NCBI GenBank assembly: GCA_024362935.1
Contig: JANCRA010000067.1
Span: 103,501 to 167,500, forward strand
DNA from: Setophaga petechia
Taxonomy: Eukaryota; Chordata; Aves; Passeriformes; Parulidae
Length of the DNA: 64,000 bases
Direction of reading: 5' to 3'
Part shown: positions 1 through 64,000 of the stretch, piece by piece
Layout: each line of letters opens with the position of its first letter
How positions within the stretch are numbered: the first letter of the stretch is position 1
Notes under the pieces: generated by a model
Told to the model about the DNA's origin: nothing
The model's input: only the letters and a program-made list of their open reading frames with translations
Databases searched by the model: none
Position numbers and translations under genes: made by a program

Positions 1-3000
1 GAGGAACCATCCCAAACTGGGAACCAACATTCCAAGCTAAAAAAATCCAGGAATTACAAATCCCTTGGGAATGAGGAGTAGCCATCAAATCACCAAATCA
101 CCTCCCTCAGACTCATTCCTGCAGAATTCCAGGCTTCAAATATTCCAGGGGAACCATCCCAATATTCCAGAACTATCACTGCAAGCTAAAAAAATCCAGG
201 AATTACAAATCCCTCAGGAATTTGGAAGACCCATCAAATCGCCTCCCTAAAGTTCATCCCCATGGAATTCCGGGCTTCAAATATTCCAGAGGAACCATCC
301 CAATTTTCCAGAACTATCACTGCAAGCTAACAAAACCCAGGAATTACAAATCCCTCAGGAATTTTCCTTGGGAATGAGGATTCATCAAATCACCTCCCTC
401 AAACTCATTCCTGCAGAATTCTGGGCTTCAAATATTCCAATGGAACCATCCCAATCCCAGAACTATCACTGCAAGCTAACAAAATCCAGGAATTACAAAT
501 CCCTCAGGAATTTTCCTTGGGAATGAGGAGGATCCATCAAATCACCTCCCTAAAGTTCATCCCTATGGAATTCTGGGCTTCAAATATTCCAGGGGCATAT
601 TGTATATCCCAGACCCATCATTCCAAGGAAATACAATCCTGGAACTACAAATCTCTCAAGAATTTTCCTCAGGAATGAGGAGGATCCATCAAATCACCTC
701 CCTAAGGTTCATCCCCATGGAATTCTGGGCTTCAAATATTCCAGAGGAATATTCTATATCCCAAAACCATCATTCCAAGGAAATACAATCCTGGAATTAC
801 AAATGCCTCAGGAATTTTCCTCAGGAATGAGGAGGATCCATCAAATCATCTCCAACTCAATGTCATCCCCGTGGAATTCCAGGCTTCAAATATTCCAGGG
901 GAACCATCCCAATATTCCAGAACTATCACTGCAAGCTAACAAAATCCAGGAATTACAAATCACTCAGGAATTTGGAAGACCCATCAAATCACCTCCCTAA
1001 AGTTCATCCCCGTGGAATTCCGGGCTTCAAATATTCCAGAGGAACCATCCCAAACTGGGAACCAACATTCCAAGCTAAAAAAATCCAGGAATTACAAATC
1101 CCTTGGGAATGAGGAGTAGCCATCAAATCACCAAATCACCTCCCTCAGACTCATTCCTGCAGAATTCCAGGCTTCAAATATTCCAGGGGAACCATCCCAA
1201 TATTCCAGAACTATCACTGCAAGCTAAAAAAATCCAGGAATTACAAATCCCTCAGGAATTTGGAAGACCCATCAAATCGCCTCCCTAAAGTTCATCCCCA
1301 TGGAATTCCGGGCTTCAAATATTCCAGAGGAACCATCCCAATTTTCCAGAACTATCACTGCAAGCTAACAAAACCCAGGAATTACAAATCCCTCAGGAAT
1401 TTTCCTTGGGAATGAGGATTCATCAAATCACCTCCCTCAAACTCATTCCTGCAGAATTCTGGGCTTCAAATATTCCAATGGAACCATCCCAATCCCAGAA
1501 CTATCACTGCAAGCTAACAAAATCCAGGAATTACAAATCCCTCAGGAATTTTCCTTGGGAATGAGGAGGATCCATCAAATCACCTCCCTAAAGTTCATCC
1601 CTATGGAATTCTGGGCTTCAAATATTCCAGGGGCATATTGTATATCCCAGACCCATCATTCCAAGGAAATACAATCCTGGAACTACAAATCTCTCAAGAA
1701 TTTTCCTCAGGAATGAGGAGGATCCATCAAATCACCTCCCTAAGGTTCATCCCCATGGAATTCTGGGCTTCAAATATTCCAGAGGAATATTCTATATCCC
1801 AAAACCATCATTCCAAGGAAATACAATCCTGGAATTACAAATGCCTCAGGAATTTTCCTCAGGAATGAGGAGGATCCATCAAATCATCTCCAACTCAATG
1901 TCATCCCCGTGGAATTCCAGGCTTCAAATATTCCAGGGGAACCATCCCAATATTCCAGAACTATCACTGCAAGCTAACAAAATCCAGGAATTACAAATCA
2001 CTCAGGAATTTGGAAGACCCATCAAATCACCTCCCTAAAGTTCATCCCCGTGGAATTCCGGGCTTCAAATATTCCAGAGGAACCATCCCAAACTGGGAAC
2101 CAACATTCCAAGCTAAAAAAATCCAGGAATTACAAATCCCTTGGGAATGAGGAGTAGCCATCAAATCACCAAATCACCTCCCTCAGACTCATTCCTGCAG
2201 AATTCCAGGCTTCAAATATTCCAGGGGAACCATCCCAATATTCCAGAACTATCACTGCAAGCTAAAAAAATCCAGGAATTACAAATCCCTCAGGAATTTG
2301 GAAGACCCATCAAATCGCCTCCCTAAAGTTCATCCCCATGGAATTCCGGGCTTCAAATATTCCAGAGGAACCATCCCAATTTTCCAGAACTATCACTGCA
2401 AGCTAACAAAACCCAGGAATTACAAATCCCTCAGGAATTTTCCTTGGGAATGAGGATTCATCAAATCACCTCCCTCAAACTCATTCCTGCAGAATTCTGG
2501 GCTTCAAATATTCCAATGGAACCATCCCAATCCCAGAACTATCACTGCAAGCTAACAAAATCCAGGAATTACAAATCCCTCAGGAATTTTCCTTGGGAAT
2601 GAGGAGGATCCATCAAATCACCTCCCTAAAGTTCATCCCTATGGAATTCTGGGCTTCAAATATTCCAGGGGCATATTGTATATCCCAGACCCATCATTCC
2701 AAGGAAATACAATCCTGGAACTACAAATCTCTCAAGAATTTTCCTCAGGAATGAGGAGGATCCATCAAATCACCTCCCTAAGGTTCATCCCCATGGAATT
2801 CTGGGCTTCAAATATTCCAGAGGAATATTCTATATCCCAAAACCATCATTCCAAGGAAATACAATCCTGGAATTACAAATGCCTCAGGAATTTTCCTCAG
2901 GAATGAGGAGGATCCATCAAATCATCTCCAACTCAATGTCATCCCCGTGGAATTCCAGGCTTCAAATTTTCCAGGGGAACCATCCCAATATTCCAGAACT

Positions 3001-3080
3001 ATCACTGCAAGCTAACAAAATCCAGGAATCACAAATCCCTTGGGAAAGAGGAGGATCCATCAAATCACCTCCCTAAAGTT
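1..3080. repeat. Higher-order satellite, 1,038-bp unit, about three copies
   Basis: Units begin near 1, 1039 and 2077, exactly 1,038 bp apart. Copies 1 and 2 look identical by eye; copy 3 departs from them after about 2967. Each unit is built from about seven related monomers of 140-155 bp, recognisable by a phrase of the type TTCATCCCCATGGAATTC followed by GGCTTCAAATATTCC. The array lies downstream of the JMJD4 first coding exon, so it is probably inside a JMJD4 intron. Short open frames recur at 1,038-bp spacing and are repeat artefacts. Confidence 0.95.
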
Positions 3081-3760
3081 CATCCCTGTGGAATTCTGGG
3101 CTTCAAATATTCCAGAGGAATATTCTATATCCCAGAACCATCATTCCAGGGAAATACAATCCTGGAATTACAGATCCCTCAGGAATTTTCCTCAGGAATG
3201 AGGAGGATCCATCAAATCATCTCCAACTCAATGTCATCCCCGTGGAATTCCAGGCTTCAAATATTCCAGAGGAACCATCCCAAGCTGGGAACCAACATTC
3301 CAAGCTAAAAAAATCCAGGAATTACAAATCCCTTGGGAATGAGGAGTAGCCATCAAATCACCAAATCACCTCCCTCAGACTCATTCCTGCAGAATTCCAG
3401 GCTTCAAATATTCCAGGGGAACCATCCCAATATTCCAGAACTATCACTGCAAGCTAACAAAATCCAGGAATTACAAATCCCTCAGGAATTTGGAAGACCC
3501 ATCATATCACGCCCCTTAAAGTTCATCCCCTATGGAATTCTGGGCTTCAGATATTCCAGAGGAATATTCTATATCCCTGAACCATCATTCCAAGGAAATA
3601 GAATCCTGGAATTTCAAATCCCTCAGGAATTTTCCTTGGGAATGAGGAGGATTCATCAAATCACCTCCCTAAGTTCATCCCCATGGAATTCCAGGTTTCA
3701 AATATTCCAAAGAAATCATTCCAGGGAAACACCTCCCAGATCCAGAGTGGTTTATTTTTA
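3081..3760. repeat. Diverged monomers flanking the 1,038-bp satellite
   Basis: The same 140-155 bp monomer continues here without the strict 1,038-bp order. A partial restart of the unit is visible near 3269-3480. It ends around 3750, where non-repetitive AT-rich sequence begins (3760-4010, nothing recognised). Confidence 0.85.
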
Positions 3761-4009
3761 GTGACCTGGATTTTCCTGCTGTTTATTCCATGTGCTCCAA
3801 ATTTTCCTGGTTTTTCTTTGCTGTGACCTGAATTTTCCAGCTTTTTCCTGAAAGGGAATTTTCCCCTTAAATGCATTGGGAGGGAGGTATTGATTAGGAC
3901 AGGAATAATTTAGGATTTGGAATAATTAAATTATCCAAGAGTTTAAATTGATTTGAATAATAATAATAAAATAATAAAGAAAATTTAGGAATGAATTTCA
4001 GCTTGGAAT

Positions 4010-5509
4010 CTGCAAACCATACTGTGAAGAAATGGGAAAAATCCATGGATTAATTTTGGACAAAATCCTGGAATTTTGTTGTTTTTTTAGTGCTTTTATC
4101 CCTAAAATTCAATCCTAAAAATCTGAATCCTTTAGGATTTGGAAAAAATCCCAGGATTTACCAAATTTCTGCTCAAAGTTGTGTTTCCCATGGAAAAAAA
4201 ATTCCATGGATTAATTTAGGACAAAAAATTGTAATTTGGGGTTTTTTAGTGCTTTTATCCTTAAAATTCAATCCTATGAAGCTGAATCCTTTAGGATTTG
4301 GAATAATTAATTTCTACGAGATTTTAAATTGATTTACATTTAAATAAGAAATAAAATTTGGGAGTGAATAAATGGAAAAAATTCTATGTATTAGTTTAGG
4401 AAAATCATGGAATTTTGGGGTTTTTTTAATGCTTTTATCCCTAAAATTCAATCCTAAAAAGGTGAATTTTTTAGGATTTGGAAAAAATCCCAGGACTTAC
4501 CAAACTTCTGCAGGAGATGCTAAAAATTGGATTTCCCATGAGAAAAAAAAATCCATGGATTAATTTAGGATAAAAACTTGGAATTTAGGGGTTTTTATGC
4601 CTTAAATTCAATCCTATGAAGCTGAATCCTTTAGGATTTGGAATAATTAATTTCTACGAGATTTTAAATTGATTTACATTTAAATAAGAAATAAAATTTG
4701 GGAGTGAATAAATGGAAAAAATTCTATGTATTAGTTTAGGAAAATTATGGAATTTTGGTTTTTTTTTAATGCTTTTATCCCTAAAATTCAATCCTAAAAA
4801 GGTGAATTCTTTAGGATTTGGAAAAAATCCCAGGACTTACCAAACTTCTGCAGGAGATGCTCAAAGTTGGATTTCCCATGGAAAAAAAAAAATCCATGGA
4901 ATAATTTAGGATAAAAACTTGGAATTTAGGGGTTTTTATGCCTTAAATTCAATCCTATGAAGCTGAATCCTTTAGGATTTGGAATAATTAAATTCTCCAA
5001 GATATTATAAATATTTAAATGTAAATTAAAAAAATTGGGAATGAATAAATGAAAAAAACCCACATATATGAGTTCAGGAAAATCTTCGAATTTTGGTTTT
5101 TTTTAGTGCTTTTATCCCTAAAATTCAGCCCTAAAATACTGAATTCTTTAGGATTTGGAAAAAATCCCAGGACTTACCAAACTTCTGCAGGAGATGCTCA
5201 AAGTTGGATTTCCCATGGAAAAAAAATCCATGGATTAATTTAGGATAAAAATTTGGAATTTCAGGTTTTTAAAGTGCTTTTATGCCTAAAATTCAATCCT
5301 GTAAAGCTGAATCCTTTAGGATTTGGAATAATTAATTTCTCCAAGATATTATAAATATTTAAATATAAGTTGAAAAAATTGTGAATAAGTAAATGAAAAA
5401 AACCCATATATTAGTTCAGGAAAATCTTAAAATTTTGGGTTTTTTAGTGCTTTTATCCCTAAAATTCAATCCTAAAAAGGTGAATTTTTTAGGATTTGGA
5501 AAAAAACCC
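4010..5509 (-). repeat. About 340-bp tandem repeat carrying copies of the JMJD4 exon end and splice donor
   Basis: The sequence CAGGACTTAC, which on the minus strand is the JMJD4 donor GTAAGTCCTG, occurs at the genuine exon edge (5510-5519) and again at 5168-5177, 4831-4840 and 4491-4500. A decayed copy with GTAAAT is at 4152-4161. Spacing is 337-342 bp. In the better copies about 35 bp of exon sequence beside the donor (ACCAAACTTCTGCAGGAGAT and on through CTCAAAGTTGG) is also retained. The unit therefore spans exon end, donor and following intron, and extends in the JMJD4 downstream direction. Confidence 0.9.
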
Positions 5510-5519
5510 CAGGACTTAC

Positions 5520-5778
5520 CAAACTTCTGCAGGAGATGCTCAAAGTTGGGTTTCCCATCCCACGTCACCCAGTTTTTCCTGCTGCCCCAATCCTCAGTGA
5601 ATTTGGCTGAGAAGATGCAGGGATGGTTGGGAATGAGATAATCCCGGAAAAAATCGGAATAAGTGAAGGAATCGACTTTGTCAATAAAATCCACGTGGCC
5701 CCCGGGGAGAGCACCCGGAGAAGAATTCCCAAAATCCCGGAAAAAAGCAGTGGAACAGGCAAAGGTTGCTCTGTCCAT
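5520..5778 (-). CDS. JMJD4: JMJD4, first coding exon (N-terminal 86 residues)
   Basis: This exon encodes the start of JmjC domain-containing protein 4, a 2-oxoglutarate- and iron-dependent oxygenase known from mammals to hydroxylate a lysine of the translation release factor eRF1. The frame opens at an ATG (5776-5778, minus strand) with MDRA and includes blocks typical of the family N-terminus: FTYSDFFRDYLIPNHPCIFS, then DWGSRKNWVTWDGKPNFEHL. It ends in phase 1 at TTTG|GTAAGT, with the donor at 5519-5514. The JmjC fold and its iron-binding His and Asp residues are encoded in later exons left of the window. A plausible acceptor (AATTTTTTCCAG) sits 5 bp upstream of the ATG at 5784-5785, which implies an upstream noncoding exon, probably in the CpG island at 8.2-8.5 kb. 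The start context is weak at -3 but has G at +4. No break is seen. Identification is by remembered family similarity. Confidence 0.9.
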
Positions 5779-6300
5779 GCAGGCTGGAAAAAATTCCTGG
5801 CTGAGCCAAGGAATTTGGCAAAATAATCCCAAAAAAAAATCCCGGCTAAAAATGGGATTTGAGGATTTAAAAGTGTGGAAAATCATGGGGAAATTGAGAG
5901 GGGATAAGTGTTGGGATAATTTGGGTTTTCCATTTTTTGGGATAGCTGGGAAATGGAGGTTTTTTATGGATGTTTTTTCCTCTTGTCAGAGATGCTTCTG
6001 TCCTAAAAAGCAGGAAAAGAAAATTTCAGTGGGATATTTCAAAGGAAATAATGAATTGAAGGGGTGGAGGGAAAGAAATTCCTGAGATATTTGGGAATGC
6101 TCTGGGATCATCCCTTTGTTCCCAGGTCTGGCACCTCCCACTTCCCACAGAGTTTTCCCCGAGGATTTGGAGCAATTGAAGGATAAAAACAGGGAAAAAA
6201 TGGGAAAAACATTAAAAATAAAGAGGGAAGGGGAAGGCTGAGCATAAAGGGAATAAAGCAAAGAGGCTGCAGGGATGGGATTTGGGAAGCACTGAGGGAA
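5779..6300. other. Unique sequence between the JMJD4 start exon and the 60-bp array
   Basis: This is probably the JMJD4 5' intron. Apart from the acceptor-like tract just upstream of the start codon I see no exon, repeat or mobile element. Short open frames here are shadows or chance. Confidence 0.5.
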
Positions 6301-6304
6301 AAGG

Positions 6305-8200
6305 GGATTTAGGGATCTCCATGAGGGAATTCCTCCATCACAGAGCTCCAAAGGAATATTGGGATTAAGGAACGTCCATGAAGGAATTTTCCCTCATGGA
6401 GCTCCAAGGGAATATGGAATTAAGAGCCATCCATGAGGGAATTTTTCCTGACAGAACTCCAAAAAAATATCAGGATTAAGGGACATCCATGAGGGAATTC
6501 CTCCCTCAGAGGTCTCCAAGGGAACACAGGGATTAAGGGAAATCCATGAGGAAATTTTTCCTCACAGAGCTCCAAGGAAATATCGGGATTAAGGGACATA
6601 CATGAGGGAATTCCTCTCTCACAGAGTGCCAAGGGAATATTGAAATTAAGGAATATCCATGAGGGAATTCTTCCCTCAGAGATCTCCAAGGGAACACCAG
6701 AATTAAGGAACATCCATGAGGAAATTTTCCCTCACAGAGCTCCAAGAAAATATTGGAATTAAGGGACATCCATGAAGGAATTCCTCTCTCAGAGATCTCC
6801 ATGGGAACACCAGGATATGACAGTGGGATAAAATGATTTCCATGAGGGAATTCTCCCCTCACAGAGCTCCAAGGGAATATTGGAATGAAGGGACATCCAT
6901 GAGGGAATTCCTCTCTCAGAGATCTCCATGGGAGCACCAGGATTAAGGGACATCCATGAGGGAATTTTACCTCAGAGATCTCCAAGGGAATATCAAAATT
7001 AAGGAACATCCATGAAGGACTTCTTCCCTCACAGAAGATGTCCGAGGGAATATTGAAATTAAGGGAAATCCATGGGGGAATTCCTCCCTCATGGAACTCC
7101 AAAGAAACACTGGGATGTCACAGTGGGAATAAAGAATTTCCATGCAGAAATTCCTCCCTCAGAGATCTCCAAGGGAATATGGAAATTATGGGACGTCAAT
7201 GAGGGAATTTTCTCTTTCACAGATCTCCAAAGGATATGGCAGTGGGATTAAAGGATTTCCATGAGGGAATTTCTCTCTCAGAGATCTCTAAGGGAACACC
7301 GGGATTAAGGAACATCCATGAGGGAATTCCTCCCTCACAGAGCACCAAGGGAATATCGAAACTAAGGAACCTCCATGAGGAAATTTTCCCTCAGAGATCT
7401 CCAAGAGAATATTGGAATGAAGGAAAATGCAGGAGGGAATTCCTCCCTTACAGAGCTCCAAGGGATATGGCAGTGGGATTAAAGGATTTCCATGAGGGAA
7501 TTCCCCCCTCAGAGATCTCCAAGGGAACACCAGGATTAAGGCACATCCATGCAGGAATTCCCCCCTCAGAGATCTCCAAGAGAATATAGGAATTAAAGGA
7601 AATCCATGAGGGAATTCCTCCCTCGTGGAGCTCCAAGGAAACACTGGGATATCACAGTGGGAATAAAGGATTTCCATGTGGGAATTCCTCCCTCAGAAAT
7701 CTCCAAGGGAACACTGGGATTAAGGGAAAACCATGAGGAAATTTCCCCCTCACAGATCTCCAAGAGAATGTCAGAATTATGGGACATCCATGAGGGAATT
7801 CCTCCCTCACAAATCTCCAAGGGAACACCGGGATTATGGAATCTCCATTAGGGAATTCCCCCCTCACAGATCTCCAAGGGAATGTCAGAATAATGGGACA
7901 TCCTTGAGAGAATTCCTCCCTCAGGGAGCTCCAAAGAAACACAGGAATATGGCAGTGGAATTAAAGGATTTCCATGAGGGAATTCCCCCTTCACAGAGCT
8001 CCACGGGAATATGAGAATTATGGGACATCATAAGGGAATTCCTCCGTCACACATCCCCAAGGGAATATCAGAATTATGGGACATCCATGAGGGATGTGCT
8101 AAGGGAACACTGGGATTAAGGAACCTCCATGAGGGAATTCCCCCTCAGAGATCTCCATGGGAACACCGGGATTAGGGAACCTCCATGAGGGAATTCCCCC
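6305..8200. repeat. About 60-bp minisatellite, roughly 30 copies, next to the promoter
   Basis: The unit runs CCATGAGGGAATTCCTCCCT, then CACAGAGCTCCAAGGGAATA, then a TTGGGATTAAGGGACAT type ending. It fills the space between the JMJD4 start exon and the CpG island. On the minus strand many units carry CTCTGTGAGGGAGGAATTCC, which contains a donor-like GTGAGG. Overlapping open frames of up to 189 codons on both strands come from the lack of stops in the unit. Confidence 0.95.
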
Positions 8201-8203
8201 CAC

Positions 8204-8450
8204 GGCCATCCCCAGTGTTGGGGGGAGGACCCGGACACCACAGGGCGTCGCACACGCCATCCCCGCCCCGCTCTCCTGTCCCATCCGCACCGCAGCTGCC
8301 CGCAGGAATCAGGAGCACCCCGAGGGGAGCTACACTCACCCCCGCTGCCCTCGGGGCAGCCCCGCGGCGCGAATCGCGGCGTCGGCGGCGACAATGAAAG
8401 GCTATGGCGGGCGCTGCCGGAACCTCTGCGTCGGGCGGGTGGGGGCCGGG
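8204..8450 (-). other. JMJD4: Candidate JMJD4 noncoding first exon
   Basis: The coding exon at 5520-5778 has an acceptor upstream of its ATG, so a 5' noncoding exon is expected in the CpG island. A minus-strand GT at 8203-8202 (GATGGCC|GTGGGG) is one possible donor, at the island edge where the 60-bp array starts. Other GTs in the island are equally possible; both ends are guesses. Confidence 0.25.
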
Positions 8451-8539
8451 GGGGAGGTGAAAAGCGGAGCGCAGCGGCGCGGGGCTCAGCCAATAGGAAC
8501 GCTCAGATGCGCGGGGCTCAGCCAATGAGAGCGCGCGGA

Positions 8540-8580
8540 GGGCGCAGGCGCGGAGCGGGGCCGGTGCCGCACTGAGGGAG
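8540..8580 (+). other. SNAP47: SNAP47 probable noncoding first exon (3' end fixed by donor)
   Basis: Just downstream of the second CCAAT box a GC-rich stretch ends in ACTGAGGGAG|GTGCGT, a reasonable splice donor at 8581-8586. Position and orientation fit the first exon of SNAP47, transcribed rightwards. The 5' end is arbitrary; no coding potential is claimed. Confidence 0.5.
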
Positions 8581-8584
8581 GTGC

Positions 8585-9835
8585 GTGGGGAGCCGGGGGG
8601 GCTCGGACGGGCCTGGGGGGCTGCAAATGGGGCGGGAGGCGCTGGACGTGGGGCTTGGGGTTGGAAATGGGGCCGGGAGAGTCACAAACTGGGGTCTGGG
8701 GAGTCACAAACTGGGGTCTGGGGAGTCACAAACTGGGGTCTGGGGAGTCACAAACTGGGGTCTGGGAGGGGCTCTGATCCATGGCCGCAGTGGTCTCGGA
8801 CCGGGACAGGGAGGTCCGGATGGGGCTGGAGGGACTCGAAATGGCGCGGGAGGGGCTCCAAATGGGGCGGGAGGGGTCGAGGTGGAGTTTGGGGATGAAA
8901 ATGGGACTGGGACGACAAAAATTGAGGGTTGGGGGGACTCCGATCCATGGCCGTGGTGGTGTCTGACTGGGACCGGGGGTTCCGGGTGGGCCCGGAGAGA
9001 CTCAAAGTGGGGTGGGAGAGGCTCGAGGTGGAGCTTGGGGTTGGAAATGGGGCTCGGAGGGTCACAAATTTGGGACTGGAGGGGCTCCGGGGAGGGAATT
9101 TGGGGACTGGAGAGGCTCCGATCCATTGCCGCAGTGGTCTCGGACCGGGACAGGGAGGTCCGGATGGGGCTGGAGGGGCTCCAAATGGGGTTTGAGGTTG
9201 AAATTGGGGCTGGGACGACAAAAATTGAGCGTTGGGGGGACTCGGATCCGTGGCCGCGGTGGACTTGGACCGGGACAGGGAGGGTCCGGATGGGGCTGGA
9301 CGGACTCGAAGTGGGACGGGAGGAGCTCGAGGTGGAGCTTGGGGTTGGAAATGGGGCTCGGAGGGTCACAAACTGTGGCTCGGGAGGGTTCCCGACAGAG
9401 AATGAGGGGCTCCCATCCATTGCCGCGGTGGTGTCGGACCGGGGGGGTCTGGATGGGGCTGGGAGGGCTCGAAATGGGGCGGGAGGGGCTGGAGGTGGAG
9501 ACGGATTGAAAATGGGGCTGGGGGAATCACAGCTTGGGGGGGCTCCACTCCATGGGCTTGGGACGGGAGTGTCCGGATGAGGCTGGAGAGATTCGAAACG
9601 AGCTGGGAAGGCTCGAGGTGGAGTTTGGGGTTGAAAACGGGGCTGGGAGAGTCACAAATTTGGGCTTTGGGGGGCTCAGGTTTGTGATCGCTGTGGTCTC
9701 GGGCCGGGACAGGGGGTCCTGCATGGGGCGGGAGGGACTGGAATTGGCTCCCAGTGGGGTGGGAAGGGCTCGAGGTGGAGCTTGGGGTTGGAAATGGGGC
9801 TTGGGGGGGCTCCGATCCATGGTCGGTGTGTTGGA
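8585..9835. repeat. G-rich minisatellite and higher-order repeat in SNAP47 intron 1
   Basis: Related units such as GGTGGAGCTTGGGGTTGGAA, GGATGGGGCTGGAGGGGCTC and TGGTCTCGGACCGGGACAGG recur in blocks of roughly 290 bp. A pure subarray at about 8690-8770 repeats GGGGAGTCACAAACTGGGGTCT four times (22 bp). The plus strand is strongly G-rich with many runs of three or more Gs, immediately after the probable SNAP47 start. Open frames of up to 331 codons here are stop-free repeat, not genes. Confidence 0.9.
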
Positions 9836-9839
9836 CCGG

Positions 9840-9955
9840 GACCGGGGGTTTTGTGTCGGGGCTTGGGGCGGGTTTTGTGCCGGGGCTTGGGGCGGGTTTT
9901 GTGTCGGGTTTTCTGTCGGGGCTTGGGGCGGGGCTTGGCGTGGGCTCGAACGGGG
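9840..9955. repeat. Short GT/GC-rich tandem repeat
   Basis: A phrase of the type GGGTTTTGTGTCGGGGCTTG is repeated about four to five times with length variation. It continues the G-rich character of the preceding array. Confidence 0.8.
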
Positions 9956-10254
9956 CTGAGGCGGTTCCACAGCGGGAACCGGCGAGCGACGGCGGCTCCG
10001 AGAGCGGGCCGGGAATGGAGGGGCTCGGGATGGGGCTGGAGAAGCTCCTGGAATTGGATCCTGGGCTGAGCTGGCACCGAGGGAAGGCTCGGGATGGGCT
10101 GGGGGCAGAGCTGGGGTTTGGAGAGGGGAGTGATGGACAGGGAAGGGATCAGGGCGAGGGACTGGGGGAGATCCAGTAAATTCCTGGGTAACTGTAGGAG
10201 TGAAGGGGTGGGACTGTGGGGATGGACAGAGAGGAGAGATCTCTGCAGCCAGGG

Positions 10255-10960
10255 CTTGGGATGTGGGGTTTATTGCAAAGGGCCCGGGTGCAGGGCCCTG
10301 CTGGGATTTGGGGTTTATTGCAAAGGGTGCAGGGCCCTGCTGGGATTTGGGGTTTATTGCAAAGGGCCTGGGTGCAGGGCCCTGCTGGGATTTGGGGTTC
10401 ATTGCAAAGGGCCTGGGTGCAGGGCCCTGCTGGGATTTGGGGTTTATTGCAAAGGGCCCTGCTGGGATTTGGGGTTTATTGCAAAGGGCCTGGGTGCAGG
10501 GCCTGCTGGGATTTGGGGTTTATTGCAAAGGGCCTGGGTGCAGGGCCCTGCTGGGATTTGGGGTTTATTGCAAAGGGCCTGGGTGCAGGGCCCTGCTGGG
10601 ATTTGGGGTTTATTGCAAAGGGCCTGGGTGCAGGGCCCTGCTGGGATTTGGGGTTTATTGCAAAGGGCCCTGCTGGGATTTGGGGTTTATTGCAAAGGGC
10701 CTGAGTGCAGGGCCCTGCTGGGATTTGGGATTTATTTGTGAAGGGTCTGGGTGCAGGGGCCTTTTGGGGTTTATTGCAAAGGGCCTGGGTGCAGGGGCCT
10801 TTTGGAACTTGGGATTTATTGCAAAGGGTGCAGGGGCCTTTTGGGATTTGGGGTTTATTTGTGAAGGGCCTAAGTGCAGGGGCCTTTGGGATTTGGGGTT
10901 CATTGCAAAGGGCTCTGCTGGGATTTGGGGTTTATTGCAAAGGGCCCTGCTGGGAGCTGC
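10255..10960. repeat. About 45-bp minisatellite, roughly 16 copies
   Basis: The unit contains GGTTTATTGCAAAGGGCCTG, then GGTGCAGGGCCCTGCTGGGA, then TTTGG. Some copies lack the GGTGCAG segment, giving units near 28 bp. All three plus frames are open for long stretches because the unit has no stop. Confidence 0.95.
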
Positions 10961-11341
10961 CAGGCACAGCTTGGAGCAGGCCCAGGAGGAGAGGGGTAGA
11001 GAGGGTGAGACAGAGAGAGTAAAAGAGGATGAGTGAGTGAGGTTCCTGTGACAACACAATAAATCTTCTGTGTTGAATATTTTAATTCTCACCAATCTAA
11101 TACAAGCTACAAATCCTACAGCATTTACATACAGCCTGTAAGAATCATGACATGACCACGTTATTTTCTTTGAGCCAGGTCTGATGAGCTCTAGGAGGTC
11201 TGAAACACCCCCAAGGTAGCTCAGCTCCCTTTGGAAGCAGGAAAATCAGCAGGATGGCTTCTGTTGCAGTGTTGGAAACAAAAAGGTTCAATAAAAGGCA
11301 AAATAACAAACAGAAAAAATGAGCCAGGTGCCAGAGGTTCT
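10961..11341. other. Unique sequence before the solo LTR
   Basis: Non-repetitive sequence in SNAP47 intron 1. I recognise no exon or element here. Confidence 0.4.
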
Positions 11342-11722
11342 TGTGTGACTGTGTTCACAGGGGTCTGAGGATGAGGGAAGAGATGAGGATCTGACTCCAT
11401 GGTTCAGAAGCTTTGATTTATTATTTTATGATTTATATTATATAAAACTGTACTAAAAGAATAGAAGAAAGGATTTCATCAGAAGGCTGGCAAGGAATAG
11501 CAAAGGAATGATAATAAAGGTTTGTGTCTCAGGCTCTCTGTCTGAGCCAGCTGACTGTGATTGGCCATTAATTAGCAACAACCACATGAGACCAATCCCA
11601 GATGCACCTGTTGCATTCCACAGCAGCAGATAATCAATGTTTACATTTTGTTCCTGAGGCCTCTCAGCTTCTCAGGAGGAAAAATCCTAAGGAAAGGATT
11701 TTCATAAAAGAATTCTGTGACA
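11342..11722 (-). mobile_element. Solo LTR of a songbird endogenous retrovirus
   Basis: The block starts TGTGACTG on the plus strand and ends CTGTGACA, so on the minus strand it reads TG...CA with the short inverted ends TGTCACAG and CAGTCACA. I recognise the internal sequence as a repeat common in passerine genomes; the exact family name would need a repeat library. No internal retroviral genes are present, so it is a solo LTR left by recombination. A clear target-site duplication was not found. Confidence 0.8.
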
Positions 11723-12009
11723 CACATTTCTCCATTGCCACACTGTGTTACATTTTAAACCCTAAAATCTCCTCTTTGGGCCCTTCTGCCAAGCTGCTCT
11801 GCCCCCTGGAGCTGCCTGCAAGCTGAGGGTGTTGTTTTATCAAAAGGAGATTTTACCTTCAGCCAGCCACACCATTGTTTTCCAGTTGTTCAGCAACTGA
11901 GGGATCTCAAAACTTTTATTTCAATTTCACTTACAGCATCCATATTCTCAAAATGTTTTTCCAGGCAATCATGTTTATCATTTTCCTGTTCCATCTTCCC
12001 CAGCAGATC

Positions 12010-12270
12010 AGGCTGAGTTTTGTGGGAATGCTGAGGGAGCTGGGAATGCTCAGCCTGGAGGAAAAGAGGCTCAGGAGGAATTTTTGGGCTCTGGCTCTGC
12101 TCCCAGGGAACAGGGACGGGAGGAGAGGGAGATTTTGGTTGGATATTGGGAAAATTCCTTCATGGAAATGTCCAAGGTCAGCTTGGATCCACCTGGGAGA
12201 GTGGAGGATCCATGAATGGGATCATCCTTGAGGTCCCTCCCAGCCCAAACCCTTGGAATTCTCTGCTCCA
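12010..12270 (+). mobile_element. CR1 LINE 3' fragment (diverged)
   Basis: Phrases typical of the avian CR1 3' end are present in order: GCTCAGCCTGGAGGAAAAGA, TTTTGGTTGGATATTGGG, TCCAAGGTCAGCTTGGATCC, and ATCATCCTTGAGGTCCCTCC. The copy is 5'-truncated and its tail runs into a duplicated segment. Confidence 0.75.
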
Positions 12271-12930
12271 TTATTGGGGTGGGGAGGAGGAAAACTCCTG
12301 GAAAAAAGGAAAAGGAAAGGATGGGAATTCTTGGCAGGAGGGAGGAATTCCAGCTTGGGGTGAGGAAGCAGAAATGAGGCTTGGGAATGAAGGAATGAGG
12401 TCAGGCCTGGAGGCTTCACAGCTTGGAAAATCCTAAATTTGGAATTTGTGGATTTATTAATCCTGGAATTGAGTCTTAATTAAAAAAAAGGGAGAGTGAG
12501 TGGATAGGATTTATAAAGTCATTTACTGATTGTGGCTCCCAGGAGATTGAAGCTCAACATTTCCCAAATTTGTTTCTGGGATTAAACCACCCTGTGGAAT
12601 TCTCAGCAGAGGATTTGTTTTATCAACAGGAGGATCCATGAATGGGATCATCCTTAAGGTCCCTCCCAACCCAAACTGTTGGAATTCTCTGCTCCATTTT
12701 TGGGGTGAGGAAAACTCCTGGAAAAAGGAAAGGAAAGGTTGGGAATCCTTGGCAGGAGGGAGGAATTCCAGCTGGGGGTGAGGAAGCAGAAGTGAGGTCA
12801 GGCCTGGAGGCTTCGCAGCTTGGAAAATCCTAAATTTGGTATTTGTGGATTTATTAATCCTGGAATTGAATTAATTTAAAAAGCAGGATAGGATTTATAA
12901 ACTCATTTATAAACTGATTGTGGCTCCCAG
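12195..12930. repeat. Two-copy tandem duplication, about 430 bp
   Basis: The segment GAGGATCCATGAATGGGATC to the AT-rich stretch near 12480 reappears at about 12630-12900, including GGTCAGGCCTGGAGGCTTC and AAATCCTAAATTTGG. The second copy has small deletions. The duplication includes the CR1 tail. Confidence 0.85.
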
Positions 12931-13224
12931 GAGTTTAAGGTCAGCATTTCCCAGATTGAATTCTGGGATTGAACCACCCTGTGGAATTCTCAGCCTTGCA
13001 GGAGGAGAGAAAATAACCAATAAAAGGTACAGGAATGTTCTGGCCACCATTCCCAAAAATTCTGGGAATGAAATGTTGGTGGGAACATCACCCAGGGATG
13101 GTGCCAGCTCCTCCTCCTAATTAGCTAATTAGTAATGCTCCTGCTTAATTGGGTGATGTCACCAGAGGTGAATCAGCTCCTTTTTATGGAAGCAGCCTCT
13201 GGGTTTTTTTTTCCAGGAAAAAAA

Positions 13225-14430
13225 TTCCTGCAAAATCCTCGTGACAAATCCTCATCTCCAGGGGCTGCTGTGCATGGAATTTCAGGATTTTGGGGCAGAT
13301 GTGGCCAAAAATCCGATTATTTCCTAAAAAAAGAGTGTGGATAATGGGAGAGTCTCCACAGGGAAAGACTGATCTGGGAGCAAATTGTGAGGGAACATTT
13401 TGGGAATAAATTGAAGGAATTTCTTGTGGAACCCTCAGGTGTCTCCTGGATGAAGGATTGTGACATTCCCAAGTTTCCAAACCTATTTCTGAATTTACAA
13501 ACAATTCAGAAGCAATTTGATTTTTTTTTTTGTTTTATTTTTCCCCTGATCCCAACTTTTCCATGGGTGTCAAATCCACATCTCCCTGTTAGAAATCCCA
13601 GGGGTTGCTGTGGATGGAATTCCATGATTTTGGAGCAGTTGTGGGCAAAAATCCGATTATTTCCTAAAAAAGAATGTGTGGATAATGGGAGAGTCCAGAT
13701 CTGATCTGAGAGAAATTGTGAGGGAACATTTTGGGAAGAATTTGAAGGCATTTTTTGTGGAATCCCTCAGGTGTCTCCTGGATGAAGGATTGTGACATTC
13801 CCAAGTTTCCAAACAATTTCTGAATTTACAAAGAATTCAGAAGCAATTTGATTTTTTTTGTTTTATTTTTCCGCCAATCCTGAACTTTCCATGGATGTCA
13901 AATCCTCATCTCCCTGCTGCTGATCCAGGCCTTGCTGTGCATGGAATTTCAGGATTTTTGGGGGCAGATGTGGCCAAAAATCCGATTATTCCCTAAAAAA
14001 AAGAGTGTGTGGATAATGGGAGAGTCCCCATTTGATCTGAGAGAAATTGTGAGGGAACGTTTTGGGAAGAATTTGAAGGAATTTCTTGTGGAACCCTCAG
14101 GTGTCTCCTGGATGAAGGATTGTGACATTCCCAAGTTTCCAAACCTGTTCCTGAATTTACAAAGAATTCAGAAGCAATCTGATTTTTTTTTGTTTTATTT
14201 TCCCACCCATCCTGAACTTTCCATGGTTTTGCTGCCAGGCCTTGCAGTGCATGGAATTTCAGGATTTTGGGGCAGATGTGTCCAAAATTCCAATTATTAC
14301 CTGAAAAAAGAGTGTGGGTAATAGGAGAGTCTCCATAGGGGAAGACTGGTCTGGGAACAAATTGTGAGGGAATATTTTGGGAACAAATTGAAGGAATTTC
14401 TTGAGGAATCCCTCAGTTTTCTTTGGAAGA
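13225..14430. repeat. About 340-bp tandem repeat, four copies
   Basis: Each copy contains TGCATGGAATTTCAGGATTT, CCAAAAATCCGATTATT, GGATAATGGGAGAGTC, AATTGTGAGGGAACATTTTG and GTCTCCTGGATGAAGGATTG in the same order. Copies start near 13255, 13600, 13930 and 14245; the last is truncated. Confidence 0.9.
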
Positions 14431-14850
14431 AAAAAAAGGATTTAATTTTCAATTGGATATTTTCTTGGGGGGGAAAAAAGGATTTAATTCCCAGCTGGAT
14501 TTTTTTCCTTGGGGAAAAAAGGATTTAATTCCCAATTGGTTTTTTCCTTGGAATAAAAAAAAAGGATTTAAATCCCAGCTGGATTTTTCCTTGGAATAAG
14601 GATTTTATTCCCAGCTGGATTTTTCCTTGGAAAAATGGGATTTAATTCCCAACTGGATTTTTCCCTGGAAAAGAAAAAGGATTTAAATCCCAGCTGGATT
14701 TGTCCTTGGAGTAAAAAAAAAGGATTTAATTCTCAATTGGATTTTTCCTTGGAAAACCAAAAAGGATTTCATTCCCAAATGGATTTTTCCTTGAAAAAGT
14801 AAAACGAATTTAATTTCCAACTGGATTTTTCCTTGGAAAAATGGGATTTC
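14430..14850. repeat. About 50-bp minisatellite, roughly nine copies
   Basis: The unit is GGATTTAATTCCCAGCTGGA followed by TTTTTCCTTGGAAAAA with variable A runs. It ends shortly before a GC-rich unique stretch (14860-14950). Confidence 0.9.
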
Positions 14851-14974
14851 AATGCCAGCCCGGTGAGTCAGGAGCCCCAGGGCCGGTGACAAATCCGGGT
14901 CAGGCTCCGCCAGGCCCGGGCCCTGCCAGGCCTCACATCCGGCCCTCCTTCCCTACAAATCCTGGAATTTTTAA

Positions 14975-16170
14975 GGAATTCTCATTTTGGGAACAGCCTC
15001 TGTTGTGTTTTCCTTTCGTTTGGAGTTTGTTTGTTTTAAAACTTGAAGAGAAAAAAAATCCCTGAGGGGAAAAATTTGTCCCTGAGGGGATAAAATGCTG
15101 CTGGAGAGTAACATGGATCCAAATCCAGGTAAGAAACTTGGGATAAGAATCAGGAAGTGCTTCTTGGAATTTATAATTAGAAATAAATCCTTGATTTTTT
15201 AAGGAATTTTTATTTTGGGAACAGCCTCAGTTGTATTTTCATTTGGAAATTGTTCCCTGCTGGAAACTTGAAAAACCCTGAGGGAGAAAATTCCTCCCTC
15301 AAAATTTCGTGGATCCAAATCCAGGTAAGAAACTTGGGATAACAATCAGGGAGAGCTTATTTTAATTTATTATTGAATAAATACATTGTATTTTAAGGAA
15401 TTCTCATTTTGGGAACAGCCTCAGTTATATTTTCATTTGGAAATTGTTCCCTGCTGGAAACTTGAAAAACCCTGAGGGAGAAAATTCCTCCCTCAAAATT
15501 TCATGGATCCAAATCCAGGTAAGAAACTTGGGATAACAATCAGGAAGAGCTTATTTTAATTTATTATTGAATAAATACATTGTATTTTAAGGAATTCTCA
15601 TTTTGGGAACAGCCTCAGTTTTATTTTCCTTGGAATTTTTTTCCTTGGTGAAAACTTGGTAAAAAATTCCTGAGAATTCCATGGATCCAAATTCAGGTAA
15701 GAAACTTGGGATAACCCTCAAGAAGAGCTTATTTTAATTTATTATTGAATAAATAATTGAATAAATCCATTGTATTTTAAGGAATTTTCATTTTGAGAAT
15801 GACCTCTGTTGAATTTTCCTTTGGAATTTATTCCCTGTTGAAAACTTGGAAAACCTGAGGGAGAAAATTCCTCCCTGAAAATTCCATGGATGCAAATCCA
15901 GATAAGAAACTTGGGTTAAGGATCAAGAAGAGCTTATTTTAATTGATAATTAGAAATAAGTCCTTGATTTTTTAAGGAATTTTCATTTTGGGAACAGCCT
16001 CAGTTGAATTTTCCTTTGGAATTTTTTTCCTTTGAAAACTTGGGAAAAAATTCCTGAAAATTCCATGGATCCAAATCCAGGTAAGAAACTTAGGATAACA
16101 ATCAGGAAGAGCTTATTTTAATTAATTATTGAATAAATAATTGAATAAATCCATTGTATTTTAAGGAATT
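14975..16170 (+). repeat. About 190-bp tandem repeat carrying six copies of the start-exon donor
   Basis: The sequence GGATCCAAATCCAGGTAAGA occurs near 15116, 15310 and 15507, with near-identical versions near 15685 (AAATTCAGGTAAGA), 15890 (donor mutated to GATAAG) and 16065. Each unit also carries GGAATTCTCATTTTGGGAAC, CCCTGAGGGAG and TTATTTTAATTTATTATTGA. The first copy is the putative start exon; the others extend into the intron downstream of it. Copy 2 has GTG in place of the ATG. Confidence 0.9.
15095..15128 (+). CDS. SNAP47: SNAP47 probable start exon (coding part)
   Basis: Two in-frame ATGs, at 15095 (MLLESN) and 15113 (MDPNP, better context with A at -3 and G at +4), precede a strong donor CCAG|GTAAGA (15129-15134). 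An in-frame TGA at 15083 closes the frame upstream. The exon ends in phase 1. Joined to the acceptor at 18264-18265, the final G plus TG makes a valine and the frame runs without a stop through 59 nt of exon 2 into the conserved MNEDIRIHSWPC start. Human SNAP47 also has an in-frame N-terminal extension encoded upstream of the equivalent methionine. The exon's 5' edge is not fixed; a pyrimidine-rich tract near 15000-15020 is a possible acceptor. It is the first copy of a tandem repeat. If it is not used, translation would start at 18325. Confidence 0.55.
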
Positions 16171-16590
16171 TTTTTTCCATTTATTCTCTAAAATTAATAA
16201 TGAAAAAAAGTTCTTAAGAATCCATGGAAATAAGGGATGGAAACCAAATAAAGGATTTTTTTGGGATATAGCATGGACTAATCCTTATCTTAATTATATG
16301 GGAATATTGAATGTATTGAATTAAAATAATTAAAATAATTAAACTTAAAAGGATTTATTTAAAATAATAATTAAAATTATTTAACTTAAAATTTTTTATT
16401 AAAAACAATGGATGAATTCCCAGTGATGTCATCAGCATTCCCAAATTAATTATGGGATGGAAACAGGCCTGGGTGCTGGAAACCACAGCCATGAGGAAGA
16501 AATTCCAGGAAATTCCAAACCTTGACTCCAAGAAACTTCTGGAAGGGTGGAGAGAAACCATTCCAGGGGTGGGATTGCCCATTCCAAAGT
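16171..16590. other. AT-rich unique intron sequence
   Basis: It lies between two arrays in the SNAP47 5' intron. AAATAATTAAAATTATT-type low complexity is present around 16320-16400. No exon or element was recognised. Confidence 0.5.
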
Positions 16591-16599
16591 TGGGATGGT

Positions 16600-17680
16600 T
16601 TGGATGGAAGGAATTCCTGGAGAATATTGGGAATTCCTGGAGAATATTGGGAATTTGTGAGGAATACTGGGAATTACTGGAGAATACTGGAAATTTGTGA
16701 GGAATACTGGGAATTCCTGGAAAATACTGGGAATTCTTGGAGAATACTGGGAATTCATGAGGAATACTGGGATTTCCTGGAAAATTATGGGAATTCCTGG
16801 AGAATACTGGGAATTTGTGAAGAATACTGAGAATTTCTGGAAAATATTGACAAATCCTGGAAAATACTGGGAATTCCTGGAGAATATTGGGAATTTGTGA
16901 GGAATACTGGGTATTCCTGGAGAATACTGGGAATTTGTGAGGAATATTGACAAATCCTGGAAAATACTGGGAATTCCTGGAGGGTATTGGGAATTCCTGG
17001 GGAATTCTGGGAATTCCTGGAGAATATTGGGAATTCCTGGAGAATATTGGGAATTTGTGAGGAATACTGTGAATTCCTGGAGAATATTGGGAATTTGTGA
17101 GGAATAGTGGGAATTCCTTGAAAATACTGGGAATTTGTGAGGAATACTCGGAGTTCCTGGAGAATACTGGGAATTCCTGGAGAATACTGGGAATTTGTGA
17201 GGAATACTGGGAATTCCTTGAGAATTCTGGGATTTCCTACGGAATACTGGGAATTTGCAGAGAATAGTGTGAATTGCTGGGAAATACTGGGAATTCCTGG
17301 AGAATATTGACAATTCCTTGAGGATTCTGGGATTTCCTATGGAATACTGTGAATTTGTAGAGAATATTGCAAATTGCTGGGAAATATTGGGAATTCCTGG
17401 GGAATTTTGGGAATTCCTGGAGAATATTGGGGTTTTCCTGGAGAGCACTGGGATTTCCTGGAGAATACTGGGAATTGGCAGAGAATACTGGGATTTCCTG
17501 GGGAATTCTGGGAATTCCTGGAGAATATTGACAAATCCTGGGCAATACTGGGAATTCATGGAGAATACTGGGAATTCATAAGGAATATTTACAATTCCTG
17601 GGGAATATTGACAATTCCTGGAGAATTCCTGCAATGTGTTTAGCATGCCTGGGTATTCCTGGAGAATACTGGGAATACTG
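16600..17680. repeat. About 20-bp minisatellite, roughly 50 copies
   Basis: The unit is GAATTCCTGGAGAATACTGG, alternating with GAATTTGTGAGGAATACTGG. It is stop-free on the minus strand in at least one frame, giving a spurious 398-codon frame of the type NSQYSPGIPSI. Confidence 0.97.
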
Positions 17681-17719
17681 GAGAGGGGAAGGGGAAGGAG
17701 CAGCGATTTGTAAATATGG

Positions 17720-18140
17720 ATGAGCTGGAATTTTGGGATATTGTGGATTTTCCTCAGTTCATGTTGATCTGTGGGAAGCTGAGGATGAGCTGGGATGGGA
17801 ATATTCCAGGATATGGATGAAATTATTGGGAAAATGCCTGGCCAGTGATGTTGATGGGGTTTTCCAGAGGAAATCTGGAATTTTGGGATATCTGGGATTT
17901 TCCTCAGTGCCTGTTGGTCTGTGGGAAGCTGAGTTGAGATAGGAATGGGAATATTCCAGGATATGAATGGAATTATTAGTGAAATGCATGGCCATGGATG
18001 TTGACAGCTCTTTCCAGAGGAAATCTGGAATTTTGGGATATTGTAGATTTTCCTCAGTGCCTGTTGGTCTGTGGGAAGCTGAGTTGAGATAGGAATGGGA
18101 ATATTCCAGGATATGAATGGAATTATTGAGAAAATGCATG
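17720..18140. repeat. About 150-bp tandem repeat, three copies
   Basis: Each copy holds AAATCTGGAATTTTGGGATA, TTTTCCTCAGTGCCTGTTGG, TCTGTGGGAAGCTGAG and GAATATTCCAGGATATGAAT. It ends about 130 bp before the SNAP47 exon 2 acceptor. Confidence 0.9.
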
Positions 18141-18265
18141 ATGGCCTTTTCCAGAGCGAATATTAGAAATGCTTCCCAAATTCCTTGGCTATCCAGCTGC
18201 AAAGAGCCAGGATTAATTCACCTGTGTTTATTCAGCATTCCTGCTTTTTCCCCCTTGGATTTTAG

Positions 18266-18818
18266 TGTCTCCCTCTGGGTTGGAGAGCGTTTCCCTGGGA
18301 GAGGAGGCCGGGCAGAGCGAGCTGATGAACGAGGACATCCGGATCCATTCCTGGCCTTGCTCCTACTACCTGGACACCAGCAAACAATGGATCCCTGGGA
18401 AGCTCTCCCTGACTCCCACCTCCATCAAATTCACAGCTGACAAAACGGGAGAGCTCCTGGTGGATTTCCATCTTTCCGCGATCGGCGAGATCAAGAAGGA
18501 ATCTTCCCATTTGATCTTCAGCTCCCTCACCATCCTGGAGAAAGGCACCAAGCACTGGTTCAGCTCCCTGCATCCCAACAGGAATGTGGTGTTCAACATC
18601 CTGGAGCATTTCTGGAGGGAGCAGCTGGTGTCCAGCCAGGAGGCCGGAGCGGGAGCGGCCTTGGAATCCAGCAAGGGCAAGGAATTGACGGGAATGTTGG
18701 AGGGATCCCAGAAACGCCTGGAGGACACGGCCAAGGTGCTCCATTCCCAGGGGGAGCAGTTTGACAACATCATGAGGGGACTCCACAAGATCGAGGGGGA
18801 CATGGATGTGGCTGACAG
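18266..18818 (+). CDS. SNAP47: SNAP47 exon 2: PH-like N-terminus and first SNARE helix
   Basis: SNAP47 is a SNAP-25-family Qb,Qc-SNARE found mainly on intracellular membranes and at synapses, where it takes part in vesicle fusion. The acceptor is a T-rich tract ending TTTTAG (18265); the donor is GACAG|GTTTGG. The conserved methionine (MNEDIRIHSW) is at 18325; the preceding 59 nt are open in frame with the start exon at 15095-15128. Numbered from 18325, residues 1-100 contain the PH-like region (TSIKFTADKTGELLVDFHLS, then SSLTILEKGTKHWFSSLHPN). From about 117 comes the first SNARE helix (GKELTGMLEGSQKRLEDTAK), with the likely zero-layer glutamine at 142 (HSQGEQFDNI). The exon ends in phase 2 inside VADR. 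The human protein shares the same order and splice point. No frameshift is seen. Its donor, unlike those of the other internal exons, is not followed by donor copies. Confidence 0.95.
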
Positions 18819-18913
18819 GTTTGGAATGGGAACGTTCCCAGAGCTGGGAATGGTTGGGTGGGCCTGGAATTTCTGGGGGAGGTCTTTGGGAAATGAAATT
18901 GGATTTTGTATTG

Positions 18914-19270
18914 GAGGGATGGAGCAGCTCTGTGAGGAAACAATGAGGGAGTTGGGAATGCTCGCTTGGGGAAGGGGAAAATTCAGGGAGAGCTCAGAGC
19001 AACTTCCAGGGCCTGGAGGGGCTCCAGGAGAGCTGGAGAGGGACTGGGGACAAGGGATGGAGGGACAGGACACAGGGAATGGCTGCCACTGCCAGAGGGC
19101 AGGGATGGATGGGAGATTGGGAATTCCTGGCTGGGATGGAATTCCCAGAAGAGCTGTGGCTTCCCCTGGATCCCTGGAATATCCAACGCCAGGCTGGATC
19201 ACCCTGGGGCAGTGGGAATTCCCTGCCCATGGAATGGGATCATCCTTAGGATCCCTTCCAATCCAAGCCT
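18914..19270 (+). mobile_element. CR1 LINE 3' fragment in SNAP47 intron 2
   Basis: Sense-strand CR1 3' phrases occur in order: GGGGCTCCAGGAGAGCTGGA, GGACTGGGGACAAGGGATGG, CAGGACACAGGGAATGGCTG, GCCAGGCTGGATCACC and GATCCCTTCCAATCCAAGC. It begins about 95 bp after the exon 2 donor and is 5'-truncated. Open frames running out of exon 2 into this element are intronic. Confidence 0.9.
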
Positions 19271-19384
19271 TTGTGCCTATGGGCTCAGGGAATGTTGGGA
19301 ATTCAGGTCTGCCCTGCTCCATAGGAATAAAACTGGGATAAGAGCAGTGTTTGCAGTGCCCATCCCTGCTGCCATTCCTGGGAA

Positions 19385-19850
19385 ATCTGGAGCTCTGTCG
19401 GCTTCTTTCCCACCTTTTCCTTCCCGCCCTTTTTTCCCGCCATTTTTCCCTCATGATTTTTCCCCCGCCATTTTTGTTTCCCTCTGTTTTTCCCTTCCCT
19501 GTCTTCCTGCTCTTTTTTTCTTTCCCACCATTTTTTCCCTCACTATTTTTTCCCTCACCATTTTTGTTTCCCTCTGTTTTTTCCCTTCCCGCACTTTTTC
19601 CCTCACCATTTTTTCCCTCATGATTTTTTCCCCCGCCATTTTTGTTTCCCTCTGTTTTTTCCCTTCCCTATCTTCTTGCTCTTTTTTTCTTTCCGCCCTT
19701 TTTCCCTCACCATTTTTGTTTCCCTCTCTTTATTCCTTTCCTGCTGTTTTTCCCTCACCATTTTTGTCCCTCATGATTTTCCCCCACCATTTTTGTTTCC
19801 CTCTTTTTTTTCCCTTTTTTTCCTCTCCCGCCCTTTTCCCCCACAGCTTC
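19385..19850. repeat. T/C-rich minisatellite in SNAP47 intron 2
   Basis: Phrases CCATTTTTGTTTCCCTCTGT, TTTTTCCCTTCCC and TTTCCCTCACCATTTTT recur in mixed order about a dozen times. It is strongly pyrimidine-rich on the plus strand. Confidence 0.9.
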
Positions 19851-20930
19851 CCTGGAAATTCTTTGCCTTGATTTTCCAGGAATATCCTTTATCCTTTAAA
19901 ACACTTGGGATTTAACGGGAAAGAAGCCAGAATTGGGAATTTTGGGTGAGCTTGTGGCAGGATTGGAATATCCAATATTCCAACACCCAGGGAAAAGCAG
20001 GAATTGTCAGGAATGGGAGCAGCCAGGGCTCCTGGGAATATTTGTGCCAAATATTTCCTTATCTTGGAACCCTCTGGATAAAATTCCAGCAGGAGTGAGG
20101 GGAATGCAGCTCTGGAGCACGAGGAGAGAAAAGGAATGGGAAAGGACTCGGAGTGTGGGAAGGGACTTGGAATTCCACGGATTCAAGGGTGGCTGAACAT
20201 TACCCAGCTCGGAGCTGCAGCAGAGAATTCCAGAGGGCTCTTCCCAATTTTTACTGAATTTATAGAGCTGGAAATTCATGGGAGTATCCCGAAGTTTTAA
20301 TGGACTTAAATCAGAGAATGAAAAGAATTCAATTGGGATTTTAGGGATGATTATTGTTGGTTTTCCCTTTTAAAAAAGGGGAATATTTTCCTTGCCCTTG
20401 GAGCAGGAGCTGAATCTGAACAATTCCAGCCCTGGCTCCCTTCCCTGTTTGCTGGGAATATTTTCCTTAGGGAGCTGCTCCAACCCTGATGGGAAGATGG
20501 GGTCCGGACACTTCTGGGAATGTTTTGCTGGATTTTGGAGCCTCAAGCTGGAACTTTTAGTGTTTTATGTAGGAATTTGGGTGTGGAACAAAGATAAAAA
20601 TGGCATCAGGCTGAGGGGGATGAAAGAAAAGGAGTGGGAAAAAGGCCTTGGAAGTGGTGATGGATGGGCAGGAGTGGGAATATTGAGGAACAGACACATG
20701 GAAAGGGACCTGGAAAAATCCATTTCCATTCCTTACTTCCCAGCTGGGATTCTGGGAGTTTTTCCACAGTGGATTATGAGGAGAAGGTGGGTTTGAACCA
20801 CCTGCATCCTGGGAAATCGTGGATGCATTTGAGGAGGGATTAAGGAATTTCTGTTTCTGTGGGGATTTTCTTGGAACTGCTGGAATATCCAGAGCTTTTC
20901 TCTCTCCCAACCCTCCCCTCCCTCTTCCAG
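19851..20930. other. Remaining SNAP47 intron 2
   Basis: Mostly unique. Weakly similar stretches around 20090-20200 and 20600-20720 (GGAATGGGAAAGG-type) may be decayed repeat. The segment ends in the exon 3 polypyrimidine tract (CCTCCCCTCCCTCTTCCAG). Confidence 0.5.
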
Positions 20931-21415
20931 GCTGTTAACAGAGCTGGAATCCCCCTCCTGGTGGCCCTTCAGCACCAAACTCTGGAAAACCCCAGTGGAA
21001 GCGAAACCCAAGGAAACCCCCGCGGCTCCAGATCCCAAAGCCCAGGAAGGAATCCTGCTGCGAATCCCCGTGATCATCACCCACAGGACAGACTCCAACG
21101 CCAAACCCGGCAAACTCACGGTGCTTCCCTCGGGCCTGGAGATCCAGGATTGCAATTCCCAGCTCCTGCACCGCTTCGAGGCGCGGGACGTGGACGACAT
21201 CCGCGTGCACACGCCCTACGAGATCAGCGTGCGGCAGAGGTTCATCGGCAAACCCGACACCTCCTTCCGCCTCCTGGCCGCGCGCATGCCCGAGGCCATC
21301 CCCATCCTGGAGATGCAGTTCAGCAAGAAAATCCAGTTCTTGGAGGATGCTCTGGGGTTTGCTGGAGCCAGGAAATCCCCTCAGGCGGATTTGGGGACGT
21401 CCATCTGGCAGGCAG
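20931..21415 (+). CDS. SNAP47: SNAP47 exon 3: central conserved domain
   Basis: The acceptor CTCTTCCAG ends at 20930; the exon joins in phase 2 to give R|LLTELES, completing the end of the first SNARE helix. It encodes residues 165-326 of the 415-residue core. SPSWWPFSTKLWKTP follows the helix, then the family-specific central region: EGILLRIPVIITHRTDSNAK, GKLTVLPSGLEIQDCNSQLL, DVDDIRVHTPYEISVRQRFI and MPEAIPILEMQFSKKIQFLE. No cysteine cluster for palmitoylation is present, as expected for SNAP47 and unlike SNAP-25. The exon ends TGGCAGGCAG|GTGGGT in phase 1. It is GC-rich compared with the surrounding intron. The last 34 nt and the donor are copied four more times downstream. Confidence 0.96.
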
Positions 21416-22790
21416 GTGGGTGCCAGGCTCCAAGAGTTTTTCTAAGGAGTATTCTAATATCCAATATTCTGTAGCCAGTAATTAACACCCAATAATTGCT
21501 ATCCAATACCCAATGTATAATATCCAATATCCTATATCCAGTATCCAGTGTTTAATATCCAATATCCTGTATCCAAAGTTCGATATCAGGTGGATTTGGG
21601 GACGTCCATCTGGCAGGCAGGTGGGTGCCAGGGAATTCCAGGCTCCAAAAGTTTTTCCAAGGAATATTCCAGAGGTTATGGTGAGTGAGTCCACGATAAA
21701 TCAAATAAACTCCAGGTGGCTTCAGAGCCTTTTTCCTAGAGTTAATTCCCAGCTTAACCCCCAATAATTACTATCCAATACCCAATAATTAATATCCAGT
21801 ATCCCTTATTTAATATCCAATATTCAATAGCCAATAATGAGCACCCAATAATTGCTATCCAATAGCCAGTGACTAATATCCAGTATCCCTTATCTAATAT
21901 CCAGTATCCAATGTTTAATATCCAATATCCCATATCCAGTATCCAGTGTTTAATATCCAATATCCCATATCCAGTATCCAAAGTTCAATATCAGGTGGAT
22001 TTGGGAACGTCCGTCTGGCAGGCAGGTGGGTGCCAGGGAATGCCAGGCTCCAAAGGTTTTCCCAAGGAATATTCCAGAGGTATCTAATATCCAATATTCA
22101 GTAGCCAATAATTAAGACCCAATAATTGCTATCCAATACCCAATGATTAATATCCAGTATCCCTTATCTAATATCCAGTATCCAGTGTTTAATATCCAAT
22201 ATCCCATATCCAGTATCCAGTGTTTAATATCCAATATCCTGTATCCAATGTTCAATATCAGGTGGATTTGGGGACGTCCATCTGGCAGGCAGGTGGGTGC
22301 CAGGGAATTCCAGGCTCCAAAGGTTTTTCCAAAGAGTATTCCAGAGGTCATGGTGAGTGAGTCCATGATAAATCAAATAAACTCCAGGTGGCTTCAGAGC
22401 CTTTTTCCTAGACTTAATTCCCAGCTTAACAACCAATAATTGCTATCCAATACCCGATAATTAATATCCACTGTCCCTTATCTAATATCCAATATTCAGT
22501 AGCCAATAATGAGCACCCAATAATTATTATCCAATACCCAGTGATTAATATCCAGTATCCAGTGTTTAATATCCAATATCCCATATCCAGTATCCAGTGT
22601 TTAATATCCAATATCCCATATCCAGTATCCAGTGTTTAATATCCAATATCCCATATCCAGTATCCAGTGTTTAATATCCAATATCCAGTATACAAAGTTT
22701 AATATCAGATGGATTTGGGCATGTCCATCTGGCAGGCAGGTGGGTGCCAGGGAATTCCAGGCTCCAAAGGTTTTCCAAGGAATATTTCAG
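21416..22790 (+). repeat. Tandem copies of the SNAP47 exon 3 end with its splice donor
   Basis: The exon's last 34 nt (GGATTTGGGGACGTCCATCT, GGCAGGCAG) plus donor GTGGGTGCCAGG recur with the donor GT at 21621, 22026, 22293 and 22740, besides the genuine one at 21416. Each copy is followed by GGCTCCAAAGGTTTT and AAGGAATATTCCAGAGG, then by ATATCCAGT-type sequence. Copy spacing is 205, 405, 267 and 447 bp because the ATATCC filler varies. No acceptor or earlier exon 3 sequence is duplicated. Confidence 0.93.
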
Positions 22791-25700
22791 AGGCAAACTG
22801 GCCATGAGTCCATGGTGAGGATAAATTCCAGGAATAAACTCCAGGTGGCATCAGAGCCTTTGGCACTGCTGCTGCTTTTCCTGGAGTCAATTCCCAGCTG
22901 GAAGGGAATAGCCAATATTTAATAGCCAATAATTAACATCCAATAGTTACTATCCAATCCTCAATAGTTACTATCCAATAAATAATAACTAGTATTTAAT
23001 ATCCAGTATCCCTTATCTGGTAGTCAGTATTCAATATCCAATAGCCAGTATCCAATATTCCATATCCAAGGTTTAATATCCAACATCCCATATCTAACAT
23101 CTAATATTCAGTATCTCATATTTAATATCCCATATCCAAAACTTCATTTCTGGTATCTAGTATTTAATAATGGATATTCCATGTTCTGTATCCAGTATCC
23201 AGTGTTTAATATCCAATGCCCAATAATTACTATCCAATAATTAATACCCAGTATTTAATATCCAATAACCCATATCTGGTAGTCAATATTCAATAGCCAA
23301 TATCCAGTATCCAATATGTAATTTCCAATATCCCATATCCAACATCCAATATTCAATATCCCATATCCAATATCCAGTATTTAATATCCAATACCCAATA
23401 ATTACTATCCAGTAATTAATATCCAGTATTTAATATCCAATATCCCATATCTGATAGTCAGTATTCAATATCCAAAAGCCTCCGTCCAGTATTCCATATC
23501 CAATATTTAATATCCAATATCCCATATCCAATATTCAATATTCAGTATCCCATATTTAATATCCCATATCCAATATTCAGTATTTAATATCCAATACCCA
23601 ATAATTACTATCCAGTAATTAATATCCAGTATTTAATATCCAATATCCCATATCTGGTAGTCAATATTCAATAGCCAATATCCAGTATCCCATCTCCAGT
23701 ATCCAATATTTAATTTCCAATATCTCATATCCAACATTCAATATTCAATATCTCATATTTAATATCCCATATCCAATATCCAGTATTTAATATCCAATAC
23801 CCAATAATTACTATCCAGTAATTAATATCCAATATTTAATATCCAATATCCCATATCCAATATCCAGTATTCAATATTCAGTATCCCATATTTAATATCC
23901 CATATCCAATATTTGGTATTTAATATCCCATACCCAATAATTACTATCCAGTAATTAATATCCAGTATTTAATATCCAATATCCCATATCTGGTACCCAA
24001 TATTCAATATCCAATACCAATATCCTGTATTCCATATCCAATATTTAATATCCAATATCCCATATTCAATATTCAGTATCCCATATTTAATATCCCATAT
24101 CCAATATCCAGTATTTAATATCCCATACCCAGTAATTACTATCCAGTAATTAATATCCAGTATTTAATCTCCAATATCCCATATCTGATAGTCAATATTC
24201 AATATCCAAAAGCCTCCATCCAGTATTCCATATCCAGTATTTAATATCCAATATCCCATATCCAATATCCACTATTCAGTATCCCATATTTAACATCCCA
24301 TATCCAATATTCAGTATTTAATATCCAATACCCAATAATTACTATCCAGTAATTAATATCCAGTATTTAATATCCACTATCCCATATCTAGTAGTCAATA
24401 TTCAATATCCAATACCAATATCCTGTATTCCATATCCAATATTTAATATCCAATATCCCATAGCCAACATCTGATATTCTGTATCCATATTTAATATCCC
24501 ATATCCAATATTTCATATCTGGTATTCAGTATTTAATAATGGATATTCCATGTTCTATATCCAATGTTTAATTTCTAATATTCCATATCCAATATCCAGT
24601 ATTTAATATCTAATACCCAATAATTAATATCTGATAATTAATACCCAGTATTTAATATCCAATATCCCATATCCAGTAGTCAATATCCAATATTCAGTGT
24701 ATAATAGTCAATATTCCATAGTCAATGTTTAATATCCCATATCCAATATCCAATATTTAATATCTCACATCCTATTTCCAATATTCCATAACCAAGAATT
24801 AATATCCCATATCCAATATCCCATATCCCATATTCAATATCCAATATCTCATATCCCATGTCCAATATCCCATATCCAATATCCCATATTTAATATCCCA
24901 TGTCCAATATCCCATGTCCAATATCCCATATTCCATATCCCATATTCCATATAAATATCCAATATCCAATATCCAGTATTAAATATCTAATACCCAGTAA
25001 TTGATATCTGATAATTAATACCCAGTATTTAATATCCAATATCCCATATCCAGTAATCAATATCCAATATTCAGTGTATAATATTCAATATTCCATAGTC
25101 AATGTTTAATATCCCATATCCAATATTTAATATCTCACATCCTATTTCCAATATTTCATATTCAAGAATTCACATCCCATATCCAGTATCCCATATCCAA
25201 TATCCCATATCAAATATCCCATATCCCATATTCAATATCCCATATCCAGTATCCCATGTCCAATATCCCATATTCCATATCTCATATTCAATATCCCATA
25301 TCCCATATCAAATATCCCATGTCCAATATCCCATATCCAATATCCCATATCCAATATCAAATATCCCATATTCAATATCCCATATCCAATATCCCATGTC
25401 CAATATCCCATATCCAATGTCCCATATCCCATATTCAATGTCCCATGTCCAATATCCCATATCCCATATATCCCATATCCCATATATCCCATATCCCATA
25501 TATCCCATATCCCATATATCCCATATCCAATATCCAATATCCCATATCCAATATCCCATATCCAATATCCCATATTCAATATCCCATATCCCATATCCCA
25601 TATCCAATCTCCCATATCCCATATCCAATATCCCATATCCAATATCCCATATCCAATATCCCATATCCCATATCCCATATCCCATATCCCATATTCAATA

Positions 25701-26300
25701 TCCCATATCCCATCTCCCATATCCCATATCCAATATCCCATATCCAATATCCCATATCCCATATTCAATATCCCATATCCAATATCCAATATCCCATATC
25801 CCATATCCCATATTCCATATCCCATATCCCATATCCCATCTCCCATATCCCATATCCAATATCCCATATCCAATATCCCATATCCCATATTCAATATCCC
25901 ATGTCCCATATCCAATATCCCATATCCCATATCCCATATTCAATATCCCATATCCCATATCCCATATCCCATATCCCATATCCAATCTCCCATATCCCAT
26001 ATCCAATATCCCATATCCAATATCCAATATCCCATATCCCATATCCCATATTCAATATCCCATGTCCCATATCCAATATCCCATATCCCATATCTAATAT
26101 CCCATATCCAATATCGCATATTCAATATCCCATATCCCATATCCAATATCCCATATCCCATATCCAATATCCCATGTCCAATATCCCATATTCCATATCC
26201 CATATTCCATATCAAATATCCAATTTCCAATATCCAATATCCAAATATTTAATGTCCAATATCCCAATATTTAATATCCAATATCCCATATCCAATATTT
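21440..26300. repeat. Large ATATCCAATATCCCAT satellite in SNAP47 intron 3
   Basis: About 4.8 kb is built from short related words (ATATCCAAT, ATATCCCAT, ATCCAGTATTTA, AATAATTACTATCC). It is mixed with the exon 3-end copies up to about 22790, organised as blocks of roughly 230 bp from 23000 to 24700, and becomes a nearly pure ATATCCCATATCCAAT array from about 25100 to 26200. The pure part is stop-free in several frames on both strands, giving spurious ORFs of up to 370 codons (IPYPISHIQYPIS and WDMGYGILDMGY types). Confidence 0.96.
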
Positions 26301-28165
26301 ATATTAAACCTTTAATTCCCTTAAATCCTGAACACTTTCCCCAAACATCCATGAATCTTGAATTATAACATGGGATTAACCTGATTTTCCCATATTAAAA
26401 CCCCAGCATTTTGATATTAGACAAGTCCAGGTGTAGGAATTCCAGAGATTTTGGAATAATTAAAAAAAAATTTGGAGATTGAAAATTCCCAATGAGAAAA
26501 TTGACATTCTCTACTATTAATCCTAAAATTCCAGGATGGGTTTTTTATCCAAGCCTTGGAATTTTCAACAGCTTGGAATTTATTCCTCCCAACATCCCTA
26601 AATCTCTTTTTTTTCCTAATTTTTAATCCCAAAGGAGCAAAGAAAAGATGGATCCAGAGCCAAAAACACCTGGAAAATTGGGATAAATTCATAAATCCAC
26701 CAATTTCTGGTAGGAATTCCAGCAGGGAAGGGAATATCCTGGTTTTGAGGAATATTCCAGCTTGGAAAAACTGCTGGATTTTTAAGGAATTAAATTCTGG
26801 CCTCTGGAATTTCCTATTATCCCAAAAAATTTCCAATTTCTGACAGAATTCCAGGAAATAATTGGATCTCCAGCCCTTTTCCAGAGATTTTCCTGCTGGA
26901 TTTTCTTCTCCTTCCCTGGATAATTTAGAAAACCTTGGGAAGCAGAGGGGAGCTGATGGAAATCCTGATTTTCCAGGTTTTTTTTGTATTTTCCTTGGAT
27001 TTCTCACCGTTCCCATTCTGTCACAAGGTGGCACTCACGGACTGTGTGGGATCCTTTGGGATTTTTCCATAGAAAACTGATTTTTTTCCTTATTTTTTTT
27101 CTTATTTTTTTCCCTTTTTCTCAAATCTGGAGGGAAAAAAATTACTTTTTTCTGTTCCCCTGTCTGTGTTTTCCCAAAAGGAAATTGATCCAGGGATTTT
27201 TGGGATAAATATCCCTTCAGGGCATGGAAATCTCTGTGAAAATTCTGAATTTCCCTCAAAACTGCCACAATCCCACCTGGATCTTTTGTTTACACCAACC
27301 CTGCCCTCAGTTTATACCTAAATTTATAGAAATTCCAAAAAAAGTCCATTTTTGGCTTCATTCCGTGTAGAAAAAGGAATTTAGGGAATTATTTTTATCT
27401 AATACTTACTGCCTATTTTTATTTTAAAATTTCATTAATTATTTATTAATTTATTAATATTATTACTGTTATTTTTTCTGGATTTTTTTTAGCTGCTTTA
27501 CACTTTTTTTTCAGTGGTTTTTTTTTTTTGGGATAAACATTGAAATTTTGGAACAGCTTTGATCCAATTTTATCCCAAAAAACAGCTGAGAGTTCCTGTG
27601 AATCCCCTCATTCCAAATGATCCTGTTTTCCAAAGGCTCTCTAAATAAGAAATTTTTTAAAAAATTAAAAAAAAAAACCCAAATTTTAAAAAAATAATTA
27701 TTTAAAAAAGAAAATAAAGGAACATAAATAACATAAAAATAAAATAAAGATAAAATGACAAAACATAAGCAAAATGAAATAAAATTTAGAAAAAATAAAA
27801 TGAAAGAGATAGAAATAAGGAGAAAATTAGAAAAATAAAAAAATGAAAATTTTTAAAAAAAATTTTAGAAATGAGAAAAATAAAGAGAAATTGGAAGGAA
27901 TACAGTTTGAATATTCCCAGAAAACCAGAATTTAATGGGAAAAATTGGATTTTGAGCATTCCCAAATTCCCATGGAGCAAAGCACAGCCCAACCTCTTTG
28001 ATCCCAGAATTCCGGAACGATCCTTGAGGGTTCCGCGAGCGGCAGTTCCGTTATCCCAAATTACCCTTGGACATTCCCAGGATTCTCCAGCTTCTCTGGG
28101 AATTCCTGGAGCTTCCTCTTCTTCCCAAGCAGGAATTTTTCCTTAATGTGGAATTTCTCTGGCAG
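26301..28165. other. Rest of SNAP47 intron 3
   Basis: Mostly unique AT-rich sequence. An A-rich low-complexity tract (AAAATAAAATAAAG type) covers about 27640-27900. No exon other than exon 4 at its end is evident. The exon 4 acceptor is GAATTTCTCTGGCAG. Confidence 0.5.
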
Positions 28166-28287
28166 CCACGGGATTCCTGGGAGCCGCGGTGAATCCCGGA
28201 ATGCCGGCGGGAAGCGCCGAAGGGCCGGACAAGGAGCAGGTGCAGCTGCAGAAAATATCCCAGGAGGAAGCCAAGGAGCTCCGCCAG
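28166..28287 (+). CDS. SNAP47: SNAP47 exon 4: linker and start of second SNARE helix
   Basis: The exon joins in phase 1 to exon 3 to give WQA|ATGFLG, matching the WHAASGLMG-type junction of the human protein. It encodes residues 327-367: a variable linker (VNPGMPAGSAEGPDKEQVQL) followed by the start of the second SNARE helix (QKISQEEAKELRQ). It ends in phase 0 at CGCCAG|GTAAAA. The next exon begins ILRKLKG, so the exon boundary falls inside the SNARE helix, as in human. The donor is also the first unit of the 36-bp array that follows, and the exon's frame stays open into that array as far as 28467. Use of a later donor would add 12 residues per unit within the helix. Confidence 0.94.
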
Positions 28288-30155
28288 GTAAAAATGGGGC
28301 TGGAATTCCACAGAGTCCACCAGGTAAAAATGGGGATGGAATTCCTCAGACTCCGCCAGGTAAAAATGGGGATGGAATTCCACAGATTCCGCCAGATAAA
28401 AATGGGGATGGAATTCCACAGACTCCAACAGGTAAAAATGGGGATGGAATTCCCCAGACTCAGGTAAAAATGGGGATGGAATTCCACAGAGTCCAACAGG
28501 TAAAAATGGGGATGGAATTCCACAGACTGTGCCAGGTAAAAATGGGGATGGAATTCCACAGAGTCCGCCAGGTAAAAATGGGGATGGAATTCCACAGACT
28601 GTGCCAGGTAAAAATGGGGATGGAATTCCACAGACTCCAACAGGTAAAAATGGGGATGGAATTCCACAGATTCCAACAGGTGAAAATGGGGATGGAATTC
28701 CACAGATTCCAACAGGTGAAAATGGGGATGGAATTCCACAGACTCAGGTAAAAATGGGGATGGCATTCCACAGACTCTGCCAGGTAAAAATGGGGATGGA
28801 ATTCCACAGAGTCCGACAGGTAAAAATTGGGATGGAATTCCACAGACTCTGACGGGTAAAAATGGGGATGGAATTCCACAGACTCTGCCAGGTAAAAATG
28901 GGGATGGAATTCCACAGACTCAGGTAAAAATGGGGATGGAATTCCACAGAGTCCACCAGGTAAAAATGGGGATGGAATTCCACAGACTCCAACGAGTAAA
29001 AATGGGGATGGAATTCCACAGACTCTGACAGATAAAAATGGGGATGGAATTCCACAGAGTCCAACAGGTAAAAATGGGGATGGAATTCCACAGACTCCGC
29101 CAGGTAACAATGGGGATGGAATTCCACAGAGTCCAACAGGTAAAAATGGGGATGGAATTCCATAGACTCTGAGAGGTAAAAATGGGGATGGAATTCCACA
29201 GAGTCCAACAGGTAAAAATGGGGATGGAATTCCACAGAGTACAACAGGTAAAAATGGGGATGGAATTCCACAGAGTCCAACAGGTAAAAATGGGGATGGA
29301 ATTCCTCAGACTCCAACAGGTAAAAATGGGGATGGAATTCCACAGAGTCCAACAGGTAAAAATGGGGATGGAATTCCACAGACTCAGGTAAAAATGGGGA
29401 TGGAATTCCACAGACTGTGCCAGGTAAAAATGGGGATGGAATTCCACAGACTCTGCCAGGTAAAAATGGGGATGGAATTCCTCAGACTCCAACCGGTAAA
29501 AATGGGGATGGAATTCCACAGATTCCACCAGGTAAAAATGGGGATGGAATTCCACAGATTCTGCCAGGTAAAAATGGGGATGGAATTCCACAGACTCATG
29601 TAAAAATGGGGATGGAATTCCACAGAGTCCACCAGGTAAAAACGGGGATGGAATTCCACAGACTCTGCCAGGTAAAAATGGGGATGGAATTCCACAGAGT
29701 CCAACAGGTAAAAATGGGGATGGAATTCCACAGACTCTGCCAGGTAAAAATGGGGATGGAATTCCACAGAGTCCAACAGGTAAAAATGGGGATGGAATTC
29801 CACAGACTCAGGTAAAAATGGGGATGGAATTCCACAGAGTCCAACAGGTAAAAATGGGGATGGAATTCCACAGAGTCCAACAGGTAAAAATGGGGATGGA
29901 ATTCCACAGACTCTGCCAGGTAAAAATGGGGATGGAATTCCACAGAGTCCAACAGGTAAAAATGGGGATGGAATTCCACAGACTCAGGTAAAAATGGGGA
30001 TGGAATTCCACAGAGTCCGCCAGGTAAAAATGGGGATGGAATTCCACAGAGTCCAACAGGTAAAAATGGGGATGGAATTCCACAGACTACAACAGGTAAA
30101 AATGGGGATGGAGTTCCACAGACTACAAGAGGTAAAAATGGGGATGGAATTGCAC
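28288..30155 (+). repeat. 36-bp array of about 50 splice-donor copies after SNAP47 exon 4
   Basis: The unit is CAGGTAAAAATGGGGATGGA followed by ATTCCACAGACTCTGC (36 bp). A 32-bp variant lacking about four bases after CAGACT recurs at intervals (near 28460, 28742, 28918, 29384, 29808, 29982), suggesting higher-order blocks. Nearly every unit keeps CAG|GTAAAA, identical to the genuine exon 4 donor; a few are broken (for example AGATAAAA at 28395, TGAAAA near 28680). Long open frames on both strands are stop-free repeat. Confidence 0.97.
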
Positions 30156-30370
30156 AGAATTAATTCCCAGAATGACCAGGTTGGAAGTGACCTTCAAGAT
30201 CATGGAATCCAACCCAGCCCCAACAGCTCAACCGAACCCTGGCACCCAGTGCCACATCCAGGCTTTGTTAAACACACCCAGGGATGGGGACTGCACCATT
30301 CCAGAACTTTCTCACTCTTTCCATGAAAAACTCTTTCCTGATGTCCAGCCTGTGGTGGTTCCAGCTGTGG
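30156..30370 (-). mobile_element. CR1-like LINE 3' fragment, minus orientation
   Basis: GGTTGGAAGTGACCTTCAAG, ATCATGGAATCCAACCCAGC, CCAGTGCCACATCCAGGCTT and TTTCCATGAAAAACTCTTTC follow the order seen in minus-oriented avian CR1 ends. It directly abuts the donor array. Confidence 0.75.
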
Positions 30371-31080
30371 GTTTCTCTGGGTCTGGACTGAAGGCACTTG
30401 AGATGTTAGTTCATGTTCACACTCAGGTGTTTATTATTTCTTATCAATAACAGTCTCACTGCTGGGAGTTCTGCAGCTTTTCATTAGAAGGCACAAAATG
30501 CCCAACAATCTCTTGTTCCAAGGGCTTTTCAGACTAAACTCTCCAATTCAGAGCTGACACCTGGATTATTTTCCCTTTTAACCCAATCACTGATCCCACA
30601 GAGCTGCAATGGGGACTTTTCTGCCCAATTCCAAAATGCCACCCAAACCCATGGAGAAGGAGGAAGAAGCAGCATGAAGGAGAAACCCAGGATGCCACCC
30701 TGTGCCCTCCATCTTACTGCCATCCACAACACACTAAAAACCCCAAACCCTCAATTTCTCACCCAGTGACACACCCACACTGCTCTCTATAATCTATTGC
30801 ACACTTTTGTGGGTTCTGGTCTATTCTGGAGTTTAGGAAACTTTCTCCATGGATGAGGGTCACAGTCAGTGCTGCCCTGGGGGTCAGGGCACCCAGAGCA
30901 GACACAGAAATATTCCCAGTGCCCTGGGTTTGCACACCAACCTAAACTTGGTGCAGCTCGTGGCTATTTAAATTGGTGAGTTTTTTTTTTTTAATTTAAT
31001 TATTTGAATTTTTATTCCTTCTTTTACACTTTATTTCTTTGATTTTAATTTAATTCATTTTCTTTTTTTTCTAATGTGAA
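30371..31080. other. Intron 4 sequence, possibly an old LTR
   Basis: Unique-looking sequence with features reminiscent of songbird LTRs (a TTTATTATTTCTTATCAATA stretch, CCATCTTACTGCCATCC). I cannot define its ends or a family. A T-rich tract follows at 30980-31080. Confidence 0.3.
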
Positions 31081-31084
31081 AAAT

Positions 31085-31310
31085 ATCCCGCCAGAGGGCA
31101 GGGATGGATGGGATATTGGGAATTGGGAATTCCTGGCTGAGAGGGTGGGGAGAGGCTGAAATGGAATTCCCAGAGCAGCTGTGGCTGCCCCTGGATCCCT
31201 GGAATGTCCAAGGCCAGGCTGGATCCACCTGGGACTGTGGGAGGTGTCCCTGCCCTGAACTGGAGGATCCTTAAGGTCCCTTCCCACGCAAATTCTGGGA
31301 TATCAGTCCA
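31085..31310 (+). mobile_element. CR1 LINE 3' fragment in SNAP47 intron 4
   Basis: GCCAGAGGGCAGGGATGGAT, GCAGCTGTGGCTGCCCCTGG, ATGTCCAAGGCCAGGCTGGA and CTTAAGGTCCCTTCCCACGC are in sense order. Its tail (CAAATTCTGGGAT) runs straight into the next array. Confidence 0.9.
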
Positions 31311-32482
31311 TGAATTATCCCATTGCTCCCAAGCCCCCAAATTCTGGGATTCTGGGATGTCAGTCCATGAATTATCCCACTGCTCCCAAGTCCCAAATTC
31401 TGGGATGTCAGTCCATGAATTATCCCATTTTTCTCAAGCCCTCAAATTCTGGGATATCTATGAAATATCCCATTGCTCCCAAGCCCCAAATTCTGGGATA
31501 TCAATCCATGAATTTCCCCACTGCTCCCAAGCCTCAAATTATGGGATTCTGGGATATCAATCCATGAATTATACCACTGCTCCCAAGCCCCAATTTCTGG
31601 GATATCAGTCCATGAATTATCCCATTGCTCCCAAGCCCCACATTCTGGGATATCAATCCATGAATTATCCCATTGCTCCCAAGCCCCAAATTCTGGGATG
31701 TCAGTCCATGAATTATCCCATTTTTCTCAAGCCCCCAAAATCTGGGATGTCTATGAAACATCCCGTTGCTCCCAAGCCCCAAATTCTGGGAGATCAATCC
31801 ATGAATTATCCCACTGCTCCCAAGCCCCAATTTCTGGGATATCAGTCCATGAATTATCTGACTTCTCCTAAACCCCAATTTCTGGAATATCAGTCCATGA
31901 AATATCCCATTGCTCCCAAGCCCCCAATTTCTGGGATATCAATCCATGAATTATCTGACTTCTCCCAAGCCCCAAATTCTGGGATATCAATCAATGAATT
32001 ATCTGACTTCTCCCAAGCCCCAAATTCTGGGATATCAGTCCATGAGTTATCCCATTGCTCCCAAGCCCCCAAATTCTGGGATATCAGTCCATGAATTTTC
32101 CCATTGCTCCCCAGCCCCACATTCTGGGATATCAATCCATGAATATCCCATTGCTCCCAAGCCCCAAATTCTGGGATTCTGGGATGTCAATCCATGAAAT
32201 ATCCCACTGCTCCCAAGCCCCCAAATTCTGGGATTCTGGGATATCAATCCATGAATTATCCCATTGCTCCCAAGCCCCAAATTCTGGGATATCAGTCCAT
32301 GAATTATCTGACCTCTCCTAAACCCCAAATTCTGGGATATCAATCCATGAATTACCCCACTGCTCCCAAGCCCCAGATTCTGGTATTCTGGAATGTCAGT
32401 CCATGAATTATCCCATTGCTCCCAAGCCCCAAATTCTGGGATATCAGTCCGTGAATTATCCCACTGCTCCCAAGCCCTCACC
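31290..32482. repeat. About 45-bp minisatellite upstream of SNAP47 exon 5
   Basis: The unit is AAATTCTGGGATATCAGTCC followed by ATGAATTATCCCATTGCTCC and CAAGCCCC, about 26 copies. The array starts at the CR1 tail and ends about 30 bp before the exon 5 acceptor, so the branch-point region lies at its edge. Confidence 0.96.
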
Positions 32483-32510
32483 GCCCGCTCTCCGCGTTTC
32501 CCTCTGGCAG

Positions 32511-32657
32511 ATCCTGAGGAAGCTCAAGGGCCTGGCGCTGGAGACGGAGGCGGAGCTGGAGCGGCAGGACGAGGCCCTGGAGTCCATCGGCAGCTCCGTG
32601 GACCGCGCCACGCTCACCATCGAGCGGCAGAACCGCAGGATGAGGAAGCTGACGTAG
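32511..32657 (+). CDS. SNAP47: SNAP47 exon 5: end of second SNARE helix and stop codon
   Basis: The acceptor is TTTCCCTCTGGCAG (ending 32510). The exon continues the frame in phase 0 with ILRKLKGLALETEAELERQD and ends RRMRKLT, with TAG at 32655-32657. It encodes residues 368-415. The likely zero-layer glutamine of the second SNARE helix is 386 (ERQDEA). The C-terminus matches the human RRMKRLT ending. With the other exons the coding sequence from 18325 is 1,248 nt including the stop, close to the size known for the family. The exon is GC-rich and sits between two minisatellites, one ending about 30 bp upstream and one beginning about 150 bp downstream. Confidence 0.96.
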   Translation: MLRKLKGLALETEAELERQDEALESIGSSVDRATLTIERQNRRMRKLT

Positions 32658-32799
32658 CTCCCCGCCCGCAGCAGCGGCGTGGGGGAGCCGGCGTGTTCAG
32701 GACTGGATTTTCCAGAGACACTTTGGGAGGGGTTTGGGATGAGGTTTGGAAAATGGTGCTGCTGGGGGTGAGTTCCTGAGAGGGTTGAAGCGGTTCCTG

Positions 32800-34915
32800 G
32801 ACTTGGATGATGGTTGGGTCTTGGATGAGTTTTGGATCTTGGACAGTGTTTGGACCTTGGATGAGGGTTGGATCTTGGATGGTAGTTGGATCTTGGATCA
32901 CAGTTGGATCTTGGATGATGGTTGGATCTTGGAGAATGATTGGATATTGGATGAGGGTTGGACCTTGATTGATGGTTGGATCTTGGATAAGGGTTGGATC
33001 TTGGATCACAGTTGGATCTTGGATGAGGTTTGGATCTTGGAGAATGATTGGATATTGGGTGATGGTTGGACCTTGGGTGATGGTTGGACTTTGGGTGATG
33101 GTTGGACTTTGGGTGATGGTTGGATCTTGGATCACAGTTGGATCTTGGATCACAGTTGGATCTTGGATGATGGTTGGATCATGCATGAGGTTTGGATCTT
33201 GGATGATGGTTGGACCTTGGATAAGGTTTGAATGTTGAATGATGGTTGGATCTTGGATGAGGGTTGGATCTTGGATCATGGTTGGATCATGCATGATGGT
33301 TGGACTTGGGTGAGGTTTGGATCTTGGATGAGGTTTGGATCTTGGACAATGTTTGGATCTTGGATGATGGTTGGATCTTGGATAATGATCTTGGATGGTT
33401 GGATCTTAGATGAGGGTTGAACCTGGGATGCTGTTTGGATCTTGGATGAGGTTTGCATGTTGGAGGATGGTTGGATCTTGGATAAAGTTTGGATCTTCAA
33501 CAGTGTTTGGACCTTGGATCACTGCTGGACCTTGGATGAGGTTTGGACCTTGGATGAGGTTTGGACCTTGGACAGTGTTTGGATTTTGGATGATGGTTGT
33601 ATCTTGGATCATGATTGGATCTTGGATGGTTAGATCTTGGATGATGGTTGGATCTTGGATAATGATTGGATCTTGGATGGTTAGATCTTGGATGAGGGTT
33701 GGATCTTGGATGAGGTTTGGATGTTGGATAATGGCTGGATCTTGGATGGTTGGGTCTTAGATGAGGGCATTGGATGGCATTTGGATTTTGGATGATGGTT
33801 GGATCTTGGACCATGGTTGGATCTTGGATGGTTGGATTTTAGATGAAGGTTGGACCTTGGATAATGTTTGGATGTTGGATGAGGTTTGCATGTTGGAGGA
33901 TGGTTGGATCTTGGATAAGGTTTTGATCTTGGACAGTGTTTGGACCTTGAGTCACAGTTGGTCCTTGGATCGCGACTGGACCTTGGATGAGGTTTGGATC
34001 TTGGACAGTGTTTGGATCTTAGATTGTTGGATCTTGGATGTTTGATCTTGGATAATGATTGGACCTTGGATCATGGTTGGATGAGGTTTGGATCTTGGTC
34101 AGTGTTTGTGTTTTGGATGGCAGTTGGACTTGGATGAGGTTTGGATGTTGGATAATGGTTGGATCTTAGATGAGGACATTGGGTCACGTTTGGATCTTGG
34201 ATGATAGTTGGATGTTGGATGAGGGTTGGATCTTGGATGAGGTTTTCTCTTGCATGAGGTTTGGATCTTGGATGGTGATTGGATCTTAGATGGTTGGATC
34301 TTAGATAAGAATTGGGTCTTGGACCAGGGTTGGATCTTGGATGGTTGGATCTTAAATGAGGGTTGGATCTTGGATGAGGTTTGAACCTTGGATCACAGCT
34401 GGACCTTGGATCACATTTGGATCTTGGAACATGTTTGGATCTTGGATGAGGGTTGGATCTTGGACAGTCTTTGGCTCTTGAATAATGATTGGACTTTGGA
34501 CCATGGTTGGATCTTGGATAGTTGGATCTTTGATGATGGTTGGACCTTGGACAGCGTTTGGATGTTGGATGATGTTTGGATCTTGGATGGCAGATGGATC
34601 TTGGTTGAGGGCTTTGGATGATGTTTGGATCTTGGATGGTTGGACCTTGGATAATGTTTGGATCTTGGATGAGGTTTGCATGTTGGATGATGGTTGGACC
34701 TTGGACCATGGTTGGATTGTGCATGGTGGTTGGATCTTGGATGAGGTTTGGATCTTGGATGGTTGGATCTTGGATAATGTTTGGATTTTGGACCACAGTT
34801 GGATCCGGGATGGTTGGATCTTGGATCACAATTGGATCTTGGATCACAGTTGGATCTTGGATCACGTTTGGATCTTGGATGAGGTTTGGATCCTGGATGA
34901 GGTTTGGAAGCTTTT
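32800..34915. repeat. 15-18 bp minisatellite after the SNAP47 stop codon
   Basis: Units are GGTTGGATCTTGGATGAT and GGTTTGGATCTTGGATGA, with variants such as GGACCTTGGATCACAG, more than 100 copies over 2.1 kb. It probably lies in the SNAP47 3' UTR or just beyond, because no AATAAA or ATTAAA occurs between the stop codon and its end. Confidence 0.96.
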
Positions 34916-36500
34916 TTTGGTGAAAAGATCCAAATTTCCAGTCGGGATGAAACAGAACTCGTGGATTCTCCACTGCCAAACCCTGTAAATAGGAAGGGAT
35001 GTGACAAAACCCGACTTAATTCATTAATTAATTCATTAATTCATTACTGTGCTTTTTCATTTTGCTGCTTTCCAGCCCATGAATTCCCTCTCCAGCTCTT
35101 TCCTTAAAACCCTTTGGAGCTGACCCTGATTTTTTAATTTATTTGCACTCAGTGGTGATGAAACATTTCAAGGCTTTTCCAGAATTCCTAAAAAAAAAAA
35201 AAAGGGAATATTTTCAATTAAAGCCAGAAGTTTACGCTTGGCTCTGTTGAGAGCAGAGATTCCCCTCTGAAATTTTTGATATTCCATAGGAAAAATTCCC
35301 ATTTCATCAATCCCTGCCTTTTCCAGCTCTTTTACCTCCAAGGAGCTGCTGTTAAATATTTATTTTTTAAATTATTTTTTTATTTTAATTTAAGTATTTT
35401 TGGTGTCGCTTTCAAATCCGACACTTCCAGTGCAATATTTTTGAACAGTGAAGCTTCAAATCCTTGGATTCCCTGGGAATTTTTTCCCATTTTTTTGGAA
35501 TCCAGCCTAATTTTGGGAGAAAAAGACACTAAACCACGTCGAGGGTGTTGTTTGCAAGGTTTGTATTCCTTCAGCTTAGTTAGGACTGGAGTAAGATTTA
35601 TTCCAAGTTTTTCCTGGCATGCACTTTATTGGAAAATCCAGTGATAATTCCATATCCATCAATTATTTCCTGGGAATAAAATCCTCCTGGAGTTTCTGCT
35701 GTTGTTTCCCACCCCCAAATCGCTGCTGGTTTACCTTGAGAGGAAGGAACATCCTGCACCTCATTTTTCCAAGTGGATTTTGCACCAAATCCGTGTTTGT
35801 TGAGGCTGGGATGGGATCTGGGAGTGGGATGAGTCCAACCCAGAATTCCCAACAGGAAATCTTTTGGATTTGAGCAGTTTTGGGGTGTTCTTTGTGCCAT
35901 ATTTTTTATTGTCGTGTGGTTTTAGCACCGACTCCGTATTTTGCGGGTTGTGTTGAGTCCAACATATCCCAAAAAAACTTGGAATGTTCCTTGGGAAACC
36001 CATCCTGGAGCTGTACATTGGCTGAATTCCATGTGCCAGAAGGATTTTCCACCTGTAATTCCTTCTTAATTAAATCTCTTGGAATTGTGATTTTTTTCTC
36101 TCCTGTCTTCACTTGGCTGGGAATGGGTGGGAAAAATCCATCCCTGTTTTCCTGGGGTTTCGTGGATTCTGTGGGGTTGGTCTTTAGGGATGGCTTTATT
36201 TGGGAATAAAAACATGGAAAATATTCCCTGCTGGAAGGTGGCTCTGGGTGAGCTTTAAGCTTCCAAGCCAAACCATTCTGGAATTCCATGATCTTCTGGG
36301 AAGAGTGGCTGATATTCCAGAGGGGCCTCAAAATCCTGGAAAAATGGGCTGTGGGATCCTCATGGATTTACCATAATCCTGCCCTGGGGAGGAGCAATCC
36401 TGGGAATTGGGACATGCTGGGAACACCCAGCTGGAAAACAGGAGCTGGAGGTGCTGCTGGATGGAATTCCCAAGTGGATTGGGTTGGGATTTTTTAGGAT
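34916..36500. other. Unique sequence downstream of SNAP47
   Basis: AT-rich sequence without a recognised exon or mobile element. Possible polyadenylation signals lie in its first half. Confidence 0.5.
35217..35222 (+). terminator. Candidate SNAP47 polyadenylation signal (ATTAAA)
   Basis: This is the first ATTAAA after the stop codon, about 2.56 kb downstream. A canonical AATAAA follows at 35675-35680. If either is used, the 3' UTR contains the whole 15-18 bp array. Signals of this length occur by chance, so this is weak. Confidence 0.25.
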
Positions 36501-36519
36501 CATCCAGCCCCATCCCCAG

Positions 36520-37960
36520 GGACACTTCCCACTATCCCAGGTTTCTCCAAGTCCCTTTTTCCATGAGAGGTGGATTGGAATGGGATGATCCTTGAGATCC
36601 CTTCCATCCCAAACCATCCTGGGATTCTCTGGGATTCTCTGTGCCCTATTCCCCACTCTTTTTGCTGGCTGCAGATCCTAAACTCTGGAATTTCAAGCTG
36701 GTGCGGGATTCCACATAGAGGAACCCCAAAATTTGAGGGATTTGAGGGATTCCAAACGGGAATTCCACATCCCAGGTGCCAAATGTGGGAACAGGACCCA
36801 AAATGGAGGCTCCAGAGGCTGTCCCAGGTTGCTCCAAGCCCCCTTTTTCCATGAGAGGTGGATTGGAATGGGATGATCCTTGAGATCCCTTCCATCCCAA
36901 ACAATCCTGGGATTCTCAGGGATTCTTTGTGCCCTATTCCCAATTCTTTTTGCTGGCTGTAGATCCCAAACTCTTCGGAATCCCACACCACCTTGAAATC
37001 CCATAGGGGAACCCCAAAATTTGAGGGATTTGAAGGATTCCAAATGGGAATTCGATGTCCAGGTGCCAAATGTGGGAACAGGATCCAAAATGGAGGCTCC
37101 AGAGACTGTCCCAGGTTGCTCCAAGCCCCTTTTTCCATGAGAGGTGGATTGGAATGGGATGATCCTTGAGATCCCTTCCATCCCAAACCATCCTGGGATT
37201 CTTTGGGATTCTCTGGGATTCTTTGTGCCCTATTCCCAATTCTTTTCGCTGGCTGTAGATCCCAAACTCTTCGGAATCCCACACCAGCTTGAAATTCCAT
37301 AGTGGAACCCCAAAATTTGAGGGATTTGATGGATTCCAAATGGGAATTCCACGTCCCAGATGCCAAATGTGGGAACAGGACCCAAACTGGAGGTTCCAGA
37401 GGCTGTCCCAGGTTGCTCCAAGCCCCTTTTCCATGAGAGGTGGATTGGAATGGGATGATCCTTGAGATCCCTTCCATCCCAAACCATCCTGGGATTCTCT
37501 GGGATTCTTTTTGCTGGCTGTAGATCCCAAACTCTTTGGAATCCCACACCACCTTGAAATCCCATAGGGGGACCCCAAAATTTGAGGGATTTGAGGGATT
37601 CCAAACGGGAATTCCACGTCCCAGGTGCCAAATGTGGGAACAGGACCCAAAATGGAGGTTCCAGAGGGCTGTCCCAGGTTGCTCCAAGCCCCTTTTCCAT
37701 GAGAGGTGGATTGGAATGGGATGATCCTTGAGATCCCTTCCATCCCAAACCATTCTGGGATTCTCTGGGATTCTTTGTGCCCTATTCCCAATTCTTTTTG
37801 CTGGCTGTAAATCCCAAACTCTTTGGAATCCCACACCAGCTTGAAATCCCATAGTGGAGCCCCAAAATTTGAGGGATTTGAAGGATTCCAAACGGGAATT
37901 CCACATCCCAGGTGCCAGATGTGGGAACAGGACCCAAAATGAAGGTTCTGGAAACCTCCG
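36520..37960. repeat. About 290-bp composite tandem repeat containing CR1 tails, five copies
   Basis: Each unit has CCATGAGAGGTGGATTGGAA, TGGGATGATCCTTGAGATCC and CTTCCATCCCAAACCATCC (a CR1 3' end), a short GGGATTCTCT tail, then CTGGCTGTAGATCCCAAACT, GAACCCCAAAATTTGAGGG and GTGCCAAATGTGGGAACAGG. Copies begin near 36560, 36850, 37136, 37430 and 37696. Minus-strand frames of up to 514 codons are repeat-derived. Confidence 0.92.
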
Positions 37961-38660
37961 GGACGGCTCCCTCTGGAACAACCCCCAAATTCCCCATGGA
38001 TCACCAGAGGAGATTCCTGGATCTGGGAATTCTTCCTTCCCCACATCCTCTCCAGAGCCTTCCCAGCTCCCGGAGGTGAGTCAGGCTTGGAAAACTCTTC
38101 CCAAAAAAAGAGGAAACATCTTGGGAGCCTGTGTTCTGTTTTATCCTCAGACTGAAACCCTCGATGCCAGCTGCTCTCCGTGTCCTTAGGGCTGCCTGGT
38201 TTTCCACACTTTATTTTATTTTATTTTATTTTTTTTTTTATGGATTGCTGCTTCCAAGCACAGCAAATTCCCAGAGTGAGAAAAATCCCGTTCCGGCCTG
38301 GGTTTGGCTGCTCTCGGGTGGTTTGGCCTCGTTTTTGTGCTTTATTGCAGCAAATGCCCACGGGATGTTTTTTGGGAGAGCCATTAGGGATGAAGGGGGG
38401 GCCAGGAAATTAAAAAAAAAAAGGGGAAGAAAACTCCTGAAATGCATCTTTTTTTATGTTTCCATAAAAAAAAAAATTGGGAAGCTCATAAACACCCCTG
38501 GAGAACAGGGTGAGGTTTTTCCCCCCCTTTCTCCTTGGTTGTAACCACAGTTGGGGTTTGGGTTTTTTTTAAATCCATGGAAATCATGGGGAAAAAAAAT
38601 CGTTGTTCCAATTTACAAGGAAATAGCTTGGGCCAAATTCCTTAAAAAAAATAAAGAAGA
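37961..38660. other. Unique sequence with homopolymer tracts
   Basis: TTTTATTTTATTTTATTTT is near 38215, with several A or C runs to 38560. No exon or element was recognised. Confidence 0.4.
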
Positions 38661-38665
38661 AAAGA

Positions 38666-38866
38666 GGGAAGGGAAGGGAAGGGAAGGGAAGGGAAGGGAA
38701 GGGAAGGGAAGGGAAGGAAAGGAAAGGAAAGGAAAGGAAAGGAAAGGAAAGGAAAGGAAAGGAAAGGAAAGGAAAGGAAAGGAAAGGAAAGGAAAGGAAA
38801 GGAAAGGAAAGGAAAGGAAAGGAAAGGAAAGGAAAGGAAAGGAAAGGAAAGGAAAGGAAAGGAAAG
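38666..38866. repeat. GGGAA then GGAAA pentanucleotide microsatellite
   Basis: A pure purine tract of about 200 bp: roughly ten GGGAA units, then about thirty GGAAA units, with an abrupt switch near 38716. It encodes a spurious KGKERKGKE frame. Confidence 0.98.
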
Positions 38867-38974
38867 CTGGTGGGAATTGTGGATGGGTAAGGCTGGATCA
38901 GGTGGATGGGGGAGGTGGGAGTGGGAGCATGGATTTGGAATTCAAACGTTCTCCTGTTTGTGGGGATAGGAGAA

Positions 38975-39345
38975 TTCCAGGATGGATTGGGTGGGAAGGG
39001 GCCTTAAGGATGATCCCACCCCATTCCATGGCAGGGACACCTCCCACTGCCCCAGGGTGCTCCAGCCTGGCCTTGGGCACTGCCAGGGATCCAGGGGCAG
39101 CCACAGCTGCTCTGGGAATCCCATCCCAGCCAGGAATTCCCAATTCCCAATCTCCCACCCATCCCTGCCCTCTGGCACTGGGAGCCATTCCCTGTGTCCT
39201 GTCCCTCCATCCCTTGTCCCCAGTCCCTCTCCAGCTCTCCTGGAGCCCCTCCAGGCCCTGCCAGGGGCTCTGAGCTCTCCCTGGAGCTTCTCCTCTCCAG
39301 GGGAACATTCCCAGCTCTCCCAGCCTGGCTCCAGCTCCCTGTGGG
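38975..39345 (-). mobile_element. CR1 LINE 3' fragment, minus orientation
   Basis: It reads CACTGCCCCAGGGTGCTCCA, GGGGCAGCCACAGCTGCTCT, TGTGTCCTGTCCCTCCATCC, CTCCAGGCCCTGCCAGGGGC and CAGGGGAACATTCCCAGCTC in the antisense order of CR1. It is well preserved compared with neighbouring copies. Confidence 0.92.
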
Positions 39346-39369
39346 ATTTGGTGGCTGAAGCTCTGTGAG

Positions 39370-39515
39370 ATGGGTCCCACCAGGAGCATCCCAGCTGTGA
39401 TCCCAAGGCCAGCTTGGACAGGGCTTGGAGCAGCCTGGGGCAGTGGGAGGTGTCCCCCTGCCCATGGATGATCCTCCAGGTCCCTTCCAACCCAAACCAT
39501 CCCGGGATTCCATCA
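39370..39515 (+). mobile_element. CR1 LINE 3' tail, plus orientation
   Basis: GATCCCAAGGCCAGCTTGGA, CAGGGCTTGGAGCAGCCTGG and CCCTTCCAACCCAAACCATC, opposite in orientation to the copy just before it. The two form a tail-out inverted pair. Confidence 0.85.
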
Positions 39516-40080
39516 TTCCATCATGAGGAGCTTTTTTCCTGCTCCACAAAATCTCCAGCAATCCCATTTTATAAACTGGGAAGGCTTTTTGGGAAGTCCC
39601 ATATCCCTAAACTCCATCCTGAGGGGAAATATTTTGTTGTGAAGTGGAGCAGCTCTGAATTGGGTTCATTTCCATCATTTTTGGTGGCTTTGATGATGTG
39701 TCAATGTGAGGGATCGATTTTAGGATTCATCCAAACTCTGGATAAACAGCTCCACTTCCAGAGGGTCACAGCTCCAAATTCCCTCTTTTCTGGAGCTGCC
39801 TGGATGTGTCAATTTTGCTGTTTTTGTGTTTTGTGGTCCTAAAAGCTGCAAACTTCAAAGGAAAGGGGAGATTTGGATGGTGGAGGAGCCATTTCCCCTC
39901 ATGGCTCCGGCTTGGAATTTGGATGGAACATTCTGGAGCTGTGGAAGTGCTGGGATCACCTCCCTGAGAATCCCAAACCACCCCTGAGACTGCTGAACTC
40001 CAGGCTGTAGGAATTGGGGTGGAAAACCCAAGTCCAAGGGCAGGATCTTGGTTGGTCCCTTCCAATTCAAATTCCAGGAT
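39516..40080. other. Unique sequence
   Basis: No exon, element or tandem repeat was recognised before the 180-bp array begins. Confidence 0.4.
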
Positions 40081-40084
40081 TTTA

Positions 40085-42140
40085 TTATGAGATTCCCTGA
40101 GGGATGGAGAAAATGAGGGAACAGGGATGACTTGAAACTCTGCTGGGGTTTTTTTTGAGGCCTGGATCAGCTTTTCCAGATGATTTTTTGGTGACTTTGT
40201 CAGCTGGATCAGGGACCAACCTGTTCCTGAGGCTTGGAATTCCTGTGGCATCTCCTGGGACAAATCTGGAAATGTCCAGCTTTAGCACTGGGTAAAAACT
40301 TCTCAGTTTAGGATTTCAGGGCTGGTGTCTTTGGAAAACATGGAAAACCTCAAAGATTTGGAATTTTTGGTGGATTTCTCATCTGGATCAGGGACCAGCC
40401 TGTTCCTGATGTTCAGAATTCCTGTGGCCTCTCCTGACAAACCCAGGACTCTCCAGCACAGGATAAGAAGATGAGAATTTAGCATTTCAGGGCTGGTGCC
40501 TTTGGAAAACCTGGAAACCCTCACTTCTGGCATGATTAACTTTGGAATTTTTGGTGACTTTGTCAGCTGGATCAGGGACAAATCTGTTCCTGAGGCTTGG
40601 AATTCCCGTGGCATCTCCTGGGACAAATCTGGAAATCTCCAGCTTTAGCACTGGGTAAAAACTTCTCAGTTTAGGTTTTCAGGGCTGGTGTCTTTGGAAA
40701 ACATGGAAAACCTCAAAGATTTGGAATTTTTGGTGGATTTCTCATCTGGATCAGGGACCAGCCTGTTCCTGGTGTTCAGAATTCCTGTGGCCTCTCCTGA
40801 CAAACCCAGGACTCTCCAGCACAGGATAAGAACATGTGAATTTAGGATTTCAGGGCTGGTGTCTTTGGAAAGCATGGAAAACCTCAAACATCTGGATTTT
40901 TGGTGGCCTTGTCAGCTGATCAGGGACCAGCCTGTTCCTGATGTTCAGAATTCCTGTAGCATCTCCTGACAAACCCAGGTATCTCCAGCATGGGATTAGA
41001 GCATGAAAATTTTGGTTTTCAGGGCTGGTGCCTCTGGAAAACATGGAAAACCTCACTTTTGGCATGATTAAATTTGGAATTTTTGGTGGCTTTGTCGGCT
41101 GGATCAGGGACCAACCTGTTCCCGAGGCTTGGAATTCCCGTGGCATCTCCTGGGACAAATCTGGGACTCTCCAGCTTCAGCCCTGGATAAAAACTTCTCA
41201 GTTTAGGATTTCAGGGCTGGTGCCTCTAGAAAACATGGAAAACCTCACTTCTGGCATGATAAAATTTGGAATTTTTGTCAGTTGGATCAGGCACCAGCCT
41301 GTTCCTGATGTTCAGAATTCCTGTGCTTCTCCTGGGACAAACCCATGACTCTCCAGCACAGGATAAGAACATGTGAATTTTGGTTTTCAGGGCTGGTGTC
41401 TCTGGAAAACATGGAAAACCTCAAACATCTGGATTTTTTGTGGCCTTATCAGCTGGATCAGGGACCAGCCTGTTCCTGATGTTCAGAATTCCTGCAGCAT
41501 CTCCTGACACAACTGGAACCCTTCAGCTGTGGATCAGAACATGAGAATTGAGGATTTCAGGGCTGGTGCCTCTGGAAAACCTGGACAACCTCAAACATCT
41601 GGATTTTTTGTGGCCTTATCAGCTGGATCAGGGACAAACTTGTTCCCAAGACTAAAAATTCCTGTGGCATCTCCTGACAAACCCAGGACTCTCCAGCACA
41701 GGATAAGAACATGAGAATTTAGCATGTCAGGGCTGGTGCCTTTGGAAAACCTGGAAACCCTCACTTTTGGCATGATAAAATTTGGAATTTTTGGTGGCCT
41801 GGTCAGCTGGGTCAGGGACCAGCCTGTTCCTGATGTTCAGAATTCCTGCAGCATCTCCTGACACAACTGGAGCCCTTCAGCTGTGGATCAGAACATGAGA
41901 ATTGAGGATTTCAGGGCTGGTGCCTCTGGAAAACATGGAAAACCTCACTTCTGCCATGATAAAATGTGGAATTTTTTGTGGCCCTGTTATGTGGATCAGG
42001 GACCAGCCTGTTCCTGGTGTTCAGAATTCCTGTGGCATCTCCTGACAAACCCAGGACTCTCCAGCACAGGATAAGAACATGTGAATTTAGCATTTCAGGG
42101 CTGGTGCCTCTGGAAAACCTGGAAACCCTCAGGAAAAACT
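40085..42140. repeat. 170-195 bp tandem repeat, about eleven copies
   Basis: Each unit contains TTTCAGGGCTGGTGCCTCTG, GAAAACATGGAAAACCTCA, GGATCAGGGACCAGCCTGTT, CAGAATTCCTGTGGCATCTC and ACTCTCCAGCACAGGATAAG. The phrase CAGGGCTGGTG occurs near 40318, 40487, 40680, 40852, 41020, 41211, 41388, 41559, 41728, 41916 and 42097. Confidence 0.95.
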
Positions 42141-42649
42141 TGACCCTGGCAGGAATCCCAGCTCTGTTGTCACCTGAAGTTCAGGTGGGAGGGCAGAGCT
42201 GCTCCTGGCAGGAAGCAGAGAGGAAGAAAAGAGCAGGGAAGAGATTTTGATCCTTTTCCTTATCACCTGCTGTTAACTCCAGGCCCTGATTGTTTTTCCT
42301 GGGTGGTTCTGTCCCTTTGTGGCTTTTCCTGATGGAAAATGGGAGTGCTGGGATGAGCCCTGGGCAGAGGGGAAGCAGCCAGGGGAGATTTTCTGGGTTT
42401 TGTAAAGGTTTATCAACGCTCCTCGTTATCTGTGTGGGATGTGATTGATTGAGGGCCCTGTGGGACCCTTGGGGACGCTTTTCCTTTGGATTGAAAGGAT
42501 CCAGGAGGAGGTGGCAGCTCCCTGGATCAGGAGCAGCCAGGGCAAGGTGAGGGCAAGTTTGGACTTTTGGCTCAGATTTGGAAGGTTGGAGGTGAGGAAA
42601 ATCCAGGATCATAGGGAAATTTTTGGCTACCAACTGTTGGGAAAGGGGA
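42141..42649. other. Unique sequence
   Basis: Includes a GC-richer stretch around 42340-42560. Nothing recognised. Confidence 0.4.
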
Positions 42650-43110
42650 AAATCCACACTGGGACACCTCCCACCATCCCAGGTGATCCAGGTGTCCAAC
42701 CTGGCCTTGGGCACTGCAGGGATCCAGGGGCAGCCACAGCTGCTCTGGGAATTCCATCCCAGCCCTTCACAACCCTCACAGGGAGCAATTCCTTCCCAGA
42801 TCCCATCTAAATCTCCCCTCTGGCACTGGGAGCCATTCCCTGTGTCCTGTCCCTCCATCCCTTGGGAATTGTCTCTCTCCACGTTTCCAGCAGCTCCTCC
42901 AGGTCCTGCAAGGTCACACTGAGGTCCCCCCAAAGCTTCTCCTCTCCAGGTGAACATTCCCAGCTCTCCCAGCACAGCTGCTCCATCCCTGGGACCATCC
43001 TGGAACCTCCTCTGGGCTCTCTGCAGCAGCTCCAGCTCCTTCCCGTGCTGGATCCAGGGCTGGGGCAGCTCTGCAGGTGGGGCTCACCTGAGCACAGGGA
43101 CACAATTCCT
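42650..43110 (-). mobile_element. CR1 LINE 3' fragment, minus orientation, with small indels
   Basis: It contains GGGACACCTCCCACCATCCC, GGGGCAGCCACAGCTGCTCT, CCATTCCCTGTGTCCTGTCC, TCTCCTCTCCAGGTGAACAT and CTCTGCAGCAGCTCCAGCTC. It reaches further towards the CR1 interior than most copies here. Confidence 0.9.
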
Positions 43111-43394
43111 CCTTCCCCAGATCCCCTGGGCACATTTGTTTTGGATCCTCATTTTTCCAACAAAACTGTTGCCCTAAACCCTGCTAGGATCATGTTTAAT
43201 ATCAAGTTTGATGTTTTTTAATTTCTCTCTGGTTTAGGATTTTTAGGCTTTGTGCTTTCCAGTGTTTCTCCATGGAGAGCAGCGTGGGCACCTTGAATTT
43301 TTCCAGCAGGGTCTGGGATCCACATCCTTGTGGGATTTCAACAATTCCATCCCTGTAGCACCCAGACCCTCCAATTCCTTCAGGCTCATCCCAT

Positions 43395-43590
43395 GAAGGG
43401 GAATTAGGAATGAAGGGGTGGATTCAGGAATGCCAAGGAAATGGGGACAAAAAAAGAAAACCCAAAACAAAAACATAAAGGAGAGAAGAGATTTTGAACT
43501 TGGAAAATGATTTTTTTTTTTGCTGCCACATTGGAATTTTAGTGGCATTTATCCACTCACAAATCTCATCCTTGCAGTGCTTTGGAATCA
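43395..43590. repeat. Copy 1 of a dispersed 200-bp segment
   Basis: GAATTAGGAATGAAGGGGTG, ATTCAGGAATGCCAAGGAAA, GAGAAGAGATTTTGAACTTG and ATCCACTCACAAATCTCATC recur at 50750-50920 and 51110-51265. The family is unrecognised. Confidence 0.8.
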
Positions 43591-43799
43591 ACCAGAGCAA
43601 ATCTCATCCTGGTCACTCCTCGAGTTCAGGTGCTGCCTGAGCTCCCCCTCCTTTTGGGCTCCCAGGAAAATTCAGATTCCGACAGAAAACAGGAGGAGAG
43701 CTCTGCCAATTCCCAGCTCCTCCAGTGCCAAGCAGTTTGGCACTAAGCAGCTTTTTGCTGCCTGGTGTCTGGCAGTGCTGGGTCTTATTTTCAACAAAC

Positions 43800-44280
43800 C
43801 CCGTTAAAGGATTACGAGGGCCTTGTTAAAATAATGCCCTTGGAGCTTATTCCTTATTGGAAGGAAAACAAGGATAAACAGAAAGGGCTCTCTCATCCCC
43901 AGGGTTATTGCTTGGAGTGCTTTGAAAGGAGAAAAAAGGAGGAAAAACTGGCAGGAATTAGGGAATATATAAACACACACACGCTTGTCTGGGAATATAA
44001 AGTGAGTTTTGTTTCATTTCTGCTTTACAGCCCTCGAAAAAAAAATAATTAACAGCTCCCCCCGCTAATTAATCTAATTAATACTGATGTTTGGCCGTTG
44101 CATGAAAAGTTTTACCTCGGAGAAATAATCAATTAAAAGGGAAAAGGAAAGGAAGCCATTCTGAAGGGGAGTTGCTATATTTACCTTTTTAATGGAGTTT
44201 AATAAATGGGAATTAGAAATCCAGGGATTTTTTATTTTTTTGCATCGGCAGGAACGACGACAACAAAAATGGGAAATTTT
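43800..44280. other. Unique AT-rich block with clustered TAAT motifs
   Basis: No repeat was recognised. Several homeodomain-like cores are present (CTAATTAATCTAATTAATAC at 44064-44083, TAATCAATTAAAA near 44126), along with CTTGTTAAAATAATGCCC. It contrasts with the repeat-rich surroundings and could be a conserved noncoding element; conservation cannot be judged here. Confidence 0.3.
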
Positions 44281-44341
44281 AACTGGTGTTTGCCACAAAG
44301 TGCTCACGTTTTCCAAATAAAACCTGGAAAGGCTGGATGGA

Positions 44342-44943
44342 TGTGGGAGCTCAGAATATCGCTCCCGATGTCCAGAATCACCAATGGAGCAAACCCATGG
44401 GGGGCTCGGAGGTCCTGGAATGTTCCAGGCATTCCTGGTGGCTGCACTGTGACCCTTCAGAGGGTGTGTGAGGACATGAGAGTGAGCACAGTGTGAGTGG
44501 TGGAGGGATCACACATTCTCAGGGTGAAATGTGGATTTTGGGATTTTGGTACAGGGGGGTCACGCAGACAAGATGGAGCAATTGGGGCGTGTCTCAGCTT
44601 CTTCTTTCTTCTTCTTGTCTCCCATCTCCTGTGGTGGTGCTGGCACTTGGGGGTTGGTTTGTGGTGAAGGTGCCCTTGTTACCAAGGGTGAAAGGTGTTG
44701 GGGATAAAAGGTAAATCTGATGTTCGGAGTTTTTGTTATAAAAGGACACGACCGCCCCGAGGGTGGGCAGAGCGCCCTTGGCTGCCTCGCTGGTCAGACC
44801 CCGGCTGGCAGAGAGGAAAACTCTGGGAGATAAAAATTAATGAACATTCTGAAGAGCGAAGCATTGAAGAGCCCAGACTCGTCCTTTGACCCGCGGCTGC
44901 CCCGACCCAGCCTGCGCGTGCCCCAGCACAGACAGCAGCCGGG
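44342..44943 (+). mobile_element. LTR-like element, arm 1 of a 600-bp inverted pair
   Basis: It begins TGTGGGAGCTCAG and matches the reverse complement of 45388-45991 along its whole length. It carries a TATA-like GTTATAAAAGGACACG near 44733 and GGCTGCCTCGCTGGTCAGAC, as in a retroviral LTR promoter. It ends at CAGCAGCCGGG rather than a clear CA. No retroviral coding sequence is present between or beside the arms. Confidence 0.75.
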
Positions 44944-45387
44944 GCGGGCGGATGGGGAGCTCTGGGAGCAGGAGGCCTTTCCCTCAAGGCTTCAGCTTCA
45001 TCCAGAGGGGGAAAGCAGCAAACAGGGAAGATCCCATGACAAGGTAGATGGGAGACATTGCTCACCCTCTGATGACCGACAAGTCTCAGATTTATTGATT
45101 AACAGAAACGCTTTTATAATCACAGTAATAAGGCTCATACATATTGCAAAACTAGAGCTCACTATTGGTCAGCTATAAAAAGTCAATCTCACCTTCTTCA
45201 AGATGTTTGTGGCTTCTTTTTTACCTCCTATTATCACATAATTTACCAAACAACTCCTTGCTCAAAGAAACCATGTCCTTGAATTAGGCAGCTGTTGCTT
45301 TCTCAGATGCACTTTCTCACATTTCTTTTCCCATGGACTGTGTCTCAGTAAAAAACTGCCCACACCCAGTGGTGCTGATTGTCCAAA
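44944..45387. other. Spacer between the inverted LTR-like arms
   Basis: About 444 bp containing TCAGATTTATTGATTAACAG and CATACATATTGCAAAACTAG. It may derive from another retroviral LTR or internal region, but no gene is identifiable. Confidence 0.4.
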
Positions 45388-45991
45388 CCCGGCTGCTGTC
45401 TGTGCTGGGGCACGCGCAGGATGGGTCGGGGCAGCCGCGGATCAAAGGCCGAGTCTGGACCCTTCAATGCTTCGCTCTTCAGAATGTTCATTAATTTTTA
45501 TCTCACAGAGTTTTCCTCTCTGCCAGCCGGGGTCTGACCAGCGAGGCAGCCAAGGGCGCTCTGAGCACCCTCGGGGCGGTCGTGTCCTTTTATAACAAAA
45601 GCTCCCTACATCAGATTTACCTTTTATCCCCAATACCTTTCACCCTTGGTAACAAGGGCACCTTCACCACAAACCAACCCCCAAGTGCCAGCACCACCAC
45701 AGAGGATGAGAGACAAGAAGAAGAAAGAAGAAGCTGAGACACGCCCCAATTGCTCCATCTTGTCTCCATGACCCCCCTGTACCAAAATCCCAAAATCCAC
45801 ATTTCACCCTGAGAATGTGTGATCCCTGCACCACTCACACTGTGCTCACTCTCATGTCCTCACACACACCCTCTGAAGGGTCAAAGTGCAGCCACCAGGA
45901 ATGCCTGGTGACATTCCAGGACCTCCGAGCCCCCCGTGGGTTTGCTCCATTGGTCATTCTGGACGTTGGGAGCGATTGCTGAGCTCCCACA
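45388..45991 (-). mobile_element. LTR-like element, arm 2 of the inverted pair
   Basis: The reverse complement of arm 1 with scattered substitutions and small indels: GGTAACAAGGGCACCTTCAC here against the inverse in arm 1, and the TATA-like stretch near 45590 on the minus strand. It ends GAGCTCCCACA, the inverse of the arm 1 start. Confidence 0.75.
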
Positions 45992-46144
45992 GCGATCCCT
46001 GGGGTCTCCTGTGCTCCCAGGAGATCAGATCCACCCTGTCCCTCTGCAGGGGGAGGAATGGAGGGTCTGCAGCCAGTGGGGATCTCTGGGATGTCACCCC
46101 AGGACAGCAGCTCAGGAGATTGGATGAGGAGTGGGAAATGGTGC

Positions 46145-46690
46145 TCCTGGTGGGATGGGGAATATCACGGAATCCCAGAATTCCAGGCTGGTGTTGGAAT
46201 ATCACAGAATCCCAGAATTCCAGGCTGGTGTTGGAATATCACAGAACACCAGAATTCCAGGTTGGTGTTGGAATATCACAGAATCCCAGAATTCCAGGTT
46301 GGTGTTGGAATATCACAGAATTCCAGGCTGGTGTTGGAATATCACAGAATCCCAGAATTCCAGATTGGTGTTGGAATATCACAGAACACCAAAATTCCAG
46401 GCTGGTGTTGGAATATCACAGAATCCCAGAATTCCAGGCTGGTGTTGGAATATCACAGAACACCAAAATTCCAGGTTGGTGTTGGAATATCACAGAATCC
46501 CAGAATTCCAGGCTGGTGTTGGAATATCAGAGAACCCCAGAATTCCAGGCTGGTGTTGGAATATCACAGAATCCCAGAATTCCAGGCTGGTGTTGGAAGG
46601 ACCTTAGGGATGCTCTTGCTCCAGCCAGGGACACCTACCCCTGTCCCTGTGTGCTCCAAGCCCGGTCCAACCTGGCCCTGGGCTGGTGGC
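46145..46690 (-). mobile_element. CR1 LINE 3' end with an expanded 37-bp tail array
   Basis: About twelve units of GGAATATCACAGAATCCCAG, AATTCCAGGCTGGTGTT (46145-46590) lead into GGAAGGACCTTAGGGATG and CCAACCTGGCCCTGGG, which is minus-oriented CR1. The units extend the CR1 3' terminal region. Confidence 0.88.
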
Positions 46691-46914
46691 AGCTGCTAAA
46701 AACTCATCCATTTGGAAAATATTCCTGCTGTCCTAGGAATAAAACCAAGCTGATTTTTGTTTATTGTAATGTTCAGGATGCCAGGGACTCGTGAGCTTCA
46801 AATGTTTTTTTTTCCTGATTCTGGCCCAACTTTTGGGTCTGTTTTCTTGGGTTTCATTGGTGGGTGCTCAGCTGCAGGGAATCAGAGGAATTGGGTGGGA
46901 TGGGTGGGTTTGTA

Positions 46915-47178
46915 GATGGAATGGTTTGGGCTGGAAGGGAATTTAGGGATCATCCCAGTGCCACCCTGCCATGGCAGGGACACCTCCCACTGTCCCAGGG
47001 TGCTCCAGCCTGGCCTTGGGCACTGCCAGGGATCCAGGGGCAGCCACAGCTGCTCTGGGAATTCCATCCCAGCCAGGAATTCCCAATCTCCCACCCATCC
47101 CTGCCCTCTGGCAGTGGCAGCCATTCCCTGTGTCCTGTCCCTCCATCCCTTGTCCCCAGTCCCTCCCCAGCCTTGGGG
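46915..47178 (-). mobile_element. CR1 LINE 3' fragment, minus orientation
   Basis: GGTTTGGGCTGGAAGGGAAT, GCCATGGCAGGGACACCTCC, CCACAGCTGCTCTGGGAATT and CTGTCCCTCCATCCCTTGTC are present in order. It stops at CAGTCCCTCCCCAGCC. Confidence 0.92.
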
Positions 47179-48355
47179 AAGGAGTGGGGATCCCCCAGGA
47201 TGAGTGACTGGAATTTCCTGTCCCAGGTGAGTTCCTGGCATGGATTTCTCTCCCCAAATCCATGTCTGACCATGGAATGGCCACCTTGGGCCAGCCCAAA
47301 GTCCCTCCTTGCCTCCCTGCTGGCTCCTGGAGGTGGGAATGGGACAGGGCAGGTGTCCACTGCTCTTCTCCCAAATAATCCATGTCCAGAGGTGGTGGAG
47401 CTGCAGATCCATCTGCTTTTGGAATCCTGCTGGTTTCAGGCATCCATGGATTCTCTGGCAAGGAATTTGTGCTGGATATTCCAGCTGCTGGTTTAATTTC
47501 ATCCTCTCTGTTCTTCCACTGAAGCCAGAAATGACCAATCCCTTCTCCCTTTGTCTTTTCCCCTCCATCATCTCTCATCAATCCATCCTCAATCCTTCCA
47601 TTGTTAATCATTCCTCATATCCCTTTTTTTTTTTTTTTATTTTAATCTTTGCCTTTATCCCAAAGGATTTTTCCATCTTTATTGTGGTTTTCAGGCCTTG
47701 TTTGGCTGTTGGAGCTGCCGTGACCAGAAATGTTTGGCAGCAATGCCCTGACAGGAAAGGGGATGTTTTCCTCATCCCATTCCAGCGTCAGCATCACACG
47801 CTCACACCTGCACTGGCCCCTATTCCCAAAAATTCCAGCCTGCTTTAATCAGATTAATGGAGCAGGCAGAAAGCCCCACCCTTTAATTAAATTTAATTAA
47901 ATGAAAATGTTACATCCCAATCAAGTCCATTGTTTTCCCTTGCTTGTACACAAGCCCGAATCCCCTGGAGGCAGGAACAACACATTCCCAAAGATTTTCC
48001 AGGAATGCTTTGTGGAGGTGATTGTTGACCAAGGGGAGCTGTGGATTGTTCTCACAGTTTACTGGGAGCTGGAGCTGAGTGTCTGGAACATTCCTTGGCA
48101 CAAACAATTTGCTAAAATTGGTGCAGCCATCCAGACTTCTGGCTGAGGGTGGGAAAGATCCGGCGTCTCCTCGGATCCATAGTTTGGTGAGTGTGAGCAG
48201 CACAACTGCTCTTGCCTTAAAATTCCTTGTGGGTGCCTCAGGGAGCTTTTGGTGAGGGGGAAAAGGCTGTAATGTCCCAGATCAGCAATATTTGAGATTT
48301 TATCTGATTGTAAAGTCAGGGGCAGCCAGAGGAGACTTTAATCTGCTCAGGGAAT
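47179..48355. other. Unique sequence
   Basis: A poly-T run is near 47622. TTTAATTAAATTTAATTAAA is near 47882. No exon or element was recognised. Confidence 0.4.
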
Positions 48356-48356
48356 C

Positions 48357-48520
48357 CTGGAATGGTTTGGGTTGGGAGAAACCTTAAATCCCATCTGTTC
48401 CCACCCCTGCCATGGCAGGGACACCTCCCACTGTCCCAGGGTGCTCCAGCCTGGCCTTGGGCACTGCCAGGGATCCAGGGGCAGCCACAGCTGCTCTGGG
48501 AATTCCAATCCACCTTCCCA
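48357..48520 (-). mobile_element. CR1 LINE 3' tail, minus orientation
   Basis: GGAATGGTTTGGGTTGGGAG, GGCAGGGACACCTCCCACTG and GGGGCAGCCACAGCTGCTCT are present. It is truncated after about 160 bp. Confidence 0.9.
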
Positions 48521-48711
48521 GCCAGGAATTCCTTGTCTGGATATAGTAAATTGGGAGAATCTTCCCAGGAAAGCCCCAGCAGCTCCCCAGGCCTTGGTTC
48601 ACCTTTGGTCTCACAGACATTTCCATGGAACTCTGGAATTTCAGAGCTTCTCCTTCCTGGTTTGGGAATGTGGCCCAGTGAGGCACTTTAAAGGATGGAA
48701 TTGCCAAGGAA

Positions 48712-49075
48712 TCATGGAATGGTTTGGGTTGGGAAAGATCCTAAAGCCCATCCAGTGCCACCCCTGCCATGGCAGGGACACCTCCCACTGTCCCAGGGTG
48801 CTCCAGCCTGGCCTTGGGCACTGCCAGGGATCCAGGGGCAGCCACAGCTGCTCTGGGAATTCCATCCCAGCCAGGAATTCCCAATTCCCAATCTCCCACC
48901 CATCCCTGCCCTCTGGCACTGGGAGCCATTCCCTGTGTCCTGTCCCTCCATCCCTTGTCCCCAGTCCCTCTCCAGCTCTCCTGGAGCCCCTCCAGGCCCT
49001 GCCAGGGGCTCTGAGCTCTCCCTGGAGCTTCTCCTCATCAGGATGAGCATTCCCAGCTTTCTCAGGAATTTTCCA
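48712..49075 (-). mobile_element. CR1 LINE 3' fragment, minus orientation
   Basis: ATGGAATGGTTTGGGTTGGG, CCCATCCAGTGCCACCCCTG and the same CR1 order through CCTGGAGCTTCTCCTCATCA. It lies about 200 bp beyond the shorter copy in the same orientation. Confidence 0.92.
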
Positions 49076-49865
49076 GGCCCTTCCCAGCTCTCTTCACTTC
49101 CCTGGATGCGCTGGTGGAAACTGGAGCTCCTGCTCCTTCCCATCTCTCCCATTCCTTCATTCCCTCAAGGAGAAGACCCATCCTGTGTTTGCTGGAATCT
49201 CCAATTCCACTTCTCCATGTCCTGGAATTCTGTTGCTTTATCCCTCTCTTCAGAACTCTTAAGATTGTCTTTAAAACCATCAGAATTTTTAGCAACAAAA
49301 TCCCAAGATTTTGGGTTTTGGTGGCAGCATTCCCAAAACTTCCTTGGTGCTTGCAGCAGCTGGGAATACACTTCTGACTCCCAAAGAAATCTGAAGTTTT
49401 CCTTGGATTCTGAGAGTTGGAATTTTCCCAGAAAAAGAACAAAGCAAAACATAAATATTCCAAACCTTTTTATTTATTTTTATTTTTTTTTTAAGAGGGG
49501 GAAATTCTGTTTATTTTGTGTTTTCTTTGTTGCCCCTGCTCTGTTTGGAATCCTGAGTGTTTGAGGTGCTCCAGCCCCTGCTTATCTGGGAACGTGTCCC
49601 AGGGATTTCTGTGGGAATGCTGATGCTCTCACACGTGCTTGGAAAGGCTCTGTGGAACAAAGATAAAGGGAAAATCAAATAACCTGAGGATGAATTCCAC
49701 TGTCTGAAAAGGATTTCAGGACCTTCCACCTCGTGCCACCCGTGTGTCCACTGAAACAAAAATTTTAGTCTCATTTTCTACATTTTGTCTCCTTTTTATC
49801 TGCCGAAATTGAAGGAAAATTTCTTTCTGCTTTTGTCCTATTTTTACTAATTTAAATTTAAAATT
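49076..49865. other. Unique AT-rich sequence
   Basis: No exon, element or tandem repeat was recognised; T-rich tracts lie around 49470-49490. Confidence 0.4.
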
Positions 49866-49867
49866 TT

Positions 49868-49938
49868 CATTATTATTATTATTATCATTATTATCATTAT
49901 TATTATTATTACTATCATTATTATTATTATTATTATTG

Positions 49939-49997
<59 letters not shown>

Positions 49998-49998
49998 T
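49868..49998. repeat. ATT trinucleotide microsatellite
   Basis: TTATTATTATT with rare ATC and GTT interruptions over about 130 bp; the last 60 bp are pure. Confidence 0.97.
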
Positions 49999-50639
49999 TA
50001 TTTATTTAAATCAGGTTAAACCTCAGGAGTTTTTATGGATGAAGGCCCGACTTCAGGAACATCCTTCCCAATTTTTTGTTCTAAGGAAGATGAGGCAAAA
50101 TGTGCTTGAGAAAGGTTTGGATTGGGTTTATCCCTGATGGCTGGGAGAGGGTGGAGAGGCACTGGAAGGGATTTCCCAGGGAATTGGGACATTCCCAAGG
50201 CTCCAGAACAACAGGAATATTTGGAGAACACCCTCAGGGTGGGATTGTTGGGGTGTCTGTGCAGGGCCAGGACTGGGACTGGATGATCCCTGCCCAGCTC
50301 AGGAAATCCCACAATTCCACAATTCCATGACAATCCTGCTCCCATTCCGTTTCTAAACCCCAATTCCCGGGCACAAACACCCTGAGCCTCAAGGGGACCT
50401 TTGGATTTCTGGGAATTTTCTCATGGAAAGGGTTGTCCAGCCCTGGCTGGGGTGGAATCCCCATTCCTGGAAGGATTGAAAATCCATGTGGATGTGGCAC
50501 TTGACAGTGTTGGATGATTGGACCCAAAAAAAGCTTTTCCAACCTCAACAATTCCCTGATTTTTTCCATGTTCAGGCCTGACACCATTCTCATGGCGTTA
50601 TGATATTTTTCAGGGAAAGTCACCAGTTTTTTGGGATCA

Positions 50640-51290
50640 ATGCCTGGAATATCCAGGAAATTTCTTTCCAGAAGAAAGGATGGGACACCCAAGCCCTCCT
50701 TGTTAAGGCAGAAGTTTAACGAGGTTTGAGCAGGGTTGGTTTGTGTGGAATTAGGAATGAAGGGATGGATTCAGGAATGCCAAGGAAATGGGGAAAAAAA
50801 ACCCCCAAAAAAATAAAGGAGAGAAGAGATTTTGAATTTGGAAAAGGAATTTTTTTTGCTGCCACATTGGAATTTTAGTGGAATTTATCCACTCACAAAT
50901 CTCATCCTTGCAGTACCTGATGCTCTTTTCTCCAATCTTTTGGGGAAAAAAGATTGGGGAATTGGGGGAATTGGGGAATATTCTCCAATCTTTTGGGGTG
51001 AATGCCAGGAATATCCAGGAAATTTCTTTCCAGAAGAAAGGATGGGACACCCAAGCCCTCCTTGTTAAGGCAGAAGTTTAATGAGGTTTGAGCAGGGTTG
51101 GTTTGTGTGGAATTAGGAATGAAGGCATGGATTCAGGAATGCCAAAGAAATGGGGAAAAAAATGAAAAGATAGAAGAGATTTTGAACACGGAAAATGAAT
51201 TTTTTTGCAGCCACATTGAATTTTAGTGGAATTTCTCCACTCACAAATCTCATCCTTGCAGTACCTGATGCTCTTTTCTCCAAATCCCAA
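50640..51290. repeat. Two tandem copies of the dispersed 200-bp segment, within a longer duplication
   Basis: AATTTCTTTCCAGAAGAAAG, CCCAAGCCCTCCTTGTTAAG, GGTTTGAGCAGGGTTGGTTT and ATCCACTCACAAATCTCATC recur about 360 bp apart (50660-50935 and 51020-51275). The right part also occurs at 43395-43590. The family is unrecognised. Confidence 0.88.
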
Positions 51291-52785
51291 ATCCTGGCTG
51301 CTTTCTCAGCGTGACAGATTCCAGTGTTGGCACTGGAGGGGTCCAAAAAGGGAAAGTGTGGCTTGTTCTCCAAGGAGGAAATATTGGTGAGGCTCCTGGA
51401 ATGTGAAAACATCCCAAAACTTTATAAAAGAGGATTAAAACTCCGGGGGAAAGAGCCTTGAGCTTTGCAGGAAGCAAAACAATTCCAGTGGGAGCCAGCA
51501 AGGGAGAGCCATGAAAATAAAATTGTCTGTTTGTCCTGCAAACTGAGGGAGCTTGGAAATAGTAAAAACTTCACAAAATCACTTTGGAACTTCACAATTC
51601 CTGATCATGGGAATGTTCTGGGAATATTAAAAAAAAAAAAAACAAAAACAAAAAACAAAAAACCACCAAAAAACCACCAAAAAACCACCAAAACCCCCAA
51701 AATAATGCAAAACAAAAAACCCCAAAAAACCAGAGCAAAAAAAGAGGGATTTTTTTGCTCCTTGAAAAAAATTGAAGAAATTTAAAGTTTATCATGTCTG
51801 ACCCTCTGTGTCTGAGGTTTTTATGGAAAATAATTTACTCTGTTTCATAAGGAATATAGATAAAGTGGAAAAGTTTTCTGGAAGAAATTGGAGGAACGAG
51901 GATTAAGTGGAATTTTTTATTTGGGCTTGAGTGTAGAAGGGAATTTTGTCAGATTAAAATTTTGGTAGATCAATATTTAATAAAGGATGGATAAAAATGG
52001 ATATTTGGCCTCAATTAGGAAAAATCTGGGACACAAAGAAAAGAAATGGAGGCACAAAACTGATTTATGGCTGGTGGCAGTGGATACTGGGGAATGTGGA
52101 GAATTCCAGAAGTGGGAAGAAGTCTGGGAATTCGATGGAGATTGCTCAGAGGGGTGGTGAGCTCATGACCAGCCTGGAATTGCTGATGGCTCCAGATCTC
52201 CTGCCCCATGCCCAGAAAAGCTGGGAATTCCCTCCAGGGATGTTCTCTGTGTGAAGCCAATGATTTGGAGGAAATCTCAGGAATTCTCCTTACACCAGGA
52301 ATGGGGAGGGATGCTTGGCCAGGAAAGTGGGAAATTCCACAAGGTCCCAAATTTGGGGGTTTTGAACAATTCCAAAGCTCCAGGCAAATGGAAATCCCAA
52401 TGTCCAGCCAAATGGATGGCATTGCAAAACTCATCTTTAAGCTGCTCCTAAGTGAGCCAAGCTTAGCTGCATAAATTAACCCAATTAATTTGGGCTGAAA
52501 TGATAATTTAAATAATTGCAGAAACACCTAAAGCAGGATTTTCAAGAATTAAAATAAATTTAAGCCAAAATAGCTTGGAGAGAGTGGGAAGTGTCCATGA
52601 ATAATTCCCAACTCCTGGTTGCTTCCTACTTTTCATCCCTGAGCAGTTTAATTTAATATTAGGGCAACATTAATTAATATTAGGAAAAAAGAACCATATT
52701 TTATTAATATTCATGATCCACCCCTTCCCAGAGAAGATGAGCAGCCCTCATTTGAAGTCAGGGAGGTTGGGGCTGGGTCACCACT
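51291..52785. other. Unique sequence with A-rich tract
   Basis: A low-complexity AAAACCACCAAAAAACCACC stretch is near 51655-51720. No exon or mobile element was recognised. Confidence 0.4.
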
Positions 52786-52789
52786 GACC

Positions 52790-54115
52790 TGGAATGGGAA
52801 TCATTGAACATGGAGATCATTCCAACCTTGGATTTGACACCTGGATCACCACACACCTGGAATGGGAATCATTGAACATGGAGATCATTCCAACCTTGGA
52901 TTTCACACCTGGATCTCCACAGACCTGGAATAGGAATCATTGAACATGGAGAACATTCCAGAAATGGATTTCACACCTGGGTTGCCACAAACCTGGAATG
53001 GGAATCATTGCACATGGAGAACTTATTCCAGACATGGATTTCACACCTGGATCTTCTCAGACCTGGAATTGGAATCATAGAACATGGAGATCATTCCAGA
53101 CATGGATTTCACACCTGGATGACCACAGACCTGGAATGGGAATCATTGCATGGAGATCATTCCAGACTTGGATTTCACACCTGGATCTCCACACACCTGG
53201 AATGGGAATTATTGCACATGGAGATCATTCCAGACATGGATTTTACACCTGGATCACCACAAACCTGGAATGGGAATCATTGCACATCCCAGCCAAGGAT
53301 TTCCTATCTGAATGGACACAACCTGGCAGGGAATCATTGCTCATGGAAGTCATTCCAGATATGGATTTGACACACCTGGATCATCACAGATCTGGAATGG
53401 GAATCATTGCTCATGGAGGTCATTCCAGACATGGATTTGACAGCTGAGTTGTCACAAACCTGGAATGGGAATCGTTGCACATCCCAGCCAAGGGTTTCCT
53501 ACCTGAATGACCAAGACCTGGAATGGGAATCATTGCTCATGGAAGTCATTCCAGACTTGGATTTGACACCTGGATCACCACAGACCTGGAATGGGAATCA
53601 TTGCTCGTGGAGATCATTCCAGACATGGATTTCCTACCTGGATCACCACACACCTGGAATGGGAATCATTGCTCGTGGAGATCATCTCAGCCAAGGATTT
53701 CCTACCTGGATCACCACAGACCTGGAAGGAGGTCACTGCATGAGAAGTCATTCCAGGATTGGGCTTCCTGCCTGGATCATCACACACCTGGAATGGGAAT
53801 CACTGCACATGGAGATCATTCCAGACATGGATTTCACACCTGGATCACCACAAACCTGGAATGGAATCATTGCATGTGGAGGTCATTCCAGACATGGTTT
53901 TCTTACCTGGGTTGCCACAAACCTGGAATGGGAATCATTGCACATCCCAGCCGAGGATTTCCTGCATGGATGGACACGACCTGGCAGGGAATCATTGCTC
54001 ATGGAAGTCATTCCAGATATGGATTTGACACCTGGATCTTCCCATACCTGGAAGGGAATCCCTGCATGGAGAGGTCATTCCAGCCATGGATTTGACACCT
54101 GGATCACCCCAGGCC
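52790..54115. repeat. About 60-bp minisatellite, roughly 22 copies
   Basis: The unit is ACCTGGAATGGGAATCATTG, CACATGGAGATCATTCCAGA, CATGGATTTCACACCTGGAT, with CACCACAA or CATCCCAGCC variants. Open frames of up to 327 codons are repeat-derived. Confidence 0.96.
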
Positions 54116-55055
54116 AGCCCAGTTCTGTGGTTCCTTATGAACATCCCATCTTTTCTCTGGAGAACTTGGAATATCCAGAAAGGAAAGGAAACCGCTCTGG
54201 GTGTTCAAGTTCAGGGACTGGAGATAGGAAATTCCAGGCTCTGCTCTGGGAGGTGCAAATCCCTGGAATGCTGTGCCATCCCTCAACGTTCCCACCAACA
54301 TTCTTCAGACCAGAATGTGAATTTTTGAGCTCCCTCACTCCTGCACATAATTCCCATTTCATGAGGCTCAGGTGTTCCAGGATGAGATGAATCCCCCTCG
54401 TGTTCCCTTGGTGTCATGGATTGCAGGGATGCTGGCTGGATCCCCTGGCATTCCCAGGAATGCAGGGATTTACAGCTCCCATTACCTTCCAGAGGAGTTG
54501 AGGGCTGTGCTCCTCACCAGAACCTGCTCCCAGTTTGTGGCCGTGGCCCTCCAGCCCCACTAATGATCCCAGAAAATCTTTGGGATTGTTCCCAGTCACC
54601 TGGGCTCACTGGGAGTCATGCAGGGAGTCTGGGCAACAAAAATCCTTTCTTGCATCTGGCTTTAATTACCTTTGGTTTTAATTACCTTTGGTTTTAATTA
54701 AGTTTGATCTCAATAATGTGGAAAAAGCAGCTTTTCATGGAGGTTTGTTTTCCACACGGGGAAAAATTGCATTCCAATTATCCCATCCCATCACCTGCAG
54801 CCTCTGAGGGGCTTTGTCCAATGCCACTGGAATTCCCTGGAGGGACCACGGAGATGATCCTGGGAAATTCCCCATCCTCTTATTCCCCTTGGATTCACTG
54901 CAAAGTCCTCCCTCTCTCTGATTTTTTGATTCCAGTGGGTGATAATTCCTCACTGGGACAAAAATTCCAGTTGGATTTAAGGATCTCAGTGGATTTGAGA
55001 GCTGGAGGGAGCAGATGGAGTTTAGGATTCTCCAGGGAGATTTGTGGTCTTAAAG
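54116..55055. other. Unique sequence
   Basis: A short AATTACCTTTGGTTTT triplication is near 54665-54700. Otherwise nothing was recognised. Confidence 0.4.
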
Positions 55056-55059
55056 GGGG

Positions 55060-55290
55060 CTTGGAAAAAAGAGGGAGAGGGATTTTTAACCAGGCAGGTG
55101 GTGACAGGAAAAATGGGAATGGTTTTAAATTAAAAGAGGGAAGATTTAGATTGGAAGTTAGGGGGAAATTCCTCCTTGTGAGGCCCTGGATACCCCTGGA
55201 AGTGTCCAAGGCCAGGTTGGACAAGGCTTGGAGCAGCCTGGGACAGTGGAAGGTGTTGGGGTTGGAATGAGATGGATCCCTCACATTCCC
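55060..55290 (+). mobile_element. CR1 LINE 3' fragment, plus orientation, internally deleted
   Basis: AGATTTAGATTGGAAGTTAG, GGAAATTCCTCCTTGTGAGG, GTGTCCAAGGCCAGGTTGGA and CTTGGAGCAGCCTGGGACAG follow CR1 order; the usual segment between the GTGAGG and CCTGGA parts is shortened. It differs from most copies here in reaching the upstream GGTTTTAAATTAAAAGAGG region. Confidence 0.88.
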
Positions 55291-56635
55291 GGATTTTTAA
55301 GCTTGGTGATGTTCCCTCAAATTATCCAATTCTGCATCATCCTCCAGCTTCTCCCTCCTGCTTCTTCCCTAATATTCCAACCTTTTTCCTGGTGTTATTT
55401 GGGCACAATCCCACATGTCCCATGGGGATTTTCTCCTGTTCCTTTTCCAGTCTCCATGGCAGCCAGATCTGGAGTAGAGCTGTGGGATTTGTGTGGGATT
55501 TGTGTGGGATTTTTGTGGGATCAGGTCCTTGGCCACACCAGTGACTGGGAATTGTCCCTTTCCAGCCCCTCTGGGGACATTCCCATGGATCAGGCTGAGC
55601 AGGAGCAGGATTTGGAGTTTGTATCCAGCTCCAGGATTATTGGGCAGATATTTAGGGATATCAAAATCCATTGGTGAATTCCTGGAGAGTTGTCCTGTGG
55701 AGGATCCCCAAGCAGGGATTTAGGAGAGACTCAGCTTCTTTGTGGATTTGCCTTTGCAGGATTGACCACCAAAATAATGGAATTTTAGGAAAATTTATTT
55801 TGAAAAAGACCCTTCAAATCTTCAAACTCAACATTCCCCAAGTGCCTGAAGGATATTTGGGAATCAAAGTGTCCCCTGACCCTCCAGAACCTACAGATTT
55901 TTGCTCTCCAATATAACCAGGAGAAAATTCCAAGTGCTGCATAAATTCCCAGTCATGACTTGGATGATTTCACACTCCATGGATTTTGAGAGCTTGGATT
56001 TGATGTTCCATTGTCCCTTTTGGACACAAATTCCACAGGGGGACAAATGTCTGCTCTGGGAATGTGCTGCCTCTCCAAGTGGGAGCAGTTCCAGCTCTTC
56101 CCAGACATTATGGAAAAATCTGTGACCTCCTAAGGCTTCTCCCAGGCTGCTCATGGATGAAGATTCCCTCAATCCTAAAACCTTCCAATCCTCTCATATT
56201 TCCTGGATAGGGAAAATCCCATTCCCTGAATCCTGTGGCATTCCTGTGGTGGTGCTCTCCAATTCCTGCTTCCACAGGGTGTGGAAAAGCTTTTCCTTCT
56301 CTCAGGGTTTCATTTCCCCCACTGTTTTATTTGTGGTGTCTTTGCCACAAATGTGAGATGTGTGTCCAGAACATTCCCTGACTCAGGGATTTCACTCCTT
56401 GTCCCAGAATTATCAAATCCCAAGTTGGTTGGGATCTTAAGGATCTTAAAGATCAGAAGCTGTTTCCAGACTCCCAGAAGGGGTCAGTCTTTCCCAAGGA
56501 TTTGTGGGGAATTGCCCAACTCTTCCAGAGGGAAACGCAGAGCCTGGATGGATAAAATTTGGGAATAGCAGGAGCGGCTGCAGCCTCAGGTGAAACCGAG
56601 CTCATTGCAAGTGGGAACTCACCCGGATAATTGGA
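55291..56635. other. Unique sequence
   Basis: A short tandem GTGTGGGATTT repeat is near 55490-55520. No exon or element was recognised. Confidence 0.4.
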
Positions 56636-56639
56636 CAAA

Positions 56640-58235
56640 TTATCGATTTCATATTCCTGGGATGTGGGAATTAACCTTGGAGCGAGATGGGAATTGTGCT
56701 TGGAAATCCCAGAATATGGGAATTGGCCTTGGAGCAAGTGGGGATACGAGGTGGGAGCAGTGTGTTCAGAAATGCAAAATGTGGGAATGAGCCTTGGAGT
56801 GAGCAGGGGATGGGATGGGAATGTTGTGCTCAGGAATTCCAAAATGTGGGAATTAGCTCTGCCCTGGAGTGAGAGAGGGGGATGGGATGGGAATATTGTG
56901 CTCAGGAATTCCAAAATGTGGGGAATTAGTCTTGGAGTGAGCAGGGGATGGGATGGGAATATTGTATCAGAAATCATAAAAATGTGGGAATTAGCTCTTC
57001 CTTGGAGTGAATATTATTCTCAGAAATCATAAAATGTGGGAATTAACTCTGCCTTGGAGTGAGAAGGGGATGAGATGGGAATATGATTCTCAGGAAATCA
57101 TAAAATGTGGGAATTAACTGAGCAAACAGGGGGTTGGGATGGGAATATTGTGCTCAGGAATTCCAGAATGTGGGAATTATCTTTGACTTGGAGTGAGAAG
57201 TGGGGGTGAGATGGGAATATTGTGCTCAGAAGTCATAAAATGTGGGAATTAGCTCTGCCTCAGAGTGAGAGAGGGGGATGGGATGGGATGGGATGGGATG
57301 GGATGATGGGATGGGATGGGAATATTGTGCTCAGGGAATTCCAAAATGTGGAAATTAGCACTGCCATGGAGTGAGCAGGGGATGGGAATATTGTGCTCAG
57401 AAATCATAAAATGTGGGAATTAACTCTGCCTTGGAGCAAACAGGGGGTTGGGATGGGAATATTGTGCTCAAAAATCCCAGAAATGTGGGAATTATCTCTG
57501 CCTTGGAGTGAGCAGGGGATGGGATGGGAATATTGTATCAGAAATCATAAAAATGTGGGAATTAGCTCTTCCTTGGAGCGAATATTATTCTCAGAAATCA
57601 TAAAATGTGGGAATTAAGTCTGCCTTGGAGTGAGAAGGGGGGTTGGGATGGGAATATTGTGTTCAAAAATCCCAGAATGTGGGAATTAGTCTTGGAGTGA
57701 GCAAGGGATGGGATGGGAATATTGTATCAGAAATCATAAAATGAGGGATTTAGCTCTGCCTTGGAGCGAATATTATTCTCAGAAATCATAAAATGTGGGA
57801 ATTAACTCTGCCTTGGAGCAAACAGGGGATGGGATGGGAATATTGTATCAGAAATCATAAAATGTGGGAATTAACTCAGCCTTGGAGCGAGAGAGGGGAA
57901 TGGGATGGGATGGGGTGGGATGGGAATATTGTGCTCAGGAATTCCAGAATGTGGAAATTAACACTGCCATGGAGTGAGAAGGGGATGAGATGGGAATATT
58001 AATCTCAGAAATCATAAAATGTGGGGAATTAACTCTGCCTTGGAGCAAACAGGGGGTTGGGATGGGAATATTGTGCTCAGGAATTCCAGAATGTGGGAAT
58101 TAGCTCTGCCTTGGAGTGAGAGAGGGGAAACGGGATGGGATGGGATGGGAATATTGTGCTCAGGAATTCCAGAATGTGGGAATTAACTCTGCCTTGGAGC
58201 AAACAGGGGGATGGGATGGGAACATTGTGCTCAGA
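56640..58235. repeat. 65-110 bp minisatellite, about 20 copies
   Basis: The unit contains AATGTGGGAATTAGCTCTGC, CTTGGAGTGAGCAGGGGATG, GGATGGGAATATTGTGCTCA and GGAATTCCAG or AATCATAAA. A local GGGAT pentamer run lies near 57275-57310. Confidence 0.95.
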
Positions 58236-58244
58236 AAAGTGCTC

Positions 58245-58302
58245 AACATTCCCACTTTTCCCACTTTTCCCACTTTTCCCACTTTTCCCACTTTTCCCCC
58301 TA
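58245..58302. repeat. CCCACTTTT short tandem repeat
   Basis: About five to six units of TTCCCACTTT directly after the preceding array. Confidence 0.9.
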
Positions 58303-58964
58303 AATCTCCTCTCAGGGGCTGTGCAGGAAAATCCTTCTCCCTGCTCTGAACTTCTGGAAAAGTCCAACTCTGGCAGCAGAGATGGATCTCAGGAGAATCC
58401 CCTGGAGCCCTGGGCCCTCCAGAGCAGTTGTGGAATTATTTAATCTGAATTAGACCTAAAACCAGGGGAAAGTGGGAACATCCTGTGAAAACATCAGGAC
58501 CTTCCCCCTGCACCAGCAGCTCTTTTCCCTATCCCCTTCTTGGGTTTCTGTCCCAAATCCCATAGGGATCCCTCCCTCTGGAATTATATTTTTACAGCCT
58601 GTGGATGCTGGGATCAGCTCTAAAAGCTGATCCTGGGATGATTCCCGAAATTTGGGGAGATTCCAGAACCTTCACTCTGTAATCCCATCCCTCCTCTTTT
58701 CCACTGGTGTCTCATCCAAATTTGAGTTTGAGATCCCTGGAGAGCCACCCTGAGGAAAAGCCCTGGTGATTCTGGTGGGTGGAATGATTGGAAAAGTTCC
58801 AATCCTTGGAAATCCCTGGATTGCTGCAGTGAAGGGGAGACCCCCATAAATCCCCGAAATTTTAATTTTTAGGTTCAAAAGAAGAACCTAAAAAGAAGAT
58901 CCAGGGTAAGAAACAAAGGAGAGAAAAGAGGAAAATGGGGACACAGGTGGAATCCAAGGAATAT
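58303..58964. other. Unique sequence
   Basis: No exon, element or tandem repeat was recognised. Confidence 0.4.
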
Positions 58965-59601
58965 TTCATATATATATTATATTTATTATAGTGAATATAT
59001 ATATATATGAATATATATAATATATATATGAATATTATATATATGAATATATAATATATATATTATATATATGAATATTATATATATGAAATATATAATA
59101 TATATAATATATATTATAAGATATATAATTATATATATTATAATATATATAATATATATTATAATATATATAATATATTATATATATATATATATAATAT
59201 ATATAATATATTATATATATAATATATATATAATATATTATAATATATATAATATATATTATAATATATATATATAATATAATATATATAATATATATTA
59301 TATATATATGAATATTATATATATGAATATATAATATATATAATATATATTATAATAGATAATAATTATATATTATATATATAGTATATATAATATATAT
59401 AATATATATTATAATATATATTATAATATATATAATTATTATATATTATTATATATATTATAATTATATATATATATATAATTATAATATATATAATAAT
59501 ATATAATAATTATATATTATAATTATATTATATATAATAATATATATAATAATATTATTATTATTATATAATTATAATATATATTATATATTATATAATA
59601 A

Positions 59602-59680
<79 letters not shown>

Positions 59681-59712
59681 ATGTATATTATATATTATAC
59701 ATATATAATATT
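58965..59712. repeat. TA-rich low-complexity tract, about 750 bp
   Basis: Almost only A and T: ATATATTATA words with occasional GAATAT near the start and a pure TA run near 59610-59675. It can form cruciforms, and its length may not be reliable in an assembly. Confidence 0.98.
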
Positions 59713-60305
59713 TGGTCTCAGCAAGGATAAACTTTTTCCTGGTGAAATGAGCTATAAATCATTGGAAAAAATAACAATTAAAAGCCGTTTTAAAAATGAT
59801 ATTTCCTGTTTAAAGCCTGGGATTGAATATTTCACCTCATAAAAGCCAATGCTCCTCCTGGATCTCCACAATCCGTTGGCTCTGGGTTGGGCACAGGACA
59901 CAGCCCAGATTTCCCCCTGGAGCAGGATCCCACCTAATTCCTTGCATGGATTGGTGTCGATGGAAAACCCAACCCCAGCTCGTCAGAATCCTTCAAACCA
60001 GGGCAAAATGTTCAAAATCCTTCAAACCAGGGCAAAATGTCCCAAAAAGCCAGCAGGGAAATATTTCCTTTAATTTCAGCCCTGTTCCTTTTTCTTCATC
60101 TGTCGAGAAAACATCCCCACCTTTCAAATTCTGTTTGTTCTTCCCCTGTTATCCAGGCAAATTTCAGTCACAAGGACAATTCCTTGGATTTCAAAAAAAT
60201 TTATGGGAGTTTCTGGGAATTCCATGAGGGAATCTCAGTGATTTTTGGCTCTGGTTTGTTGTTCCATTTTCTTGTTCCATTTCTCTGTGTGCGTCAGAGG
60301 ATATA
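59713..60305. other. Unique sequence
   Basis: Nothing recognised except a short duplicated phrase (AATCCTTCAAACCAGGGCAA) near 59990 and 60017. Confidence 0.4.
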
Positions 60306-60309
60306 AATA

Positions 60310-60690
60310 AATATATTTCAGAATATTCCTAAGGAATTTTTTCCATAATATCCCCAAATATATTTTACATAATTTTCCTAAGTATATTTTTCCATAGTAT
60401 TCCTAAATATATTTTCCATAATATTTCTAGGTATATTTTTCCATAATATTCCTAAATGTGTTTTCCATAATATTTTAAAATATATTTTCCATAATATTCC
60501 TAAGTATATTATACATTATATTCCTAAGTATATTCTCCATAATATTCCTAAATATATTTTCCATAATATTCCTAAGTATATTTTCCATTATATTCCTAAA
60601 TATATTTTTCCATAATATTCCTAAGTATATTTTTCCATAATATTCCTAAATGTGTTTTCCATTATATTTTTAAATATATTTTCCCTATTT
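60310..60690. repeat. About 26-bp AT-rich minisatellite, roughly 13 copies
   Basis: The unit is CCATAATATTCCTAAATATATTTT with CTAAGTATATT and TTTTTCC variants. Confidence 0.95.
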
Positions 60691-60824
60691 GCAACTGTCA
60701 GGATCAGAATTCCAGCATGAAGTGGATCAGAATTCCAGCATGAAATGGATTGGATTAAGTACAGACATCTAAATTTTCCTAATAATCTGTTTTCTTCCAT
60801 GTCAGTGGAGCCTCAGGGTGAGTA

Positions 60825-61130
60825 GAATCCCATCCATCCTAAAACGGAATGATTTAGGAATGAGTCCATCCATCCTAAAATGGAATGATTTAGGAATGAG
60901 TCCATCCATCCTAAAACGGAATGATTTAGGAATGAGGCCCATCCATCCTAAAATGGAATGATTTAGGAATGAGCCCATCCATCCTAAAATGGAATGATTT
61001 AGGAATGAGCCCATCCATCCTAAAATGGAATGATTTAGGAATGAGCCCATCCATCCTAAAATCCAATCCTAAGGTTGGAGAAGACTCCAAGATCATCGAA
61101 TCCTTTGGTGTCCATCAAATCCAGGACAAA
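60825..61130 (-). mobile_element. CR1-like 3' tail with an expanded 36-bp array
   Basis: Seven units of CCCATCCATCCTAAAATGGA, ATGATTTAGGAATGAG (60825-61070) lead into AAGGTTGGAGAAGACTCCAA, GATCATCGAATCC, which resembles a minus-oriented CR1 end. The array is certain; the CR1 assignment is less so. Confidence 0.65.
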
Positions 61131-61269
61131 GTGCTGGGGTGGATTTCTGGAGTTTTTCTCAAATTGTTGCTTTTCATAAAGAGTTTGGTTTTCTGATCAA
61201 GTTAAACCAAAGGGGTTTTTTTTTCCCCTTCCAGAATCTTCTCCATATCCACCACTGTTCCCAGGTTTT

Positions 61270-61620
61270 GGGATAAGGAGGAGGAATGGGAAGGGACCTT
61301 CAAGCTCATCCCATTCCATCCCATTCCATGGCAGGGACACCTCCCACTGCCCCAGGGTGCTCCAGCCTGGCCTTGGGCATTCCAGGGATCCAGGGGCAGC
61401 CACAGCTGCTCTGGGAATTCCATCCCAGCCAGGAATTCCCAATTCCCAATCTCCCACCCATCCCTGCCCTCTGGCAGTGGGAGCCATTCCCTGTGTCCTG
61501 TCCCTCCATCCCTTGTCCCCAGTCCCTCTCCAGCTCTCCTGGAGCCCCTCCAGGCCCTGCCAGGGGCTCTGAGCTCTCCCTGGAGCCTTCTCCAGGCTGA
61601 ACAATCCCAAATTTCCCAGC
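61270..61620 (-). mobile_element. CR1 LINE 3' fragment, minus orientation
   Basis: GGGAAGGGACCTTCAAGCTC, CATGGCAGGGACACCTCCCA, GGGGCAGCCACAGCTGCTCT, CTCCCTGGAGCCTTCTCCAG and GCTGAACAATCCCAAATTTC are present. The final part matches the CR1 region just 5' of that seen in the other copies. Confidence 0.92.
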
Positions 61621-62370
61621 CTTTCACACTTATTCCCATTTTCTTTCCCAGTTTTGTGCTCTACCCCTCCCACAGGAGCTGGTGCCCCTCTCCCCTTTGG
61701 ATGCAGCTTTAGCTCCATTTTTCCTTTTCCCTCTCTCACCCCCAATTTGCAATTTTCCCTTCCCAGCACCAAAACCATACCACTCTCTCCTTTCTCTCCT
61801 CCTTCCTGAAGACAAGAATTAACTAAGAAAAAATAATTAATTCCTAAAAAATAATTAGGAATTTAATTTTTTTTTAAAATTACCACCACCAGTCACTCCC
61901 CTTTTCCCCTTCCCCCCTCCTGCTCTCCTTCTCCCCCTGCCATCCCCACTCCTGGAACATAAATCATTTTCTGTGGTCTGCAGCTCAGCTGGAAAAACCA
62001 ACCAGCCGGGTCTGTAATGTCACCAGCATCTCATTTAGGGGATTTATGGGGTCTGGCCTTAAGCACTTGCTGCTTTACAGCCTGTGAGTTCACTCCTGCA
62101 GGAATTCCCTCTGGATTCCACCTCCTTACCCCTGACTCCGGCTGATCTTGGGAATTTTCAAAAGGAAAATGGGATTTCAGCTTTGTTTCTGTCCCTGGCT
62201 GGTGCTAAAGAGGACCACAGCACATTCCTGCAGCTGGGAAGGGCCTGGAATTGGGATGTGCTGGGTGCAGGAACAAATGAAATAATTATCCATTTGTACA
62301 ATGGATAATTATAAATCCATTCAATGTGGAATGGATATATAATAATATAATAATATAATAATCCACCTTA
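61621..62370. other. Unique sequence
   Basis: A C/T-rich stretch is at 61890-61940. A block at 61950-62100 (AAACCAACCAGCCGGGTCTG, TCATTTAGGGGATTTATGGG) looks unlike any repeat here. An ATAATATAATAAT run lies near 62340. Confidence 0.4.
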
Positions 62371-62384
62371 AAATTATAAGGTGG

Positions 62385-62720
62385 ATTTGTCGAGGTTCAC
62401 ACATTGAGTGGGAAGAGCGTGGCTGCCCCTTCCTTTGGTATCACTCTGAGTTTTCTGATTTTCCTTCAGTTTTCTTTGTTCTTCCTTGTTATCCAGGCAA
62501 ATGTGTCGAGGTTCACACATTGAGAGGTGAGAACGTGGCTGCCCCTTCCTTTGATCTCCCTCTGTGTTTTCAGATTTTCCTTCAGTTTTCTTTGTTCTTC
62601 CTTGTTATCCAGGAAAATGTGTCGAGGTTCACACATTGAGAGGGAAGAAGCTGCTCCTTCCTTTGGGCTCCCTCTGAGTTTTCTGATTTTCCTTCAGTTT
62701 TCTTATTTTCCTTCGAGTCT
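62385..62720. repeat. About 115-bp tandem repeat, three copies
   Basis: GTGTCGAGGTTCACACATTG, AGAGGGAAGAAGCTGCTCCT and TTTCCTTCAGTTTTCTTTGT, CTTCCTTGTTATCCAGG recur near 62390, 62505 and 62620. Confidence 0.9.
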
Positions 62721-62799
62721 TTCCCAGTGCCTGGAATTGTCAGGGAGAAGGGAATCACCAAGCTGTCACTCCCTGCAGAGAACAGAGGAAGGATGAGGT

Positions 62800-64000
62800 G
62801 AAATTCGGGTTGGATTCCATGATTCTGGAAGTCTTTTCCAGCTGAAATGATCCTGTGATCCTGTGATTCTGTGATCTTCTTAAAGTTCTCATCCACCTTC
62901 TCCATGTTCTCATCTGTCCTGTCAGAGTTTGGACTCCAAGATCCTGGAGATCTTTTCCAGCTGAAATGATTCTGTGGTTCTGGGATCACCTCCATGTTCT
63001 CATCCACCTTTTCCATGTTCTCAGTCATCTTCATCTTCTTCCCACCCCACAGGTGGGATTCATGAAGATCTTTTCCAACTGAAATGATCCTATGATCCTG
63101 TGATCTCCATGTTCTCATCCACCTTTTCCGTGTTCTCAGTCATGTCCATCACAGGTTGGTCTCCACGATCCTGGAGATCTTTTCCAACCAAAACCTTTCT
63201 GTGATTTCCTCCAATTTTGTAGCCACCTTCTCCATGTTCTCATCCATCTTCTGTCACAGGTTGGATTCCATGATCCTGGAAGTCTTTTCCAGCTGAAATG
63301 ATCCTGTGATTCTGTGATTCTGTGATCTTCTCAAAGTTCTCATCCACCTTCTCCGTGTTCTCATCTGTCCTGTCAGAGTCTGGACTCCAAGATCCTGGAG
63401 ATCTTTTCCAGCTGAAATGATTCTCTGGTTCTGGGATCACTTCCATGTTCTCATCCACCTTCTCCATGTTCTCATCCATCTTCTGTCACAGGTTGGATCC
63501 CATGATCCTGGGAGTCTTCTCCAGCTGAAGTGATCCTATGATCCTGTAATTCTGTGATCTTCTCAAAGTTCTCATCCACCTTCTCCATGTTCTCATCTGT
63601 CCTGTCAGAGTTTGGACTCCAAGATCCTGGAGATCTTTTCCAGTTGAAATGATTCTGTGGTTCTGGGATCACCTCCATGTTCTCATCCACCTTTTCCATG
63701 TTCTCAGGCATCTTCATCACAGGTGGGATTCATGAAGATCTTTTCCAGCTGAAATGATCCCATGATCCTGTGATCTCCATGTTCTCATCCACCTTTTCCA
63801 TGTTCTCAGTCATGTCCATCACAGGTTGGTCTCCAAGATCCTGGAGATCTTTTCCAACCAAAATGTTTCTGTGATCTCCTCCAATTTCTTAGCCACCTTC
63901 TCCATGTTCTCATCCATCTTCTGTCACAGGTTGGAGTCCATGATCCTGGAAGTCTTTTCCAGCTGAAATGATCCTACGATCCTGTAATTCAGTGATCTTC
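62800..64000 (+). repeat. Composite tandem repeat built on CR1-like tails, running off the window
   Basis: Units contain AGGTTGGATTCCATGATCCT, GGAAGTCTTTTCCAGCTGAA, ATGATCCTGTGATTCTGTGA (a CR1-like 3' tail) and CTCATCCACCTTCTCCATGT. Larger blocks of about 240 bp recur near 62890, 63345 and 63585. The array is cut by the window end. Confidence 0.9.

Follow-up and report, generated by a model that had tools for sequence, protein, structure and literature searches.

The window analysed here, a stretch of 64,000 nucleotides from Setophaga petechia (contig JANCRA010000067.1, hereafter C67, positions 103501-167500, from a 1.22-Gb genome in 687 contigs), carries SNAP47 on the forward strand and the beginning of JMJD4 on the reverse strand. 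The five coding exons of SNAP47 were rebuilt into an uninterrupted frame of 446 residues: the coding part of exon 1 (MLLESNMDPNP, 15095..15128, donor CAG/GTAAGA), exon 2 (18266..18818, donor CAG/GTTTGG), exon 3 (20931..21415, donor CAG/GTGGGT), exon 4 (28166..28287, donor CAG/GTAAAA) and exon 5, the last coding exon (32511..32657). JMJD4 was rebuilt from six exons, five of which lie outside the window, into 425 residues; its coding exon 1 occupies 5520..5778, and 5520 is the last exon base (donor TTG/GTAAGT). The coding exons of both genes are intact beside the arrays described below and give full open frames. The two least certain junctions are backed by bird proteins, 15128 by the open frame and the N-terminus of zebra finch SNAP47 (P0002) and 5520 by Melozone JMJD4 (P0125), which runs on as ...HLLQKFG/EAVVPV. 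The exon 3-4 and exon 4-5 junctions of SNAP47 as spliced here are likewise continuous in bird proteins. In the Pfam search, SNAP47 had a single match (DUF5089), below the cut-off, and JMJD4 exon 1 had none; the PDB search yielded weak matches to SNAREs with SNAP47 and no useful match with JMJD4 exon 1.

At four exon ends, JMJD4 5520 and SNAP47 15128, 21415 and 28287, the exon tail and the splice donor form the first unit of a tandem array, exactly as an earlier sequence-only reading of the window had described, and the copies at all four junctions span both the exon and the intron side of the donor. The array of JMJD4 exon 1 (4024..5560, reverse strand) has a unit of ~340 bp made up of ~40 bp of the exon 1 tail, the donor and intron sequence. 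Its units measure 342, 337, 340 and 339 bp, followed by a partial one of 179 bp; further donor copies are found at 5178, 4841, 4501 and 4162, and 39-41 exon bp are present in copies 1-3 and fewer in copy 4. The array of SNAP47 exon 1 (15112..16172, forward strand, unit 178-205 bp) consists of six units of 196, 194, 178, 205, 179 and, for the partial one, 109 bp, which copy 15-17 exon bp and place donor copies at 15324, 15518, 15696, 15901 (GT lost) and 16080. Between units, the intron parts of these two arrays are 74-96% identical. The irregular array of SNAP47 exon 3 (21381..22787, forward strand, right limit set by hand) has five occurrences including the exon's own, spaced by 205, 405, 267 and 447 bp, and its donor copies at 21620, 22025, 22292 and 22739 each carry 29-35 exon bp. 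Finally, the array of SNAP47 exon 4 (28279..30158, forward strand) contains 53 units, spaced at 36 bp in 45 cases and at 32 bp in seven, and 41 of its 52 intronic copies retain CAGGTAAAA unchanged. Its unbroken exon match is 3 bp in 27 of the 52 intronic units and reaches a maximum of 9 bp in two of them, so that the involvement of the exon is slight there. Neither the donor nor the acceptor of SNAP47 exon 2 lies inside an array, and another array (31349-32477) ends 33 bp short of the exon 5 acceptor. The four donor arrays are local and mutually unrelated, as had been proposed, for their first units have no blastn match to one another at E 0.01.

Arrays thus span four of the five donors in the window and none of its four internal acceptors. 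A random distribution of the arrays, each free to extend 40 bp into an exon, spans at least four of five donors with P = 4.5e-4, the array limits in this test being partly set by hand. The accompanying contrast between donors and acceptors is weak (one-sided Fisher test, P = 0.04; P = 0.07 when a possible alternative first exon is included), and it is drawn from the very arrays that prompted the hypothesis. Random placement leaves all four acceptors free 65% of the time.

The same reading had considered donors special and had called for array starts to be compared at donors and acceptors. We ran this comparison with the flanks C67:1-104000 and 167001-257000, which amount to 194 kb and overlap the window by ~1 kb. 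The neighbour of SNAP47 and JMJD4 at C67 19.9-87.9 kb on the forward strand, which we take to be ALS2CL, was located with a human ALS2CL sequence, and its 24 mapped exons rest on that query. The model is backed by the collinearity of the exons, their GT/AG borders, long open frames and matches to Pfam MORN and VPS9; a third piece of it had no Pfam match. The start of exon 1 and the end of exon 18 are uncertain, and intron 7 may represent two introns, one exon between exons 7 and 8 not having been found. In total, 32 introns (23 in ALS2CL, five in JMJD4 and four in SNAP47), all from one ~116-kb stretch of one assembly, were each searched for copies spanning their own donor or acceptor junction.

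Such copies are present at eight donors (JMJD4 intron 1; SNAP47 introns 1, 3 and 4; ALS2CL introns 1, 6, 8 and 15) and at four acceptors (JMJD4 intron 4; ALS2CL introns 1, 8 and 21), whichever cut-off between 30 and 60 bits is applied. In 160 trials, in which each junction was searched against five other introns, no donor and no acceptor match reached 30 bits, and the minus-strand control gave no junction copies. The held-out set, that is, the 32 introns without SNAP47 and without the JMJD4 intron-1 donor, which had prompted the claim, has 4 positives among 27 donors and 4 among 28 acceptors, again irrespective of the cut-off within that range. There is no held-out donor bias, and the special standing of donors is lost. 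Over all 32 introns, donors with copies nonetheless outnumber acceptors two to one.

The acceptor arrays are the mirror image of the donor arrays in the window. In JMJD4 intron 4, 11 copies composed of ~60 intron bases and 34-43 bases of exon 5 extend over C67:92616-94616; all 11 lie upstream of exon 5 and all 11 keep the AG. At the acceptor of ALS2CL intron 21 there are five copies, 97-100% identical, which include 34-41 exon bases. The earlier statement that no array sits on an internal acceptor is therefore correct inside the window and incorrect just outside it, in JMJD4 and ALS2CL. Extension in the downstream direction only, likewise true of the four window arrays, is uninformative, as the acceptor arrays extend upstream: the polarity is forced by geometry, because once an exon edge is part of an array, the intron is the only side left for growth.

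All these junctions lie in DNA that is dense in repeats. Tandem Repeats Finder coverage is 17-92% per 10-kb bin over C67:1-257000 (some bins hold N and the last is 7 kb long). In 3-kb samples taken further along the contig it is 23% at 400 kb, 11% at 720 kb, 3% at 900 kb, 14% at 1.5 Mb, 8% at 2.5 Mb and 0% at 3.1 Mb, and in six 3-kb samples from other contigs it is 0-3%. This uneven fall, seen in small samples, suggests a repeat-rich chromosome end. WNT-family exons at C67 706-934 kb are presumably those of WNT9A and WNT3A, judging by the gene order in other vertebrates. C67 itself is an unplaced contig of 3.17 Mb. Many birds have the orthologues of SNAP47 and JMJD4 on contigs of 150-175 Mb (152.5 Mb in zebra finch), other birds on shorter ones (58.6 Mb in Melozone). 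The large contigs are evidence against a dot chromosome, and the locus probably lies off the dot chromosomes.

We also asked what would follow if an intronic copy were used in splicing at SNAP47 exons 1, 3 and 4 and JMJD4 exons 1 and 5. An early stop would result in 4/4 cases at JMJD4 exon 1, 5/5 at SNAP47 exon 1 (one copy being without GT), 4/4 at SNAP47 exon 3, 48/52 at SNAP47 exon 4 and 11/11 at the JMJD4 exon-5 acceptors. As nearly all copies give an early stop, the exon-proximal site must normally be used, and we infer from the sequence that this is the site used in RNA. The four remaining SNAP47 exon-4 copies, three of which have an intact GT, would add 12-residue repeats in frame, so protein repeats are possible for these four. 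Among the 120 SNAP47 proteins listed, out of 455 matches, 37 fitted the pattern of the exon 4-5 junction and none of the 37 had an insert there, the other 83 being uninformative.

The arrangement corresponds to what Hron et al. 2026 (Genome Biol Evol evag038, PMC12954441) named exon stuttering, reported there for 236 introns of 115 chicken genes, with copies of a splice donor or acceptor and medians of 36 exon bp and four copies. In both cases imperfect tandem copies of an exon edge and its splice site occupy the adjacent intron while the exon remains intact, and in the window, as in exon stuttering, the source lies at the exon border and the unit spans that border. The chicken screen required 20 bp or more of copied exon and a bit score of at least 42.1, which are settings of the screen and not a definition. 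JMJD4 exon 1 (three copies) and SNAP47 exon 3 (four copies, one at exactly 42.1) reach them; SNAP47 exon 1 (17 bp) and exon 4 fall short, so that the screen would miss the two of our four arrays that copy less than 20 exon bp. In chicken, 190 of the 236 introns are on dot chromosomes, a preference that is strong and not exclusive (PMC12954441), unlike the songbird locus, whose orthologues lie on large contigs in many birds. Another trait of exon stuttering is that intron length varies markedly between individuals; the present analysis covered one assembly. The main text of that article contains the words "donor" and "acceptor" once each, with no tally of sides.

Could the donors nevertheless be the points of origin, with R-loops or stalled transcription causing slippage or breakage at the 5' splice site and growth then proceeding downstream? 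The window tally and the eight donors against four acceptors in the 32 introns lean this way. However, the latter ratio has a binomial P of 0.39, the held-out positives split four to four, acceptor arrays occur in JMJD4 intron 4 and in three ALS2CL introns, and a showcase of Hron et al., PHF8 intron 18, reportedly derives in part from exon 19 (PMC12954441), which by its numbering is the acceptor side. The even split of the held-out junctions means that mechanisms tied to the donor are not needed; arrays there do not sit on donors to the exclusion of acceptors, and donor-specific initiation as an account of these arrays is very unlikely. Alternatively, arrays may start preferentially at exon edges, donor and acceptor alike, owing for instance to a change in composition or chromatin. 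We compared the junctions with random placement of Tandem Repeats Finder rows of period at least 15 and score at least 100, to which seven junction-derived arrays were added by hand. With a 40-bp reach, 12 spanned junctions were seen in the 32 introns and ~4.6 were expected (P = 0.0008), an excess over purely random placement by which edges may be slightly favoured. However, the arrays of the original discovery inflate this count and the placement null is crude. In the held-out set 8 were seen and ~3.9 expected at the same reach (P = 0.03), with P = 0.0003 at 20 bp and P = 0.16 at 60 bp, where the excess is gone. A modest preference of arrays for exon edges, dependent on these assumptions, is possible, and edges of both kinds as preferred starting points are a rather doubtful explanation. 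Just as doubtful is the broader proposal that both kinds of edge are preferred nucleation points in repeat-unstable bird DNA and that the end of a macrochromosome can act like a dot chromosome. Were nucleation at both edges true, each such intron would be a natural test of exon definition, with ~50 donors or 11 acceptors ignored.

Two further explanations concern the copies themselves. Collapsed or expanded repeats in the assembly would be another source of arrays, and near-identical 1038-bp blocks near window positions 1-3000 could indeed be an assembly expansion. The array units, however, differ from one another to an extent unlike a simple misjoin, and Hron et al. verified a comparable intron structure with raw nanopore reads (PMC12954441); an artefact is, like initiation at donors, very unlikely. 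The least likely explanation is that the donor copies are kept by selection, either as decoys that bind U1 or because splicing is regulated through them. In SNAP47 intron 4, GT is kept in 50 of the 52 intronic copies, three of the four in-frame copies have a GT, and in the other three arrays pooled the donor positions are slightly less variable than the intron part (P = 0.06). In the 53-unit array, by contrast, the donor positions vary more than the next 20 columns (P = 0.02), and the 37 matching proteins are free of inserts. The two trends oppose each other, and the four arrays of the window show no consistent extra conservation of donor motifs in the copies.

The arrays are real, ordinary for exon stuttering and devoid of donor specificity. 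Very probably, they represent avian exon stuttering in which duplications occur throughout the region and those straddling exon edges survive. Most introns here would acquire tandem duplications, tens to hundreds of bases long, and these would expand. Where such a duplication crosses an exon edge, the copy next to the exon would keep the exon and its splice site intact, the mRNA would be unchanged and the change would survive, whereas duplications within exons would be eliminated by selection. Later growth and homogenisation would be confined to the intron side and would proceed downstream from a donor and upstream from an acceptor. We infer both the selection step and the mechanism of duplication, be it slippage, unequal exchange or repair. 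Among the causes offered by the sequence-only reading, selection that tolerates expansions with a usable donor fits best; a usable donor stays beside the exon. Splicing would then have to ignore ~50 intronic donor copies in one intron and 11 acceptor copies in another, for which the simplest route may be exon definition, with the splice sites nearest each exon being paired.

A similar structure exists in human CBS, where a 31-bp VNTR, c.1444_1467+7(16_21), is present in 16-21 copies at the boundary of exon 13 and intron 13 (PMC2630376, PMC5188458). Its unit, going by the name, comprises the last 24 exonic and first 7 intronic bases, so that each unit has a donor as in the window arrays; unlike them, it is a single human locus of unrelated sequence. 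Another CBS variant, 844ins68, is one extra copy only, unlike the multi-copy arrays here, and by position it involves an acceptor junction, although the source text speaks of splice donor sites (PMC2630376).

What this locus adds to exon stuttering in chicken is a case from a songbird, probably away from the dot chromosomes, stuttering on both donors and acceptors within one gene and one gene cluster, and decoy arrays of this size. Exon stuttering is extended to a songbird locus that is on a large chromosome in related birds, and the polarity of the arrays is explained without a donor-specific mechanism. The decoy arrays, namely 53 donor-bearing units in one intron and, in another, 11 acceptors that share their upstream sequence and precede the real one, are ready tests of splice-site choice. 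Tandem genomic duplication involving splice-site sequence is also reportedly known as a route of intron gain; here, unlike in that case, the introns already existed and none was newly formed. Lastly, ALS2CL intron 6 contains an exact 185-bp tandem duplication of 42 exon and 143 intron bp with zero mismatches; by eye from the alignment, its ends share no clear microhomology. This duplication may be an early stage of array formation.

Three of the SNAP47 exon-4 donor copies in window positions 28287-28467 would have an in-frame outcome. According to the frame test, splicing at the copies at 28323, 28359 and 28431 would add 12, 24 and 48 residues, respectively, with the reading frame kept, and the residues gained would be VKMGLEFHRVHQ-like repeats placed ahead of the last coding exon, exon 5. 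Upstream of the exon-5 acceptor lies an array with a 48-bp unit (31349-32477), which ends 33 bp from the acceptor and leaves its pyrimidine-rich stretch free.

Outside the window, an exact 185-bp tandem duplication spans a donor of the neighbouring gene ALS2CL (contig JANCRA010000067.1, 33057-33426). This duplication is probably very recent and perhaps polymorphic. Intron 15 of the same gene (contig positions 59171-65457, also outside the window) is 97% tandem repeat and contains 33 donor-junction copies, and blocks recur in it at ~1.55-1.6 kb intervals.

Near-identical 1038-bp blocks occupy window positions 1-2976, within the JMJD4 intron 1 array of 152-bp period. The block at 1-1038 is 100% identical to that at 1039-2076, and the third shows 99.9% identity across 900 bases. 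Either a higher-order amplification took place here very recently, or the assembly has expanded the repeat.

An open stretch with GC-rich surroundings (8176-8400) resembles, in a comparison made by eye only, the way one SNAP47 isoform of Aphelocoma (P0004) begins at its N-terminus, which suggests a candidate alternative first exon. A protein predicted for the barn swallow (P0096) appears, again by eye, to include a translation of the 150-bp array in SNAP47 intron 1 (17725-18140). The array may be present in more than one species, and it may have misled the gene prediction.
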